A DNA stretch of 64,000 bases from Acidobacteriaceae bacterium. Lineage in GTDB: Bacteria; Acidobacteriota; Terriglobia; Terriglobales; Acidobacteriaceae. The notes under the pieces were generated by a model. The model was not told where the DNA came from. It did not search any database and saw only the letters and a list, made by a program, of their open reading frames with translations. The position numbers were made by a program, and so were the translations under genes. This document shows, in pieces, positions 1-64,000 of the stretch; within the stretch, counting starts at the first letter, position 1, and each line of letters begins with the position of its first letter. The stretch is taken from positions 64,289 through 128,288 of the forward strand of contig PLHQ01000078.1 in assembly GCA_003138975.1 (NCBI GenBank), in the 5' to 3' direction.

Positions 1-511
1 CATAGGGCTCGTTTACCACCTCGAGACCCTGCGCCTGCGCGACCTCGGTCACCGGCCCAAGATACTGCGCCGCCTCTTTCAGCCCCGGATACGCCTCCGC
101 ACTCTCCGCCGCAATCAGGATCGACGAGTTCACATCCTCGCCCCGCGCCTGCGGCGGCCGCGAAAATGCCGCGAGCAGCACGCCTCCCGCTTTGCCCGCG
201 TCCGCCGCTGATTTGTCTCCATCTGATTTTGCCTGGCCATCTTCCCGCGCATTCATCTCCACCGTCCGCAACACCCATCCCGCCGGTATCTTGCACGCAA
301 AGCCGAAACTCTGGTTTCTGTAAACCCCGTTACTCGCCGATCCTGCGTCCAAACCGGCCGCGGACGCGGGTTTCCGGGCATGCTGTGCGGAAGATGAGCT
401 ACTGGAAGAAGTCGATTGCCCCTGCGCCGCCTGCTGGGCCCCGCCTGCCGGAACCAGCAGAAGCATCACAACCGTTGCAACGAGAAGGACGAAGTTAAGG
501 CGGGAATTCAT
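1..511 (-). CDS. secreted hypothetical protein, partial (runs off left edge)
   Basis: Minus-strand open frame from ATG at 511: MNSRLNFVLLVATVVMLLLVPAGGAQQAAQG..., signal-peptide-like N-terminus, no stop before position 1; absent from ORF track because truncated. Confidence 0.7.
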   Translation of the reverse strand, partial: MNSRLNFVLLVATVVMLLLVPAGGAQQAAQGQSTSSSSSSSAQHARKPASAAGLDAGSASNGVYRNQSFGFACKIPAGWVLRTVEMNAREDGQAKSDGDKSAADAGKAGGVLLAAFSRPPQARGEDVNSSILIAAESAEAYPGLKEAAQYLGPVTEVAQAQGLEVVNEPY

Positions 512-560
512 CTCTCCAATGTTACAGGAGCGCGTTGCGGCTGGAGGGCTCGGCAAGGCG

Positions 561-1085
561 TTACGGCAGCGTTCGCCGCGCGGGCTTCCCACCGGTACTT
601 TTGTAGTCCGCGGGATAGAGCACCACGCAGCGGTCCCGGCCTTCGCCGTCGCTCTCGGTGCGAAGATCGGCTTCATCGCGCAGCGCCAGGTGCACCATGC
701 GTCGCTCGCGCGACGACATGGGAGCGAAATGGAAGGGCGTACCCGTCTGCCGAACCTTCTCGGCGGCAACGCTCGCGGCCATGCGCAGTTCCTGCAACCG
801 CAGAGATCGCTGATTCTTGCAGTCGAAGGCCACCTTCTCGTGCTCTCCCGAAGGCAGCCGCAAAATCTCGAACGCCAGCAGTTCCAGGGCGTGAAGAAGC
901 TCGCCGCCGCGATCCAACAGCAGCGTCGAATCGGGCCCCGAGAAGTCAACGAAGATCTCAGGTTTCTCCCAGTCGCTCAGCGCTGGAGGGTCCACAACAA
1001 TGCGGTATTTAAGATGAAGGCCGCCGTGAGTAACGACAGCTTGCAGAAATTCGTTGATTCTATTAGCAGCAGCAACTTTATCCAT
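561..1085 (-). CDS. Jag/KhpB-like R3H-domain RNA-binding protein
   Basis: 174 aa; located directly downstream of yidC; C-terminal R3H-like segment (FHFAPMSSRERRMVHLAL). Confidence 0.75.
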   Translation of the reverse strand: MDKVAAANRINEFLQAVVTHGGLHLKYRIVVDPPALSDWEKPEIFVDFSGPDSTLLLDRGGELLHALELLAFEILRLPSGEHEKVAFDCKNQRSLRLQELRMAASVAAEKVRQTGTPFHFAPMSSRERRMVHLALRDEADLRTESDGEGRDRCVVLYPADYKSTGGKPARRTLP

Positions 1086-1087
1086 AA

Positions 1088-1172
1088 GATCAGCTCTCAG
1101 CTATCAGCCGTCAGCTCTCAGTTTGCCGGATGCACGCGCCAGCTGAAAGCTGATAGCTGACGGCTGACAGCT
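1088..1172. repeat. inverted array of cagctatcagccgtcagct-type units
   Basis: cagctctcagctatcagccgtcagctctcag ... agctgaaagctgatagctgacggctgacagct. Confidence 0.75.
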
Positions 1173-2985
1173 ACTTCTCCTTCTTCCTCGCCCGCTTTTC
1201 CATCATCTCGCGCATCTCGCGGCCCACCTTGGTGCGATTCATAATGGCCTGCTGCGCAATCGAGATCAAGTTGCTCTCGGTGTAATACAAGTTCAAACCC
1301 GCAGCCAGATTGAAAAAAATGAAGCCCATCATCAAGGGCATCATCACCGTCATCATTCTTTGCTGTGCTGGATCCATTCCCGCTTGCGGAGTCATGCGCT
1401 GCATGGCGAACATGCTGACTACCATGATGATCGGCAGAATAAAGTAAGGATCCCGCGCCGAAAGATCGCTGATCCAGAGCCAGTGCGCATGGCGGAGATC
1501 CAGAGCGATCCCCAACATCCGGTAGTACGCGATCAGAAACGGAAACTGAATGAGCAGTGGCAGGCAGCCGCCCGCGGGGTTCACCCCTTCCTTCTTGTAC
1601 AGCGCGCTGATCTCTTCATTCATCGCCGCCTTGCGCGGGTCGCGCAGGCTGTACTTCTTGTATTTTTCCTGGATCGATTTGATCTGCGGCGCGATGCGCT
1701 GCATTTTCAGCATCGACTTCATCTGCGTGATCCGCAGCGGCAGCAGCGCAACTGTGATGATAAGAGTCTGAATGACGATAGCCCATCCCCAGTTGGGATA
1801 GACATGTTTGTAAGTCCACTTCAGCCACAGGAAAAGCGGGCGCGAGATCAGGCCCCACCAACCGAAGTCCACCGTGCCGCGCAGATCGGGATCGCCATTC
1901 TTGATGGTTGGCACGCTCACGGCTTCGAGCGAGGACAATTCTTTCGGCCCTACATACACACGCTCGCTGGTTGCGCCGCGAACGTCCCCCACGGCCGCAC
2001 CCAGCACATCAACATTGATGATTTCTTTGGAGTCTGCTTTCTGCGGATCGCGCGGCACTTGCAGCGAGTTGCGCAGCGTGACCATGGCCGCGGTGTTCGG
2101 ATCGTCGGGGATAAAGATGGCAGTGAAGTATTGATCGCCCGCGCCAGCCCATTCGAAAGGCCCTCGAATCGTATTGCCGCCGCTAATGCTCTTGCCCGCC
2201 AGACGCAAGACGAAATTTGGAAAGACCAATGCGGTGCGGTCGACGGAAGCATCGTTGTGATAGTCGATGCGGGCGGCGGCATAGGAAGCCGGCGTCGCCT
2301 GGTCGCCGAACCCCGCGGGCCACGCAGGCGCGGCAAAGATTTCAGCACCCTTATAGACGACTGAAGTTTCGGCGTTCAAGACGTACGTGTGGTCGAAACG
2401 GAAAGTCTTCCGAACCACCACATCCTGATCGGCGTACTCGAAGGTAATCACGGCTGGCGCGGAGAGCTGGCCCTCATTCGAAGCCACGTAGAGCACCGAG
2501 TTCAGCTTGTTGCGCAGCGTCTCATCACCGGATGAGGAAGGGTAGGTCCACAGCGAAAGCGGATAGCCACACTTCTGCGCCGCGGCAGCATTTACCAGAT
2601 CCAGCGGCCCGTTCTGCGCGTCATTATCGAACTTTTTCAGAATCCAGGATTTCACCTGCGCGCCGCGATTCGTGAAAGTGATTTTGTAGAGGTCGTTCTC
2701 AATCACAGTTTCAGCTTCGGACGCTGCTTGCTTGTTTGCCGTGATGGCCGGCGCACTCCTGGATGGAACAGACGGCGCGGCCAGATCGGATGCAGCCGCA
2801 GCAGCCGAGCTCGCCGCAGTTTGCTGTGGTGCAGATTCTTTCTGCTGCGGCGCCACCGGCGCCTGCGGCATGTACTTCTTCAGCAGTGGCTGGAAAATAA
2901 TGAGGACAACGAACGTCAGTAGAAAGACGAGAAGCAGTCGCTTCTCGGCGCCGGGTTCTTGTTGAGGATTCTTAAAGTCGGCCAA
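1171..2985 (-). CDS. yidC: membrane protein insertase YidC
   Basis: 604 aa; N-terminal TM, periplasmic domain, conserved C-terminal core (GWAIVIQTLIITVALLPLRITQMKSMLKMQRIAPQIKSIQEKYKK); yidD/rnpA/rpmH context. Confidence 0.97.
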   Translation of the reverse strand: MADFKNPQQEPGAEKRLLLVFLLTFVVLIIFQPLLKKYMPQAPVAPQQKESAPQQTAASSAAAAASDLAAPSVPSRSAPAITANKQAASEAETVIENDLYKITFTNRGAQVKSWILKKFDNDAQNGPLDLVNAAAAQKCGYPLSLWTYPSSSGDETLRNKLNSVLYVASNEGQLSAPAVITFEYADQDVVVRKTFRFDHTYVLNAETSVVYKGAEIFAAPAWPAGFGDQATPASYAAARIDYHNDASVDRTALVFPNFVLRLAGKSISGGNTIRGPFEWAGAGDQYFTAIFIPDDPNTAAMVTLRNSLQVPRDPQKADSKEIINVDVLGAAVGDVRGATSERVYVGPKELSSLEAVSVPTIKNGDPDLRGTVDFGWWGLISRPLFLWLKWTYKHVYPNWGWAIVIQTLIITVALLPLRITQMKSMLKMQRIAPQIKSIQEKYKKYSLRDPRKAAMNEEISALYKKEGVNPAGGCLPLLIQFPFLIAYYRMLGIALDLRHAHWLWISDLSARDPYFILPIIMVVSMFAMQRMTPQAGMDPAQQRMMTVMMPLMMGFIFFNLAAGLNLYYTESNLISIAQQAIMNRTKVGREMREMMEKRARKKEK

Positions 2986-3000
2986 AGTTTGATTATCGCC

Positions 3001-3279
3001 TCAAATTCTTGGTGCGCATGCGCCGCACTTCTCCAGGGACTCATCTCCCCTCCCCGCTCGCACTACCGGGTCGTAACCGGCCCGGGCAAACGGGTGACAG
3101 CGCAGCACGCGTCCTAAAGCCATCAATCCGCCACGCAGGGCGCCATAGCGCTCCACGGCTTCCATGGCATATTCCGAGCAGGTCGGCACGTAGCGGCAGG
3201 CCGGGGGAAGCATGGGCGAGATCGCCCACTTGTAAGCCCGCAGCAATTGCAGCGTGACGAATTTGGCGCACTGCCTCAA
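3001..3279 (-). CDS. yidD: membrane protein insertion efficiency factor YidD
   Basis: 92 aa; [40 protein letters not shown] motif. Confidence 0.95.
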
Positions 3280-3281
3280 GA

Positions 3282-3827
3282 TTAGTTTTCGGCCTCCGGC
3301 CTGGCGCTCTTTAACTCAGCCGCCGGCGCCACCTTCCCTGACAACTTCTGCTCAATCACCGCGAAGGCGCGTCTCACTTCGCTCAGCACATCGGCAAAAT
3401 CCGCGGTCAACGACGATTTCTTGGGATTGATCACCACATCCGCCGCAACCCCGCCCACTGGACGCGACATGCGAACCGTCTCGCGTAAGCGCCTCCTGAT
3501 GCGGTTGCGTTGCACCGCGCCGCCCAGCACACGTCCAACCGTAAATCCCACCCGGATCCCTTGTGGCGCTGGCACTCCCGTTTGCGTCTTCGCATCCGCC
3601 TTCGGACGTGGCCAGTAGAAGACCGTCATGGACGCGGAAAAATGCCGCCGTCCCTGTTTGTAGACGCGCTCGAAATCCGCATGGCGCAAAAGCCGAGCTG
3701 TGCGCGGAAATCGTGCTGCCTTCTTTGCTGGCATGGTATCCGGTCGAGTTCCCAGCGCGGCATCCGCCATCATGCCCTCGTACTGCAACCTGCGGCCGAG
3801 TATCTCGACTGTAGTTGGGAGCGGCAC
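3282..3827 (-). CDS. rnpA: ribonuclease P protein component
   Basis: [31 protein letters not shown] signature; real start may be internal at 3734 (MPAKKAARF). Confidence 0.93.
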
Positions 3828-3835
3828 CAGAAAAG

Positions 3836-3991
3836 CTACTCGCGGAATCCGGGTTTCACGGATACCCGCTTCCGCCCTTTGGCGCGGCGGCGGGATATCA
3901 CCTTCTTGCCGCCCTGGGTCTTCATGCGCGTGCGAAATCCGTGCTTCTTGCTTCGCTTGCGCCGGTTAGGTTGGAATGTACGCTTGGGCAT
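3836..3991 (-). CDS. rpmH: 50S ribosomal protein L34
   Basis: Minus-strand translation [51 protein letters not shown], 51 aa; too short for supplied ORF track. Confidence 0.97.
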
Positions 3992-4535
3992 GAAAAGTAG
4001 CTGCTCCTGATTCCGTCGACAGTGTTAGGGCAAACGATGAGTATAAATGACCACGTGCCACAAGGGCAAAGGGAGAGCCGATGGGAAAGTCTCAGTCTGC
4101 CCTGTGCTGTTCTCTCTGCATTCTCCGCAGCCGTTCTCCGCGATTCCGCGACTTAGGATTTTTGCCCCTCGTCAGCCTCATCCACATCGTAAACCGCGAA
4201 CACCACGAAGTCAGAGCCAACTGGATCGCGCGAGAAATTTTGCACCGCGCTCGTTGCAGTTACATCCTCGACACTTGACACGCGCCCCGCTTCGCGTTCT
4301 GAATGAGCATGAGCCAAAATTTTCGTTCAAGATTTCCGTGCGACGAAAAAAATTTCGTGCTACCATGCGGCACTGTTCAAGTTTAAGAAAATCTCATTCA
4401 CCATGACAACCGCGCACACTACAACAGGCGCATTCCGCAGTACACTAAGAGTTCCAGCAGCTTGTCGGTAAAAGGCATTTTTTAACAGGCGCCCTCAGCC
4501 AGCCGCCGGGACGCCGCGGCGGGTATTTCATATCT

Positions 4536-5909
4536 ATGTCAGTTACAAGCACAACACTTTCCCCCAATCCGTGGATGCGCATTCTCGATGCGCTGGAAAA
4601 AAAGATCAACCGGCACTCCTATGACACGTGGCTGAAGCCCACACGCTACAGCCACTCCAGTGGCGGAATTTTATTCGTGCGCGTGCCCACAGCGGAGTTT
4701 CGCCACGCCGGCGACAAGTACGCCGACCTCATCCAGGAAGCCATCGACAACCTCGGCCTCGAGTTCAGTGACGTAAAGTTCGTCACCCCCGAGGACGACC
4801 CTGCCGCGACCACCCTGCGCCACAACGGCGGGCTCTCCGCACTTCCGGCCGCGACCGCTCCGGCGCAGGCTCGTTTTGACTGGGATGGTGCTGCGCAGCT
4901 GAACCCGCGCTACACCTTCGACGCTTTTGTCATCGGCTCCGGCAACCAGTTCGCGCATGCGGCATGCCAGGCTGTCGCCGAGCGTCCTTCCAAAGCCTAC
5001 AATCCGCTCTTCCTATACGGCGGCGTCGGCATGGGCAAGACCCATCTGATGCAAGCCATCGGACACGAAGTCAAGCGGCGCCAGCCTCAGGCCGCCATCT
5101 GCTACGTATCCAGCGAGAAGTTCACCAACGACATGATCAACTCGCTGCGCTACGACAAGATGACCAGCTTCCGCGACAAGTTCCGCGGCGTCGACGTTCT
5201 GCTCGTCGACGACATCCAGTTCCTCGCCGGCAAAGAGCGCACGCAGGAAGAGTTCTTCCACACCTTCAACGCTCTGCACGACACCATGAAGCAGATCGTG
5301 ATCGCCAGCGATCGCTCGCCAAAAGAGCTCGCCGAGATCGAAGACCGTCTGCGCAGCCGCTTCGAATGGGGATTGATTGCCGACATTCAGCCTCCCGACC
5401 TCGAAACAAAAGTTGCCATCCTGCAAAAGAAAGCCGAGCAGGAAAAAGTAACGCTCCCCACGGATGTAGCCCTCTACGTCGCGCAGAATATTCGCTCGAA
5501 CGTGCGCGAGTTGGAAGGCGCGCTCATCCGTCTCGTCGCCCATTCATCTCTGATTGGCGCCGAGATCACGTTACCCTACGCGCAGCAGGTTCTCAAAAAT
5601 TTCATCGACTCGCAGGCCCGCAAGGTCACCATCGAGTCCATTCAGAAAATGGTTGCCGAGCAGTTTGGTCTGCGTCTGGTTGAGATCAAAGCCAAAGATA
5701 ATTCGCGCGCGATCGTTTATCCCCGCCAGATTGCGATGTACCTGGCCAAGCATATGACCGAAGCGTCGCTGCCGGAAATCGGACGCCAGTTCGGCGGAAA
5801 ACATCACACCACCGTTCTGCACTCCGTCGAAAAAATTGAAGAGGTCCGCAAGAACGACAAAGATTTAAACAGGCTGCTCAATAAATTGACTGAGCATTTA
5901 GGCGGATAA
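4536..5909 (+). CDS. dnaA: chromosomal replication initiator DnaA
   Basis: 457 aa; AAA+ Walker A GGVGMGKTHLMQAIGH, C-terminal DnaA-box binding GGKHHTTVLHSVEKIE. Confidence 0.98.
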   Translation: MSVTSTTLSPNPWMRILDALEKKINRHSYDTWLKPTRYSHSSGGILFVRVPTAEFRHAGDKYADLIQEAIDNLGLEFSDVKFVTPEDDPAATTLRHNGGLSALPAATAPAQARFDWDGAAQLNPRYTFDAFVIGSGNQFAHAACQAVAERPSKAYNPLFLYGGVGMGKTHLMQAIGHEVKRRQPQAAICYVSSEKFTNDMINSLRYDKMTSFRDKFRGVDVLLVDDIQFLAGKERTQEEFFHTFNALHDTMKQIVIASDRSPKELAEIEDRLRSRFEWGLIADIQPPDLETKVAILQKKAEQEKVTLPTDVALYVAQNIRSNVRELEGALIRLVAHSSLIGAEITLPYAQQVLKNFIDSQARKVTIESIQKMVAEQFGLRLVEIKAKDNSRAIVYPRQIAMYLAKHMTEASLPEIGRQFGGKHHTTVLHSVEKIEEVRKNDKDLNRLLNKLTEHLGG

Positions 5910-6246
5910 ACGCGGTGATTTTTACGTTTTCCACTGTGCAGCGCAGTCTTCCTTTTCCAAGTCTGTGAATGCGATGTGGAAACGGTGCAAGGCCCAGGCG
6001 AAACCAGAAAAGTGGAAATCTTGTTGTAGGGTCTCCGCCAGGTTCAGGACCGATTTCTCACACAAAGGGCTGGTTCCCAAAGCGGTGACAACAGGCCGGT
6101 TGATAAAGTTTTCCACTTCTCCGACCTGCCTACTGTTACTGCTGGTTTTATAGGTTTTGCATTTGATATAAGGGAAGTAATAAAAGTAGCAAGCGGCAGG
6201 GGAGACAAAGTCTATGCCGGTTGAAGCGGCCGTTGCGGTGGGAACG

Positions 6247-7362
6247 ATGGAGATCACGGTCAGCAAAGTCGAATTACTGCGGGAGTTGACCGCCACGCAG
6301 GGCGTGGTCGAGCGCAAGACCACCATTCCCATTCTATCCAACTATTTATTCGAAGCGGCCGAGGGCAAACTGTCGCTCACTGCGACCGACCTCGATCTCA
6401 GCCTGCGCACGTCATGTAACGCTAAAGTTAAGAAAGAAGGCTCCTGTACAATTCCCGCCCGCAAGTTGTATGACTACGTAAAGCTCCTGCCCGACGCCGA
6501 CATAACCATCAAGTTGCTCGATAATCACTGGGTGAGCATCCGCTGTGGCCGCTCCAACACCAAGATGGTCGGCATGGCAAAGTCCAACTTCCCAAGCTTG
6601 CCAGTATTTCCGACAGCCGGCGTGGTGAAGATTCCTGGCCAGGTATTGCGTGGTCTGATTGCCCGCACCGGATTTGCCATCTCCAGCGAAGAATCGCGCT
6701 ACACGCTGAACGGCGCATTAATGCTGTTAAAGCCCGAGTCGATCACCATGGTCGCCACCGACGGTCACCGACTGGCTCACTGCGAGCGCAGCGGAGAAAA
6801 ATTCGAAGGCATCTCCGGTGAGATGAAGACTCTAGTCCCCAAAAAAGCAATGGACGAACTCAAGTCCCTGCTCGATTCGACTGACGCCGAAACCGTCGAG
6901 TTCGCCAAAGACGACTCCACTCTTTTCTTCCGCATCGGTTCGCGTCTGCTTACCTCGCGCCAACTCACCGGACAGTTCCCCAACTTCGAAGCCGTCCTGC
7001 CCAAGGACAATAACAAGAGCATCACCCTGAACAGCGCTGATCTGAACTCCGCCATCCTCCGCGTCGCCCAATTCGCCGACGAACGCTCCCGCGCGGTTCG
7101 CATGAAGCTGGAAAAAGGCGAAGTAAAAATTTCCGCATCCTCCACCGAAGCCGGCGAGTCCGAGGATTCCATCGAAGCGCCCTACGACGGCGAGACCCTC
7201 ACCATTGGTTTCAACGCCGTCTACCTGGTCGACTTCCTCAAAGCCGCCGGCACTGACGAGGTTCGCCTCGAGCTGAAAGATTCCCAATCCGCCGGCCAGC
7301 TTCGCCCTGCCGAAGGCGACGATTACAAGTACCGCTATATCGTCATGCCCATGCGCATTTGA
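6247..7362 (+). CDS. dnaN: DNA polymerase III beta subunit (sliding clamp)
   Basis: ORF 6214-7362; start MEITVSKVELLRELTATQGVVERKTTIPILSNYL at 6247; C-term YRYIVMPMRI. Confidence 0.96.
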   Translation: MEITVSKVELLRELTATQGVVERKTTIPILSNYLFEAAEGKLSLTATDLDLSLRTSCNAKVKKEGSCTIPARKLYDYVKLLPDADITIKLLDNHWVSIRCGRSNTKMVGMAKSNFPSLPVFPTAGVVKIPGQVLRGLIARTGFAISSEESRYTLNGALMLLKPESITMVATDGHRLAHCERSGEKFEGISGEMKTLVPKKAMDELKSLLDSTDAETVEFAKDDSTLFFRIGSRLLTSRQLTGQFPNFEAVLPKDNNKSITLNSADLNSAILRVAQFADERSRAVRMKLEKGEVKISASSTEAGESEDSIEAPYDGETLTIGFNAVYLVDFLKAAGTDEVRLELKDSQSAGQLRPAEGDDYKYRYIVMPMRI

Positions 7363-7405
7363 TACCAGGCAAATGTCCGGGAAAGACGTAGGCCCGCGAC
7401 TCTTT

Positions 7406-7440
7406 TGTCATCCTGAGCGCCTCGTTTGCGCGAAGGACCG
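7406..7440 (+). repeat. interspersed repeat A (TGTCATCCTGAGCG...GCGAAGGAC)
   Basis: tgtcatcctgagcgcctcgtttgcgcgaaggaccg. Confidence 0.7.
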
Positions 7441-7572
7441 ATGCAACCTGCTCGCAGCGGCAACGCTGCCGTCCACTCCAATCCCCGCCAATTGCGCTTC
7501 CTTGAATACATTCAAATGTCCTGTTGGGCTTGACCTGAGAGTTCTCCTGTCATAAATTGGCGCAACCCTGTT

Positions 7573-8007
7573 TTGAAGGAGTTTCCTATGCTCGACGGTT
7601 TTAAAAAGTTCATCCTGCGGGGCAATGTGGTGGATATGGCGGTCGGCGTAGTCATCGGCGCGGCCTTCGGCGGCGTGGTCGCGGCGCTTACCAAGGACTT
7701 GCTCACACCTCTAATCGGAGCACTCGTCGGCAAGCACGGTGACTTTTCCAGTCTCGCATTTACCATTAATGGCACGCCGTTTCCTGTCGGGGAGTTCATT
7801 AACGCCTGTGTCTCGTTCTTCCTGATTGCCGCTACGATTTACTTCTTCGTGGTCACTCCGGTAAATGCTCTGGTGGCCCGCATGAATAAAGGCGAGAAGC
7901 CCGCCGACCCCACCACCAAGAAGTGTCCCGAGTGCCTCAGCGAGATTCCCATCGACGCCCGCCGCTGTGCCCACTGCACGCAGCCGGTCCTGGGACGAGC
8001 CGCATAA
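7573..8007 (+). CDS. mscL: large-conductance mechanosensitive channel MscL with C-terminal zinc-ribbon-like tail
   Basis: MLDGFKKFILRGNVVDMAVGVVIGAAFGGVV core; tail KKCPECLSEIPIDARRCAHC. Confidence 0.95.
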   Translation: MKEFPMLDGFKKFILRGNVVDMAVGVVIGAAFGGVVAALTKDLLTPLIGALVGKHGDFSSLAFTINGTPFPVGEFINACVSFFLIAATIYFFVVTPVNALVARMNKGEKPADPTTKKCPECLSEIPIDARRCAHCTQPVLGRAA

Positions 8008-8022
8008 CTACCTCTCAGCAAC

Positions 8023-8049
8023 AAGGGCGGCCAATTTTGGCCGCCCTTT
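8023..8049 (+). terminator. rho-independent-like hairpin after mscL
   Basis: aagggcggccaattttggccgcccttt: 8-bp GC stem, short loop, T run. Confidence 0.7.
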
Positions 8050-8070
8050 CGATCATCCAGCAACGCGTCC

Positions 8071-8601
8071 TTAGATGCCCTCATCCGCCGACGGCCCGTA
8101 CACCGAAGGCACCGGCACTCCATTCAGCCGCAGATAAACTCCCAACTGCGCCCGATGATGGATCATGTGATTCATCATCATTCGCCGCAGCGCGCCAATC
8201 CGCGGTCCGTCATAAATCTTCTTCTCGCCTACCGCCAGCGACCAGTTCTTCTGCAAGTCTGCATCGCTCACGCCGGCAATCGCCGCCCGCAACTGCGCCA
8301 CGTTCTTATCGAATATTTCCACTATATGCTTCTGCGACTCCGCCACCAGCGGCTTCTGCCCCGGCGGCCGGTTCGCAAAGTTGAACGAGTCCACCTGGAT
8401 CATCATCATTCCAAATCCCGGCAGCTCCGCCAAATGCCCCGCCAGCCTACCCAGCCCCATCGATTTCTCGTGCGGCTTCCAGGTTAGCTTGTCCTCCGGA
8501 ATCCGCTCCAGCGTCTTCCGCGTGCTCGCCATCTCGAGATCGAGTTCCTTAAGCAGTCCTTCGCTTACTCCCATTTCATTCCTCCCTCCTGATATTTCCA
8601 T
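8071..8601 (-). CDS. DinB family protein
   Basis: 176 aa; helical DinB-like pattern with metal-ligand His residues (GHLAELP, MMNHMIHHRAQLGVYLRL). Confidence 0.8.
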   Translation of the reverse strand: MEISGGRNEMGVSEGLLKELDLEMASTRKTLERIPEDKLTWKPHEKSMGLGRLAGHLAELPGFGMMMIQVDSFNFANRPPGQKPLVAESQKHIVEIFDKNVAQLRAAIAGVSDADLQKNWSLAVGEKKIYDGPRIGALRRMMMNHMIHHRAQLGVYLRLNGVPVPSVYGPSADEGI

Positions 8602-8620
8602 GTGCAGGATTTAAGAGCCA

Positions 8621-8660
8621 TGTGGGAACAGCGCCCTCGGCTGTCCACGGAGCGAAGCTC
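8621..8660 (+). repeat. interspersed repeat B (TGTGGGGACAGCCGCCCTCGGCTGTCCG)
   Basis: tgtgggaacagcgccctcggctgtccacggagcgaagctc. Confidence 0.75.
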
Positions 8661-9100
8661 CCAGCCTTACTCTTGGTTTGGATGTGCCGCCGCACCACTT
8701 CGCTTCTCTAAGTCTTGGGGAAGGAGTCTGTTGTGAAAAAGTCCACTAAAACGCACACTCGCGCCCACTTCATGATCGCCCGTAGCACCCGCATATTGTT
8801 CTTGCTTTCACAACATATCCACAGAGCCCATCTGCCGTTCCACTATTACCAACTCGGTTCGCGCGCCGTTTCCGACATCAGTCCGCAAAGAAATTCCACT
8901 TTCACCGCCCGCAGCCTCGGCTGACATAAAACCATAGAACGCCCAACTCACTTTCTCCCACCCATTAACTTCCAAGATTCTTACCCAGCGAGATTCGAGC
9001 GCACCTGTCTGTGGATGAACTCCGCCGCTCAAAAAAGAAAAGCGGCCCACGAAGGCCGCCATCCAATCTGAAAACTGAAAACTGAGAACTAGCTTCTGCC

Positions 9101-9568
9101 CTACCGCCCCGTCGCCGCTCCCGCTGCCATCATCCCCGCAATCTGCATCCCTTCGATCCGCGCCAGGACATTCTCCACGCTCGCGCCCGTATCCGTGCAC
9201 GCATCCACATACGGATGCCGGCTTCCATCCGCGTGCATTACCAGCACCGCGGCCTCCGCCTGAGCCTTCTTCACCATATAAGGCAGATGATGCCGGTCAT
9301 TGCGCGTTAAGCTAGGACCCAACACCACCAGATCGAACGTCCCCTTTTGCAGCGCCTCCACAACAGCCTTGCGCCCTAAAGCCATATGAACCGTGTGCCC
9401 GGCTTTCTCAAACGCCGCTGCCGGAGCCACCTGCGCCTCCGCATCCCCTTCACCATAAAGAATTCTCAGCTTCGCTGCTTTCGACATTGCTCCCATCCTT
9501 GCGCAGTACGAGCGACTCCATACTGGCAAAGCCACGGTAGCAACCGCCCCGGTTTCTGAGAACGTCAC
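9101..9568 (-). CDS. response-regulator-receiver-like protein
   Basis: MSKAAKLRILYGEGDAEAQVAPAAAFEKAGHTVHMALGRKAVVEALQKGTFDLVVLGPSLTRNDRHHLPYMVKK; likely internal start. Confidence 0.55.
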   Translation of the reverse strand: MTFSETGAVATVALPVWSRSYCARMGAMSKAAKLRILYGEGDAEAQVAPAAAFEKAGHTVHMALGRKAVVEALQKGTFDLVVLGPSLTRNDRHHLPYMVKKAQAEAAVLVMHADGSRHPYVDACTDTGASVENVLARIEGMQIAGMMAAGAATGR

Positions 9569-9736
9569 CGAAGACCAGCAACGAACGGGCCTATTTCACT
9601 CGTGTGTCGGACGTTGCCCGAGCGCAGCCGAAGGGTCCGCCGTGCGTAGAACGCCCGATCCCTCCCAATCAGAACTCAAAATCCCTTCCCCTGAGCCCGT
9701 TTCGGCGCTACACTTCTCGCCCAGAGGGGGGCTACC

Positions 9737-10228
9737 ATGTTCCGCGCTTACTTCGTCGTTGCTGTTCTGTTTCTGCTCGCTGCCGCCTGTTTTGCCCAGC
9801 AGTCTGAGCCCTCATCCACCGCCAGTTGTAACCTCGACGATGGACGCCAGATCTACATCCGCTACAATCCCGTCTCCTCCAAGAACGACAAGCTTGCCAA
9901 CGGCAAGCCCTGGACTCCCGGCGGCGCCGCCATGACACTTTTCACCGAGGTCCAGCTCAGCTTCGGAGGCTCCACCATCCCCGTCGGCGCCTACACCGTT
10001 TACCCGATCCCCGCCAAAGACAAGTGGACCCTTGCCGTCAACAGAAACGTTACTGTCGGCGCCGCTTACGACGAGAAACAGGACATCGTCCGCGCACCCA
10101 TGGAGACCGATCAGGTTAGCCAAGCCGCTGATTCGCTCGAAGTAGCCTTCGCTCACGTGGGAGACAAGTGCACACTCCGCATATACTTCGGCAAGAGCGC
10201 CTCCTTCGCCCCCTTCACCGCCCGGTGA
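9737..10228 (+). CDS. DUF2911-like secreted protein
   Basis: Signal peptide; YIRYNPVSSKNDK...GGSTIPVGAYTVYPIPAKDKWTLAVNR. Confidence 0.65.
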   Translation: MFRAYFVVAVLFLLAAACFAQQSEPSSTASCNLDDGRQIYIRYNPVSSKNDKLANGKPWTPGGAAMTLFTEVQLSFGGSTIPVGAYTVYPIPAKDKWTLAVNRNVTVGAAYDEKQDIVRAPMETDQVSQAADSLEVAFAHVGDKCTLRIYFGKSASFAPFTAR

Positions 10229-10254
10229 CTCCATTGCGCGGGCGGGAGCACAAC

Positions 10255-10645
10255 ATGGAACCTACGCTTATTACGGATCATGCGCTGAGGGATGTTCTGG
10301 ATGAACTGAAACGCCTCGAACCTATCTTCCATCGTCGCGAATTGGGCACCACAAGGGCCGATTTCGAAAGCATGACGGTCGCAGATTTTTGGGAAGTGGG
10401 CGCCTCGGGTCGCCGGTATGACAGAGACTACGTTCTAGCTGAACTCGAAAAGCGCTATGCAGGAGTATCTAGACCTCTGGGAAACCAGGGATTTTTATTG
10501 CCGAAGGCTAGCTGAAGACCTCTACCTGCTGACTTATACGCTTCTCCAGGTTGAGCGTACGACCCGCCGGGCCACGATCTGGCAGCGCACCCAGTCCGGC
10601 TGGAAGATCGTGTTTCATCAGGGAACCATCGTTCAGGATGGATGA
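10255..10645 (+). pseudogene. DUF4440/SnoaL-like protein, split by a frameshift
   Basis: N-half in frame of 10168-10515 (MEPTLITDHALRDVLDELKRLEPIFHRRELGTTRADFESM...), C-half in frame of 10457-10645 (EYLDLWETRDFYCRRLAEDLYLLTYTLLQVERTTRRATIWQRTQSGWKIVFHQGTIV). Confidence 0.65.
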
Positions 10646-10660
10646 GGTTACCGAGACAAT

Positions 10661-11803
10661 ATGACTACTGATCGACAAGGTTCCGGGCGAATGCTCGCTG
10701 TTGTCTGCGACAACCGCCTCGCTTACTCGCTTATTGCCCTTTTCCTCGCCACCACCACGGCCTTCGCCCAGCCGGCCCGCCAAACTCATCCCTCCAACAC
10801 CACGGAAAATCTCCGTGGTGTCAGCGCCGTATCTCAACAAATCGCGTGGGCCTCCGGCACCCACGGCATCTACCTCCGCACCACCGACGCCGGCCGCACC
10901 TGGATCCCAGCCCAAGTCTCCGACGCTACCGCTCTCGACTTTCGCGGCGTCGTCGCCTTCTCTGCTGACGAAGCTTTCCTCATGTCTGCCGGACCCGGCG
11001 ACCAGTCGCGCATCTACCACACCACCGACGCCGGCCAGCACTGGCAACTCCAATTTACGAACTCCAATCCCAAAGCCTTCTTCGACGCCATCGCCTTTTG
11101 GGATCCCACTCACGGCATCGTCCTCGGCGATCCCATCCCCGACAATTCCGGCCAACTAAAATTCCAACTCCTTCTCACCACCGACGGCCAATCCTGGACT
11201 CCCGTCCCTCCTTCTCAACTCCCACCCGCCCTCGTTGGGGAAGGCGCCTTCGCCGCCAGCAACACTTGTCTCGCCATTCTCCCCAACAACGACCCCAACA
11301 TCTGGTTCGCGACAGGCGGCAAAGCCGCCCGCGTGTTTCACTCTCCCGATCGCGGTCGCACCTGGCAAGTTTTCAACACTCCCATCACTCACGGCCCCGA
11401 TTCCGCCGGCATCTTCTCCATCGCCTTCCGTGACGGCAACCACGGCGTCATCGCCGGCGGCGACTACAAACATCCCGACCAGGATGGCCTCAACCTCGCC
11501 TTCACCTCCGACGCCGGCAAAACTTGGATTGTCTCCAGAATTTTTCCGCAATCCTATTATTCGGCCGTAGCCTACGATCGCAAGCACAGAGATCCCAGAG
11601 CCAACACCTTAGGCGAAGACCAAGCCCGCATCCGCCTCTTTATCGCGGCCCCCAAGTTCATCTATGACTTCCGCCCGCCCAAAGACCCCACCCGCATCAG
11701 CCCTCCCAAGAAATCTGGCATCCAATTCAACGCCCTCAGCCCCTACCCCACCGGCGGAGCCCTTTTCGTCGGCCCCAAAGGCTCCGTCGCCACCATCCCC
11801 TAG
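10661..11803 (+). CDS. YCF48/BNR-like beta-propeller secreted protein
   Basis: Repeated TTDAGRTW / TTDAGQHW / SPDRGRTW / TSDAGKTW motifs. Confidence 0.8.
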   Translation: MTTDRQGSGRMLAVVCDNRLAYSLIALFLATTTAFAQPARQTHPSNTTENLRGVSAVSQQIAWASGTHGIYLRTTDAGRTWIPAQVSDATALDFRGVVAFSADEAFLMSAGPGDQSRIYHTTDAGQHWQLQFTNSNPKAFFDAIAFWDPTHGIVLGDPIPDNSGQLKFQLLLTTDGQSWTPVPPSQLPPALVGEGAFAASNTCLAILPNNDPNIWFATGGKAARVFHSPDRGRTWQVFNTPITHGPDSAGIFSIAFRDGNHGVIAGGDYKHPDQDGLNLAFTSDAGKTWIVSRIFPQSYYSAVAYDRKHRDPRANTLGEDQARIRLFIAAPKFIYDFRPPKDPTRISPPKKSGIQFNALSPYPTGGALFVGPKGSVATIP

Positions 11804-11809
11804 TCCCCT

Positions 11810-11849
11810 TGTCATCCTGAGCGCGTTCTTTTGCGCGAAGGACCTATGC
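11810..11849 (+). repeat. interspersed repeat A
   Basis: tgtcatcctgagcgcgttcttttgcgcgaaggacctatgc. Confidence 0.7.
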
Positions 11850-12065
11850 ACTCGACCGCAGCGCCAATCCCGCAGACATTTAAAAACCGCCGCGTACCCG
11901 CAAGTCACCCCCTCAACCACTCATCCTGCATCACCCCACGCCATTTTTCCCGAAACCTCCACGGCTTTCCCATCATCCAACCAACAGCCCATGTTCCAAA
12001 GTTTCCCAACCCCCGCGCCCCGCGCGCCCAGATTTGGAGTACACTCCTAAGAACGTTTTTCCAAT

Positions 12066-12422
12066 ATGTTCACTCCGCACCCCAACCTAGCCGACGACGT
12101 CAACCACGCGATCGTCCAATCCGAAATCGAAGGCGGAGTCTTCCTCCATGATCTCCCGCCCTCCACTATCCTCGAAATCCAGACTCTGCACCACTGCTAC
12201 ACTGCAGTCCTCCTCGGCGGCAGCGAAGCTCTGCTCTCCGGCCATCCCGAATTCTGTCCCAGCCCCGTTCAAGTCGCCATCGCCGGTTCCACTTGGGGAG
12301 GATCCATGCTCAAATTGCAATACGTCGGACGCGGCATGCACCTGGAATTCCGCCATCCCGAATACGACACCCCCATCATCACTTCTCCCATCCAGGAAAT
12401 CCGCGACTATCCCTCTGTGTGA
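12066..12422 (+). CDS. hypothetical protein
   Basis: 118 aa ORF with coding-like composition between two annotated genes. Confidence 0.55.
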   Translation: MFTPHPNLADDVNHAIVQSEIEGGVFLHDLPPSTILEIQTLHHCYTAVLLGGSEALLSGHPEFCPSPVQVAIAGSTWGGSMLKLQYVGRGMHLEFRHPEYDTPIITSPIQEIRDYPSV

Positions 12423-12549
12423 CCCTTGTGTCCCCCGTGGTTAGGATTCTGGAAATTTAGGTTTCCACCGAAGCTCCTCACCCACGAAGCTCCTCACCCA
12501 TTGACTAACGCCGCCTTCGCCTCTACCATTCCCCGAAGCCCGATTTACT

Positions 12550-12903
12550 ATGACCATTACCACGCGCGAAGTCAGCCACGTCACCATCGTCGACCTCAAC
12601 GGACGCATCACCCTCGGCGACGAAACTGGAAAACTTCGCGACACGGTCCGCGAGCTCATCTCCGCCGGCAAGAAAAAAATTGTTCTCAATCTTGCCCATG
12701 TCGATTACATCGACTCCTCCGGCGTCGGCGAACTGGTCAGCAGCTTCACCGCTGTCCGCAACGCCGGCGGCGAGCTCAAGCTCCTCAGCCTCACCAAGAA
12801 AGTTCAAGACATCCTCTACGTCACCAAGCTTTACACCGTCTTCGACATCAAAGACGACGAATTCACCGCCGTAAAATCCTTCGATTACTTCTTCGCAAAG
12901 TAA
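12550..12903 (+). CDS. STAS-domain anti-sigma factor antagonist
   Basis: 117 aa; VDLNGRITLGDETGKLRD...HVDYIDSSGVGELVSSFTAVRNAGGELKLLSL. Confidence 0.92.
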   Translation: MTITTREVSHVTIVDLNGRITLGDETGKLRDTVRELISAGKKKIVLNLAHVDYIDSSGVGELVSSFTAVRNAGGELKLLSLTKKVQDILYVTKLYTVFDIKDDEFTAVKSFDYFFAK

Positions 12904-12924
12904 TCTTCTCTTCTGATTCTCTCC

Positions 12925-12990
12925 GTCATCCTGAGCGAAGAAGTTGCTTGCCCGTTTAGCGCAGGCGTCTGCGCAGTCGAAGGATCCCTG
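12925..12990 (+). repeat. interspersed repeat A
   Basis: gtcatcctgagcgaagaag...gtctgcgcagtcgaaggatccctgc. Confidence 0.65.
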
Positions 12991-13170
12991 CACTACCTGG
13001 CACCACGACCGGCCTCAAAAGGGAATTCTCCCAGTTACGTCGCTGCCATCTTGCTTAAGATTTCAAGAGTTTATACGGGTGAACGACGATGCCTGTGTGG
13101 GGACGGGCGACTCGCCCGTCCGTTTTTGGCTTGATATTCCGCTCGCAACTCGGTGCTCGGTACCTGCAAC

Positions 13171-13473
13171 TTACTTCCCATACTCCTGTACTTCCCCATC
13201 CACCGACAGCGCCACATACTTGTGCGACTCGACATCGCGAAACTGCACCACCTGATGCTTCTCCCGTGCCAACTTACCCCACCGGCCCGGCTTCTCGCGG
13301 TTCTGCTCAATCGCCTCAAACACCCGTCCGTTCATCTTGAACTGGAGCATCCTCAGCCGCCCGCTTCCCACTCGTCTCACCGGGACCTGGTGATCCTCCA
13401 AAAGCAATTCCTCTCCATTCATCAATTGTGCCGCCACCGATCCCAGGACTTTCTCCAATTCCGTCAAAGCCAT
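13171..13473 (-). CDS. hypothetical protein
   Basis: 100 aa; MALTELEKVLGSVAAQLMNGEELLLEDHQVPVRRVGSGRLRMLQFKMNGRVFEAIEQN. Confidence 0.6.
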   Translation of the reverse strand: MALTELEKVLGSVAAQLMNGEELLLEDHQVPVRRVGSGRLRMLQFKMNGRVFEAIEQNREKPGRWGKLAREKHQVVQFRDVESHKYVALSVDGEVQEYGK

Positions 13474-13574
13474 TTCCCACTTTCCCTTCAGATTCCGTTC
13501 GTTGCGCTAATCATAATCTGTATTTTCACTCACCGCATTCCACCGATTACTATCTCGACACCCTTGAAACCTCG

Positions 13575-13616
13575 TGTGTGGGGACAGCCCCCTCGGCTGT
13601 CCGCGCAGCGAAGCTC
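13575..13616 (+). repeat. interspersed repeat B
   Basis: tgtgtggggacagccccctcggctgtccgcgcagcgaagctc. Confidence 0.75.
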
Positions 13617-13653
13617 CGTCATTGTTTGCATCCGCTCCCGTTACAATATCCTC

Positions 13654-14400
13654 GTGACCGAAGCCTCCACCCGCGAAGCGCCTGCGGCAACCGAAATCAC
13701 ACTCGGCCCCCGCCGCTTCACCCTCCGCCAACGAATCGTGCTGCGCATCATCATCACTGGGGGATACTGGTTCATCCGCCTCATTGGCCCCACCCTGCGC
13801 GTGTGCGTCTCTCGCGAAGAAAGCGCGCAGCAAACAGTCGGCCAGCGGCCGCTGATCGCCTCCTTCTGGCATGCCTGCATTATTCCCGCAACCTACATGT
13901 GCCGCAACCTCGGCGTGCGCGTGATGAGCAGCAACAGCTACGACGGCGAATACATGGGACGCATCATCCGCAAATTCGGATTCGTCGCCGTTAAAGGTTC
14001 GAGCAGCCGCAATGCCGTGCGCGCCCTGCTCGGCCTACGCCGCGCTTTGCAGGAAGGATGGACAGTCGCCTTTAGCCTGGACGGTCCCCGTGGCCCGCGT
14101 TACAAAGTGAAGCCCGGACCGGTCGCCCTCGCACGCTCTTCCGGCGTTCCCCTGACCATGTTTCACATGGCCGTCGACCGCGCCTGGGTCCTCAACACCT
14201 GGGATCGACTGATTATCCCGAAGCCCTTTTCCCGCGTCCTGATGCGCTTCGGCAAACTGATCCCCGTTCCGGCGGATGCCAGCGACGAAGACCTGGAGCG
14301 CTACACCACAGAACTCCAAGCGTCTCTCGACCGCGTCTGCGAATTCGCCGAAGCTAACATCCAGAGAGTCGGTTTGCCCGAATTTCCCTGCGGTGCTTGA
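13654..14400 (+). CDS. lysophospholipid acyltransferase-like (DUF374) protein
   Basis: GTG start at 13654; SFWHACIIPATYMCR..., SLDGPRGPRYKVKPGPVALARSSGVPLTMFHMAV. Confidence 0.8.
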   Translation: MTEASTREAPAATEITLGPRRFTLRQRIVLRIIITGGYWFIRLIGPTLRVCVSREESAQQTVGQRPLIASFWHACIIPATYMCRNLGVRVMSSNSYDGEYMGRIIRKFGFVAVKGSSSRNAVRALLGLRRALQEGWTVAFSLDGPRGPRYKVKPGPVALARSSGVPLTMFHMAVDRAWVLNTWDRLIIPKPFSRVLMRFGKLIPVPADASDEDLERYTTELQASLDRVCEFAEANIQRVGLPEFPCGA

Positions 14401-14409
14401 GGATGAGCG

Positions 14410-14826
14410 ATGGACAGGACGATGACCAACACCTACACCGCCAAGAAAATAAGTCCAATGCTCGTGGTTGCCGATATGGAAGCGACCCTCGCTTTCTATC
14501 ACGATGTTCTCGGATTTACCGCCGCAATGAAGTCTCCGGAGTATTCCATCGTCGAACGCGATGGCCAAACCATCCAGTTCATGAAAGCAGCATCCGAAGA
14601 AGTCATGCAGTGCGTGCGCGGTCACACCGAGATCTACATCGAAGTCTCAAGCATCAGCTCCCTCTGGGAGCACGTGAAAATCTTCAAAGACCGATACAAA
14701 ATCCGCGATTTATTCGATAGAGAATACGGCATGACCGAGTTCCACATCAGCGATCCGAACGGCTGCCTGGTCTTTGTCGGAGAGCCAACGTCTGGGGGAA
14801 AACAAGCCCAGGGGACACAAAGTTGA
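14410..14826 (+). CDS. VOC (glyoxalase/bleomycin resistance) superfamily protein
   Basis: KKISPMLVVADMEATLAFYHDVLGFTAAM...FHISDPNGCLVFVGEP. Confidence 0.85.
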   Translation: MDRTMTNTYTAKKISPMLVVADMEATLAFYHDVLGFTAAMKSPEYSIVERDGQTIQFMKAASEEVMQCVRGHTEIYIEVSSISSLWEHVKIFKDRYKIRDLFDREYGMTEFHISDPNGCLVFVGEPTSGGKQAQGTQS

Positions 14827-14904
14827 TCCCGTGCGATTTGACTTACAGCTGATCCAGCCGGTAAATTTCTCACACCGTTATTTTCCGTTCTTTGAAATGT
14901 CCTT

Positions 14905-15105
14905 CGGTTTGCGCGTCTTTGCCTCGTGGCGAAGACAGGGAAGCGGGTGCAATTCCCGCGCTGCCGCGCAACTGTAAGCGAGAAAATCGCAGCCGGTCAC
15001 TGGAAGCAATCCCGGGAAGGCCGTCTGCAAGCAACCGGATGTTCTGGCCCATCACGGACCAACATCCTCACTCGCAAAGCCAGGAGACCGGCGTAAACCG
15101 TCCAC
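14905..15105 (+). ncRNA. cobalamin (B12/AdoCbl) riboswitch
   Basis: gggaagcgggtgcaattcccgcgctgccgcgcaactgtaa (14939-14979), CACTGgaag...gGGAAGgcc, and B12 box gccaggagaccggc (15079-15092), directly upstream of a TonB receptor ORF. Confidence 0.95.
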
Positions 15106-15120
15106 CTTAACCCCTTTCGC

Positions 15121-17358
15121 GTGAAAAGGAGGATGGTTATGCGCGCACTTGGCGCTTTATTTTTGCTTTTTGTTTTTCTCGCGGCAGCATCCGCTGCCGA
15201 CCTCAAGCTCAAGGTTGTTGATCCTCAATCCGCCACCGTCTCTGGCGCCCAAATTTCCTTGTTTTCAAAAGGGACAGACACTCCTCTGAAAGTTGTCTTT
15301 TCCTCCGCCGAAGGAATGGCAACATTCCCTGGCGTGTCGTCAGGCAATTATCAGATTCAAGTCCTGGCTCCGGGTTTTGCGCCCCAAACCGAAGACATCG
15401 CCACCCATTCCGATGTCATCACCATCCATCTGCATCTCGCCCCAGCGTCTGAGACCGTTGTGGTGACCGCGACCAGAACTCCAGCACTCGCCGAAGAAAC
15501 CGGTTCCAACATTTCCACTCTGGAAAGCGGGCAACTCGAAACCATGCAGCCCACAGCCGCTGACGATGCTGTCCGCTTTCTCCCTGGCGCCGTGGTGAAT
15601 ACCGCCGGCCAGCGCGGAGGCTTGTCGTCCCTTTTCGTGCGCGGTGGCGAGTCCAATTACAACAAAGTGATGGTCGATGGCGTCACCATCAACGAGCCCG
15701 GAGGAACTTTCGACTTCGGCACGCTTCCTCTCACCGAAGCCAACCGCATGGAGTTTCTCCGCGGCACACAAAGCACACTCTACGGCTCCGATGCCATGAC
15801 CAGCGTGGTTCAAGTCTTTACCCGCACCGGCAGCACTCGTACCCCTGAACTCCGCTTCGGCGCCGATGGCGGAAACTTCTCGACCGCCACCGGCAACGCA
15901 TCCTTCGCGGGGACGCGCGGCCACTTCGACTACAACGTCTTCGGCGATCAGTTCAACACCAACGGTTCAGGAATCAATGACGCCTATTCCGACTCGCTCC
16001 AAGGTGCGAACCTTGGCGCAGTGCTCAACGACGAAGTGTCGTTGCGTATTCACATGCGTCACTCCAACAGTCACACCGGCGTTCCCGGCGAATGGAGCTT
16101 CAACGGCTACGACCCGCTGGTCAATGTAAACGGCGTGACCCAACCCCTGCAGCCCGATCCCAGCGAATGGTCCCAGCTCAACAGCTTGCTGGGCAGCGCG
16201 GAACTCACGGTGGCCGCGCCTTCGGGCTGGCAGCACCGCTTCACTGGCTTCGACTATCTTTACCGCTACACAGACCTGAATGTGAACGGCGACCCTGCCC
16301 GCGTGAGTCCGCTCTACGGCCAGTTCGACTTTCCATCGCACCAGTACGATCACATCAATCGCGTGGGATTTGAATACCAGGGCGATTACTCCGAGCGAAC
16401 CTGGGCCCACACCACTTTCGGATATCGCATCGAAAACGAAAACGGCGTCGTGGGGGATCTGGATTACCCTCCCTCCAGTTCCGGGCAGCGTTTGAATCAG
16501 GATGCCTACCTGCAACAACAACTCACCTGGGGCAGGCTGTCGGCGGTCGCCGGCGGCCGTTTCGTTCATAGCAGCGTCTTTGGCAATACCGGCGTGCCGC
16601 GGATTGCTTTAACTTTGCTGGCGCGACGGGGTGGAGAAACTTTTTCTGGAACGCGCTTGCGTTTTTCCTACGCCACGGGATACAAGGAGCCCCGCCTGGA
16701 AGAGACGTTCGCCGGACCGCCCTATTCCATTCCAAATCCCGGTCTCAAGCCAGAGCGGGTCCGCGCCTTCGAGGCGGGCATCCAGCAGGATTTCTTGCAT
16801 GGAAAATATGTCTTCAATGCCACTTACTTCAACAACCTGTTTCACGACCAGATCAACTACGTCACCGTCAATCAAACCACCTTTGTCGGTGAATACTTCA
16901 ATGTGAATCAGGCATTCGCGCAAGGTGCGGAAGTCGAACTGCAAGCCAGGCTCCGCAGCAAGTTGCTGCTCAGCACCGCATACACTTACACCTCGACGGA
17001 GATTCTGAGCAATCCCGCTCCCATCGATTCGCAGTACGATCCCGGCCAGCCGCTGCTGCGCCGCCCCAAACATTCCGCCACCATGCTGGTGTCTTACCTC
17101 GGCAGCCGCTGGGGCGCAAATCTGAGTGGAAGCTTCGTCGGCCGCCGTCCCGACGATGATTTCTACGGCTTCAACATCGACCACGCCGCCGGCTACGTCC
17201 GCGCGGACCTCGGCGGATGGTATGCCATCAACGCTCGCGTCACCGCCTACGCGAACGTCGAGAACGCCCTCGACCGCCGCTACAACGAAGTCGTCGGCTA
17301 TCCCGCACTACCCATCAACTTCCGCGCCGGCTTTCGCTTTCGCCTTGGAGGAGAATAA
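15121..17358 (+). CDS. TonB-dependent receptor, BtuB-like
   Basis: 745 aa; N-terminal carboxypeptidase-regulatory-like domain, plug SLFVRGGESNYNKVMVDGVTINEPGG, C-terminal beta-barrel; preceded by B12 riboswitch. Confidence 0.92.
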   Translation: MKRRMVMRALGALFLLFVFLAAASAADLKLKVVDPQSATVSGAQISLFSKGTDTPLKVVFSSAEGMATFPGVSSGNYQIQVLAPGFAPQTEDIATHSDVITIHLHLAPASETVVVTATRTPALAEETGSNISTLESGQLETMQPTAADDAVRFLPGAVVNTAGQRGGLSSLFVRGGESNYNKVMVDGVTINEPGGTFDFGTLPLTEANRMEFLRGTQSTLYGSDAMTSVVQVFTRTGSTRTPELRFGADGGNFSTATGNASFAGTRGHFDYNVFGDQFNTNGSGINDAYSDSLQGANLGAVLNDEVSLRIHMRHSNSHTGVPGEWSFNGYDPLVNVNGVTQPLQPDPSEWSQLNSLLGSAELTVAAPSGWQHRFTGFDYLYRYTDLNVNGDPARVSPLYGQFDFPSHQYDHINRVGFEYQGDYSERTWAHTTFGYRIENENGVVGDLDYPPSSSGQRLNQDAYLQQQLTWGRLSAVAGGRFVHSSVFGNTGVPRIALTLLARRGGETFSGTRLRFSYATGYKEPRLEETFAGPPYSIPNPGLKPERVRAFEAGIQQDFLHGKYVFNATYFNNLFHDQINYVTVNQTTFVGEYFNVNQAFAQGAEVELQARLRSKLLLSTAYTYTSTEILSNPAPIDSQYDPGQPLLRRPKHSATMLVSYLGSRWGANLSGSFVGRRPDDDFYGFNIDHAAGYVRADLGGWYAINARVTAYANVENALDRRYNEVVGYPALPINFRAGFRFRLGGE

Positions 17359-17514
17359 GTCAGGAAGAGACTGAGCTCATGTAGGGACCGCCGCCCTAGC
17401 TTGCCCTGAGCGAAGCCGAAGGGGCCGTCCCGCCGAGCACAGCGCGAGGCGCTGCAAGCTGCCACAAATTTTGCTTTTATGTTGCACAGCAGATGTACGG
17501 CGCGGCTGGCTCGC

Positions 17515-18213
17515 TCAACTTACCTTTTCAGGCTCCCCCGCCATCACCATCGGCATTGCCGCGTTCATCTTCCCCCCGAAATATTTCGTCCGCGCCAGTA
17601 ACAATTTTTCGATGTCAACCCCGGTCAGCGGCTGCTGCCTTCCTAGCAGATGCGTGACCAGCGCAATCTGCGCGAAGTGTTCCACCGTTTCCATCTTCAT
17701 GTAAGCGTGCTCGATGGTATCGCCGTACGCCACCACGCCGTGATTCGACATTAGGATGGCGTCGTAGTGTGGCACGTAAGGTTCCAGAGTCTTCGCTAAC
17801 TCCGACGTTCCCGGCGTCCCGTATCGCGCCAGCGGAATGCATCCCAATCCCATCACCACTTCACAAACCAGAGGCTCCGTCAGCGCCATTCCTGCAGCCG
17901 CGAATCCCGTCGCCGTGGGCGGATGCGCGTGCACGATCGCCTGAACGTCGGGCCGCGTGCGATAAATCAGCAGATGCATCCCAATCTCACTGGTCACATT
18001 CCGCCGTCCCCCCACCCGCCTGCCCTCCAGGTCGACGATCACCATATCCCCGGCTCGCATCGCCCCTTTGCTCACGCACGTGGGCGTTACCAGAATTCGC
18101 CCGCCGTCCAGCCGTACCGACAAATTCCCGTCCATCGCCGCCACGAACCCGCGCTCGTGCAGCATGCGCCCGTACCGAACAATCTCTTCCCTGTGTTTCC
18201 GTTCAGCGGACAT
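17515..18213 (-). CDS. class II aldolase/adducin family protein
   Basis: 232 aa; AIVHAHPPTATGFAAAG...AILMSNHGVVAYGDTIEHAYMKMETVEHFA. Confidence 0.92.
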   Translation of the reverse strand: MSAERKHREEIVRYGRMLHERGFVAAMDGNLSVRLDGGRILVTPTCVSKGAMRAGDMVIVDLEGRRVGGRRNVTSEIGMHLLIYRTRPDVQAIVHAHPPTATGFAAAGMALTEPLVCEVVMGLGCIPLARYGTPGTSELAKTLEPYVPHYDAILMSNHGVVAYGDTIEHAYMKMETVEHFAQIALVTHLLGRQQPLTGVDIEKLLLARTKYFGGKMNAAMPMVMAGEPEKVS

Positions 18214-18376
18214 GGAATACTCTCATCGGGGGAGTGACGAAAGAGCGGCAGAAGCTACAACCCCCGCATAATATCGCACCTTGCTTGAAACAGACAAACA
18301 AATTTACCAGGGTTGACAGAATATCTTGCCAGGGCCTCGAGGCATCCGCTCCCCTGCCCTCCTATAATCTGGAGCC

Positions 18377-19468
18377 GTGTTGGTTTCCGACTTTCACTTT
18401 CACCTTCCCGACGAACTCATAGCCCAGGAACCCCTCGCCGCTCGCGACGCCTCCCGCATGCTACACGTCCAGCGCACCAGCGGCCAGTGGTCCGACCGTG
18501 AGTTTCGCGAATTTCCAGATTTATTGCGACCGGGCGACCTGGTGGTTTTCAACAACACTCGTGTCTTTCCCGCCCGGCTCTACGGCCGCCGCGGAGGCGC
18601 CCGCGCTCAGGCTGTCAGTCCTCATAATCCCGCAGCCCGCGATTTCCTTCACGCCCGCATCGAAGTGCTGCTGACGCGACAAATTTCTGCGGACCCCAAC
18701 GATTGGGAATGCCTGGTCCGTCCCGGCCGCAAGATCGGCCTGGGCGAATGCCTGTTCTTCGGCGAACGTGACGAACTACAAGCCGAGGTCCTGGCTCGCG
18801 CTGAATTTGGCGAGCGCCGCATCCGCTTCCAGCCGGTCACAGATTTCTTCGCCGCCCTCGATCGCATTGGACACGTCCCGCTCCCGCCTTACATTTCGCG
18901 CGCGGACTCTCCCCGCGATCACGAGCGCTATCAAACCGTCTATGCCGCGCAGCTCGGCTCCGTCGCCGCTCCCACCGCAGGACTTCATTTCACCCCGGAA
19001 ATTCTAGACCGCATCCGCCAGCGGGGGGCTGAAACCGCCGATATTACCCTGCACGTCGGCCTGGGAACCTTTCAGCCTATCCGCGTCGAGCGCGTCGAAG
19101 ATCACAAACTCCACTCTGAGTCGTATTCCATTTCCCCGGGCGCAGCCTCCGCCATCAATCAAGCTCTCCGTACTGCGCGTCGCATCGTCGCCATCGGCAC
19201 TACGACTGTTCGCACGCTCGAACACGCGGTTCGCCTCGGCGCGGGAACCATCGTCGCGGGCGCTGCCGCAGCAGACCTCTTCATCTATCCAGGCTTCGAA
19301 TTCAAAGTGGTCCAGGCGATGCTAACCAACTTCCACCTCCCGCAATCCTCTCTGCTCATGCTGGTCAGCGCCTTCGGCGGTAAGGAAAACATTTTGCGCG
19401 CGTACGAACATGCCGTCTCCGAGAAGTATCGTTTTTATTCCTACGGAGACTGCATGTTCATCGAGTAG
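18377..19468 (+). CDS. queA: S-adenosylmethionine:tRNA ribosyltransferase-isomerase
   Basis: [25 protein letters not shown]...[11 protein letters not shown]...[10 protein letters not shown]...[25 protein letters not shown]. Confidence 0.97.
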
Positions 19469-19510
19469 TCTTCGTGAATGATCACTTTGGAAGAGAGCTA
19501 CTCAAAGAAC

Positions 19511-19545
19511 CCTGTGTTCCTCTGCGTCCCCTGTGGTTAAAAGGC
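19511..19545 (+). repeat. interspersed repeat C (CTGTGTTCCTCTGCGTCCCCTGTGGTTAAA)
   Basis: cctgtgttcctctgcgtcccctgtggttaaaaggc. Confidence 0.65.
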
Positions 19546-19599
19546 TTTTCCTACCATCCTCTGCTCCAAGCCTTGCGTTATACTTGCTCCGAGCAGCCC

Positions 19600-20181
19600 A
19601 TGACTACCGCGGTAAAGCAGGTCCCAATTGAGAGCTTCGTGGCCGAACTCCGCAAGTTCGCCGAGGCTGCCTTTGAGCAAACCGAGCAACTGCGAAAATT
19701 TCTGCAAGATGCTCCGGTCGATCCCGATTCCCTCGCTCCCTATCTCACCTGGGACCGCCAACACTACACTCGCAACCTGATCGACAAAACTGCTCTTTGC
19801 GAATTAATTGCGATCTGCTGGGAAGTCGGCCAGGCCAGTTCCGTGCACAATCATCGCGATCAGAATTGCTGGATGGCCGTCCCCATCGGCCGTTTGCTGG
19901 TGGAGAATTTTCATGTCGTGGATCAGAACATCGCCGACGGCAAGTGCACAATCAAGTCCACAGAAGTCGTTGAGATGAATGCTTTGCACCCCTGCGCCGT
20001 CGACCCGTTAGAGCCCGTCCACCGGGTCCTCAATCCCCGCGAATTCAATCAACGTGCCGTCAGCCTGCATGTCTATTCGCGTCCCTTCGACACCTGCGTC
20101 GTCTACTCCGCCGAGCAGGGCACGTGCGGCGAAATCCAGTTGCACTACACTACCGAATACGGAAAACCCGTTCACGGATGA
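19600..20181 (+). CDS. cysteine dioxygenase type I family protein
   Basis: Start MTTAVKQVPIESF; cupin motif SSVHNHRDQNCWMAVPIGRLLVENF, HRVLNP. Confidence 0.85.
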   Translation: MTTAVKQVPIESFVAELRKFAEAAFEQTEQLRKFLQDAPVDPDSLAPYLTWDRQHYTRNLIDKTALCELIAICWEVGQASSVHNHRDQNCWMAVPIGRLLVENFHVVDQNIADGKCTIKSTEVVEMNALHPCAVDPLEPVHRVLNPREFNQRAVSLHVYSRPFDTCVVYSAEQGTCGEIQLHYTTEYGKPVHG

Positions 20182-20699
20182 ATCAAAAGACGCGCTTCCG
20201 TTTCCTGCCACTGCTCCTGGTTGCCGCGCTTTTCGTTTTCACCAGCGCCTGCCAGAAAAGGAAGCCGCCAACCGAAGAAGAAGAAGTTCTGCCCATGGAC
20301 CGCGTCGCGCCTTCGCCAGCGGCGTCCACCCAAACCGTTCTGCACAAGACCTTTTCGGTCAACACTTCGACAACCTTCCGGTTCGAGATTCCCGCCCACG
20401 CCGCCATGCCCCATCTGCGCGGCAACTACAAGTCATTTGTGAACCAGCTCGGCGCCCAGGCTAGCGACGATAGTGCGAATGTCGACTTCCTCCTTTTGAA
20501 CGAAGATCAGTACGCTGACTTTGTCCACGGCCACGCCGGAGAAGCCCTCTTCTCCGCCGATGCGTCGCATGACCAGGACGTAAATGTCAGCCTTCCCCCG
20601 TCCCAGGATCAGCCCGAGAAGTACTACCTGGTTTTCCGTAACAGCACCGGGGGCGCGGCGAAGAAGCTCGTGCAAGCCGACTTCACACTTGATTTCTAA
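20178..20699 (+). CDS. lipoprotein of unknown function
   Basis: Start ATGA-overlaps upstream stop; lipobox-like LFVFTSACQKRKPP. Confidence 0.7.
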   Translation: MNQKTRFRFLPLLLVAALFVFTSACQKRKPPTEEEEVLPMDRVAPSPAASTQTVLHKTFSVNTSTTFRFEIPAHAAMPHLRGNYKSFVNQLGAQASDDSANVDFLLLNEDQYADFVHGHAGEALFSADASHDQDVNVSLPPSQDQPEKYYLVFRNSTGGAAKKLVQADFTLDF

Positions 20700-20849
20700 T
20701 GGTCTTGTTGGATAACTCTGATTTTGGGTGCCGCAGCGCTTCCAGCGCTGCGATTGATGACCACTTGAGATCTGGGCTTCAGCCTCTGAGGTACCTGAGT
20801 GGAGTTTCACCGGACCCCTGCTGTTCCCACCGGCTGCTAAACTACTGCC

Positions 20850-23633
20850 TTGCCCCTTCGAACAAAATCTCCGGAACCTAAGCCCACCGCAGCGCCATCA
20901 TCCGCTAAAGACCGCATCTTCCTGATCGACACGATGTCGTTCATCTTCCGCGCCTATCACGCCATGGCGCGGCAGCGATCCATGTCCACCAAGGCGGGAC
21001 TTCCCACCGCCGCAATCTTTGTCTTCGTCAACATGCTGCGCAAACTGCGTGACGATTTCTCCCCCGCCTATCTCGCCGCCGTCTTCGACGTCGCCGCCAA
21101 AACCTTCCGCGATACCCAGGCCGAAGCCATCACCACCGTGCGCAAGTTCGACATAAAAACCCAAACCTTCACCGAGATCGAATACAAGGGCTACAAAGCC
21201 AATCGCGCCGCCATGCCCGAGGATCTTGCGCAGCAGATTCCCTACATCCGCCGCGCGCTCGAAGCCTATCGCATCCCCATCCTCGAACTCGCCGGCTTCG
21301 AGGCCGACGATGTCATCGGCACTCTCGCCCGCAAAGCCACAGCCGCATCGCATCCCGTCTACGTCGTCTCCAGCGACAAAGATATGATGCAGCTCGTCAA
21401 CGACGACGTTCAGATCCTGAATCCCCCGAAAGACAATCTGATCTGCGACGCCGCCAAGGTCGAAGAAATTCTCGGCGTTCCGCCCAAGCGCGTGGTCGAC
21501 GTGATGGCTCTGCGCGGCGATGCTATCGACAATATTCCCGGCGCCCCCGGCATCGGCGACAAAGGGTCGGTCGAAATCATCAAACATTTCGGCAGCGTGG
21601 AGCAAGCGCTCGACCGCGCGGCTGAGGTAGAAAAGAAAACCTACCGCGAATCCCTTCTGAACAATCGCGACATCATTCTGTTTAGCAAGAGCATGGCCAC
21701 CATCGACACGAATGTCCCCGTCGACCTCAATGTCAAAGCGATGCGCGCCGGCGAGCCCGATCTCGACCTCCTCCGTCAGCTCTTCATCGAGCTTGAATTC
21801 ACGTCTCTGTTGAAGGAAATATTGCCCCAGGTTCAGGTGACCGAAACTCACTACGCCGACGCCCAGTCCGCCGCCGATGTGGAGAAGATTGTCAGCTCTC
21901 TCGCGCCGGAAGCTGCACTGGCCATCGCCATTGAATCGGATCAGACGATGCCTTCAACAGACGAGGAGGAAGAAGTTGTTGAAGATGAACCACAGGAAGC
22001 GATGCTTCCGCTGACCGATGGCTCGAGCACCGCAGCATCCCCCGAGCCCGCTCCACGCCGCATCGCAATCTCCGGATCCGCAGGTTCGGCCGCCGTCGTC
22101 AAACTGGATTCAACCAGCGCCGCGGCCAAACTTCGTTCCATCTTGACCAGCACAAACACGCCCAAGTCAATTCACGACTACAAAGCCGCGATTCACGCGC
22201 TCGACGCCCTCGGCACCCATCTGCAAGGCGTACAGCACGATCCCATGCTCTACTCCTACCTGCTTGATCCCACCTACTCCTCGCATCGTCTGCCGGATGT
22301 CGCTCTCCGCCGCTTCAATCTCAAGCTCAGCGGCGATCTCGCCGAAGCCGCCGACGTCACCAGCAGGCTGACGACCGCTCTGCGCGAAGATGTCAAACAG
22401 GCAGGATTGAAGAAGCTCTACGAAGAAATGGATCTGCCGCTCGTCCCCGTTCTCGCCCGCATGGAGCAAGCCGGAGTAAAAATCGACACGTCCGCGCTCG
22501 CGCAAATGTCAACCGAACTCGAACGCGAAATCAGAACCAAGGCCCGAGATATTTACGAAGTCGCCGGCTCCGAATTCAACATCGCCTCTCCGCGCCAGCT
22601 CGGCGACGTTCTCTTCAATAAGCTGAATCTCCCCAAACCCTTCAAATACGGGAAGGGACGCGCAATTTCCACTGCTGTCGACGTGCTGGAAAATCTCGCC
22701 GAAGAGCATCCCATCGCCCGCATGGTCCTCGACTACCGCCAGCTCACCAAGCTGAAGTCCACCTACGTCGACACGCTGCCCGCGCTCATCAATCCCTCCA
22801 CCCGACGCCTGCACACTACCTTCGGCCAAACTGGAACCGCCACCGGCCGTCTTTCTTCCGCCAATCCGAATCTCCAAAATATTCCCATCCGCACCGAACT
22901 TGGACGCGGCATCCGCGCCGCCTTCATCGCCGAGCCTGGCCACGTCCTGCTCACGGCCGATTACTCGCAGATCGAGCTCCGCCTGCTCGCCCACTTCTCG
23001 CGCGATCCGCTCCTCGTTGAGGCCTACCGTCGCGGCGACGACATCCACACCCTCACCGCCTCGCAAGTCTTCGGCGTTCCGCCGCTCATGGTCACACCCG
23101 ACCACCGCCGCGCGGCCAAAGTCGTCAACTTCGGAATCGTCTACGGCCTGTCGCCCTTCGGTCTCTCGCAAAATCTCGGCATCGAGCCCGCCGAAGCCAA
23201 GCAGTTCATCGCAAACTATTTCGAGAAATACAAAGGCGTCCGCGCCTTCATCGATAAAACCCTCGAAGAAGCTCGTCGCGACCTGAAAGTAAAAACCCTC
23301 TTCGGACGCGTCCGCCCCATCCCCGACATCAACAGCAAAAACGCCAACCAGCGCGGCTTCGCCGAACGCACCGCCGTCAACACTCCGCTGCAAGGCACCG
23401 CCGCCGATCTGATCAAAGTGGCCATGATCCGCATCGACGCCGCTCTGCAGGAACGCAATCTGAAATCAAGAATGACTCTGCAAGTCCACGACGAACTGGT
23501 TTTCGAGGTCCCCGAGAGAGAAGTAGACACCTTGCAGTCCCTAGTCCGCGAGCAAATGGAAAAAGTCCACGCGCTAGCCGTCCCACTGCTAGTAGAAATG
23601 GGCGTAGGCCCCAACTGGAGAGATCTGGATTAA
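20850..23633 (+). CDS. polA: DNA polymerase I
   Basis: 927 aa; N-terminal FEN domain, C-terminal family A motifs ADYSQIELRLLAHFS, VNFGIVYGLSPFGLSQNL, LQVHDELVFEVP. Confidence 0.97.
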   Translation: MPLRTKSPEPKPTAAPSSAKDRIFLIDTMSFIFRAYHAMARQRSMSTKAGLPTAAIFVFVNMLRKLRDDFSPAYLAAVFDVAAKTFRDTQAEAITTVRKFDIKTQTFTEIEYKGYKANRAAMPEDLAQQIPYIRRALEAYRIPILELAGFEADDVIGTLARKATAASHPVYVVSSDKDMMQLVNDDVQILNPPKDNLICDAAKVEEILGVPPKRVVDVMALRGDAIDNIPGAPGIGDKGSVEIIKHFGSVEQALDRAAEVEKKTYRESLLNNRDIILFSKSMATIDTNVPVDLNVKAMRAGEPDLDLLRQLFIELEFTSLLKEILPQVQVTETHYADAQSAADVEKIVSSLAPEAALAIAIESDQTMPSTDEEEEVVEDEPQEAMLPLTDGSSTAASPEPAPRRIAISGSAGSAAVVKLDSTSAAAKLRSILTSTNTPKSIHDYKAAIHALDALGTHLQGVQHDPMLYSYLLDPTYSSHRLPDVALRRFNLKLSGDLAEAADVTSRLTTALREDVKQAGLKKLYEEMDLPLVPVLARMEQAGVKIDTSALAQMSTELEREIRTKARDIYEVAGSEFNIASPRQLGDVLFNKLNLPKPFKYGKGRAISTAVDVLENLAEEHPIARMVLDYRQLTKLKSTYVDTLPALINPSTRRLHTTFGQTGTATGRLSSANPNLQNIPIRTELGRGIRAAFIAEPGHVLLTADYSQIELRLLAHFSRDPLLVEAYRRGDDIHTLTASQVFGVPPLMVTPDHRRAAKVVNFGIVYGLSPFGLSQNLGIEPAEAKQFIANYFEKYKGVRAFIDKTLEEARRDLKVKTLFGRVRPIPDINSKNANQRGFAERTAVNTPLQGTAADLIKVAMIRIDAALQERNLKSRMTLQVHDELVFEVPEREVDTLQSLVREQMEKVHALAVPLLVEMGVGPNWRDLD

Positions 23634-23700
23634 CTCAAGTGGCAAGGTCCCTGTGGGTCGGACACTCCTGTCCGACAAACGCCGGCACGATCCCTGCCCA

Positions 23701-23742
23701 TGTTGGGACAGCCGTCCTCGGCTGTCCATTCGTGCGAAGCTC
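23701..23742 (+). repeat. interspersed repeat B
   Basis: tgttgggacagccgtcctcggctgtccattcgtgcgaagctc. Confidence 0.75.
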
Positions 23743-23763
23743 GCCCCCGTTGCTCGGTAGTCG

Positions 23764-25143
23764 CTACGCCCCCAGCGTCTTCCGAATCGCCTCCGCAATC
23801 TCCGCCGTCAGCGCCTGCATCTTCTCTTCCGACTCCGCCTCCACCATCACCCGCGCCAGCGCCTCCGTCCCGGAATAACGCACCACCACGCGCCCGTTTC
23901 CATCCAGCTCGCGCTCTGCGGCTTCAATGGCCCGCTGCACCTCCGGTACGTGCGCAAACGGAATCTTCTCCCGCACCCGCACATTCTGAATCTTCTGCGG
24001 AAACACTTTCAGATCGCTCACCAACTCCGCCAGCGACCGCCCGCTGCGCACGATCACATCCATCACTCGCAGCGCGGTCAGCAAGCCGTCGCCTGTCGTC
24101 GCGTCGCCATCTCGAAAAATAATGTGCCCCGATTGTTCCCCGCCCAGAGTCGCGCCCGTTTTCAGCATCTCTTCCAGAACATACTTGTCACCCACATTCG
24201 CCCGCACCATGCGGATGCCCGACTTCTTCAGCGCGATCTCGACTCCCATGTTCGACATCGTCGTCGCCACCACGGTGGATCCGGACAATTTCCCTCTCGC
24301 CTGCAGATCGCGCGCCGTCAGCAGCAGCACGCCATCCCCATTCACCACGCGTCCTGCGCCATCACAAAACAGAGCGCGGTCGGCGTCGCCATCAAACGTG
24401 ACACCGAGATCAAACTTCCCTCCGGCCTCCGCCACTGCCCGACCCAACGTTTCCGGATGCAACGCCCCGCACCCTTCATTGATATTTTTTCCGTCCGGCG
24501 TCACATGAATAAACGTCGCCTGCACCCGCAGGCTGCCGAACAATTCCGGCGCCTCTGCCGTCGCCGCCCCATTCGCGCAATCCACCAGCACGCGTAGCCC
24601 GCTCAGGTCAGACGCCACGCTCCCCGCCAGCGACTCGATGTACGCCTTGCGCAGCCCCGTCTCACCCGGCAGAGATGGCCGGGCAATCTTCAGTGCCGTA
24701 TCGTCCGCCGCCCCCGGCTTTTGCAGCAGCGCGAAGATTTCTTTTTCAATGGCCAGCTCGCGCTCATCCGTCAACTTGAATCCATCTCCGGAAAAAACTT
24801 TGATCCCGTTATCCGTCCACGGATTATGCGAAGCCGAGATCACTACTCCCGCCGCAAACCCGCGTGACCGCGCCAGATAGGCCACGCCAGGCGTCGTAAT
24901 CACTCCTGCGCTGTGGACGTCTACGCCCACCGCCGCCATCCCCGCTGCCACGCGGTCCGCAATCCACCCGCTCGATTCGCGCGCGTCCTGTCCCATCACT
25001 GCGCGGGCCGAACGCGTGTTGCGCACCAGGTCGTGCCCCAGAGCGCGCCCAATCAAATACGTACTTTCCGCAGTCAATGGAAATTCCCCGGCCACCCCTC
25101 GTATCCCGTCTGTGCCAAACAACTGCCTGCTCTGATTGCTCAT
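23764..25143 (-). CDS. glmM: phosphoglucosamine mutase
   Basis: 459 aa; LFGTDGIRGVAGEFPLT, ISASHNPWTDNGIKVFS, TFDGDADRALFCD. Confidence 0.97.
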   Translation of the reverse strand: MSNQSRQLFGTDGIRGVAGEFPLTAESTYLIGRALGHDLVRNTRSARAVMGQDARESSGWIADRVAAGMAAVGVDVHSAGVITTPGVAYLARSRGFAAGVVISASHNPWTDNGIKVFSGDGFKLTDERELAIEKEIFALLQKPGAADDTALKIARPSLPGETGLRKAYIESLAGSVASDLSGLRVLVDCANGAATAEAPELFGSLRVQATFIHVTPDGKNINEGCGALHPETLGRAVAEAGGKFDLGVTFDGDADRALFCDGAGRVVNGDGVLLLTARDLQARGKLSGSTVVATTMSNMGVEIALKKSGIRMVRANVGDKYVLEEMLKTGATLGGEQSGHIIFRDGDATTGDGLLTALRVMDVIVRSGRSLAELVSDLKVFPQKIQNVRVREKIPFAHVPEVQRAIEAAERELDGNGRVVVRYSGTEALARVMVEAESEEKMQALTAEIAEAIRKTLGA

Positions 25144-25250
25144 AAATTGTGCGAGTTCTTAAAACAGCGCCGAAATGCACCTCAATTGTCCAACCGCGGA
25201 TCCAACAGCGGATGATTGGGGGAGAACAGGGCAATCGCGAAATTACAAGA

Positions 25251-25931
25251 TCAATGCCTATTCTCCGCAGGCGCAGTCTTTTCCATAATCACGGTTACGT
25301 GTACCGGCGTGGGCTGCACCACCTGCACCAGCGGATCCGCAACGTAGACGTTCGTCACGAATGTGGCCTGGGTCCTGGTTCCCGAGGCGTCGACAGGATC
25401 GGTGGTTGCCGCATCCATCATCTCTACGTGATGCTGCGGACCCGTGATTTGGATTTTCTCCGGATCTACCACCACCTTTGCGATCTGTTCCCCCGCCAGA
25501 AAGCTTCCCGTCACCCGCGGGTGAATCTCTACCTCGCGCGTCAGCGTGGTATCAAAGCTGAGATGCACCTGCCCCGGCACCACTTGCACCACATGCAACT
25601 CCCGCTGATGCCGAATCTGCTGCGCCGTCAAATCAAACGTGCGCTCGCCCGGCTTGGCGTCTCCCAGTTCAAGTTCCGCCTGGATATCCGCCGCGCTCAG
25701 TTGCCGGATGACCCGCTCCGGCCCGCGCACCCGGATCTGTGCCTCCGGTATGGTGACTGAGCTGATCTCCAGATGCTGCGGAACGTGCTCGAACTCGATG
25801 GGCACTCGCACTGCCACTTCCGCCGACTCCTGATCCGGAGAAATCGCCAGCCACAGCCCCGTCGCGATCAGAAGCGACAAAATCTTCAGCCAGAAATTGT
25901 GCAGCACCCAGCGGCGCAAAAAGTCCATCAT
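25251..25931 (-). CDS. YbbR-domain protein (CdaR-like)
   Basis: 226 aa; TM N-terminus followed by YbbR-like repeats; between cdaA and glmM. Confidence 0.9.
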   Translation of the reverse strand: MMDFLRRWVLHNFWLKILSLLIATGLWLAISPDQESAEVAVRVPIEFEHVPQHLEISSVTIPEAQIRVRGPERVIRQLSAADIQAELELGDAKPGERTFDLTAQQIRHQRELHVVQVVPGQVHLSFDTTLTREVEIHPRVTGSFLAGEQIAKVVVDPEKIQITGPQHHVEMMDAATTDPVDASGTRTQATFVTNVYVADPLVQVVQPTPVHVTVIMEKTAPAENRH

Positions 25932-26818
25932 AGCGGCCGCTCCAATTCCGAATCAGATTCCCCGTCAGTGCCCATCTGCGCGCCCGTCCGCAGCGGCGAT
26001 TCCATCCCCGCATCCGATTCGTCGTTTTGCACCACCGCTGTCGGCAGCGCCACCGGTGACATGTAGCGCCGCAATTCGCTGCTCAGGTGCTCGCGCAATT
26101 GCTCCACCGTCAGATCCCGTTCAATCTTTCCCCCAACGGCCATGCTGATCGCGCCCGACTCTTCCGACACAATCACGGCGATCGCATCCGTCTCCTCGGT
26201 GATTCCAATTCCCGCTCGGTGCCGCGTTCCCAGCTGCGTCGACAGCACAGGATTCATCGACAACGGCAAGAAACACGCCGCCGCAGCCAATCGGTCTTTC
26301 TGGATGATCACCGCTCCGTCATGCAGCGGCGCGCTCGGCCGGAAGATCGTGGCCAGCAAATCGTAGGACAGCCGTGCATCCATGGCGACTCCACTTTCTA
26401 TGTAAGTCCGCAATCCAATCTCGCGCTCAATCACCATCAATGCGCCTGTCTGATGCTGCGAAAACAAATTCGCCGCCAGCACGATGTCGTCGTACGAATC
26501 CCCCTCCACCGTCGACCCGCGCAGAAAACTAACGCGCCGACCCACATCCGACAGCACGTGCCGAATCTCCGACTGAAAAACCACAATCAGCGCGAACACC
26601 ACATAAGGCAGCAAGTGGCTCACCAGCCAATTCAACGTGACCAACTCGCCGATCCGCGCCAAATAAAACGCCACCGCGACCGCGCCCAATCCCGCCAGCA
26701 TCGGCGCCGCGCGCGTCCCCCGGATCATCACCAGCACTTCGTAAATGATCAACGCCACCAGCAGAATGTCGAGCACCGTAAACGACACTCTCAACCACGG
26801 CGCCATCAGTTGCGTCAC
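25928..26818 (-). CDS. cdaA: diadenylate cyclase CdaA
   Basis: TM helices plus DAC domain: LHDGAVIIQKDRLAAAACFLPLS, LGTRHRAGIGITEETDAIAVIVSEESGAIS. Confidence 0.96.
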   Translation of the reverse strand: MTQLMAPWLRVSFTVLDILLVALIIYEVLVMIRGTRAAPMLAGLGAVAVAFYLARIGELVTLNWLVSHLLPYVVFALIVVFQSEIRHVLSDVGRRVSFLRGSTVEGDSYDDIVLAANLFSQHQTGALMVIEREIGLRTYIESGVAMDARLSYDLLATIFRPSAPLHDGAVIIQKDRLAAAACFLPLSMNPVLSTQLGTRHRAGIGITEETDAIAVIVSEESGAISMAVGGKIERDLTVEQLREHLSSELRRYMSPVALPTAVVQNDESDAGMESPLRTGAQMGTDGESDSELERPL

Positions 26819-26963
26819 TGCATCTCCTAATCCGCGGAAACTTAACCTACATTCTAATGTAGCCTGAGTAGTTAACTGTCATCCTGAGCAAGCGTCGCGG
26901 TTTGTGCGACGCAATAATCGCGCGTCCGGCTCGCTCACCTTATTTGCAGTCCGCGCCCTTCAT

Positions 26964-28358
26964 TTACCGCTTTTCTCGCTTGCCAATGTCTCCACTCCCT
27001 TTCTTTACTGTAGCCCAAATCTCTCCTCGCGCCACGCGCGCTGAAATCTCCTGCCCCGCGTGCACCTGGGCCGCATCCTTCACCAATTGTCCCGCGCTAT
27101 CAAACACCAAGGCATATCCCCGCTCCAGAATCGCCAACGGCGAAAGCATCTCGAACGCCCTGCCCATGCGTTCCGCGCGTACCCTATACTGCAGCAGTAG
27201 ATTCCGCATCCCCGCCGCCAGCGCCGCAGTCGATACCTCCAACTCCCCGCGCATCCCCGCCAGCACTCGCCGGGCATCGTAATGCCTCACCGCCGCAGCA
27301 ACTGCCTCCCACCTGCGCCGCATCTGTTCCAGCGTCTGACGCTCAGCCCGCTCCAGCCGGTAAGTCAGATCGTCCAGCTTCTGCTGTCTCTGCCGGATCA
27401 AATCCATCATCCGCGCAAACGCTCCATGCTGCGCACGTTCTGTCAGCGCATGCCGCGCCTCCAGCAACCGCCGTTCCATCGCCCGCTCCAGCCGCTCCCG
27501 CACCGCCTCTGCCTGATTCTCCACTTCCACCAGCGAGCGGATCACCAACTCCGCCGCCGCCGAAGGCGTTGGAGCCCGCAGGTCCGCCACAAAATCCACG
27601 ATCGTGAAGTCCGTCTCGTGCCCCACCGCCGAGATCACCGGAATCTCCGACGCCGCCACCACCCGCGCCAGCCCTTCATCATTGAAAGCCGCCAGATCCT
27701 CCGCCGACCCTCCGCCGCGCCCCACAATAATGACTTCCACATCCCGGCTCTCGTTGAAATACCGCACGCCGGCCGCCACTTCAGCAGCCGCCGAGTCACC
27801 CTGCACTTGCGCCGGATAAATCACCGCGTTCGCCGTGTGATGGCGTCGCTGCAGAATGTTCAGAATATCGCGCAGAGCCGCCGCCTGTGGCGACGTCACA
27901 ATTCCAATTCGCGCCGGCAACGTCGGAATCGCTTTTTTCCGCTCCGCCGCAAACAATCCTTCCGCTTCCAGCTTCGCCTTCAGTTGCTCGAACGCGACCT
28001 GCAATCCTCCGGCGCCCTTCGGTTCCAGATACTCCGCCGCAATCTGCAACTCCCCGCGATCTTCATAAATGGTGACGCGTCCCCGCACCACTGCCTGCAT
28101 CCCGTCCGCCGGACGAAACCGCAGCAACCGCGCCGCCGACCTGAACATCACCACCCGTATCTGCGCGTTCGCGTCCTTCAGCGTGAAATAAAGATGCCCC
28201 GAATCCGGCGCGCGAAAATTCGAAATCTCACCCTCGACCCATGCGTCGGCATACTCCCGCTCCACGTGCGCCCGCACCGCTGCCACCAGGCCGCGCACCG
28301 TCCACACCCGCCGCTCCGGCGGCTGAAACTTCAACCCAAGCTGATCCCTTATCACCAT
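26964..28358 (-). CDS. xseA: exodeoxyribonuclease VII large subunit
   Basis: 464 aa; VEGEISNFRAPDSGHLYFTLKDANAQIRVVMFRSAA, GRGGGSAEDLAAFNDEGLARVVAASEIPVISAVGHETDFTI. Confidence 0.97.
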   Translation of the reverse strand: MVIRDQLGLKFQPPERRVWTVRGLVAAVRAHVEREYADAWVEGEISNFRAPDSGHLYFTLKDANAQIRVVMFRSAARLLRFRPADGMQAVVRGRVTIYEDRGELQIAAEYLEPKGAGGLQVAFEQLKAKLEAEGLFAAERKKAIPTLPARIGIVTSPQAAALRDILNILQRRHHTANAVIYPAQVQGDSAAAEVAAGVRYFNESRDVEVIIVGRGGGSAEDLAAFNDEGLARVVAASEIPVISAVGHETDFTIVDFVADLRAPTPSAAAELVIRSLVEVENQAEAVRERLERAMERRLLEARHALTERAQHGAFARMMDLIRQRQQKLDDLTYRLERAERQTLEQMRRRWEAVAAAVRHYDARRVLAGMRGELEVSTAALAAGMRNLLLQYRVRAERMGRAFEMLSPLAILERGYALVFDSAGQLVKDAAQVHAGQEISARVARGEIWATVKKGSGDIGKREKR

Positions 28359-28430
28359 CGGAATACAAGGAGTCTAGAACAGATTCAGTGCCGATGAGCG
28401 CTTATGTGGAAACGAAAGCTCTTATGCCTA

Positions 28431-28470
28431 CGTGGGGACAGCCGCCCTCGGCTGTCCGTTCCAGCGTAGC
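28431..28470 (+). repeat. interspersed repeat B
   Basis: cgtggggacagccgccctcggctgtccgttccagcgtagc. Confidence 0.75.
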
Positions 28471-28615
28471 GCGTCGGCTTTGAAAGACATAGCAAGCAGA
28501 TGTAATATTTTGCGGTAAGTGTTCCGGCTGAACTCGGTACTGTGCGATGATTGCAAAGTTCTCGCGCGGGGGCCGCTCCTGAGTACACAGAATTTTGCAG
28601 GCATAACCCGTACCC

Positions 28616-28840
28616 ATGGCTGATCTTGGCAAATTGCTCGTCCTCTTTGGAGTGATCCTCGTCGCAGCCGGCCTCGTGCTGATCCTGCTCGGCCGGACCA
28701 CCCTTCCCCTCGGCCGCCTCCCCGGCGACCTCCTCTATCGCGGCAAGAACACCACGGTATACTTTCCGCTGGTCACGTCACTATTGCTGAGCATCGTGCT
28801 TTCCCTGGTTCTCTACCTAATCAACCACTTCCGCCGATAA
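28616..28840 (+). CDS. DUF2905-like small membrane protein
   Basis: 74 aa; LGKLLVLFGVILVAAGLVLILLGRTTLPLGRLPGDLLYRGKNTTVYFPLVTSLLLSIVLSLVLYLI. Confidence 0.85.
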   Translation: MADLGKLLVLFGVILVAAGLVLILLGRTTLPLGRLPGDLLYRGKNTTVYFPLVTSLLLSIVLSLVLYLINHFRR

Positions 28841-28852
28841 GCGTATTCGGCG

Positions 28853-29608
28853 ATGCAAGATTTTCTCCCCGCAATCTACAATCGGATCCACATGAACTCC
28901 GCCCGCATCGCCGAACTGCTCCAGCCCTTCCTGGCCCCCGCTTCAAATCATTGTCATTCTGAAACGGGCCGAAGGCATGGTGAGGAATCTGCTGTCCTCT
29001 CCTCCGCCCAACTCGAATATATATCGACGTACATCGATATACTGCTCCGCTGGAACGCCCGCATCAACCTGACCGCCATCCGCGATCCAGGAGAAATAGT
29101 CACCCGCCACTTCGGCGAATCCCTCTTCGCGGCACGTCACCTCTTCCCGAACTCTCCCTCTGTGTCCCCTGTGCCCTCTGTGGTAAAGGGTTTGACTCGC
29201 GTAGCCGACCTCGGTTCCGGCGCTGGCTTCCCCGGAATTCCGATAAAACTCTGGGCCCCCAACATCGCTCTCACCCTCATCGAATCGAACCACAAGAAAG
29301 CCGCCTTCCTCCGCGAGGTCGGCCGCGCTCTTACATTGACCGACATCAATATACAAAACACTCGCGCCGACGAGGTCCCCCAAACCTTTGACGTAGTTAC
29401 CCTCCGCGCCGTCGAGCACTTCGCCGCCGCCCTTCCCATCGCCGCCCGCCTCCTAGCCCCCGCCGCCCGCGTAGCCCTCCTGATCGCCCATCCCCAGCTC
29501 GATACCGCCCGTTCTGCCCTTCCTCGGCTCACCTGGCAGCAGCCCATCCATGTTCCCCAATCCCAGTCCCGCCTGCTGCTGGTAGGCAGGCTGGAACAAC
29601 AAGAGTAA
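28853..29608 (+). CDS. rsmG: 16S rRNA (guanine527-N7)-methyltransferase RsmG
   Basis: LLRWNARINLTAIRDPGEIVTRHFGESL...RVADLGSGAGFPGIPIKLW; 5' of parA. Contains two repeat-derived inserts. Confidence 0.95.
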   Translation: MQDFLPAIYNRIHMNSARIAELLQPFLAPASNHCHSETGRRHGEESAVLSSAQLEYISTYIDILLRWNARINLTAIRDPGEIVTRHFGESLFAARHLFPNSPSVSPVPSVVKGLTRVADLGSGAGFPGIPIKLWAPNIALTLIESNHKKAAFLREVGRALTLTDINIQNTRADEVPQTFDVVTLRAVEHFAAALPIAARLLAPAARVALLIAHPQLDTARSALPRLTWQQPIHVPQSQSRLLLVGRLEQQE

Positions 29609-29736
29609 ACAAGTGGGAGGCAACTGGAATTTTTACCCAACCATTTACGCCACAGATGGCACTAAATTGTGTAAAGTGGGATAGTATCAAAGTGAGACTA
29701 TTTACCAACTTGGATCCGGTTGATAATGGCCATCAA

Positions 29737-29931
29737 TGTTCCAAACGGAACGCTAGGAAATATTGTTCCGGTTGGAACGATAGACACATTCCGCTCCAAT
29801 GTTCCGATAGGAACACTGAGTTCGTTTCAGGAACAATCAGTCTCCCAAAAGCCAAATCGTCTCTCAATGTTCCGCCCACAACCCTGCCCGTGCCATCTAC
29901 GTCCGGGACAGCTAATGTTCCTATCGGAACA
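29737..29931. promoter_or_regulatory. array of four 16-bp TGTTCC-N4-GGAAC(A/G) inverted repeats, candidate parS-like sites
   Basis: 29737-29752 TGTTCCAAACGGAACG; 29764-29779 TGTTCCGGTTGGAACG; 29800-29815 TGTTCCGATAGGAACA; 29916-29931 TGTTCCTATCGGAACA; rsmG-parA intergenic. Confidence 0.7.
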
Positions 29932-30038
29932 TTAGGACTGGTTTTGCACAAGCATTCCTCATAACGCACAACATCTGACCTTGCATTCGAAATGCGAATC
30001 GCATTATGCTGCCAGTGACTCTGGCTCCTCTACAACTT

Positions 30039-30839
30039 ATGGGACGTGTCATCGCTGTTGCCAATCAGAAGGGCGGCGTGGGGAAGACTACGACTGCCAT
30101 CAACCTAGCCGCGTCCTTCGCGGCGGCTGAAGTGAACACTTTGCTCATCGATTGCGATCCGCAATCGAATGCCTCGAGCGGCCTTGGCCTGGTGAAGGAT
30201 CCGGAACGTATCTCCACTTACCACCTGCTGATGGGCGCAGCCTCCGGCGAGGAAGCGCTGACTACAACAGAGCTCGAGCAACTCTGGATCATTCCTTCGC
30301 ACAAGAATCTTATCGGCGCAAACATTGAACTCGTAGAGGCGGAGAGGCGCGAGTATCGCCTGAAGGATGCGATCGCGCCCCTGCGCGACAGGTTCCAGTA
30401 CGTTGTCTTGGACTGTCCGCCGGCGCTCGACTTGCTGACACTAAATGCGTTGGTAGCGGCCGATTCAGTCCTGATTCCAATGCAGGCGGAATATTTTGCG
30501 CTCGAAGGCATCAGCGAGCTGCTCGATACACTGGAACGAATTCGCGTGGAGTTGAATCCGGAACTTGAAATCGAAGGCGTGGTGCTGACCATGCTGGATG
30601 AGCGCACCAATCTCGCCCAACAAGTGATTGCGGAACTGAAAAATTTCTTTGGGGAGAAGTTGTGCGCGGCGACGGTGCCGCGGAACATACGGCTGGCGGA
30701 GGCGCCGAGCCATGGGAAGCCGGCGCTGGTGTACGACCCGCGATCGAAGGGGGCGGAGAGTTATATTCGGCTGGCGAAGGAGCTGCTTGGGCGGCATCTG
30801 GTGGCGGTGGGGGACCCGGCGGCGGCTAAGAGCGCCTAA
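30039..30839 (+). CDS. parA: chromosome partitioning ATPase ParA/Soj
   Basis: GRVIAVANQKGGVGKTTTAINLAA deviant Walker A; followed by parB. Confidence 0.97.
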   Translation: MGRVIAVANQKGGVGKTTTAINLAASFAAAEVNTLLIDCDPQSNASSGLGLVKDPERISTYHLLMGAASGEEALTTTELEQLWIIPSHKNLIGANIELVEAERREYRLKDAIAPLRDRFQYVVLDCPPALDLLTLNALVAADSVLIPMQAEYFALEGISELLDTLERIRVELNPELEIEGVVLTMLDERTNLAQQVIAELKNFFGEKLCAATVPRNIRLAEAPSHGKPALVYDPRSKGAESYIRLAKELLGRHLVAVGDPAAAKSA

Positions 30840-30912
30840 TATATATAGACAGTTATCGATGTATAGATTTATTAATATCTATATATAGATAGTGGCAGAA
30901 CCGGCAAGAGCT

Positions 30913-30946
30913 TTAACCACAGAGGACACAGGGGTTCACAGAGGGA
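30913..30946 (-). repeat. interspersed repeat C, reverse orientation
   Basis: ttaaccacagaggacacaggggttcacagaggga immediately 5' of parB. Confidence 0.65.
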
Positions 30947-30953
30947 AAACTGA

Positions 30954-32141
30954 ATGACTACGACGGCGGCGGCGGAGAATTTGGCGGGGCGTCCGGTGGC
31001 GGAGAAGAAGGACGAGAAGGTAGAGAAGCGGAAGGCTTTGGGGCGCGGGTTGGCGTCGTTGTTGCCGGGGCCGAGAGTGGTGGGCGCGAGTACCGAGTCG
31101 CGAGTACCGAGTGGCGGCGCGGGCGCTCCCATACACGGAACCGGGGATGCGAGCGAAACCCAGGTCCCTCGCTTCGCTCGGGATGACAAGAGCATAGAGC
31201 TGCCAGCTTCTGCGGAGATGGAGGCAACGCGGACAGGAGTGTCCACGCCACACGAGCAACTTTCACACGAGCCGAGCGAGGTGATTTCGATTCAGGCGCA
31301 GGCGATCCAGCAACACCATATGGTGGCGCAGCTGGCGGTGGAGTTGATTGAGAAGAATCCGTACCAGACGCGGTACGTGTTTGACCAAGAGACGTTGGCG
31401 GAGCTAGCGGATTCGATCAAAGAGAACGGGGTAGTGCAGCCGGTGGTGGTGCGTCCGGCGGAGGAAGAAGGGCGCTACATCCTGGTGCTGGGCGAGCGGC
31501 GGCTGCGGGCGTCGAAGATGGCGGGGCAGCGGACGATTCCGGCGCTGGTGCGGAGGCTCTCGCCGCAGCAGGCGGCGGAGATGACCGTGCTCGAGAACGT
31601 GCAGCGGGAGGACTTGAATCCGCTGGAGCAGGCGGAGGCGTTTCGCGTGCTTAGCAAAGAATTTCAGCTGACGCAGGCGCAGATTGCGGAGCGGGTTGGA
31701 GTGTCGCGCGAGACGGTGGCGAATTACATGCGATTGCTGCGGCTTCCGAAGGAAGTGATGGGATATCTGCTATCAGGGCGGCTGACTTTCAGCGATTGCC
31801 GGGAGATTTTGGCATTGGAGAAAGAAGAACACATCGTCGAGGTAGCGAAAGAAGTGGTGACGAAGCATTTGAAGTGGGACGAGATTGAGGACCGCGTAGC
31901 GCGGCTGAACGGGTTTTTGCCGACGTTGCCGGGGCAGACGGTGCCGGGCGAGCTGCCACTGAAAAAAAGTAGAGCGGCGCGGTGGATGGATCCGAATGTG
32001 CGATCGGCGCAACTGGCCATGGAACGTATCTTGGGCATGCGGGTGAGGATTAAGGATCGGAACGGAAAAGGGAAGATTGTGATTGAGTATGCGACGGTGG
32101 ATGATTATGAGCGGGTGGTGGAGATGTTGAAGGGGAAGTAG
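30954..32141 (+). CDS. parB: chromosome partitioning protein ParB/Spo0J
   Basis: KNPYQTRYVFDQETLAELADSIKENGVVQPVVVRPA...LGERRLRASKMAG...VLENVQREDLNPLEQAEAF...IAERVGVSRETVANYMRLL. Confidence 0.97.
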   Translation: MTTTAAAENLAGRPVAEKKDEKVEKRKALGRGLASLLPGPRVVGASTESRVPSGGAGAPIHGTGDASETQVPRFARDDKSIELPASAEMEATRTGVSTPHEQLSHEPSEVISIQAQAIQQHHMVAQLAVELIEKNPYQTRYVFDQETLAELADSIKENGVVQPVVVRPAEEEGRYILVLGERRLRASKMAGQRTIPALVRRLSPQQAAEMTVLENVQREDLNPLEQAEAFRVLSKEFQLTQAQIAERVGVSRETVANYMRLLRLPKEVMGYLLSGRLTFSDCREILALEKEEHIVEVAKEVVTKHLKWDEIEDRVARLNGFLPTLPGQTVPGELPLKKSRAARWMDPNVRSAQLAMERILGMRVRIKDRNGKGKIVIEYATVDDYERVVEMLKGK

Positions 32142-32749
32142 AAGTAGCGAGTCGCGAGTACCTGGTACCGAGTCAGGCGGCGAAGCAGTGCGCCCTAGTG
32201 CTTCAGTCCCAGTTCAGCTTGAGGCGAGGCTCAGAGGGATGGAGCCGTGGAACCCGCCCTTTCATAAACAGCGCGCAAGGATGGGGCAGCCTAGCTGTGT
32301 GGTACGGGCGGGAAAGGGAATCAAAGTGGTAAGAGTGGTAAGCGCGGGCTGTTTCAATCACGCTAGCGTGAGGGAAGTGCAGGGATCAGGCCTGAAACGG
32401 CGGACCGAGTGGGAACGACTTGTAGGTAGTGACTAACTTGATTCGCGTGGCCGCACGGCTAGCTAGGGTTTGGTCCACTACGAGGGCTGAAGCCCGGTTC
32501 CTCTCGTGCGATTTACGCGGCCCATTCGGCTTCGCTCAGAGTGTGTGACTTTTTGATGTCGTCAAGAATCGATGTTGCAAACAAACATAGATACGACGAC
32601 AAACTGGTCATAAATTCAAGAAAGTCACAAACTCTCAGGATGACAACCGATGGTACCCTGGTAGATACGGGGCTTACCCCGTCTGCATTTCCTTCCGATC
32701 TGCGAGACACGGCAAGCCGCGTCTCTACGTGGAATTCCTGGCAGATTCG

Positions 32750-33884
32750 CTACGCGGTAACCCTCTTCGCAGACCAACTCTTCACGAACTCTTCCATGCG
32801 GCCGAGTGCTCGGGGAAAGTTGTCAGCTGACGCGGCAAAGCCCAGGCGGAAATGCGAGGGCGCGTCGAAACAATCTCCCGGCGCCAACAGAATTCCGCGC
32901 TCGGTTGCGGCCTGGCAGAAGGGGCGTGCGTCCTCGCCGGTTAGAAGCCACGGGAAGGCCGTCACTCCGCCTTGCGGGCGGATCCAGCCGAGAACGTCGC
33001 GATGCGAAGCCATAAAGCGATCCAGTTGCTGCAGATTCTGGCTGGCAGTTTCCTGCGTCTTCCCGAGAACGGTGGAGTGGTTGCGGACCGCGATCTCGGC
33101 GAGGATTTCTCCCGGAGTGCTGTTGCAGACCGAGAAATAGGAGCGGGCGGTCCAGTATTGCTCGCGTCGCTTGGCGTCGCGTTCGATCATCCATCCAACG
33201 CGCGTTCCTGCGAGCGGGAAAGCCTTTGATAGATCGTTGATCACGGTGGCATGCGGGAGGCGCGCGGCGGACTTCGATTCGCGTCCGTGATAGATCGGGT
33301 GCATGACCTCGTCGCTAATCAGTTGGATGCCATGCTGGGACGTGAACTCGTGCAGAGCCTCCATCTCGGAGTCGCTGATGGTGGCGCCGGTCGGGTGATG
33401 CGGGCTGTTTACCAGGATCAGCTTCGTCGTCGAATCGGCGAGACGTTTGATCTCGTCCACATCGATGCGGAAGCTGTTTTCCCGACGCACGCGGTAGTAC
33501 GGTAGTAACGCAGCTCGAGGCCGAGCGACTCGGGAAGCGCCGAGAACGTCGCAAAGCCCGGCTGCGGCAGGATGACGTTGGCTCCGGGCTCGGCGGCAAG
33601 CCACATAAGCACGACCAGGGCTTCCGAGGCGCGCCCGTGACCACCTGCACGTGGTCGACACTGACGCCCTGCATCTCGGCGATCGCTTCGCGCAAACTGT
33701 CGGCGCCCGCGGGACGGCCGTACACCACTTTGTGATTCAGGTAACGCTGGCGAGACTCTTCGCCGCCCAGGTCGAGGAGTTCGTTGGCAGTCCAGGTGGG
33801 GCCGGTGCTAGCGGCAAGATTGAATTCGATGCCGTGTTCGTAGGTGTCGAGCCAGGCGTCGAGCAGAAAGGGCTTCAAGCGCAT
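32750..33884 (-). pseudogene. class I/II PLP-dependent aminotransferase, disrupted by two frameshifts
   Basis: N-part 33884 to about 33620 (...VSVDHVQVVTGA), middle frame (SEALVVLMWLAAEPGANVILPQPGFATFSALPESLGLELRYYR), C-part (VRRENSFRIDVDEIKRL...SKAFPLAGTRVGWM...) lie in three different frames. Confidence 0.85.
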
Positions 33885-33953
33885 GAGATCACCTCAGGGC
33901 AGATCGATGCGCAGGTGAAGACCCGCCAGATCCGCGTGTGGCTCGATTCTAGC

Positions 33954-34685
33954 CTAGGAATGCGGCTTGCGGGCTGAGGCGACGCGCGGAATTCCCTGCA
34001 GGTCGTTTGTCAGTGTTATGTCTTCCCAACCATGCAGGAGTGCGCGCACGCGGTCCGCGATCGTGCCGCTGATTTCCATAATAAGGTAGCCGCCGGGCCG
34101 GAGTGCGGTGTGGGCTGCGGGGATAAGGTTCTTTGCCGACTTCGAGCTGCACCTGGTCTTCCTCGGCTTCGCCGACGTAGGGAGGATTCGAGACGACGAA
34201 GTCGAAGGCTGCAGCTTCCAGGCCGTTCAGCAGGTCGGTGTCGTGGAAGAAGAAACTGCGTTCGAGTTGGTGGTGGCTCGACGTGCGGAATTCGAGTTGG
34301 AGGCGGGCGGCGTTGGCTTCGGCGATTTCGAGCGCGCATGGAGAGATGTCGGTGGCGTGAATTCGGCGTTGGGCAGCTCTTTGGCAAGCGCCAGTGCGAT
34401 GGCGCCGGAGCCGGTGCCGACATCGGCGATCTTTGGGTTTTTCAACGCTCTGGCGAGCGGCAGGACGGTTTCGATCAGATGTTCGGTCTCTGGGCGCGGA
34501 ATCAGCACGGCGGGGGACACGATCAGATCGAGCCCCCAGAATTCCTGGTGGCCGGTGATGTATTGCGCGGGGACGCCTTTGGTGCGCTGGGTCAGCGCTT
34601 CGTCGTACCGAGATTGCTCTTCTTTTGTTAGTTCGCGCTCGGGATGAGCGTAGAGGTGGGCGCGGTCGCAGTTGAGCGTGAACAT
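33954..34685 (-). pseudogene. prmC: peptide chain release factor N5-glutamine methyltransferase (PrmC), disrupted
   Basis: PAQYITGHQEFWGLDLIVSPAVLIPRPETEHLIE...ADVGTGSGAIALALAKELP in one frame; VSNPPYVGEAEEDQVQLEV in a second; NLIPAAHTALRPGGYLIMEISGTIADRVRALLHGWEDITLTNDLQGIPRVASARKPHS* in a third. Confidence 0.82.
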
Positions 34686-34754
34686 GAGGAGCAGTTCAGC
34701 GTTCAGGCGAGGCGAGGGGACGCGGTCGGAGGTGAAGGTTGGATTTCTTTCGCC

Positions 34755-35459
34755 CTAGCTTTCCAGGTAGGCGTCGATCCACTCTTTTACTTTTTGGCGG
34801 CGGGTGTCGGCGGGGTCGAAGTGGAGTCCGAAGGATCTGGTCTTGCGCCAAGTCACAACTCCGCGGACACAGACGCGAGGCAGGGTGAGGAGAGAAAAAG
34901 ATATTTCCACGTTGGTTCCCGCGGACATATCCTCGGCGCTCTTTAACGACATGCCGCCGGAGCTGACGTCGAGGCTGGAGGCGCTGATGCGGCGACCGTC
35001 GTTGCTGACGACCGTGACCTCGGTCATGATGGGGATGCGCGCGTAACGGCGGAATTCGTGGAGCACGAGCATGTGCGTGGCGCGGACCAGTTTGAGCGCG
35101 GCGGGGCGCTCCAGTGGCTCCTGGAACATGGCGTTGATGCCGTATTTGGAATAGCGCATGGCTTCGTGCGCGCTGCCGCCGAGGCCATACAGGACGAGGC
35201 GGCTGTTGGAGGCAGAGGTGCGAGCGGCCTCCATGATCGCCTCGGCACCGGGAACGAGATTAAGAACGCAGGCTTCGAATTTCTCCTGGCGCAGGCGCTC
35301 GGCCGCGCTCGTGGAGACCAGCACGGTCTCAATGCCAAATTGGCGGAAGCATTCGGTGAGCAGATATCGGGATGACTCTTTGAGGTCGACGAGGGCGACG
35401 CGGGCGGTCCCTTTCTTAGCGGGAGTGGGTGCGAGGGCATTACTAGAGGCGTTTTGCAT
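34755..35459 (-). CDS. receiver-like + PilZ domain protein
   Basis: 234 aa; RVALVDLKESSRYLLTECFRQFG... and EFRRYARIPIMTEVTVVSNDGRRISASSLDVSSGGMSLKS. Confidence 0.8.
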   Translation of the reverse strand: MQNASSNALAPTPAKKGTARVALVDLKESSRYLLTECFRQFGIETVLVSTSAAERLRQEKFEACVLNLVPGAEAIMEAARTSASNSRLVLYGLGGSAHEAMRYSKYGINAMFQEPLERPAALKLVRATHMLVLHEFRRYARIPIMTEVTVVSNDGRRISASSLDVSSGGMSLKSAEDMSAGTNVEISFSLLTLPRVCVRGVVTWRKTRSFGLHFDPADTRRQKVKEWIDAYLES

Positions 35460-35614
35460 GGGATCGGGGCCGATTTCCGGTACGAAAGTTTATTGTGGCC
35501 TGCCGTGGAAGAGATGCAAAGAACCCTAAGGGGCAAGACGAGGGGTACAAAAGTGTCATTACCTGGGTTGGACTGGTGGGGTGGGAAGTGAGGAAAGGCC
35601 TGGAATCGGGGTCA

Positions 35615-36319
35615 TTAACCCGAAGCTGCCAATCGGCTGCCAACGCTGGTCAGGAGTTTCTCTGCCGCCTCTCCGGGATCCTGGGTGGCAAAGTTCTCGT
35701 CCAAAATGAGGAGAGAGACGGCGGGATCAATTTCATCCAAGGCCCTGCGTATCGGTTTGCCATGCACGGATTGGAGGCGGGCAGAAACCACCACCAGTTT
35801 TGCCTTGGTTGCCTTGAGCAGGATGCGGGCGTCGTCGATACTCAGAGTGGTCAAGGCGTTGTATCCGGCATTGCACAGCACCTCGCGCAGGAAGGTGCAC
35901 ACATCGGTCGACTCGTAAACGCAAAGCATGCGTGGCCGTGTGTCGCCGGCCTTTGGCCGTGAATATTTGGAACCTAAGTAGGCGGCTGTGATCGCCTCTT
36001 CGAGCGAATCGTAGGTTTCAAATTGCGAGATGAGGCTGGTCAGCTCCAGCATTTTGCGGATCCTCGGCGGCACTCCGCTGAGTTTGAGGTCGCCGCCTTT
36101 CGATCGTGCGGCACGCATCAGGCGGACCAGCGCGCCCAAGCCGCTGCTATCGACGAACTCCACCTGGTCGAGTTGCAACACGACGTCGCCGTACTTGTCG
36201 ATGGAGTCTCCAACGTGAGAGTGCAAGGTATAGACTTCATTACCCGACACGATCCGTCCGTGACACTGAACGATCAAGACATCGCCGACCGGGCGGCTTT
36301 CCAGGCGCAGTTGCATCAC
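35615..36319 (-). CDS. STAS-receiver fusion protein
   Basis: DQVEFVDSSGLGALVRLMRAARSKGGDLKLSGVP followed by PRMLCVYESTDVCTFLREVLCNAGYNALTTLSIDDARILLKATKAKLVVVSARL. Confidence 0.85.
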   Translation of the reverse strand: MMQLRLESRPVGDVLIVQCHGRIVSGNEVYTLHSHVGDSIDKYGDVVLQLDQVEFVDSSGLGALVRLMRAARSKGGDLKLSGVPPRIRKMLELTSLISQFETYDSLEEAITAAYLGSKYSRPKAGDTRPRMLCVYESTDVCTFLREVLCNAGYNALTTLSIDDARILLKATKAKLVVVSARLQSVHGKPIRRALDEIDPAVSLLILDENFATQDPGEAAEKLLTSVGSRLAASG

Positions 36320-36496
36320 GCCTCCTCTTGTTGAAATCGTGGCCAGATACGGCTCCGACGAAATGGCAGACCGTGCTCTTGTCGCCCGCCAAGCTTCTCG
36401 ACGGCCCGGGAATGTGCCAAAGGCTGGCCAATCATTTAGTGGCGAATCTTACGTGGGGAAAACCGGCAAGTCAATGAAAGTCGCGGAGAGGCCGTC

Positions 36497-36539
36497 GAGC
36501 TTCGCTCGACCGGACAGCCGAGGGCGGCTGTCCCCACAT
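36497..36539 (-). repeat. interspersed repeat B, reverse orientation
   Basis: gagcttcgctcgaccggacagccgagggcggctgtccccaca. Confidence 0.75.
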
Positions 36540-36579
36540 GAGCATCTCCGCAAACTGGGTCACTACCCGTGGGTGACTT

Positions 36580-37818
36580 TTATTCTGACCAGCGGCGGAA
36601 CAGCAGCGCGCCGTTGGTGCCGCCGAAGCCGAAGGAATTCGACATGGCGTATTCGAGCTTGGCCTTGCGGGCGTGGTTGGGGACGAAATCCATGTTGTGG
36701 GTTTCGGGATCCTGATTCTCCAGGTTGATGGTGGGCGGCAGGATTTGATCGCACAGCGCGAGGACGGTGATGCCGGCTTCGAGGCCTCCGGCGCCGCCGA
36801 GCAGATGGCCGGTCATTGATTTGGTGGAGCTGACGGGGATCTTGCGCTCGCCAAAGAAGTTGCGGATGGCGTGTGCTTCGAGCGTGTCGCCGATCGGAGT
36901 CGAAGTGCCGTGAGCGTTGACGTAGTCGACCTTGTCGGGGCTGACGCCGGCATCGCGGACGGCGTTGCGCATGACGCGGAATCCGCCTTCGTGCTCGGGA
37001 GCGGGTTGAGTCATGTGGTAGGCGTCGCCGGACATGCCGTAGCCCGCGACTTCAGCGAGGATCGTGGCGCCACGATTTTTCGCATATTCCAGTTCTTCGA
37101 GCATCAGAATGCCAGCGCCCTCGCCCATGACAAAACCGTCACGATCACGGTCCCAGGGACGGCTGGCTTTTTCGGGATCGTCATTTCGGGTGGAAAGCGC
37201 GCGCATGGCGGCGAATCCGCCGACGCCCATCTGAGTAATAGCGGCCTCGGAGCCACCCGCGATCATCACGTCGGCGTCATTGTGCTGGATGATGCGGAAG
37301 GAATCTCCGATGGAGTGAGCACTGGTGGTGCATGCAGTAGCAGTGGCTTCATTCGGGCCCTTGGCTCCGAAGCGCATGGAAACGTGGCCGGCGGCAAGGT
37401 TGACGATGGCCGCGGGAATAAAAAAAGGAGAAATCTTGCGGGGACCGCCTTCGATGAGCGCGGCGTGTTCACGCTCGATGATGTCGAATCCACCGATGCC
37501 GGAGCCGATGTGAACTCCGACGCGCTCGGCGTTTTCCGGTGTGATCTTCAGGGCGGACATCTTGAACGCTTCATCCGCGGCGGCGAGGGCCAGGTGGATG
37601 AAGCGTCCCATCTTCTTGACTTCTTTTTTTTCGATGAAGTTCAGTGGATCGAAGTTCTTGACCTCGGCGGCGATCTGGCAGGCGAAGTTGCTGGAGTCGA
37701 ACTGGGTGATGCGGGCCACGCCGCTCTTGCCGGCGAGCACGGCCTGCCACACCTCTCCAGTGGTATTTCCCACGCCGCAGATCAGGCCGATGCCGGTGAC
37801 TACGACCCTGCGTCCCAA
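36580..37818 (-). CDS. fabF: 3-oxoacyl-[acyl-carrier-protein] synthase II
   Basis: 412 aa; VVVTGIGLICGVGN, NEATATACTTSAHSIGD, NAHGTSTPIGD, STKSMTGHLLGGAGG. Confidence 0.97.
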   Translation of the reverse strand: MGRRVVVTGIGLICGVGNTTGEVWQAVLAGKSGVARITQFDSSNFACQIAAEVKNFDPLNFIEKKEVKKMGRFIHLALAAADEAFKMSALKITPENAERVGVHIGSGIGGFDIIEREHAALIEGGPRKISPFFIPAAIVNLAAGHVSMRFGAKGPNEATATACTTSAHSIGDSFRIIQHNDADVMIAGGSEAAITQMGVGGFAAMRALSTRNDDPEKASRPWDRDRDGFVMGEGAGILMLEELEYAKNRGATILAEVAGYGMSGDAYHMTQPAPEHEGGFRVMRNAVRDAGVSPDKVDYVNAHGTSTPIGDTLEAHAIRNFFGERKIPVSSTKSMTGHLLGGAGGLEAGITVLALCDQILPPTINLENQDPETHNMDFVPNHARKAKLEYAMSNSFGFGGTNGALLFRRWSE

Positions 37819-37819
37819 A

Positions 37820-38065
37820 CTACTTGCCGCCTTTCGAATGCTTGGAGATGTAATCGATGGCGTCCTGCACGGTGCGGATCTTTTCCGCGTCCTCGTCAGG
37901 AATTTCGATGTCGAAGCCTTCTTCGAAAGCCATTACTAGTTCGACGGTGTCCAGTGAATCCGCGCCCAAGTCGTCCACGAACGAGGCGCTGGAGGTGACC
38001 TCGCCCTCATCCACACCCAACTGCTCTACGATAATCTGCTTTACTTTCTCGTCAACGGCTGCCAT
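37820..38065 (-). CDS. acpP: acyl carrier protein
   Basis: 81 aa; [45 protein letters not shown]. Confidence 0.98.
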
Positions 38066-38319
38066 GTTTCTCCTCGCTTAACCTGAATTTGATTTGAAAT
38101 TCGATGTCTGGGACTCAAGATCGCCGCCTTCGCGTCATCTGCCCGGCGCGCGGTCGGGCTCTGCAGTTCATGATTCTGATGCCACTGCAACGGAAAAAGG
38201 CGAACGTGTAGTGTAACGTCCGGGTAAATGGCTGTAAAGGAAGCGCCGGACTTTATGAGTCCGGAGCTGTGATATACCTTCTGCATCCTAAACGTGGCCA
38301 CTTGTAACGGTCAAACCAC

Positions 38320-38769
38320 ATGCGTGCTGTCGTGCAGCGGGTAAGCCGCGCCCAAGTTACGGTGAACGGAGAGATCACAGGCGAAATTGGCCTGGGGCTG
38401 CTAGTTTTGCTGGGCGTGGGGCGGGACGATGCCAAAGCCGATGCCAGCTACCTAGCGGAGAAAATTGTTGGCCTGCGTGTGTTTGAAGACGATCAGGGAA
38501 AGATGAACGAAAGCGTGCAGGAAGTTGGAGGAAGCGTGCTGGCGGTTTCGCAGTTCACGCTGTATGGGGATGTGAGGCGCGGCAAGCGGCCTTCGTTCGA
38601 CGCGGCTGCGCCGCCGGAAAAAGCGCGGCAGCTCTATGAATTCTTCGTGGAGCAGATTCGCGTCGCCGGATTGCGCTGTGAGACTGGGCGCTTTCAGGAA
38701 ATGATGAAGGTGGAACTGGTGAACGAGGGGCCAGTGACGATTCTGTTGGATTCGGGCAAGGCGTTCTGA
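38320..38769 (+). CDS. dtd: D-aminoacyl-tRNA deacylase
   Basis: [33 protein letters not shown]...[29 protein letters not shown]. Confidence 0.97.
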
Positions 38770-39054
38770 AGCGGTCTGGCGCATGAGGGACCTTTTGGGG
38801 TAGTTGGTGTGATCGCCTTGATTACGCCACCAAGGGGTTCGACGCACGGATCACGGGGCCTCCAATGGCGCGTATAGTTGGTGCCAGAATGATGGCTATC
38901 AAGGGTGTGAACACGCCTGAAACAATGTTTCCGAATTCTGGGTCCCATGATGTTCGATATTGCGAAAACTCACTTCGCATTGCTCGCGGTGAGAGGGCAC
39001 GGGGTCACTTTCCGGATTGCCGACGACCCAAGAACTGGCTGTGTCGTAACACAA

Positions 39055-39627
39055 TTAGGTCTTGGCTAGGAGGCGAACTGGGTCAGGGGTATCGCGAATG
39101 CGTCCCGCCTCCACATCGGCAAGTACCGCGCGGAGCCAGCGTAGGTCGAGGCGACACTGCTCCGCCATGTGCTGCATCAGATGGCGGCTACCGGTGGGCA
39201 GCATCGCTACCCATTGCCGACGCAATTTCCGGATCTCCGCCAGCCGCGCATTCTGCCTATCGATTTGGGTGCGCAGAGCCTCGGCGACCAGGTTGAGGTC
39301 GGCGAGATGCAAGAAGAGCATGGGGCCGTAAAGAGTCTCCCGAAGGTCGCCTTCGGCGGCAAATTGCGCGTGCAGTAGTTCACGAAAGCGGTCGCGTCCG
39401 TGCGGAGTGATGCGGTAGACCGTACGCATGCCGCCCCGAGCCACGCGCTGGTGCGCGACCGCGGTTAACAGGCCACATTCGGCAAGCTGGCGCACGGCGT
39501 AGTAGAGCGTGCCGACATCTACATCGGTAAAACACTCGATCATGGCCTGGGTCAGACGTCGCTTGATCTCGTAGGGGTGAAAGTCGCCGCGGTGCAGAAC
39601 GCCCAAAATATATAGTTCGGCCTTCAT
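39055..39627 (-). CDS. PadR family transcriptional regulator
   Basis: ILGVLHRGDFHPYEIKRRLTQAMIECFTDVDVGTLYYAVRQLAECGLLTAV...RTVYRITPHGRDRF. Confidence 0.93.
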   Translation of the reverse strand: MKAELYILGVLHRGDFHPYEIKRRLTQAMIECFTDVDVGTLYYAVRQLAECGLLTAVAHQRVARGGMRTVYRITPHGRDRFRELLHAQFAAEGDLRETLYGPMLFLHLADLNLVAEALRTQIDRQNARLAEIRKLRRQWVAMLPTGSRHLMQHMAEQCRLDLRWLRAVLADVEAGRIRDTPDPVRLLAKT

Positions 39628-39671
39628 TGGTCTAATTATACTATTATAATTGCATTAAAGGGGGATGTGGG

Positions 39672-40082
39672 ATGAAGCGTTCCGTTCTCGCCTGCCTCGC
39701 AGGACTCCTCACGTGGGCTGTCGTCGTCACGGTGATCAACCGCGTGCTTCGCCTGAGCCTGCCGAACTACACCGCTGCCGAGCACACGCTCCAGTTCACG
39801 CTGGGCATGAAGTGGGCACGCCTTTTGATGGCTATCGTGACATCGCTGGTGGCTGGTGCCGTAACACGTTGGATATCCCCATCGAGCCGCTGGGCGCCGT
39901 TGATCGTCGGCAGCGTGGTGCTTGCAATGTTCGTGCCTGCGCACATCGCCCTTTGGAGCAAATTTCCGGTGTGGTATCACCTGACATTTCTCCTGACGAT
40001 TATTCCGGCGGTGCTCGTGGGTGCGCTGCTGCCACCGCGCCGGAACAAGGACCTCAACAAGGTTTACTCCGCACCGAGCTGA
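39672..40082 (+). CDS. hypothetical membrane protein divergent from padR
   Basis: 136 aa, four hydrophobic segments. Confidence 0.7.
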   Translation: MKRSVLACLAGLLTWAVVVTVINRVLRLSLPNYTAAEHTLQFTLGMKWARLLMAIVTSLVAGAVTRWISPSSRWAPLIVGSVVLAMFVPAHIALWSKFPVWYHLTFLLTIIPAVLVGALLPPRRNKDLNKVYSAPS

Positions 40083-40230
40083 AGTTTCATCGCCGAGTAT
40101 CAACAATCGAGCCAGCTACTGCCGCGTCCTGTGGAGAGTACATTGGCCTGTCATCGCTAAACGACGAGATTCATCTCCCGTGTCAGTAGTGGCTTCTCTG
40201 ATATGTTTGGCCAGAATATTGAGGTATTTC

Positions 40231-41280
40231 ATGGCTCAATCTGATAGCGGCATTGGCAATGTGACACCGAATGCGGAGCTCGTGCAAATGGCAATGTCCT
40301 ATTCGCGCAGCTGTACGCTCTGCGCGGCTGCGCGCCTTGGGATTGCCGATGCGCTCGGAGATGAGGTGCGCAGCGTCGATCACCTGGCCGAGACTTGTCA
40401 GGCGAATGTGGATGCTCTGTATCGCCTGCTGCGTGCTCTGGCCAGCATAGGCATTACAACAGAGGAAACGACGCCGAAACATTTTCGGCTGACCCCGTTC
40501 GGAAGACCGCTACGGAGGGACGTGGCCCAGTCGGCATGGCCAGCCGTCATCTTCTGGGCGGATCTGCTCGCCGACAACTGGTCCCTGCTTACCGATTGCA
40601 TCCGAACGGGCAAGCCTGCCTCACAGGTGCGTGATCCGAATGTACCTTCTCGCTGGTCACAGGATCCTGAAGCTGACTCGATCTTTCGTGCCGTCATGGG
40701 CACGGCTCCCGCAGATGATTACGCTCCCATCGCGAGGGCGTGGGATTTTTCGCGCGCGAAGGTGGTCGCCGATCTTGGCGGGGGCGGGGGCGCACTGATT
40801 CTTGCAGTACTGGAACTCCATCCCCATCTTCGAGGTATGCTCGTCGACCTCGAGGCCAGCGTGGAGGCAGCGAAGGCGCGCTTCGCGGACGAAAAGGTCT
40901 CCTCCCGGTGCAAGCTGCTGGCGGCAGATCTGACCCAGTCTGTTCCAGCCGGCGCCGATGTGTACATGCTCAAACACGTTCTGCACGGGCGCCGGGACGC
41001 GGAGGCGATCACAATTCTCAAGAACTGCCGCGCCGTGATTCCGGAGAACGGCACTCTGCTGGTCATCGAGTTCATCCTGCCTCAGCTGATCTCTCAGGCG
41101 GACCCGCACCTAGAACGCCACCTGATGAGTGATCTCAACATGCTGGCCGTTACCGGCGGCAGAGAGCGAAGTGAGCACGAATGGAGAACACTTCTCGAAG
41201 CAGCGGGTTTTCGCCTGGCCGGAGTTTTTCCGGTCGGGAATGATGTGGGGATCCTCGAAGCAAAGCCAGCTCAAGCGTGA
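40231..41280 (+). CDS. SAM-dependent O-methyltransferase (methyltransferase family 2-like)
   Basis: Start MAQSDSGIGNVTPNAELVQMAMSYSRSCTLCAAARLGIADAL; SAM motif KVVADLGGGGGALILAVLELHPHLRGMLVDL; MLKHVLHGRRDAEAITILKNCRAVIPENGTLLVIEFILP. Confidence 0.9.
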   Translation: MAQSDSGIGNVTPNAELVQMAMSYSRSCTLCAAARLGIADALGDEVRSVDHLAETCQANVDALYRLLRALASIGITTEETTPKHFRLTPFGRPLRRDVAQSAWPAVIFWADLLADNWSLLTDCIRTGKPASQVRDPNVPSRWSQDPEADSIFRAVMGTAPADDYAPIARAWDFSRAKVVADLGGGGGALILAVLELHPHLRGMLVDLEASVEAAKARFADEKVSSRCKLLAADLTQSVPAGADVYMLKHVLHGRRDAEAITILKNCRAVIPENGTLLVIEFILPQLISQADPHLERHLMSDLNMLAVTGGRERSEHEWRTLLEAAGFRLAGVFPVGNDVGILEAKPAQA

Positions 41281-41929
41281 TTGCTCGCTCCGGCCCATGT
41301 AGCAACTGCTCTCAATGAGTACATGTTTGGGCGCTTCGAGTTTGCCCTCTCTATGAATCCCTCGTAGATGACGACCTTGGAGGTGACATCCGTCAGTTCG
41401 CTTCTCTACCAGGTCTCGACCTGCTTTCGCATCGGATCGAAGTTCCTTTGCATTCGATCCACTCCCACCGAGATGCAGTCGATGAGCGAGAAAGACGTCG
41501 AGTGTTTGGCGAGCACCGGCGTGAATGCTCCAGAAAACCAGGAGCACGCCAATGCCAACTCACAGGCGGAGGTCGAGAAGCGGGCAACGCTGGGACAAGT
41601 ATCCTGTACGGGGCCAATTGTGATGGTGACAGCCCGGACTGTGCTGGCGGTCGTTGCCCAGGCGATTGTGGCGTTCATTTACGTGCTGCGCCGTGATCGA
41701 AATGTCGCGATTCCACGTGCAACCCGACTCCTGGAGCTAAAGCTTGCGGTGGAACAACTCGAGGACAGATTCTGCTGAATGTACTTCTTGCTGCCGACCT
41801 TTCTTCCAGTGCTGGCAGCCGGGCCGATGCGGTAGCCTTCCGCCGAAGATGAACTCCACTGGTGGACGAGGGCCGGTGACGACTCTCTTGGACTCGACTG
41901 GGCGCTCTAGAAGTTAGAAAAGCAATGAT

Positions 41930-43033
41930 TTAGGGTTGGGCGTAGTAGCCGGTGCGGGCCCGAGCCGTAGCCCCCGGCTTGTCGACCGTGATCCCGACTG
42001 CATGGTACTCATTCACCCGGTCGGCGCGGGCAGCGGCGAACGAGAGGACATAAAAAGAGTTGGCATCCGCGGTGCAATTTGCGATTGCAGTGGTGAGGTC
42101 ATTGCTGGAATTGAGGACGAGGCCGCCGCTTTGAACTGCAATTACCTGCAGGCCCAGGTCGCCGGGGTACAGTCGCGAGGGCGAGGTTACGCCTTTCAAA
42201 AATTCTTTATAGTAGCTAACCCGCATTCCACCTGCATCCGCCAGGCCGAGTGGATCAATGACATAGAGAGTGACGCGGGACTGCCTAAGGCCGGTGGAGA
42301 GCGCCACGATCCCGTTGAACAAGTGCTCAGACTCTTTAGAGGTCAATTGAACGTTCGGTCCTGAGAGCAATGGCCATCCGGGACTGAACCAGACCATCAG
42401 TTTTCTGCCAGGCTGCTTGCCCTCGTATTCCACGAGTTGGGTCAGGGTCTTGAGCGAGAGGTCAAAACGCTCTGTTGCACCGTAGAAGCCCGCCGAACGA
42501 TTGATAACTCGCAGCCCGGTCTCGTATTGATCGTATAGCGCGGCCAGGGCAGTTCCATTGCGAGAAGGATCCCCCTGCATCTTGGTTCCAGTGTCGGTAA
42601 AGACAACAAGCGATACAGGCTGCGCGAGCTTACCGCCGTTCTGGAGCAGAAACTTCTTCAGTTCACTTCGTGCGTAAGTGATCGCGTCAAAGGAAGTGTT
42701 GACGGCGTCGACCACCAGCACAACTTCAACCGGATCGGTGGTTGAAGCCGCTCCGTTATCCACGGCATGAAAGGAGAGGATATTCTGCGGCCGCTTATCG
42801 TCGAGAACGGTGAAGTCCTGCTGCTGCAGGCCGAGAACAGGTGCGCCAGATTTGTCGGTCACTTGAACGTCGATTGTGATTACGCGGTCTGGGCTGGTTG
42901 GTGGCGGGACTTTGGGCTCGGCAGTGCGAGGTTGAAGCTGGGGCTGAGGAGTGCTTTGCGGGGGAGTGTTCTGTCCCGAGGCGGCAGAAAGAGGCAGAAG
43001 CAGGACTAGAAGCAACCGAAAGAGCCGATCCAT
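41930..43033 (-). CDS. secreted VWFA-related domain protein of the acidobacterial type
   Basis: 367 aa; VTDKSGAPVLGLQQQDFTVLDDKRPQNILSFHAV...VEVVLVVDAVNTSFDAI. Confidence 0.85.
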   Translation of the reverse strand: MDRLFRLLLVLLLPLSAASGQNTPPQSTPQPQLQPRTAEPKVPPPTSPDRVITIDVQVTDKSGAPVLGLQQQDFTVLDDKRPQNILSFHAVDNGAASTTDPVEVVLVVDAVNTSFDAITYARSELKKFLLQNGGKLAQPVSLVVFTDTGTKMQGDPSRNGTALAALYDQYETGLRVINRSAGFYGATERFDLSLKTLTQLVEYEGKQPGRKLMVWFSPGWPLLSGPNVQLTSKESEHLFNGIVALSTGLRQSRVTLYVIDPLGLADAGGMRVSYYKEFLKGVTSPSRLYPGDLGLQVIAVQSGGLVLNSSNDLTTAIANCTADANSFYVLSFAAARADRVNEYHAVGITVDKPGATARARTGYYAQP

Positions 43034-43229
43034 GCTGACTCACCTCAGTCTGGAATCCTCCGCTCGAAGGGCAGAGGGGCAGCGCACAATGTCCAACAGA
43101 GCAAAGTTTAGGCCCTGCGTGTGCCAGAAATCAAACGACACGTAGGCATTTGCTTTTTCATCATACGCAGAATCGTGGTGGAATCTTTGTTCCAGCGGAA
43201 ACGAGCGGGCTCTTAGCGAATGATTAAAG

Positions 43230-44174
43230 TTAGTGAGAGGCGAGGATTGCGTCGGTGACCCGCGCGGCCTCGACCGCTGCCTTTACGTCGTGGGTCCGCA
43301 GGATGTGCGCGCCCTTGAGGATCAAAACAGTGTGAGCGGCGAGATTTCCGTAGAGGCGATCAGAAGCGGCTGCGTCGTTCCCATCTTTTGCCAACATACG
43401 GCCGATAAATGATTTTCTTGACGTGCCTGCCAACAGCGGGAATCCCAGCGATTGCAATTCCTGAAAGCGCGCCACGAGGGGGTAGTTCTGCTCGAAGTTT
43501 TTTCCGAAGCCGAAGCCGGGATCGAGGACGATCCTTTCCCGCCGCACGCCCGCCAGCACAGCCGATTCCGCCCATTCTCGCAGTTCGCGTTTGACCTGAA
43601 GGACAATATCGCCGGGCGGCGGCAAGGTGCGCCACTCTTCGGGACGGCCACGCATGTGCATCACAATCACGCCGCACTTTAATTCGGCGATGGTTTTGGG
43701 CATCTGCGGATCCCAGCGCAGCCCGCTCACATCGTTGACGATCTGGGCTCCGGCGGCCGCTGCGGCGCGGGCGACGCTGGCTTTGTAAGTGTCAATGGAA
43801 ATCACCGCATCGGGGCGCAGTTTCTTGAGCTCGGTAATCACCGGCAACACGCGGCGCGATTCCTCTTCCTCGCTCAGGGCAACTTTTGGAGTTCGAGTCT
43901 CCTGCTTTGGTTTTGCTTCCTGATTTCGAATTTCCTGCGGTGGAGACGCGACGGAGACGCTGGCTCCGGGACGGGTGGATTCTCCGCCAATGTCAATGAT
44001 GTCGGCGCCTTCCTCGAGTAACTGTAGCGCGCGAGCTGCGGCTTTTCCAGGCTCCAGGTGCTGGCCACCGTCAGAAAAAGAGTCGGGGGTCACGTTGACG
44101 ATGGCCATAATCAGCGTGCGCTTGCCCAGTTCCAGGGTGCGCGTGCCCAGGCTCCATTGAAAGACTGTCCTCAT
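43230..44174 (-). CDS. folP: dihydropteroate synthase
   Basis: AIVNVTPDSFSDGG, IDIGGESTRPGA, IVNDVSG, DPGFGFGKNFEQNYPL, AGTSRKSFIGRML. Confidence 0.96.
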   Translation of the reverse strand: MRTVFQWSLGTRTLELGKRTLIMAIVNVTPDSFSDGGQHLEPGKAAARALQLLEEGADIIDIGGESTRPGASVSVASPPQEIRNQEAKPKQETRTPKVALSEEEESRRVLPVITELKKLRPDAVISIDTYKASVARAAAAAGAQIVNDVSGLRWDPQMPKTIAELKCGVIVMHMRGRPEEWRTLPPPGDIVLQVKRELREWAESAVLAGVRRERIVLDPGFGFGKNFEQNYPLVARFQELQSLGFPLLAGTSRKSFIGRMLAKDGNDAAASDRLYGNLAAHTVLILKGAHILRTHDVKAAVEAARVTDAILASH

Positions 44175-44218
44175 GCGGGCGATTCTAAAGGAAGATTCCG
44201 CATCGGCAGTGGCCTCGG

Positions 44219-44650
44219 CTAGCGGCGCCGCACCGCCGCGTCGCGGATGCGGGTAGCTCGGAGGGCGGCGGGCCCGGTGCCAGTGGGTGGTTTTCGCATT
44301 CCGTTAAGCAAATCTTTGAGCACGACTGCGTTGTTGTGCTGCTCGTTCTTCGAGGCAAACAATAGAGTGAGACGCTTTCTCTGGTGGGCCAGGCGGTAAA
44401 GCGTCTGCAAATCTTTTTCGGCTTCTGGACGGGCCAATTCTCTCAGGTAGCGCTTGCGAAAAAGCTGCCACAGTTCCGGCTGCGCGTGAAACCATTGGCG
44501 CAGCTCATCGGAGGGAGCAACATTCCGGAGCCACTCATCCAGAGCGATTTCAGATTTGCGCAGACCGCGCGGCCACAACCGATCTACCAGGACACGCGCT
44601 CCGTCGGAGCGCGATACTGATTCGTAAACTCGCTTTACCGCGACTGGCAT
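44219..44650 (-). CDS. DUF488 (YeaO-like) protein
   Basis: VKRVYESVSRSDGARVLVDRLWPRGLRKSEIALDEWLRNVAPSDELRQWF...LTLLFASKNEQHNNAVVLKDLL. Confidence 0.9.
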   Translation of the reverse strand: MPVAVKRVYESVSRSDGARVLVDRLWPRGLRKSEIALDEWLRNVAPSDELRQWFHAQPELWQLFRKRYLRELARPEAEKDLQTLYRLAHQRKRLTLLFASKNEQHNNAVVLKDLLNGMRKPPTGTGPAALRATRIRDAAVRRR

Positions 44651-44725
44651 GGCTATGCTCTATCATTGTAAGCGGAGTGAAAGCGCGATGTCTGTGGGAA
44701 AACCGGTGAAAATAGGCACGACCCA

Positions 44726-45142
44726 ATGATGATAAAGTTGCGCGTGACGGAACGGCGGGGTGGGCGGAGGCTCAGCATAATCCGGCGACTGTTTGGCGGG
44801 GCGTCCGTTGCATTGCTTGTTCTCGCGTTGCTCGCGGGTTGCGATGTGGAGCGTCGTAGATCAGACGCCGAACTGGGCCTGAACCCGCAACAGGCCGCGG
44901 GACGCAAGATCTACGACAACTACTGCGACCGCTGTCATCGGCCTTATTCCACGAAGGGTAAAAAAGGCCCCGGCCTGAAGGGCATATTTCAGCATCAGTA
45001 TCTTTCTCTTAGCGGACTGCCTGCGAATGACGACCGCGTGGGCGACATCATTCGCAACGGCCGTCCGGATATGCCGGGCTATAGCCAGACTCTGAGCGCA
45101 CAAGACATTCAGGATTTGCTCGCTTACCTGCACACGTTGTGA
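44726..45142 (+). CDS. c-type cytochrome, single CxxCH
   Basis: 138 aa; lipobox-like LALLAGCD; GRKIYDNYCDRCHRPYSTKGKKGPGLKGIF...RNGRPDMPGYSQTLSAQDIQDLLAYLHTL. Confidence 0.9.
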   Translation: MMIKLRVTERRGGRRLSIIRRLFGGASVALLVLALLAGCDVERRRSDAELGLNPQQAAGRKIYDNYCDRCHRPYSTKGKKGPGLKGIFQHQYLSLSGLPANDDRVGDIIRNGRPDMPGYSQTLSAQDIQDLLAYLHTL

Positions 45143-46677
45143 TGGGTCGAATCATGATGCGTGGTCGATTCACTTCATGGGATAATCCTGCCGTGAAAAA
45201 TACCGCGCGGGCAGAGCTTTTTCGCAAGCTACCTTCCGTCGATGACTTGATGCGCGGCCCTGCGTTTCTCTCACTGGCGGCAGGCCACGGTCACGATTTC
45301 GTGGTCGATGCAGTGCGCTCCGTACTGTTCCGGCTGCGCCAGGAGATCACATCGGGATTGCTGGACGACGATGCGCTGGAGCTTGCGCTCTCGGGTCTAA
45401 CGGACGCGGTGGAGAATCAACTTCGTCAGGAGCTGAGTTACTCTCTGCGGCCGGTGATCAATGCTACTGGAGTGATCCTGCATACCAACCTTGGCCGTGC
45501 TCCGTTGGCGGATGCAGCGATCGAGCACATCCGCGAGACCGGCGCGAGTTATTCCAATTTGGAGTTCGATTTCGCGGTTGGCGCTCGTGGAAAGCGGGAT
45601 GTGCATGTGGACCGCCCGTTTCGCAAATTGCTGAGCAGTGATGCGCTTGGTACGGGTTCGGCGACGAATGCCGCCGGGCTTCGCCCGGGCGGGACATCCG
45701 AGGCGGCTGTCTCTACACGAGCTGAAACAGCGACCATTGTGGTCAACAATAATGCGGCCGCGGTGCTGCTTGCGCTGAACACACTCGCGGAGGGCGGAGA
45801 AGTTATCGTCTCGCGCGGGGAGCTGGTGGAGATCGGCGGGTCGTTCCGCATTCCAGATGTGATGGCGAAGTCGGGTGCGATCCTGCGCGAAGTGGGCACG
45901 ACGAACCGCACGCGCGCTTCCGACTACGAGCATGCCTTCAACGAACGGACGCGGCTTTTGCTGCGCGTGCACCGGTCCAACTTCGAGATTACGGGCTTCA
46001 CCGAGCAGGCTTCTACGGCGGAACTGGTGGCGTTAGCCCACAAGCGCGGTATTCCGCTGATGGAAGACCTGGGCAGCGGCGCGCTTTTTGACCTGCGCTC
46101 GATTGGAATCGACGGCGAGCCGGGCGTGCTGGATAGCCTGCACAGCGGAGTCGATATCGTCACCTATAGCGGGGACAAGCTGCTCGGGGGTCCGCAGGCG
46201 GGATTGATCAGCGGCAGCGCCGGGTTGATCGCGCGTATGCGGTCGAACTCGCTATTTCGGGCTTTGCGGGTGGACAAGCTGATCTATGGCGCTCTGGAAG
46301 CGACTCTTCTCGCCTACGTGCGGCACGATCACGATGCGATTCCTACGCTGCGCATGATGCGGCTTTCGAAAGAGGAAATCGGTAGGCGGGCGGACGCGCT
46401 GGCGGCACGTGTTGCCACGGTGAAGTTGAAGGTTGAAATTGTGGATGGTGAATCGGTCCTCGGCGGCGGCGCCGCTCCATCTTCCGTTCTGCCTACGCGC
46501 CTGCTGGCGCTAACTTGCGAAGGTCTTAGTGCTGACGAACTGACCGCGAGGCTGCGCGGTTCACAGCCTCCCATCATTGCCCGGGTTGATGAGGGGCGCG
46601 TGCTGCTGGATTTGCGGACGGTTTTTCCGGATCAGGATTCCGCGATAGCGTCTGCCTTGAGTCGCATCGCTGCGTGA
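45139..46677 (+). CDS. selA: L-seryl-tRNA(Sec) selenium transferase
   Basis: LRPVINATGVILHTNLGRAPLADAAIEHI, VVNNNAAAVLLALNTLAEGGEVIVSRGELVEIGGSFRIPDVM, YSGDKLLGGPQAGLI. Confidence 0.95.
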   Translation: MMGRIMMRGRFTSWDNPAVKNTARAELFRKLPSVDDLMRGPAFLSLAAGHGHDFVVDAVRSVLFRLRQEITSGLLDDDALELALSGLTDAVENQLRQELSYSLRPVINATGVILHTNLGRAPLADAAIEHIRETGASYSNLEFDFAVGARGKRDVHVDRPFRKLLSSDALGTGSATNAAGLRPGGTSEAAVSTRAETATIVVNNNAAAVLLALNTLAEGGEVIVSRGELVEIGGSFRIPDVMAKSGAILREVGTTNRTRASDYEHAFNERTRLLLRVHRSNFEITGFTEQASTAELVALAHKRGIPLMEDLGSGALFDLRSIGIDGEPGVLDSLHSGVDIVTYSGDKLLGGPQAGLISGSAGLIARMRSNSLFRALRVDKLIYGALEATLLAYVRHDHDAIPTLRMMRLSKEEIGRRADALAARVATVKLKVEIVDGESVLGGGAAPSSVLPTRLLALTCEGLSADELTARLRGSQPPIIARVDEGRVLLDLRTVFPDQDSAIASALSRIAA

Positions 46678-46695
46678 TTCTTTCGCATCGAACTG

Positions 46696-47229
46696 TTGTT
46701 GGCTATTCTCCACACTGTCGGACACTCCACTCGAGCTCTCGCCGACTTGCTTGAGACGCTTCACGCTCACTCCATTCAAACGCTGGTAGATATCCGCGCT
46801 TTTCCTATGTCGCGGCGGCTGCCGCAATTCAATCGCGAGTCACTGGAGGAAAGTTTGCCGGAGGCTGGAATTCGTTACGTCTGGATGCAAGGCCTCGGCG
46901 GTTATCGCAAGAGGATTCGAGACGATTCTCCCAACATCGCTCTCCGCAGTGCGAGCTTCCGCAATTATGCTGATTACATGCTGACGGAGGAGTTTGAAAA
47001 CGCGATGGCGGAACTGGTTGCGTTCGCCGAGGTTTCGCGCACCGTCTATATGTGTGCCGAGCGCGTATACTTCCGCTGCCACCGCATGCTGGTTTCGGAC
47101 TGGCTGGTGGCGCACGGGCATGAGGTGATGCATATCGACGGGACCGGCCCGGCGAAGCCTCATCGCCTCACCGCGGAAGCGCGCGTGGTAGAGAGCGAGC
47201 TGATTTACCGCGGCGACCGATTATTGTAA
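46696..47229 (+). CDS. DUF488 family protein
   Basis: LHTVGHSTRALADLLETLHAHSIQTLVDIRAFPMSRRLPQFN...MCAERVYFRCHRMLVSDWL. Confidence 0.9.
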   Translation: MLAILHTVGHSTRALADLLETLHAHSIQTLVDIRAFPMSRRLPQFNRESLEESLPEAGIRYVWMQGLGGYRKRIRDDSPNIALRSASFRNYADYMLTEEFENAMAELVAFAEVSRTVYMCAERVYFRCHRMLVSDWLVAHGHEVMHIDGTGPAKPHRLTAEARVVESELIYRGDRLL

Positions 47230-47243
47230 GGTCTAGCAAAAAT

Positions 47244-47621
47244 ATGATCGTCGGCACAGGCATTGATATTGCGGAGGTTCCGCGCATCCGGCAATCGATC
47301 GAACGTTTTGGCGATCGTTTTCTGCAGCGCGTGTATACGGCGGGCGAAATCCAGTATTGCGACTCGAAGGCAAATCGTGCGGAGCGCTACGCCGCCCGTT
47401 TCGCCGCTAAAGAAGCTGCTATGAAGGCTTTGGGTACGGGTTGGAACCATGGCGTGCGCTGGCGCGATTGCGAAGTTGTGCGCCTGCCGGGCCGACGACC
47501 GAGCATTTGTTTTCACGGCAAAGCCGCTGAGTTTGCCGCAAAGCTGGGCGTCAAGAATGCCGTGCTGTCGATTTCCCACACTGTCGAGCAGGCCATCGCG
47601 CAAGTCATTCTCGAAAACTAG
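47244..47621 (+). CDS. acpS: holo-[acyl-carrier-protein] synthase
   Basis: IVGTGIDIAEVPRIRQSIERFGDRFLQRVYT...RYAARFAAKEAAMKALGTG...LSISHTVEQAIAQVIL. Confidence 0.96.
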   Translation: MIVGTGIDIAEVPRIRQSIERFGDRFLQRVYTAGEIQYCDSKANRAERYAARFAAKEAAMKALGTGWNHGVRWRDCEVVRLPGRRPSICFHGKAAEFAAKLGVKNAVLSISHTVEQAIAQVILEN

Positions 47622-47635
47622 CGCTGGAAAGCTAG

Positions 47636-50104
47636 ATGGGGCGGCAAGGCCTTCTGCTAGACTTGTCCGGCCCATTCCTTGTTATGTCCGCGACCCTTCA
47701 GGCTCCCGCTCCAACTCGATTAACGGAAGTATCTGAACGAACTTTGCTGGCCGGGCTGGGGCTGACGAGTTTCGCCGCCCTCTTGCTGGAACTGGCGCTG
47801 ACGCGATTGTTTTCGGTCGTGCTGTTTTATCACTTCGCCTTCCTCGCTATATCGATTGCGTTGCTGGGACTGGGCGCGGGCGGGGTTTTCGCTTACATGC
47901 TGAAGCGGCGGCTCGCCGGATTCGATACCCGCTCCTTGGCCTCGCGGCTTTGCATGGTGAACTCGGTGACGGTTTTCCTGGTTCTGGAGACTGTGCTGCA
48001 CGTTCCGGTGACGCTTGAGGTCAGCGGGAGCAACTTTCTGCTATTGACCGTTATTTACCTCGCAGCAGCTGTGCCTTTTTTCCTGACCGGAGTCCTGTTC
48101 TCCGTGGTTTTCGCACGCGAGGCGCTGCGGATTCCGCTGCTTTACGGTGCCGATCTGGGGGGCGGAGCGCTGGCCTGCCTGGCGGTGGTGCCGCTGCTCA
48201 ACTGGATCGGAGGACCGAACACGATTCTCACGGCCAGTGTGGCGCTGACGGGGGCAGCTGCGGTCTGGGCTTCTACGGAGAACGGACGCAGGGTGGCGGG
48301 CGCGTTGCTTGCCGGATTTCTGATGCTCATTGTCGGGAACCACTCGGACCGACTGATTGATGTGGTCTATGCCAAGGGAATTTTCCGCAACCCGGCGTGG
48401 GTGGAGTTTGCCCGATGGAATGCATTGTCGCGCGTGGAAGTCGATCGTCAGGGTCAAGCGAAGGCCATCGTCATCGACGCCGACGCTTCCACGTACATCA
48501 TGAATGCCGAGCCGGAGCAGGTGCAGGGTACGGCTTGGGAAGGCATTCTTATGTCGGCACCGCCGGCCCTGGCGAACGTTCTGCGGCCCCGCGGAGAGTT
48601 CGCGATCATCGGCCCGGGCGGCGGGGTTGACGTGCTGCGCGCCCTGGCCAGCGGCAGCCCGAGCGTGACCGGTATCGAGATCAATCCCATCATCGCCAAC
48701 ACCATCATGCGCGGGCGGTACGCCACTTATTCCAAACATCTTTACCAGCGGCCCGAAGTGCACATCCATGTGACCGATGGACGCTCTTACCTGCGCTCAA
48801 CGCAGCAGCAGTTCGATGTTGTGCAGATGACCCTGGTGGACACGTGGGCTTCGACCGCGGCGGGAGCTTTTGCCCTCAGCGAAAACAACCTTTACACCGT
48901 TGAGGCCTTTCGCGAGTATTTTGAGCATCTACGGCCAGACGGAATGATCGCGATTACTCGCTGGGAGTTCCACGAGCCACGGGAAGCGCTGCGCGTGGTC
49001 GCGGTCGCGATGGACGCACTGCATCGCCTGGGCGTCGCCAATCCGGCGCGGCATTTCATCGTGGCCGCCGAGGGAGCGCTCGACGAAGACGGCATCCCGG
49101 TGGTGGTGCTGGCGAAGAAGACGGGTTTCACTAGTGAGGAAGAAGCGGCAGTAAGAGCTCATTTTGCGCGATACAGCGATCTTCGCCCGCTATACCTGCC
49201 CTCGGATCCGGGGCACAATCCGTTCGGCGATTTGATTGCCAGCAACGATCCCGACGCCTTTGCCCGGGATTACGCTTACAACGTTGCGCCAGTCAACGAC
49301 AATGCCCCGTTTTTCTTCTTCACGCTCAAACGCTCACAAATGCTCGGCCCGGAGGGGGTGCGGAATGGCATTGACTGGAAGGTAAACCTCGGCGTGCTGG
49401 TTCTTCTGCTCGTGCTGGTCATCTCTCTCATCGCCGTGGTGGTCTTCCTGATTCTGCCTCTTGCACTGCACACCGGCCGGATACGCCAAACCCCCTTACC
49501 TCTGCTCTATTTTGTTGCCGTGGGTCTGGGATACATTCTGGTGGAGATAGCCTTCATCCAAAGGTTCGTGCTTTTTCTCGGACATCCCACGTATGCCCTG
49601 ACGGTCGTCATTTTTCTATTGATGCTCTCGAGCGGAGCGGGCAGCCTGTTTTCGCGGTGCTGGCTACCTCGCACTGAGCTTGCCTGGATGCCGATCACGC
49701 TGGTAATCAGCGCACTTTTGGTGGATGTGTTCTTCCTGCCCCATTGGCTGGCGGCGTGGGTGGGACTTGGGTTTTACTACCGGCTTGTAGTAAGCGGCCT
49801 CCTGTTAGCTCCACTTGGCTTCGTGATGGGGATGCCGTTCCCGACCGGCTTGCGCGCACTGGCTGCGGACCCGGTCCTCGGTATCTCGACCGCTGCGGCC
49901 AACGACGACAATGTCGTGGAGTGGGCATGGGCGATGAATGCCGCCGCTAGTGTGCTGGGTTCGGTACTGGCCATGGTAATCGCGATCCAGTTTGGCCTGA
50001 ACGTGACCTTGGGCTGTGGAGTTGCGGCCTACCTGCTCGCCCTGTTGTTGCTGCCAGCACTGCATCCCCACTGCGCTGAGGACGGACCTCTTGTTTTGCT
50101 ATGA
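47636..50104 (+). CDS. multi-TM protein with central spermidine-synthase-like domain
   Basis: 822 aa; flanking TM bundles, FAIIGPGGGVDVLRALASGSPSVTGIEINPIIANTI. Confidence 0.8.
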   Translation: MGRQGLLLDLSGPFLVMSATLQAPAPTRLTEVSERTLLAGLGLTSFAALLLELALTRLFSVVLFYHFAFLAISIALLGLGAGGVFAYMLKRRLAGFDTRSLASRLCMVNSVTVFLVLETVLHVPVTLEVSGSNFLLLTVIYLAAAVPFFLTGVLFSVVFAREALRIPLLYGADLGGGALACLAVVPLLNWIGGPNTILTASVALTGAAAVWASTENGRRVAGALLAGFLMLIVGNHSDRLIDVVYAKGIFRNPAWVEFARWNALSRVEVDRQGQAKAIVIDADASTYIMNAEPEQVQGTAWEGILMSAPPALANVLRPRGEFAIIGPGGGVDVLRALASGSPSVTGIEINPIIANTIMRGRYATYSKHLYQRPEVHIHVTDGRSYLRSTQQQFDVVQMTLVDTWASTAAGAFALSENNLYTVEAFREYFEHLRPDGMIAITRWEFHEPREALRVVAVAMDALHRLGVANPARHFIVAAEGALDEDGIPVVVLAKKTGFTSEEEAAVRAHFARYSDLRPLYLPSDPGHNPFGDLIASNDPDAFARDYAYNVAPVNDNAPFFFFTLKRSQMLGPEGVRNGIDWKVNLGVLVLLLVLVISLIAVVVFLILPLALHTGRIRQTPLPLLYFVAVGLGYILVEIAFIQRFVLFLGHPTYALTVVIFLLMLSSGAGSLFSRCWLPRTELAWMPITLVISALLVDVFFLPHWLAAWVGLGFYYRLVVSGLLLAPLGFVMGMPFPTGLRALAADPVLGISTAAANDDNVVEWAWAMNAAASVLGSVLAMVIAIQFGLNVTLGCGVAAYLLALLLLPALHPHCAEDGPLVLL

Positions 50105-50164
50105 TGCTCGCAGGGGCGGCGGGAGTTTTCGTGCGCAACCCAAATGGCGGTCTGAGGAAATTAT

Positions 50165-51244
50165 TTGCCGAGCCAGAAGCAGCTCCAATGGTCGCAACTG
50201 CGTGTTGGCCTCACGGTAATTTTCGCCAGCTTGACGTTGGTTCTGCTTCTATTTCTGATGTCTGGAACCGGCGGCTTCTTCTCTCACCGTATTACTCTAA
50301 TATCGTTCTTCGACAATGCGAGTGGATTGCGGGTGGGCGCACCGGTGCGGCTCGACGGCGTGGATATCGGCAATGTTGCGGCCATTCGTGTGGTGCCTGA
50401 CAAAGATAAGCAGATCACTCCTGTCGAAGTGGTCATGAAAGTGAGCACGAAGTACGGGTTTAACCTCCGGCGCGATTCGATGACCTCGCTGGATACGGCC
50501 GGAGTTCTCGGCGAGACATACCTGGACATTGACAGCTCGCAGGCCATCGGCCCGGCGGCGAACAATGGCGACATCCTTCCCACTCAAGTACATCCTGACT
50601 TTAATGAGTTGGTGCGCTCCAGCCAGAGTACATTGCAGAACATGGACGCGCTGCTCAAGCGCGCGGATCGCATCGTGGCCTTCGCGGAGAGCGGCAAAGG
50701 CTCGTTGGGCAAATTAATCTACGATCCGCTTCTCTATGACCGCTTGTCGCAGACGGTTACAGAATTCAAAGGAGTTGTTGACGAGGTCGCTCAGGGACAA
50801 GGAAGCCTGGGGAAGTTGATCAATGACAATGACGCCTACAACAAGTTCGTCGCCACGCTCGATAAGATCAATGCTGTGGCCGACGACCTGCAAGCGGGCA
50901 AGGGGACGGCGGGGAAATTCCTGAAAGATCCCTCACTCTACAACAATGCCAACGATACAATCGCGAACTTGAAGAAGGTGAGTGATGACATCAATGCCGG
51001 TAAGGGGACTCTGGGCAAACTCACCAAGGACCAGGAACTGGCGAACAAGATCGACACGACGATGACGAAACTTGCGGCGCTAACCAGCGATCTCGAAGCG
51101 GGCCGCGGGACTGCCGGAAAACTGTTCAAGGATGACACGCTCTATAACAACGCCAACCAGATGCTAACGGAGACCCAGGGCCTAGTGAAAGCCATCCGCG
51201 AAAATCCCAAGAAGTATCTCAGCATCAAGCTGCACATTTTCTGA
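50165..51244 (+). CDS. MlaD/MCE domain protein with C-terminal repeats
   Basis: LISFFDNASGLRVGAPVRLDGVDIGNVAAIRVVPD; repeated GKGSLGKLIYDPLLYD-type units. Confidence 0.9.
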   Translation: MPSQKQLQWSQLRVGLTVIFASLTLVLLLFLMSGTGGFFSHRITLISFFDNASGLRVGAPVRLDGVDIGNVAAIRVVPDKDKQITPVEVVMKVSTKYGFNLRRDSMTSLDTAGVLGETYLDIDSSQAIGPAANNGDILPTQVHPDFNELVRSSQSTLQNMDALLKRADRIVAFAESGKGSLGKLIYDPLLYDRLSQTVTEFKGVVDEVAQGQGSLGKLINDNDAYNKFVATLDKINAVADDLQAGKGTAGKFLKDPSLYNNANDTIANLKKVSDDINAGKGTLGKLTKDQELANKIDTTMTKLAALTSDLEAGRGTAGKLFKDDTLYNNANQMLTETQGLVKAIRENPKKYLSIKLHIF

Positions 51245-51301
51245 GAACGCAAGCCCGCGAAGAAGCCCGGCAGCACCAGGACCGCGTTCAGCATGCAGCG
51301 T

Positions 51302-52222
51302 CTAGCACACCACCCGCGGGGAGGATGTGGACTCCGCCTGCTCATGTGCGTGATAGCTGGAGCGCACCATGGGGCCGGACTCAACGTGACGGAAGCCGAA
51401 GCGCAAGGCCTCATCCCGCAACTCGCGGAATTCTTCAGGTGTGTAGAACCGGGCAATGGGGAGGTGATCCCGCGAGGGGCGCAGATATTGGCCCACGGTA
51501 AGAATTTCCACGCCTCGGCCACCGAGATCGCGGAACACTTCAATCAGTTCTTGGGTAGATTCGCCTAGCCCAACCATCACGCCACTCTTCGTCACCATTC
51601 CGGGAGAAAACTTTTTGGCGTTCTCAAGCAGCTTTAGAGTGCGCTCGTAACGGGCGCCGGAGCGTACCGTGCGGTAAAGCCGAGGCACGGTTTCAGTATT
51701 GTGATTGAGAACGTCGGGTTGCGCCTCGAGCACGATCTTCAACGGTTCTTCCAGACCTTGAAAATCTGGAATCAATACCTCGATGCGGCAATCCGGGACG
51801 AGTTCACGAATCTCGCGAATGGTGTCGGCAAAAACTTTGGCGCCGCCAACGTTGTCATCATCACGATTCACACTGGTCACGACGGCGTGTTTCAGGCCCA
51901 GAGTAGCAACGGCTTCAGCCACCCGGCGCGGTTCGTCCCAGTCGATGGGCTCGGGTCGGCCTTTAGGAACGGCACAGAAGCCGCAGCGGCGGGTGCAGAT
52001 GTCGCCCAAAAGCATGAAGGTCGCGGTCTTGTGATTCCAGCACTCGCCGATGTTCGGACACTGCGCAGACTCGCAGACAGTGTGCAATCCTAGCCCACGC
52101 GCCAGTTTCTTGAGGTTGTGAAAGTCGTCGCCGACGGGAGCTTTGGCTCGCAGCCACTCCGGCTTAGGCACGCGGAGCGGCGGAGCGAGGTCGATCTGAA
52201 TCAGTTGAGAAATACCAGCCAT
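51302..52222 (-). CDS. lipA: lipoyl synthase
   Basis: CESAQCPNIGECWNHKTATFMLLGDICTRRCGFCAV radical SAM motif. Confidence 0.97.
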   Translation of the reverse strand: MAGISQLIQIDLAPPLRVPKPEWLRAKAPVGDDFHNLKKLARGLGLHTVCESAQCPNIGECWNHKTATFMLLGDICTRRCGFCAVPKGRPEPIDWDEPRRVAEAVATLGLKHAVVTSVNRDDDNVGGAKVFADTIREIRELVPDCRIEVLIPDFQGLEEPLKIVLEAQPDVLNHNTETVPRLYRTVRSGARYERTLKLLENAKKFSPGMVTKSGVMVGLGESTQELIEVFRDLGGRGVEILTVGQYLRPSRDHLPIARFYTPEEFRELRDEALRFGFRHVESGPMVRSSYHAHEQAESTSSPRVVC

Positions 52223-52240
52223 CTGCTTGATTCTACCAGT

Positions 52241-54442
52241 TCATCCCACTTCAACCAGACCGTAGGTATGCTGCCAGCGCGTGCGCAGGGCGACCAGGGC
52301 TCGGCTGATTTCTGCCTGCGTGACTTCAGAGTTAGGCCCCGCCATCACCGCCGCGGCTTCGCGCTTGGCCAGTTCCAGCAACTGCCAGTCACGAATCAGG
52401 TTGGCCACGCGGAAGTTCGGCATCCCGGCCTGCCGCGTGCCGAAGAACTCTCCTGGCCCGCGAAGTTCGAGATCGAGTTCGGCGATCTGGAAGCCGTCAT
52501 TGGTGCGCACCATGGCGTCGAGGCGGCGTTCACCTTCTTCGGTCACTTTGCCGCCGGTCATCAATATGCAGTAAGACTTTGCAGCTCCGCGCCCGATCCG
52601 CCCGCGCAACTGGTGGAGCTGCGCGAGGCCGAAACGTTCCGCGTGCTCAATCACCATTACGGTTGCGTTGGGCACATCGACGCCAACTTCGATGACGGTG
52701 GTTGCGACCAGAATCTGCAATTCGCCTTTCTGGAACATGCGCATGACCTGATCTTTCAAATCGGCGTCCAGGCGGCCATGCAGCAGGCCAACTTTCAGAT
52801 CGGCGAAGATTTTCCCGCTCAGTTCGCGGTACATCTTGATCGCAGCTTTCAGTTCGGTCTCTTCGCTCTCTGCGATGACGGGGTAGACCACATACGCTTG
52901 ATGTCCCGCCACAACCTGCTTGCGCACAAAGTCCCACACTTTGGGCGATTGGTCGTCGGTGATTCTGCGGGTGACAATGGGCGTGCGGCCCGGCGGAAGT
53001 TCGTCGAGCACGCTGATGTCTAGATCTCCATACAGGGTGAGCGCCAGCGTGCGCGGAATCGGCGTAGCAGTCATGACTAGAACGTCAGGCTCTGCAAGAT
53101 TCTTTTCGGGTATCTGCGCCGAACCCTCGCTGGCAGCGGTTTGGGCACGACCCTCGCTGCCTTCGCCCGATTTCTTCATTAACTTGAGGCGCTGCAAAAC
53201 GCCGAAGCGGTGCTGCTCGTCGACGATGACCAGGCCCGGCCTCGCAAACTCAACTTTTTCCTCCAGGAGAGCATGAGTGCCGATGACGAGCTGCGCGTTT
53301 CCCTGCGCGATGTGGCGGCGAATTTCGCGCTTGCGGTCCGCCTCCAGAGAGCCGGTCAGCAGGACGATGCGGTATCCGGCATTCTCCAGAATTCTGCGCG
53401 CGGAAAAATAATGCTGCTGGGCAAGAATCTCCGTGGGCGCCATCAGCGCCACCTGATAACCATTTTCGATGGCGATGATCGCTGCCTGAAAACTTATGAT
53501 GGTTTTTCCCGAGCCCACATCTCCCTGCAGCAAACGCCGCATGGGATAAGGTTTTTGCATGTCATCGGCGATCTCTTTCAAGACTCGCTTCTGCGCAGTC
53601 GTGGGATGGAAGGGCAGGATTTTCTTGATGGCTTGGCGCACGCGATCGTCCAGGCGAAAAGGGATTCCGGTTTCCGCCTTTTGCTGGCGGCGCTTGAGTT
53701 CCAGGCCAAGCTCGATGAAGAACAATTCTTCGAAGATCAGCCGGATGTGTGCGGGGGTGCGGGAGGATTGCAAATCTTCGGAGCTCTCCCCAGCTTCGGG
53801 CCAGTGAACTTTCCACAGCGCCTCACGCGGCGAAACCAGCGCCAGACGGCCACGCACGGCCGCCGGAATAGTTTCCGCCAAATCGGGAGTGAGGTCGTCC
53901 AGAGCCTTGCGGATGACTCGCCGGAACCAGCGCGCGGTCACGCGGCCTTGCCCGGCCGACTCGTAGATGGGCACGATGCGTCCGACCTCGAGCGACGCTG
54001 CCGCCTTGTCGTCCGCGTCTTCTGCGGCGGCATCGCCCAGCATCTCAAACTGCGGCTGAACGATCTGCAGTTCGCAACTCTTCGGATCCTGCTCCACCTT
54101 CCCATAGAGCGCGATCAATTCGCCGGGCTTGAATTTGTCTTGCAGATAGGCGGCATTGAACCAGAGGCAGCGCAGCCGGGATCGTCCTTGGCCCACAGTC
54201 AGTTGAAAGATAGGCATGCGGCGGGTGCGAAACAGGCCCGAGTTGCGGACTTCGCCGATGACGGTAGCCATTTCGCCGGCGCGCAACTCCGCGATCCCAC
54301 GCGGATTCAGCCGGTCTTCATAGCGAAAAGGCAGATAATTGAGAAGATCGCCGACTGTTGCAATTTCCTTCGTAGCGAGAATCTCCGCCAGCTTCGGACC
54401 AATTCCTTTGACGTATTGGACTGGCGTGGTGAGTTCGAGCAT
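52241..54442 (-). CDS. recG: ATP-dependent DNA helicase RecG
   Basis: 733 aa; MRRLLQGDVGSGKTIISFQAA, VDEQHRFGVLQR, VMTATPIPRTLALTLYGDLD, QLRGRIGRG. Confidence 0.97.
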   Translation of the reverse strand: MLELTTPVQYVKGIGPKLAEILATKEIATVGDLLNYLPFRYEDRLNPRGIAELRAGEMATVIGEVRNSGLFRTRRMPIFQLTVGQGRSRLRCLWFNAAYLQDKFKPGELIALYGKVEQDPKSCELQIVQPQFEMLGDAAAEDADDKAAASLEVGRIVPIYESAGQGRVTARWFRRVIRKALDDLTPDLAETIPAAVRGRLALVSPREALWKVHWPEAGESSEDLQSSRTPAHIRLIFEELFFIELGLELKRRQQKAETGIPFRLDDRVRQAIKKILPFHPTTAQKRVLKEIADDMQKPYPMRRLLQGDVGSGKTIISFQAAIIAIENGYQVALMAPTEILAQQHYFSARRILENAGYRIVLLTGSLEADRKREIRRHIAQGNAQLVIGTHALLEEKVEFARPGLVIVDEQHRFGVLQRLKLMKKSGEGSEGRAQTAASEGSAQIPEKNLAEPDVLVMTATPIPRTLALTLYGDLDISVLDELPPGRTPIVTRRITDDQSPKVWDFVRKQVVAGHQAYVVYPVIAESEETELKAAIKMYRELSGKIFADLKVGLLHGRLDADLKDQVMRMFQKGELQILVATTVIEVGVDVPNATVMVIEHAERFGLAQLHQLRGRIGRGAAKSYCILMTGGKVTEEGERRLDAMVRTNDGFQIAELDLELRGPGEFFGTRQAGMPNFRVANLIRDWQLLELAKREAAAVMAGPNSEVTQAEISRALVALRTRWQHTYGLVEVG

Positions 54443-54538
54443 CTGGGTTTCTCAAGGAATGGTAGCAGGGCGAACATCATGGAAAATGCACTTTGAAAAC
54501 GGCTCCCGAATTGGCCGAAACTGGCGTCTAAACTAACT

Positions 54539-54724
54539 GTGGTGGTTAATTTCCTCCAGGCTTTCTTCGCGGTCGTGCTGGGCAACGTGGCGTACTTCCT
54601 GCTCGCGCCATCCCTGCACCTGCCCCGACACCGGCCGTTTCAGCCGGATTGGGGCCTGATTGTGGACTTCTGGTTTTGCGCCGTGGCTTACGGGTTGATC
54701 CGCACTGCAAGAAAGTGGAAGTAA
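54539..54724 (+). CDS. small hypothetical membrane protein
   Basis: 61 aa; NFLQAFFAVVLGNVAYFLLAPSLHLP. Confidence 0.5.
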   Translation: MVVNFLQAFFAVVLGNVAYFLLAPSLHLPRHRPFQPDWGLIVDFWFCAVAYGLIRTARKWK

Positions 54725-54805
54725 GGCCCAATTCACACGCACTATTCATAGTTACTTTCGGAACCTGTGTAACCGCCGTCGCTCCATTACCATATCCGCT
54801 GAGCT

Positions 54806-56293
54806 ATGAACAAAATCGCGGTCCTGTATGATGCCGGCCAGGCGGTGCTCTCCACCTTCGATCTGGACGAGGTGCTGCAGCGCATTCTGGCGATCGCACA
54901 CGACTATTTTCATCTGCGGAATGTGGCGATTCTGCTACTTGATCGGCAGTCGCAAGAGTTGTACGTGCGCTCGCAGATTGGTTGGGACGAGGGCCAAGAC
55001 AAAACTCGCTGGTCTCCGGGCCAGGGGATCACGGGAGCCGCGGCAAACCAGAAACAGCCGGTTTATGCGCCCGACGTCAGCAAAGACCCACGCTATTTCT
55101 GCTCTGCCAAGTCCACGTGTTCCGAGCTCGCCATTCCCTTGATGGTGCGGGACGAAGTGGTGGGCGTGCTCGATTGTCAGAGCGACCGCATCGACCATTT
55201 CGATTCGGAAACAATCGACCTGCTAACCCTCTTCTCCACGCAAGCGTCGATAGCATTGCAGAACGCGCGCTTGTACTCGCTGGAGCAGCAACGCGCGCGG
55301 CAATTACAGGCGATCAATGCCATTGCCCAACAAACTACCGCGGTTCTGGATCTGGAAGAGCTACTGGGCAGGGTTTGTGGGCTGATTCAGGATGCCTTCC
55401 AGGTATCGCATGTCTCCCTTTTCCTGCGGGAAGATCATGACCTAGTACTGCGGGCCCATCACGGAACGCTGACCCCTTGCATTCCGGAAGGTGGCCGATT
55501 CGCAGCCAACTCGGAACCTTGGGGGAAGATCCTCGCGGATAGTTGCACCTGCACGGAAAACGATCTCTGCAAAGCGCCCGCCAGCGTGAAGTTCTTCGCG
55601 GAAACGGCTTCGCGCATGTGCATTCCTCTGGTGTCGTTTGGACAGACGCTGGGCGTCATCGCTCTCGACAGCGCCAAGGCAGATGCCTTCCGTGACGGCG
55701 ATCAGCAGTCGCTGGAATCGGTGGCCGACATTTGTGCGACTGCCATCCAGAATGCACATTATGTCGATCGCGTGAAGCAGCTTGCTTACCTGGATGGTCT
55801 GACTGGCATTTTTAATCGTCGATTTTTCGAGTTGCGCATCATGGAGGAGATTGAACGTGCCCACCGCTACGGAACTGGTATGGCGGTCGTCATGGCCGAC
55901 ATCGATCAGTTCAAAAAGCTGAACGACGAGTTCGGGCACGTCTTAGGGGATGAAGTGCTCAGGCAAACTTCCTCTCTATTTAACCAGCAACTGCGCAAGG
56001 TGGACGTGGTATGCCGCTACGGAGGCGAGGAATTCGGCATACTGCTGACTCAAGTGAACGCCAGCCAAGCCTTGGGTGTGGCGGAAAAATTGCGGAAGTT
56101 GGTGGAAGGATGGCAATTTCCCGGCGTGCCCCGGACCGTGACCATTAGCGCTGGCGCCGCCGCCCTGCCGGAACACGGTACTAGCCGCGACGAATTGGTA
56201 AAGGCCGCGGACTCTGCCCTGTACGCTGCCAAACAGGCAGGACGTAACGCAGTGTGCCTTGCGCCATTCGCTCGCTGCCACTCTGCAAGCTAG
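54806..56293 (+). CDS. GAF-GAF-GGDEF diguanylate cyclase
   Basis: 495 aa; two GAF-like regions; DGLTGIFNRRFFELRIMEEIERAHRYG...VCRYGGEEFGILL. Confidence 0.93.
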   Translation: MNKIAVLYDAGQAVLSTFDLDEVLQRILAIAHDYFHLRNVAILLLDRQSQELYVRSQIGWDEGQDKTRWSPGQGITGAAANQKQPVYAPDVSKDPRYFCSAKSTCSELAIPLMVRDEVVGVLDCQSDRIDHFDSETIDLLTLFSTQASIALQNARLYSLEQQRARQLQAINAIAQQTTAVLDLEELLGRVCGLIQDAFQVSHVSLFLREDHDLVLRAHHGTLTPCIPEGGRFAANSEPWGKILADSCTCTENDLCKAPASVKFFAETASRMCIPLVSFGQTLGVIALDSAKADAFRDGDQQSLESVADICATAIQNAHYVDRVKQLAYLDGLTGIFNRRFFELRIMEEIERAHRYGTGMAVVMADIDQFKKLNDEFGHVLGDEVLRQTSSLFNQQLRKVDVVCRYGGEEFGILLTQVNASQALGVAEKLRKLVEGWQFPGVPRTVTISAGAAALPEHGTSRDELVKAADSALYAAKQAGRNAVCLAPFARCHSAS

Positions 56294-57450
56294 ATCTCCA
56301 GCCGCTCTCCTTGCATCCGATGACGCAGGCGCTCCATTTCCTGCTGCAGTTTCTGGCGACTCTTTTCCAGCTCTTCCCTAATCTGGGGCGAGAATTCCTG
56401 TCTTAGCTTTTCTGCTTGCTCCTTCATCTGCTTTTGCTGCGAGCAGAGTGACTGTCGTATTTCCGTCGCGGCTTTGCGGCTCGCTTCCTCTGCTGCCAGT
56501 TCGATCTGGGGACGAAGCTTGGCAATCTCGTTTTGCACTTCCGTTAGTTCGGTCGCAGTGTCTGCGTCCAACTCGGGCGCTTCCTGGCTTTCCTCGATCA
56601 TCTCGCCGGAGTCTTTGCGATCGGGCAGCGTGATGGTGAGAGTCTGTTCTCTTCTGTCGCGGATCACGCCCACACTCACCGATCCGGTACTGTGCGAATG
56701 CAAGGCGTGAGTAAAGTCGCTGGTGTCATGGACCGGCTGATCACCGACACGAATTATCACGTCACCCGCTCGCATCCCGGCCTTTTCCGCGCGACTACCT
56801 TTTTCCACGGACCGCACCAGCACTCCGTTGCCGTTCTTGGCGCCAAAAAACTCGCCCAGCTGCGGCGTGAGATTCTCCACCATCAACCCGCTGCGCATGG
56901 AGGAATGCACCACCACGACCCCAATATTCGGAATGTCGACCTCCGGAAGGTTGGGAATCGGCGGAATCTCGATGTGGAAATCCTTGTCTTTGAATTTGTC
57001 TTTCGGCCACAACTGGGAAAATTCGTTGCGCCGGTCGGCAAGTTGCAATTTGATGGTCAAGGGCTGCCCATCGCGGCTCAGCCCTAAAGTGACAACGCGT
57101 CCCGGCGGAGTTTCGCGGATCATACGGTGCAGCTGTGTCTTGCTTTCGACGATCGCACCGTTCAGAGTCAAAATGACGTCGTGTTCCTTGATGCCGGCTT
57201 TGCCCGCGGGAGCGTCCTGATCCACCATTGTCACTTCGACGCCTTTTTCTTCCTTCAGCTTCAGTGCGCCCAGGCGATCGGAAGTGATATCTGCGATGTC
57301 GACCCCGAGATAGGCGCTTGTTCCCGAGTCTTCGCTGGGAATGCCAAAGGGCTGCGACGAATCAATCGCCCATCTCTGTGCGGCTTGGGACAGGTTCAGC
57401 AGCAGAGGCAGTACGGCGATCGTAGGCAGAATTTTTTTGAGCATGAGCAA
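56290..57450 (-). CDS. secreted PDZ-domain protein with two PDZ modules and coiled-coil C-terminus
   Basis: VDQDAPAGKAGIKEHDVILTLNGAIVESKTQLHRMI; SVEKGSRAEKAGMRAGDVIIRVGDQPVHDTSDFTHAL. Confidence 0.88.
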   Translation of the reverse strand: MLMLKKILPTIAVLPLLLNLSQAAQRWAIDSSQPFGIPSEDSGTSAYLGVDIADITSDRLGALKLKEEKGVEVTMVDQDAPAGKAGIKEHDVILTLNGAIVESKTQLHRMIRETPPGRVVTLGLSRDGQPLTIKLQLADRRNEFSQLWPKDKFKDKDFHIEIPPIPNLPEVDIPNIGVVVVHSSMRSGLMVENLTPQLGEFFGAKNGNGVLVRSVEKGSRAEKAGMRAGDVIIRVGDQPVHDTSDFTHALHSHSTGSVSVGVIRDRREQTLTITLPDRKDSGEMIEESQEAPELDADTATELTEVQNEIAKLRPQIELAAEEASRKAATEIRQSLCSQQKQMKEQAEKLRQEFSPQIREELEKSRQKLQQEMERLRHRMQGERLEI

Positions 57451-57507
57451 CCTCCTGAGAGTTAGCGCCGAACTCTCGAAACGCTTGTGTTCGGTAAAGC
57501 TCGTCTA

Positions 57508-58746
57508 CTAATTCGCCCGCTTAAAACAGATATCACCGGTGGTGGTCCGAACCTTCAGCACGGGCCCGCCACCGTTCAGCTTGCCCTCCGCGTTGAGCGT
57601 CCTCGGACCCCACTGGTCGCCTTCGCTGGCAACGTGGATGTCCGGGAAGTCGGAGGTAATGTGGTGTCCGTTACCCAGATCGACGCTGGCGCGCACGGAG
57701 AGAGCAACATCCGGCGCGATGTAAACGGTAATATCTCCAGCAGAAGTTTCGAGCCTGGAATCGCTGGGCGGAGCGCCGGTTTTCACGAACTTCACGACGA
57801 TGCCGCCGGCGCCGGTTTCAACGCGTGCCGAGGGAACTCCGTAGAGTTCGATCCCGCCGCCGCCAGTCTGGGCGTGTACGTGGCCTTTAGCGGAGGAGAG
57901 GTGAATGCTGCCCCCACCGGTCTCAATTTCAGCTGGGCCACCAAGATCTCCCAGATCGATGTTGCCGCCGCCGGTTTGAGCCTTCACTGTCCCAGTGCAC
58001 TGACGGACCTCGATCCCTCCGCCACCGGTCTCGATGCTGGCTCCCTGCATGGCGGAAATAATTTCGACGCTGCCCCCGCCGGTTTCCGCGATGACTTTCC
58101 CATTGGCATGATGCACCACGATGGAGCCGCCGCCGGTTTGCAGGCCAATATCGCCGCTGATGGTTCCCACATTGATGGATCCGCCACCGGTCTCTGCGTG
58201 GGCGCCTCCACCAATGTCATCGAGGTGCATATTGCCGCCGCCACTCTCCGCCTCCACGCGGCCAGTCACTCCGCTGGCGTCAATGTTGCCGCCCTCGGTT
58301 TCGACCTTCACCAGGGTAATCTCGCGCGGGACGTTGATCATGAACTCGCCCGAGAACTTGCGCTGCGAGCCCGTATCAATCGTCATACGCGCCGGCCCTA
58401 CTTTAATGCGATGGACACCCTGCCACTCCCCCACAACCCACGCCGTATCTCCTTTCACATAAGCGCTCACTTTGTAGGCTTCGAACTGGTGCCGCGCATC
58501 TTCCTCGGACGACGCCTGAGAACGCATGTGAAGCGTATAGTCGATGCCCGCTTGCTGGGTGCCTCGAACCACCACCGAGCCCATGTCCAGCTTGACTCTC
58601 AGGTTCTTGACTCCGGCCAGCGATCCCGTGAGGACTTGGCCCCAGGTGCTGCCTTCGCGGGATACGTGCGTTTCCTGAGCCAGTGCCAGGGGTGCAAGGA
58701 TGGCCAGCACGCCTAACAGGCCGACGAATTGTGGCGAACGTTTCAA
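57508..58746 (-). CDS. DUF4097-like beta-strand repeat protein
   Basis: 412 aa; iterated ETGGGSIxV / AQTGGGNIDL units. Confidence 0.85.
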   Translation of the reverse strand: MKRSPQFVGLLGVLAILAPLALAQETHVSREGSTWGQVLTGSLAGVKNLRVKLDMGSVVVRGTQQAGIDYTLHMRSQASSEEDARHQFEAYKVSAYVKGDTAWVVGEWQGVHRIKVGPARMTIDTGSQRKFSGEFMINVPREITLVKVETEGGNIDASGVTGRVEAESGGGNMHLDDIGGGAHAETGGGSINVGTISGDIGLQTGGGSIVVHHANGKVIAETGGGSVEIISAMQGASIETGGGGIEVRQCTGTVKAQTGGGNIDLGDLGGPAEIETGGGSIHLSSAKGHVHAQTGGGGIELYGVPSARVETGAGGIVVKFVKTGAPPSDSRLETSAGDITVYIAPDVALSVRASVDLGNGHHITSDFPDIHVASEGDQWGPRTLNAEGKLNGGGPVLKVRTTTGDICFKRAN

Positions 58747-58787
58747 ATAAACCCCCTCAGTTTCTATTCTCGATCGCTCGATCTGGG

Positions 58788-59732
58788 TTAATCAATTTCC
58801 GGCAACTGCGCCAACATGGTGCGGGCCTGCGACTTGATGTACTGGCTTTGATCCTTGGCGGCCAGCGTCATCAACACGCCGCGCACGCTCCCGTCGGCCT
58901 TCGCCGGCTCGATCAGGCGCAACGCTTCCGTGCGCACGCCCGGGTTCGAATCATTCACCAATGCTTCCAGAACCACATCGCGGACGCGCACATCGTCCTT
59001 TACAAAACCGCCCAGACCATCGAGAGCCTTCAGCCGAACTCCGGGATTCGTGTCGTAGCGCAGGGCATAGATCAGCGCATCACGCACCTGCGAAACATCC
59101 GGCTTTTGCGTCAGCAGATCCACCGAATCCATGCGCACGCCCGAGTTGTAGTTATTACGGGCGGCAAACAGCAGCAATTGCTGGATGCGCTGATCGTTCA
59201 ACGATCCCTGTGTTTCCAGCGTGGAAACCGTGTCGTACTTGATGGCGATCTGATTTGTCCCCGGCTCCTGCGTGATGGAACGGATGCCGGTGATCGAAGC
59301 CTCGGCAAGAGCGGGAGTCGCGCCCGTGGCCGCATTCGGGGGCTGATGAACGAATACTTTGTAGGACGTTCCCACTCCACCCGCGAAGCCAAGGATCAAG
59401 ATCGCGGACGCCAGCGCGGGCGAAAAGCTCACTTGCCGCAGCCAATTCGCTGGATCAAACGCCAGCCGCTGCCAGAACCCGCCCTGCTCGGCCGTCTCCA
59501 GCGCTTCCTGCAGCCGCATGCGTGCAGCCGTGACCAGGTTCGGCGATGGCGTTACCACCGGAGCCTGCGACAACAGATCGTGAAACTCTTGTGCCGCTTT
59601 CAGTTCGGCCGCGCAGTCGGCGCAGCGCGCGACATGCTGCTCCAGTTCATGACGAGCGTCATCCGCCAGCTCGCCATAGACATGCAACGTTATGTTTTCC
59701 TTTACCCATTCACACTTCATAATCGCACCCAA
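58788..59732 (-). CDS. anti-sigma factor (zinc finger) with HEAT-like repeats
   Basis: CEWVKENITLHVYGELADDARHELEQHVARCADCAAEL; TM; repeated DSNPGVRTEALRLI units; downstream of ECF sigma gene. Confidence 0.88.
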   Translation of the reverse strand: MGAIMKCEWVKENITLHVYGELADDARHELEQHVARCADCAAELKAAQEFHDLLSQAPVVTPSPNLVTAARMRLQEALETAEQGGFWQRLAFDPANWLRQVSFSPALASAILILGFAGGVGTSYKVFVHQPPNAATGATPALAEASITGIRSITQEPGTNQIAIKYDTVSTLETQGSLNDQRIQQLLLFAARNNYNSGVRMDSVDLLTQKPDVSQVRDALIYALRYDTNPGVRLKALDGLGGFVKDDVRVRDVVLEALVNDSNPGVRTEALRLIEPAKADGSVRGVLMTLAAKDQSQYIKSQARTMLAQLPEID

Positions 59733-59760
59733 TTCTTCAGAGCAATCAACACTGTTTGGT

Positions 59761-60468
59761 TCATCTCATATCCGCCAGCGCCCCGCGCAATTTCTGCGTG
59801 GCGCGGAAGAGAGTGTTCTTGGCGGTCTCTTCGGTGGTGTGCAAAATCTCGCCCACGGTGCGCAGCTTCAATCCGTGGTAATGCTTCAACTCAAAGACCA
59901 TGCGCTCGCGCGGGGTTAATTTTTCTAGGGCACCGGAGATCCTTGCGCCCAACTGGCGCCGCATCAAATCTCGCTCCGGATTCGCGCCCGCCCGACCATC
60001 AGGTACTTGATCCAGGAGGTCGTACTCCCCGCCGGACGCGTCTTTCACCACCGGCGCATCTTCCTTGCGCACATTCCGCTTGCGCAGATGATCCAGACAA
60101 AGATTGGTCACGATGCGATAGATCCAGGTATAGAAAGAACACTCGAAGCGAAAACTTCCGATGTTCTTGTAGGCCTTGAGGAAGGCGTCCTGATAGACGT
60201 CCTGGGCGTCGTGCTCGGTGCCGGTGAGATGCAGCGCCAGCCGCAAGACCGCCTGATCGTAGTGACGCACCAGTTCCTCGAAGGCGCCGCGGTTGCCGCG
60301 TTGCGCTTCGCGGATCAGGATCGTATCGTCTATGCGGCGTTCTTGCCCAGCCATGCGGCCCCACGTGGGGTCCAGGTTCCCGCTGACTTTCTCCACTCTC
60401 TCGGACTCTGTTCTCGAGTGGGCCCGTGTACCAACCGCAAGTGTTACTGCCCAAACATCGGCCGGCAT
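59761..60468 (-). CDS. ECF RNA polymerase sigma factor
   Basis: RGNRGAFEELVRHYDQAVLRLALHLTGTEHDAQDVYQDAFLKAYKNIGSFRFECSFYTWIYRIVTNLCLDHLRKR; region 4 LTPRERMVFELKHYHGLKLRTVGEIL. Confidence 0.95.
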   Translation of the reverse strand: MPADVWAVTLAVGTRAHSRTESERVEKVSGNLDPTWGRMAGQERRIDDTILIREAQRGNRGAFEELVRHYDQAVLRLALHLTGTEHDAQDVYQDAFLKAYKNIGSFRFECSFYTWIYRIVTNLCLDHLRKRNVRKEDAPVVKDASGGEYDLLDQVPDGRAGANPERDLMRRQLGARISGALEKLTPRERMVFELKHYHGLKLRTVGEILHTTEETAKNTLFRATQKLRGALADMR

Positions 60469-60803
60469 GTTCTTGTCGTTTTCCTATACCGCCCGGTGTC
60501 GATGCCGTACCCGGGCTTGCATAGGAATAGACGGTCTGTCAGTGGAACCGTGAGCAGGAATTATAGGCTGGCAGGGGATTTTTATGCGGCCTAGGTGATT
60601 CTTTCATAATGGGTTAGCGGGAGACAGAACAGCTACACAACATCGACGGCGACCGTTGTTGCCGCAAAAACTAAAGTGGAATCCGAGCCCCATGCGACAT
60701 TCCGCGGATTCTTGTGTTCTTAAGCAATGTAGACTGGTGACGCTCTGGGACAGGTCGTCTCCTGATCGTCCGACCGACCGCACAAGCCAGACTCGAGGAT
60801 CTT

Positions 60804-62018
60804 ATGTTCTTCCGCGCCTCGTTCGCCTCTCTTGCCTTGCTTGCCAGCTTCTTTCAATTCTCGACCGGAGTCAGCGCCGCCCAAGCTCTCACTCCAGTCT
60901 GCCAACCCTCGGTGACTTCGCCGATCGTCGTTGCCTCTCCGGCGCAGCGCCTTGCGGCGGGCGCCAAGGCTCAGCCGCCGCTCACCGACACTTTCGATTG
61001 GCCCGACACTCCGCTGGGCGTCATCAAGACGTCCGATGGCTACGAGTTTTTTGGCAGTGATGGCGGTGCGCACTACCGGCAGATGAGGCAAGGACATTGG
61101 GTCGGCAACAACAAGTCGGGGTCGTTTACGACCACGGTGGGCACGCTCGACAACCCGCTCGGCAAGGGCGATCCTCATGACGTCAGTGTATCCCCGAATC
61201 CCAATCCCTCGGTGAACCCCATCTATCCCAGCTATGGCTACATGGGTGGGGGGCCGGTCTATCAGGTTCCTGCGGGCATGACGGGGGCGAGCAACCTGCT
61301 GGCGACTTACCACGCAGAACTCCCCAACGATGCCCTCTATGCGGCCCTCGGGCTGGCTGCATCCACGGATAACGGCCTACATTGGACCGACCTCGGTGAG
61401 ATCATTCGTCTGAACCAGGCATACGCGGTCGGGCTCGACGGCTTTGAAATCGGCGACGGTCCGCTGGTGCTCTCGCCCGACGGCAAGTATTTCTATTTAT
61501 ATTTTCCCGACTGGATCGCCAACGGTTCGCTGCACACCACGAACGCCCAAGGGGAGTCGACCACTACCAACGTCTCGGTTGCGCGGGCGTTGGCTACCGA
61601 CGTACTGGATACCGCATTCGGACCGGCGCCGCATCACTCTATCGCCTTCCAGAAATTTTATGAGGGCAACTGGCATCTGCAGCCCGCGATCGGCGGAGCG
61701 TCCACCGACCTCAATCCCCATGCCCCATATTCAGGCTATCTCGATATCCACTACAACAGTGCTTTGCAGCGTTATGGGATGATCATTTCCGACGATACGA
61801 ACTTCGCTTACGCGGAATCCACCGACGGCCTTGCCTGGACGCTGCCCATCTCACTTGGTACTTTCGGCCCGATTGCGGCGTATCCCACTGCCGTCGGCCT
61901 AGGCGATGATCCGCACACGCTGGGCAAGAGCTTTTACGTTTACTTCACCTATTTGCCGACCGACGGCAGCGGATGGACCAACGGCTCTCTACGCAGGTTA
62001 ACGCTCACGTGCCAATGA
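60804..62018 (+). CDS. secreted hypothetical protein, sialidase/beta-propeller-like
   Basis: 404 aa; signal peptide; ASTDNGLHWTDLGEII. Confidence 0.6.
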   Translation: MFFRASFASLALLASFFQFSTGVSAAQALTPVCQPSVTSPIVVASPAQRLAAGAKAQPPLTDTFDWPDTPLGVIKTSDGYEFFGSDGGAHYRQMRQGHWVGNNKSGSFTTTVGTLDNPLGKGDPHDVSVSPNPNPSVNPIYPSYGYMGGGPVYQVPAGMTGASNLLATYHAELPNDALYAALGLAASTDNGLHWTDLGEIIRLNQAYAVGLDGFEIGDGPLVLSPDGKYFYLYFPDWIANGSLHTTNAQGESTTTNVSVARALATDVLDTAFGPAPHHSIAFQKFYEGNWHLQPAIGGASTDLNPHAPYSGYLDIHYNSALQRYGMIISDDTNFAYAESTDGLAWTLPISLGTFGPIAAYPTAVGLGDDPHTLGKSFYVYFTYLPTDGSGWTNGSLRRLTLTCQ

Positions 62019-62098
62019 TCAAGGCCGGTGTGGAGCAACAGACAAAGTGCAGGACAGGACAAAAACCGGGCCGAGCGCCCGGGCCGGATTTTCCAATA

Positions 62099-62554
62099 CT
62101 ACTCTGCGACCACTTCCTTCTCGATCACAACCTTCAAATACGCGGTCACGTCCTTGTGCAGCTTCACCGGCACGGTGAACTCGCCCAAGGTCTTCAGCGG
62201 CTCGTGGAGCTGGATCTGGCGGCGATCCAGGTTGATTCCCTTTTTTACAATGGCGTCGGCAATGTCGCCGGAGGTGACCGAGCCGAATAACTGATCGTGC
62301 TCGCCCGAGCGGCGCTGGAACGAAGCCGATAAGCCTTCGAACTGCTTTGCCAGTTCTTCAGCCTGCGACTTCTCCTTGGCCGAACGGCGCACCGAGGCAG
62401 CCTTCATCTGCGTGATGACGGCTTTGTTGCCCGCATTCGCTTCAATGGCCAGCTTGCGCGGCAGCAGAAAGTTGCGTCCATATCCTTCGGCAACCTTCAC
62501 CACGTCGCCGCGCGCGCCCAGTTTGCTCACATCTTCTTTGAGAATGACTTCCAT
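62099..62554 (-). CDS. rplI: 50S ribosomal protein L9
   Basis: MEVILKEDVSKLGARGDVVKVAEGYGRNFLLPRKLAIEA. Confidence 0.98.
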   Translation of the reverse strand: MEVILKEDVSKLGARGDVVKVAEGYGRNFLLPRKLAIEANAGNKAVITQMKAASVRRSAKEKSQAEELAKQFEGLSASFQRRSGEHDQLFGSVTSGDIADAIVKKGINLDRRQIQLHEPLKTLGEFTVPVKLHKDVTAYLKVVIEKEVVAE

Positions 62555-62579
62555 GATATGACTCCGATCCTTCGCTTAT

Positions 62580-62664
62580 TTGTCATCCCGAGCGAAGCGA
62601 GAGGGATCTGGGTTCGTCTCGCCGCCAGCAAAAACCCAGATTCCTCGCTTCGCTCGGAATGACA
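62580..62664. repeat. inverted pair of the TGTCATCC(T)GAGCGAAGCGA repeat
   Basis: ttgtcatcccgagcgaagcgagagggatctgggtt ... aacccagattcctcgcttcgctcggaatgaca; between rpsR and rplI. Confidence 0.85.
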
Positions 62665-62713
62665 ACGCTGTTGTGTACCCGTCTGAATCCGTGCAAATCC
62701 GCGGGCTAATCTC

Positions 62714-63085
62714 TTACGATGCCCGTCCAGCAAACGGCAGCAGGGCGATGTTGCGGGCCTGCTTGATGGCCGAGGCCAAGCGGTGTTGGTGTGGCGAACA
62801 TACGCCGGTCAAGCGCCGAGGCACGATCTTGCCGCTTTCCGCCACGAACTGGCCGAGCAGCCGGTAATCTTTGTAGTTGATGTCGGCAATTTTTTCGGTG
62901 CAGAATTTGCAGACTTTCTTGCGCCGGAAAAACTTCCGCCCGCCTTCACGCGGCGGACCACCGGGCCCGGAACGGCCAGCACCGCCGCCTCCGCCGAATC
63001 GCGGACGGTCTCCTCCTCCGGAACGCTCACCGAAAGGCCGCGATGGCCGCTCGGTTGCCGCTGGTGCTTTCGTCTCTTCAGTCAT
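62714..63085 (-). CDS. rpsR: 30S ribosomal protein S18 with Gly-rich N-terminal extension
   Basis: [67 protein letters not shown]. Confidence 0.97.
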
Positions 63086-63145
63086 AACACTCCTTCATGA
63101 TCTTCAGTTCTCAGTTCTCGGTTCTCAGAAGAACCCCTGGCTCAG

Positions 63146-63574
63146 CTAAACGGTCGCCGCCGGGACGTCCGCCGCAGGCGTTTCCCCAGCCGCTGCAGGC
63201 GCTTCTTCTGCGCTTGGCGTGGGCTGCGCGCTCACCTTCTTGCGCGCGTCACGAAGAGCCTTGATCTTATCCAGACGCTTCTGCTCCTCGTCGACGCGCA
63301 CGGTGAGGAACTTGATCACCTGCTCCGTCACGCGCAGACGGCGCTCCAATTCGTGGATCACCGTGCCTGCGCCTTCAATCGTCATCAAAATGTAGATGCC
63401 TTCGCGGAATTTGCGCACCGTATAGGCCAGACGGCGCTTGCCCATGCGGTCCACGGCCTTCACCGTCCCGGCGGCTGAAGTTACGGTAGATTCCAAGTTC
63501 GAAACCAGTTTGTCCAGATCCTCGTCCGCCATATCGGGCCGGACAATAAACATCAACTCATACGTACGATTCAT
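63146..63574 (-). CDS. rpsF: 30S ribosomal protein S6
   Basis: MNRTYELMFIVRPDMADEDLDKLVSNLE...GKRRLAYTVRKFREGIYILM. Confidence 0.97.
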   Translation of the reverse strand: MNRTYELMFIVRPDMADEDLDKLVSNLESTVTSAAGTVKAVDRMGKRRLAYTVRKFREGIYILMTIEGAGTVIHELERRLRVTEQVIKFLTVRVDEEQKRLDKIKALRDARKKVSAQPTPSAEEAPAAAGETPAADVPAATV

Positions 63575-63598
63575 TCGCTGTCTCCAAATTCTCCGAGC

Positions 63599-64000
63599 CT
63601 ATTGCTCCGGTTCCAGCTCCTTGCGGTTGAAGCGGTTCATCGCCGCCGCCGGACCTTCCTTCAAAATCACTTTCACCACTTCTTCGGCGGTATCGAGCAC
63701 ACCATCGATTACCGCCAGATCCGCCTTGCGAAGCGGTGCCAGCAAATATCGCTGACCATCCTCCACCTTGCGCTCCGGAGCCACTCCAATCCGGATACGC
63801 AAGAAATCCTGCGTGCCCAGCGCCCCGATGATCGACTCGATCCCGTTATGCCCCGCCGAACTCCGCCGCGTGTGAATCCGCAACGTGCCCAGCGGGAAAT
63901 CCAGTTCGTCCTGAATCACGATCAAGTCTGATTCCGGCTTGGCTTCGTACTCCTCCACCAACTCCCGGACCGACATGCCGCTGAGGTTCATGTAGGTCTC
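63599..64000 (-). CDS. pth: peptidyl-tRNA hydrolase, partial (5' end beyond right edge)
   Basis: ETYMNLSGMSVRELVEEYEAKPESDLIVIQDELDFPLGTLRIHTRRSSAGHNGIESIIGALGTQDFLRIRIGV; frame open to window end. Confidence 0.95.
   Translation of the reverse strand, partial: ETYMNLSGMSVRELVEEYEAKPESDLIVIQDELDFPLGTLRIHTRRSSAGHNGIESIIGALGTQDFLRIRIGVAPERKVEDGQRYLLAPLRKADLAVIDGVLDTAEEVVKVILKEGPAAAMNRFNRKELEPEQ

What the first reader, a model, noticed from the sequence alone, without database searches (positions are those of the whole stretch)
7406..63132. Several families of short interspersed repeats share a polarity that reverses at about 30 kb
Family B (TGTGGGGACAGCC..CTCGGCTGTCC) is forward at 8621, 13575, 23701, 28431 and reversed at 36497 and about 45691. 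Family A (TGTCATCCTGAGCG..) is forward at 7406, 11810, 12925, 26877, 28951 and reversed at 31166. Family C (CTCTGTG..CCCTGTGGTTA) is forward at 12412, 19511, 29150 and reversed at 30913. Family D (GGTACTCG..ACTCGG type) is forward near 13140 and reversed at 31087 and 32144. GGACACTCCTGTCC is at 23660 and its exact reverse complement GGACAGGAGTGTCC at 31231. The CTGAAAACTGAGAACT type is at 9069 and reversed at 63101. The only mixed locus seen is the inverted pair at 62580-62664. Orientation therefore tracks the skew switch, like replichore-polarised architecture sequences, and could reflect a strand-biased mobilisation mechanism or a function in segregation.
Basis: partly seen in the sequence, partly recalled or inferred. 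Interest (0 to 1): 0.85.

Follow-up and report, generated by a model that had tools for sequence, protein, structure and literature searches.

The report
Polarised repeats mark many skew switches
In this soil bacterium (Candidatus Sulfotelmatobacter), short hairpin repeats all point toward places where the DNA's strand composition abruptly flips, and such places recur many times along the chromosome rather than once, as if it were copied from many starting points instead of the single one bacteria normally use.

Summary
Families A, B, E (plus two found here, G and H) are forward where the + strand is C-rich and reversed where it is G-rich: 96/103 copies over 819 kb of this genome (51/55 clusters, p=2e-11) and 66/81 over 954 kb of a congener. 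Local composition predicts only 0.23-0.61 agreement; gene strand does not explain it. The CTGAAAACTG family is not significantly polarised.

The single-replichore reading is wrong. The 30-kb switch sits on a parS-like cluster between rsmG and parA, but the same minus-to-plus skew jump recurs about every 50-140 kb with gradual decline between jumps (a saw-tooth, like human 'N-domains'). It is present at 4-fold sites of both gene strands, recurs at parA and nrdJ in congeners, and is absent from a class outgroup and 200 kb of E. coli. tRNA genes lie on the G-rich strand (14/14).

B, E, G and H are GTGG-foot hairpins like REP elements of Y1 (RAYT) transposases. Best explanation: skew and repeat orientation both record local replication-fork direction, and forks diverge from many fixed sites. 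Not proven: only MAGs, no DnaA-box clusters, no marker-frequency data.

The parts
8000..29950 (.). left flank of the 30-kb jump: + strand strongly C-rich (GC skew about -0.12 to -0.29 per 2 kb); repeats forward
29950..50000 (.). right flank of the jump: + strand G-rich (GC skew +0.20 falling to about +0.04); repeats reversed
28853..29608 (+). rsmG (gidB); its N-terminal part contains a degenerate A copy (28951) and a C copy (29175)
   Evidence: Pfam PF02527
29737..29931 (.). parS-like cluster: TGTTCCNNNNGGAACA at 29737 and 29764 (one mismatch each), 29800 and 29916 (exact); the two exact sites are the only exact ones in the genome
   Evidence: ParB binding untested
30039..30839 (+). parA
   Evidence: Pfam AAA_31/CbiA
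30954..32141 (+). parB; its N-terminal linker contains reversed D (31087-31112), A (31175) and E (31231) copies
   Evidence: Pfam ParB_N, HTH_ParB
7406..7419 (+). repeat A
11810..11823 (+). repeat A
12924..12937 (+). repeat A
26877..26890 (+). repeat A
31175..31188 (-). repeat A, inside parB
8622..8646 (+). repeat B (GTGG-foot hairpin)
13578..13602 (+). repeat B
23695..23752 (+). repeat B, foot degenerate, with flanks shared with the copy at 28425
28432..28457 (+). repeat B
36512..36537 (-). repeat B
45692..45716 (-). repeat B, degenerate, inside an ORF
23660..23673 (+). repeat E, core of hairpin GTGG-GTCGGACA-CTCC-TGTCCGAC
31231..31244 (-). repeat E, inside parB
19528..19539 (+). repeat C
30914..30925 (-). 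repeat C
62581..62664 (.). inverted pair of A copies, no net polarity

Best explanation
Shown: strand composition along this chromosome is a saw-tooth, with abrupt C-rich-to-G-rich jumps about every 50-140 kb and gradual decline between them, and GTGG-foot hairpin repeats (plus family A) point toward the nearest jump from both sides. Inferred: both record the local direction of replication forks. Forks diverge from many fixed sites, one at the parS/parAB locus (window 29.6-30.0 kb) and another at nrdJ, and meet in broad zones between them. The strand exposed at the fork gathers a C-against-G asymmetry, and REP-like hairpins, spread as single-stranded DNA by Y1 (RAYT-type) transposases, are fixed mainly in one orientation relative to the fork.
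For: Repeat orientation agrees with local skew in 51/55, 46/55 and 10/10 clusters in three genomes, including 17/20 in a blind 400-kb stretch, against composition-based expectations of 0.23-0.61. Among hairpins, GTGG and GTAG feet are polarised 28/30 and 7/7, all other feet 484/1001. At 4-fold sites C/G go from .55/.21 to .25/.50 across jumps in genes of both strands. Sharp jumps are mainly upward: 29 vs 9; skewness of 4-fold jumps +1.60 (p<0.0005) and +0.77 (p=0.0005), not significant in outgroups or E. coli. This geometry marks fork-polarity domains in human cells (PMC3320577). Jumps recur at parA and nrdJ in congeners. Genes carried across a jump without inversion have reversed skew; a block inverted across the nrdJ jump keeps its gene-oriented skew. 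tRNA genes are on the G-rich strand 14/14. Y1 transposase genes occur in 35/37 genomes of the genus.
Against: No marker-frequency, read-depth or fork-direction data. No DnaA-box clusters at jumps or near dnaA, and no shared sequence at jump centres apart from the repeats. The asymmetry is almost purely C against G, without the A/T component that cytosine deamination at forks would give. If jumps are origins, the GTGG-bearing strand is the leading-strand template, whereas IS200-type enzymes act on the lagging-strand template (PMC6006769). Total coding sequence is hardly biased (0.50-0.57). tRNA cases reduce to about eight independent loci. Only MAGs are available. One downward jump in G019 (-0.77) is as sharp as the upward ones.
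Confidence: 0.45

Rival explanations
1. Recombination or break-repair foci: jumps are fixed sites of double-strand breaks or recombination entry. Strand-specific resection and repair synthesis on the two sides give opposite asymmetries that decay over tens of kb, and the exposed strand receives oriented repeat insertions. Replication still has one origin.
For: Decay over 20-50 kb and a purely C-against-G asymmetry fit a repair or conversion bias at least as well as ordinary fork deamination; most jumps lack origin motifs; repeat density rises toward jumps.
Against: Does not by itself predict tRNA co-orientation (14/14) or a switch exactly at parS/parAB. No known bacterial system makes fixed break sites of this spacing.
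Confidence: 0.22
2. One origin plus rearrangement: an ordinary replication skew was cut up by inversions and translocations, leaving relic domains; repeats keep the orientation they had in the ancestral arm.
For: Gene order around jumps is much rearranged among congeners; the G019 jump near 47 kb lies at a break in synteny with this genome; the literature warns of this mimicry (PMC3269012, PMC4403523).
Against: Inversions make equally sharp jumps of both signs, but upward ones dominate. The strongest asymmetry lies on both sides of each jump, which needs two origin-proximal pieces every time. Jumps at parA and inside nrdJ recur while their surroundings differ. Moved genes have taken the sign of their new position.
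Confidence: 0.13
3. Jumps are fixed fork-meeting points (terminator-like) and initiation is dispersed between them; the leading strand would then be C-rich in this group.
For: Places the GTGG-bearing strand on the lagging-strand template, as expected for IS200/REP-type enzymes (PMC6006769), and also gives sharp jumps with gradual zones between them.
Against: Reverses the usual sign of bacterial skew; tRNA genes would be head-on to replication 14/14; a jump coincides with parS/parAB, usually near the origin.
Confidence: 0.08
4. Selected polar signals: the repeats are functional guide sequences (for segregation, packing or repair) kept in one orientation by selection rather than by biased insertion.
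For: Consistent polarity of several unrelated sequences and density near jumps.
Against: Families differ in sequence and are patchy between congeners (for family A); some copies lie inside rsmG and parB coding sequence; the density gradient is unlike AIMS.
Confidence: 0.07
5. Artefact: background composition, draft assembly or choice of contigs.
For: This genome is a 223-contig draft with 3% contamination, and its contigs were picked because they hold family A.
Against: Composition predicts about 0.5 or less for A, B, G and H; the result holds without A (35/37 clusters) and in a blind stretch of a 2.05-Mb contig from another MAG (17/20); jumps recur at the same genes in independent assemblies.
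Confidence: 0.03

Closest known systems
REP elements and TnpA-REP/RAYT, relatives of IS200/IS605 Y1 transposases (PMC6006769; REPINs PMC3116915)
   Same: B, E and H have a GTGG foot directly 5' of a perfect hairpin of 8-9 bp with a 3-4 nt loop; intergenic and dispersed; Y1 genes present in the genus, some with GTAG hairpins about 110 nt upstream.
   Different: Mostly single copies sharing one polarity with local skew rather than inverted pairs; G has its foot 4 nt from the stem; A has no such foot; no RAYT has been paired with B or H here.
Skew N-domains and replication-fork polarity domains of the human genome (PMC3320577, PMC4729899)
   Same: Abrupt upward skew jumps with gradual decline between them, seen in genes of both strands.
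   Different: A bacterium, spacing about 50-140 kb instead of about 1 Mb; no replication timing data.
Multi-origin, DnaA-independent replication in cyanobacteria such as Synechocystis PCC 6803 (PMC7198777)
   Same: Skew that does not show the single V expected of one origin.
   Different: There the skew is described as irregular and the replication was measured; here it is a regular saw-tooth with conserved loci and replication was not measured.
Architecture imparting sequences, AIMS (PMC5993296)
   Same: Strand-biased sequences whose polarity switches with the skew.
   Different: AIMS are octamers with single-replichore polarity rising toward the terminus; these are long elements polarised around many sites and densest at the switch.
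Bacterial parABS partition loci
   Same: parA, parB and a cluster of 16-bp palindromes between rsmG and parA.
   Different: Palindrome arms TGTTCC/GGAACA with a variable centre; the classical TGTTTCACGTGAAACA was not found even with three mismatches.

Membership tests
REP element | GT[AG]G 0-2 nt 5' of the hairpin (PMC6006769) | tested here: met
   B, E (copy at 23.65 kb) and H have GTGG directly at the foot; not met for G (4 nt away) and A (no foot)
REP element | perfect basal stem of 7-20 nt with a loop of 2-5 nt | tested here: met
   B 9 bp/4 nt, H 9 bp/3 nt, G 7 bp/4 nt; E 8 bp/4 nt in the window copy
REP element | many dispersed, mainly intergenic copies | tested here: met
   103 copies of A, B, E, G, H in 819 kb, 12 inside gene calls
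REP element | a cognate RAYT gene flanked by the same hairpin | tested here: inconclusive
   E beside one Y1 gene and G beside three in congeners, GTAG hairpins upstream of others; none for B except 1.3 kb from one Y1 gene, none for H
AIMS | leading-strand octamers rising in number and bias toward the terminus | tested here: not met
   polarised around many sites, density highest at the switch
Replichore polarity around one origin | one minus-to-plus skew switch per chromosome | tested here: not met
   12 jumps of 0.15 or more in 819 kb of this genome, 14 in 954 kb of G019
Fork-polarity (N-type) skew domain | sharp upward jumps and gradual declines, in genes of both strands | tested here: met
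Fork-polarity (N-type) skew domain | initiation of replication measured at the jumps | not testable with these tools
   no reads or replication assay
Multi-origin bacterial replication | more than one functional origin per chromosome | not testable with these tools
   only indirect support from sequence
parS | cluster of 16-bp palindromes at parAB, nearly unique in the genome | tested here: met
   two exact sites, both between rsmG and parA, plus two with one mismatch; similar clusters in congeners
DnaA-dependent oriC | cluster of DnaA boxes | tested here: not met
   no cluster in the window nor at jumps in 819 kb, using E. coli-type boxes only

The most novel reading that the evidence does not exclude
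Candidatus Sulfotelmatobacter replicates its chromosome from roughly 50-100 fixed initiation sites (extrapolated from 16 jumps in 954 kb), in eukaryote-like replication domains; the parS/parAB site is only the strongest, and REP-like elements are a fossil record of fork direction.
Probability: 0.33. Interest if true: 0.95.

Novelty: new variant of a known kind. Interest (0 to 1): 0.78.

Why it matters
Single-origin replication is treated as nearly universal in bacteria, and the proposed exceptions rest on irregular skew or on a few cyanobacteria. A regular saw-tooth of strand composition, recurring at named loci across a soil genus and echoed independently by the orientation of several mobile-repeat families and of tRNA genes, would make the question directly testable by read depth or strand-specific sequencing. 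If forks are not the cause, something else fixed in position produces a very large strand asymmetry (4-fold GC skew from about -0.44 to +0.3-0.4), which would itself be new. It also gives a natural record for testing how REP elements insert relative to replication.

Tried and rejected
Single-replichore polarity: rejected, many switches. AIMS: gradient runs the other way. Composition: computed expectation fails. Strand of neighbouring genes: uninformative. Transcription-made skew: same sign in genes of both strands at 4-fold sites. RAYT genes as the cause of jumps (one lies near nrdJ in several congeners): rejected, skew around Y1 genes is no higher than average (0.064 vs 0.078). parS at every jump: rejected, only at parA. 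DnaA boxes at jumps: none clustered. Common sequence at jump centres by all-against-all BLAST: only short matches, mostly the repeats, apart from one 71% match of about 150 bp between C215 and C165 that was not pursued. Highly expressed protein operons as a test of the leading strand: r-protein and infB-nusA genes are co-oriented but their coding composition confounds this, so I rely on tRNAs; rpoB 4-fold skew is -0.18 to -0.01. rRNA: found in one MAG only. hslU and infC as conserved jumps: only in some congeners. Literature searches for replichore-polarised repeats or saw-tooth skew in Acidobacteria found nothing relevant.
Full report
What the window is. It is part of contig C12 of a 5.45-Mb draft genome (223 contigs, 98.6% complete). 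Relatives with named records are Candidatus Sulfotelmatobacter and unnamed Acidobacteriaceae MAGs. Pfam identifies rsmG (28853-29608), parA (30039-30839) and parB (30954-32141). The names dnaA (4575), dnaN, polA and others are my reading of the translations and were not run against a family library. The skew switch lies between rsmG and parA.

The observation. Scanning 819 kb of the same genome with tolerant patterns showed the same rule on other contigs: forward where the + strand is C-rich, reversed where it is G-rich. Two further families, G (GTGGAAGAGCGGCGCTTCAGC) and H (TTTTGGGTGGCGCAGCGCTT), follow it. With copies closer than 2 kb merged, 51 of 55 clusters agree in this genome (p=2e-11), 35/37 without family A, and 36/40 without the window's contig. 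In congener G019 46/55 agree, and 17/20 in a 400-kb stretch chosen blind; in G035 10/10. The F family (CTGAGAACT) does not follow the rule significantly.

Not background. From local base composition at each copy, expected agreement is 0.51 for A, 0.50 for B, 0.61 for E, 0.28 for G and 0.23 for H; observed 0.93, 1.00, 0.82, 1.00 and 0.89. G and H are G-rich on the strand that lies in C-rich surroundings, so composition would give the opposite orientation. The strands of flanking genes carry little information (48/103 and 51/99). A family-free test on perfect hairpins of stem 8 finds polarity in those with a GTGG or GTAG foot (28/30 and 7/7), against 484/1001 for all other feet together. Some other enriched feet (GAAG, AAGA) probably come from the same elements read at other offsets.

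Not one replichore. The contigs of this genome show many switches: on C12, C107, C215, C90, C165, C155, C127, C113 and, weakly, C1. Congener G019, with a 2.05-Mb contig, shows a saw-tooth: abrupt jumps, typically from about -0.1 to about +0.1, followed by gradual decline to the next. At 4-fold degenerate sites pooled over eight jumps, C is 0.55 and G 0.21 on the left, C 0.24-0.26 and G 0.48-0.53 on the right, equally in genes of both strands, while A and T change little. Upward jumps outnumber and exceed downward ones: 29 against 9 at a threshold of 0.15. Skewness of 4-fold jumps is +1.60 (p<0.0005) here, +0.77 (p=0.0005) in G019, +0.56 (p=0.085) in a sister-family genome, -0.07 in a class outgroup and +0.24 (p=0.27) in 200 kb of E. 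coli K-12. Random inversion of one ancestral skew would give equally sharp jumps of both signs.

Conserved loci and dynamics. The switch just upstream of parA is seen in most congeners with sequence there (L099 and L100 are nearly flat). In nrdJ, 4-fold skew is -0.35 to -0.76 in the first third and rises by the last third in all 12 genomes, reaching -0.22 or higher in 10; jumps of 0.32, 0.16 and 0.33 are found there independently in G000, G019 and G035. hslU and infC carry a jump only in some congeners. Gene order around these sites is much rearranged. The block C215:38-66k lies left of the nrdJ jump here and, inverted, right of it in G035, keeping its gene-oriented skew. The polA-glmM-xseA block lies left of the parA jump here and, not inverted, right of it in G019, with the sign reversed. 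Skew therefore follows position relative to the jump.

Which strand is leading. tRNA genes with clear local skew lie on the G-rich strand in 14 of 14 cases, about eight independent loci after removing clusters and orthologues. In most bacteria highly expressed genes lie on the leading strand and that strand is G-rich (established knowledge), so jumps are read as places where forks diverge. Total coding sequence is not clearly biased (0.50-0.57).

What the repeats are. B, E, G and H have GTGG at or near the 5' foot of a hairpin, close to the definition of REP elements used by Quentin et al. (PMC6006769); B, E and H fit it, G misses on spacing. Y1 (IS200-like) transposases, which act on single-stranded DNA, are encoded in 35 of 37 genomes of the genus, with two matches here; several have a GTAG hairpin shortly upstream. 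These are the ingredients of RAYT/REP systems, but no RAYT has been paired with B or H. Family A has no such foot and its mobility is unexplained. Repeats are densest within 10 kb of a jump in this genome (2.8 per 10 kb, falling to 0.3); in G019 the trend is less regular.

The parS-like cluster. Between rsmG and parA are four copies of TGTTCCNNNNGGAACA, two of them exact; those two are the only exact copies in the genome, and congeners have similar clusters in the same place. Other jumps lack it.

Mechanism, with inferred steps marked. Shown: position-bound asymmetry of C against G with abrupt switches, and repeat orientation bound to it. Inferred: the asymmetry comes from fork direction; forks start at many fixed sites; repeats insert or survive in one orientation relative to the fork. 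One difficulty must be stated. If jumps are origins, the GTGG-bearing strand is the leading-strand template and has the identity of the nascent lagging strand, whereas IS200-type transposases act on the lagging-strand template. Either single-stranded REP copies are built into the nascent lagging strand by annealing (inference), or jumps are fixed fork-meeting points and the usual sign of skew is reversed here. The tRNA result speaks for the first.

Comparison with what is known. Saw-tooth skew with abrupt upward jumps is known as N-domains in the human genome, where it reflects fork polarity (PMC3320577). Multi-origin replication has been shown in some cyanobacteria (PMC7198777) and suggested elsewhere from skew, with explicit warnings that rearrangement can mimic it (PMC3269012, PMC4403523). 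I found no report of either in Acidobacteriota, nor of REP-like elements polarised by local skew; the library holds only open-licence papers.

Limits. All congeners are MAGs. The sample of this genome was chosen through family A hits, although the result holds without A. Nearby copies are not independent, so quoted p values use merged clusters, which are still not fully independent within one skew domain. Jump centres are located only to about 1-2 kb. The count of 50-100 jumps per genome is an extrapolation.

Noticed in passing
window 28951-29186 and 31087-31244: Repeat copies lie inside coding sequence: A and C copies within rsmG, and D, A and E copies within the N-terminal linker of parB, where they are translated. 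The parB linker also varies in length among congeners.
   Followed up: partly
window 29737-29931: parS-like palindromes TGTTCCNNNNGGAACA replace the classical TGTTTCACGTGAAACA; in the sister-family genome G043 the form TGTTCCACGTGGAACA sits by parB, a possible intermediate.
   Followed up: partly
window 14894-15110: Cobalamin riboswitch (RF00174, 81.6 bits) upstream of a 741-residue protein encoded at 15133-17358.
   Followed up: no
congeners G001, G003, G005, G012, G014, G023, G034 near nrdJ: A Y1 (IS200-like) transposase gene lies 0.5-4 kb downstream of nrdJ in several congeners, possibly one inherited insertion at a conserved skew jump.
   Followed up: partly
G000 C215:105529-105677 (L020) and C165:22178-22324 (L035): A 150-bp stretch of 71% identity lies close to two separate skew jumps; it looks like a decayed coding sequence (both encode ..VQVKST..).
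   Followed up: no
G043:C28 about 88 kb and 280 kb (L108, L117): The sister family shows upward jumps of lower amplitude although its parAB/parS is not at a jump; the class outgroup G051 is flat. The trait may have arisen or strengthened within this order.
   Followed up: partly
window 1090-1172 and 9068-9083: CAGCT/CTGAGAACT-type repeats often form short inverted pairs and show no clear polarity, unlike the other families; they may be a different kind of element.
   Followed up: partly
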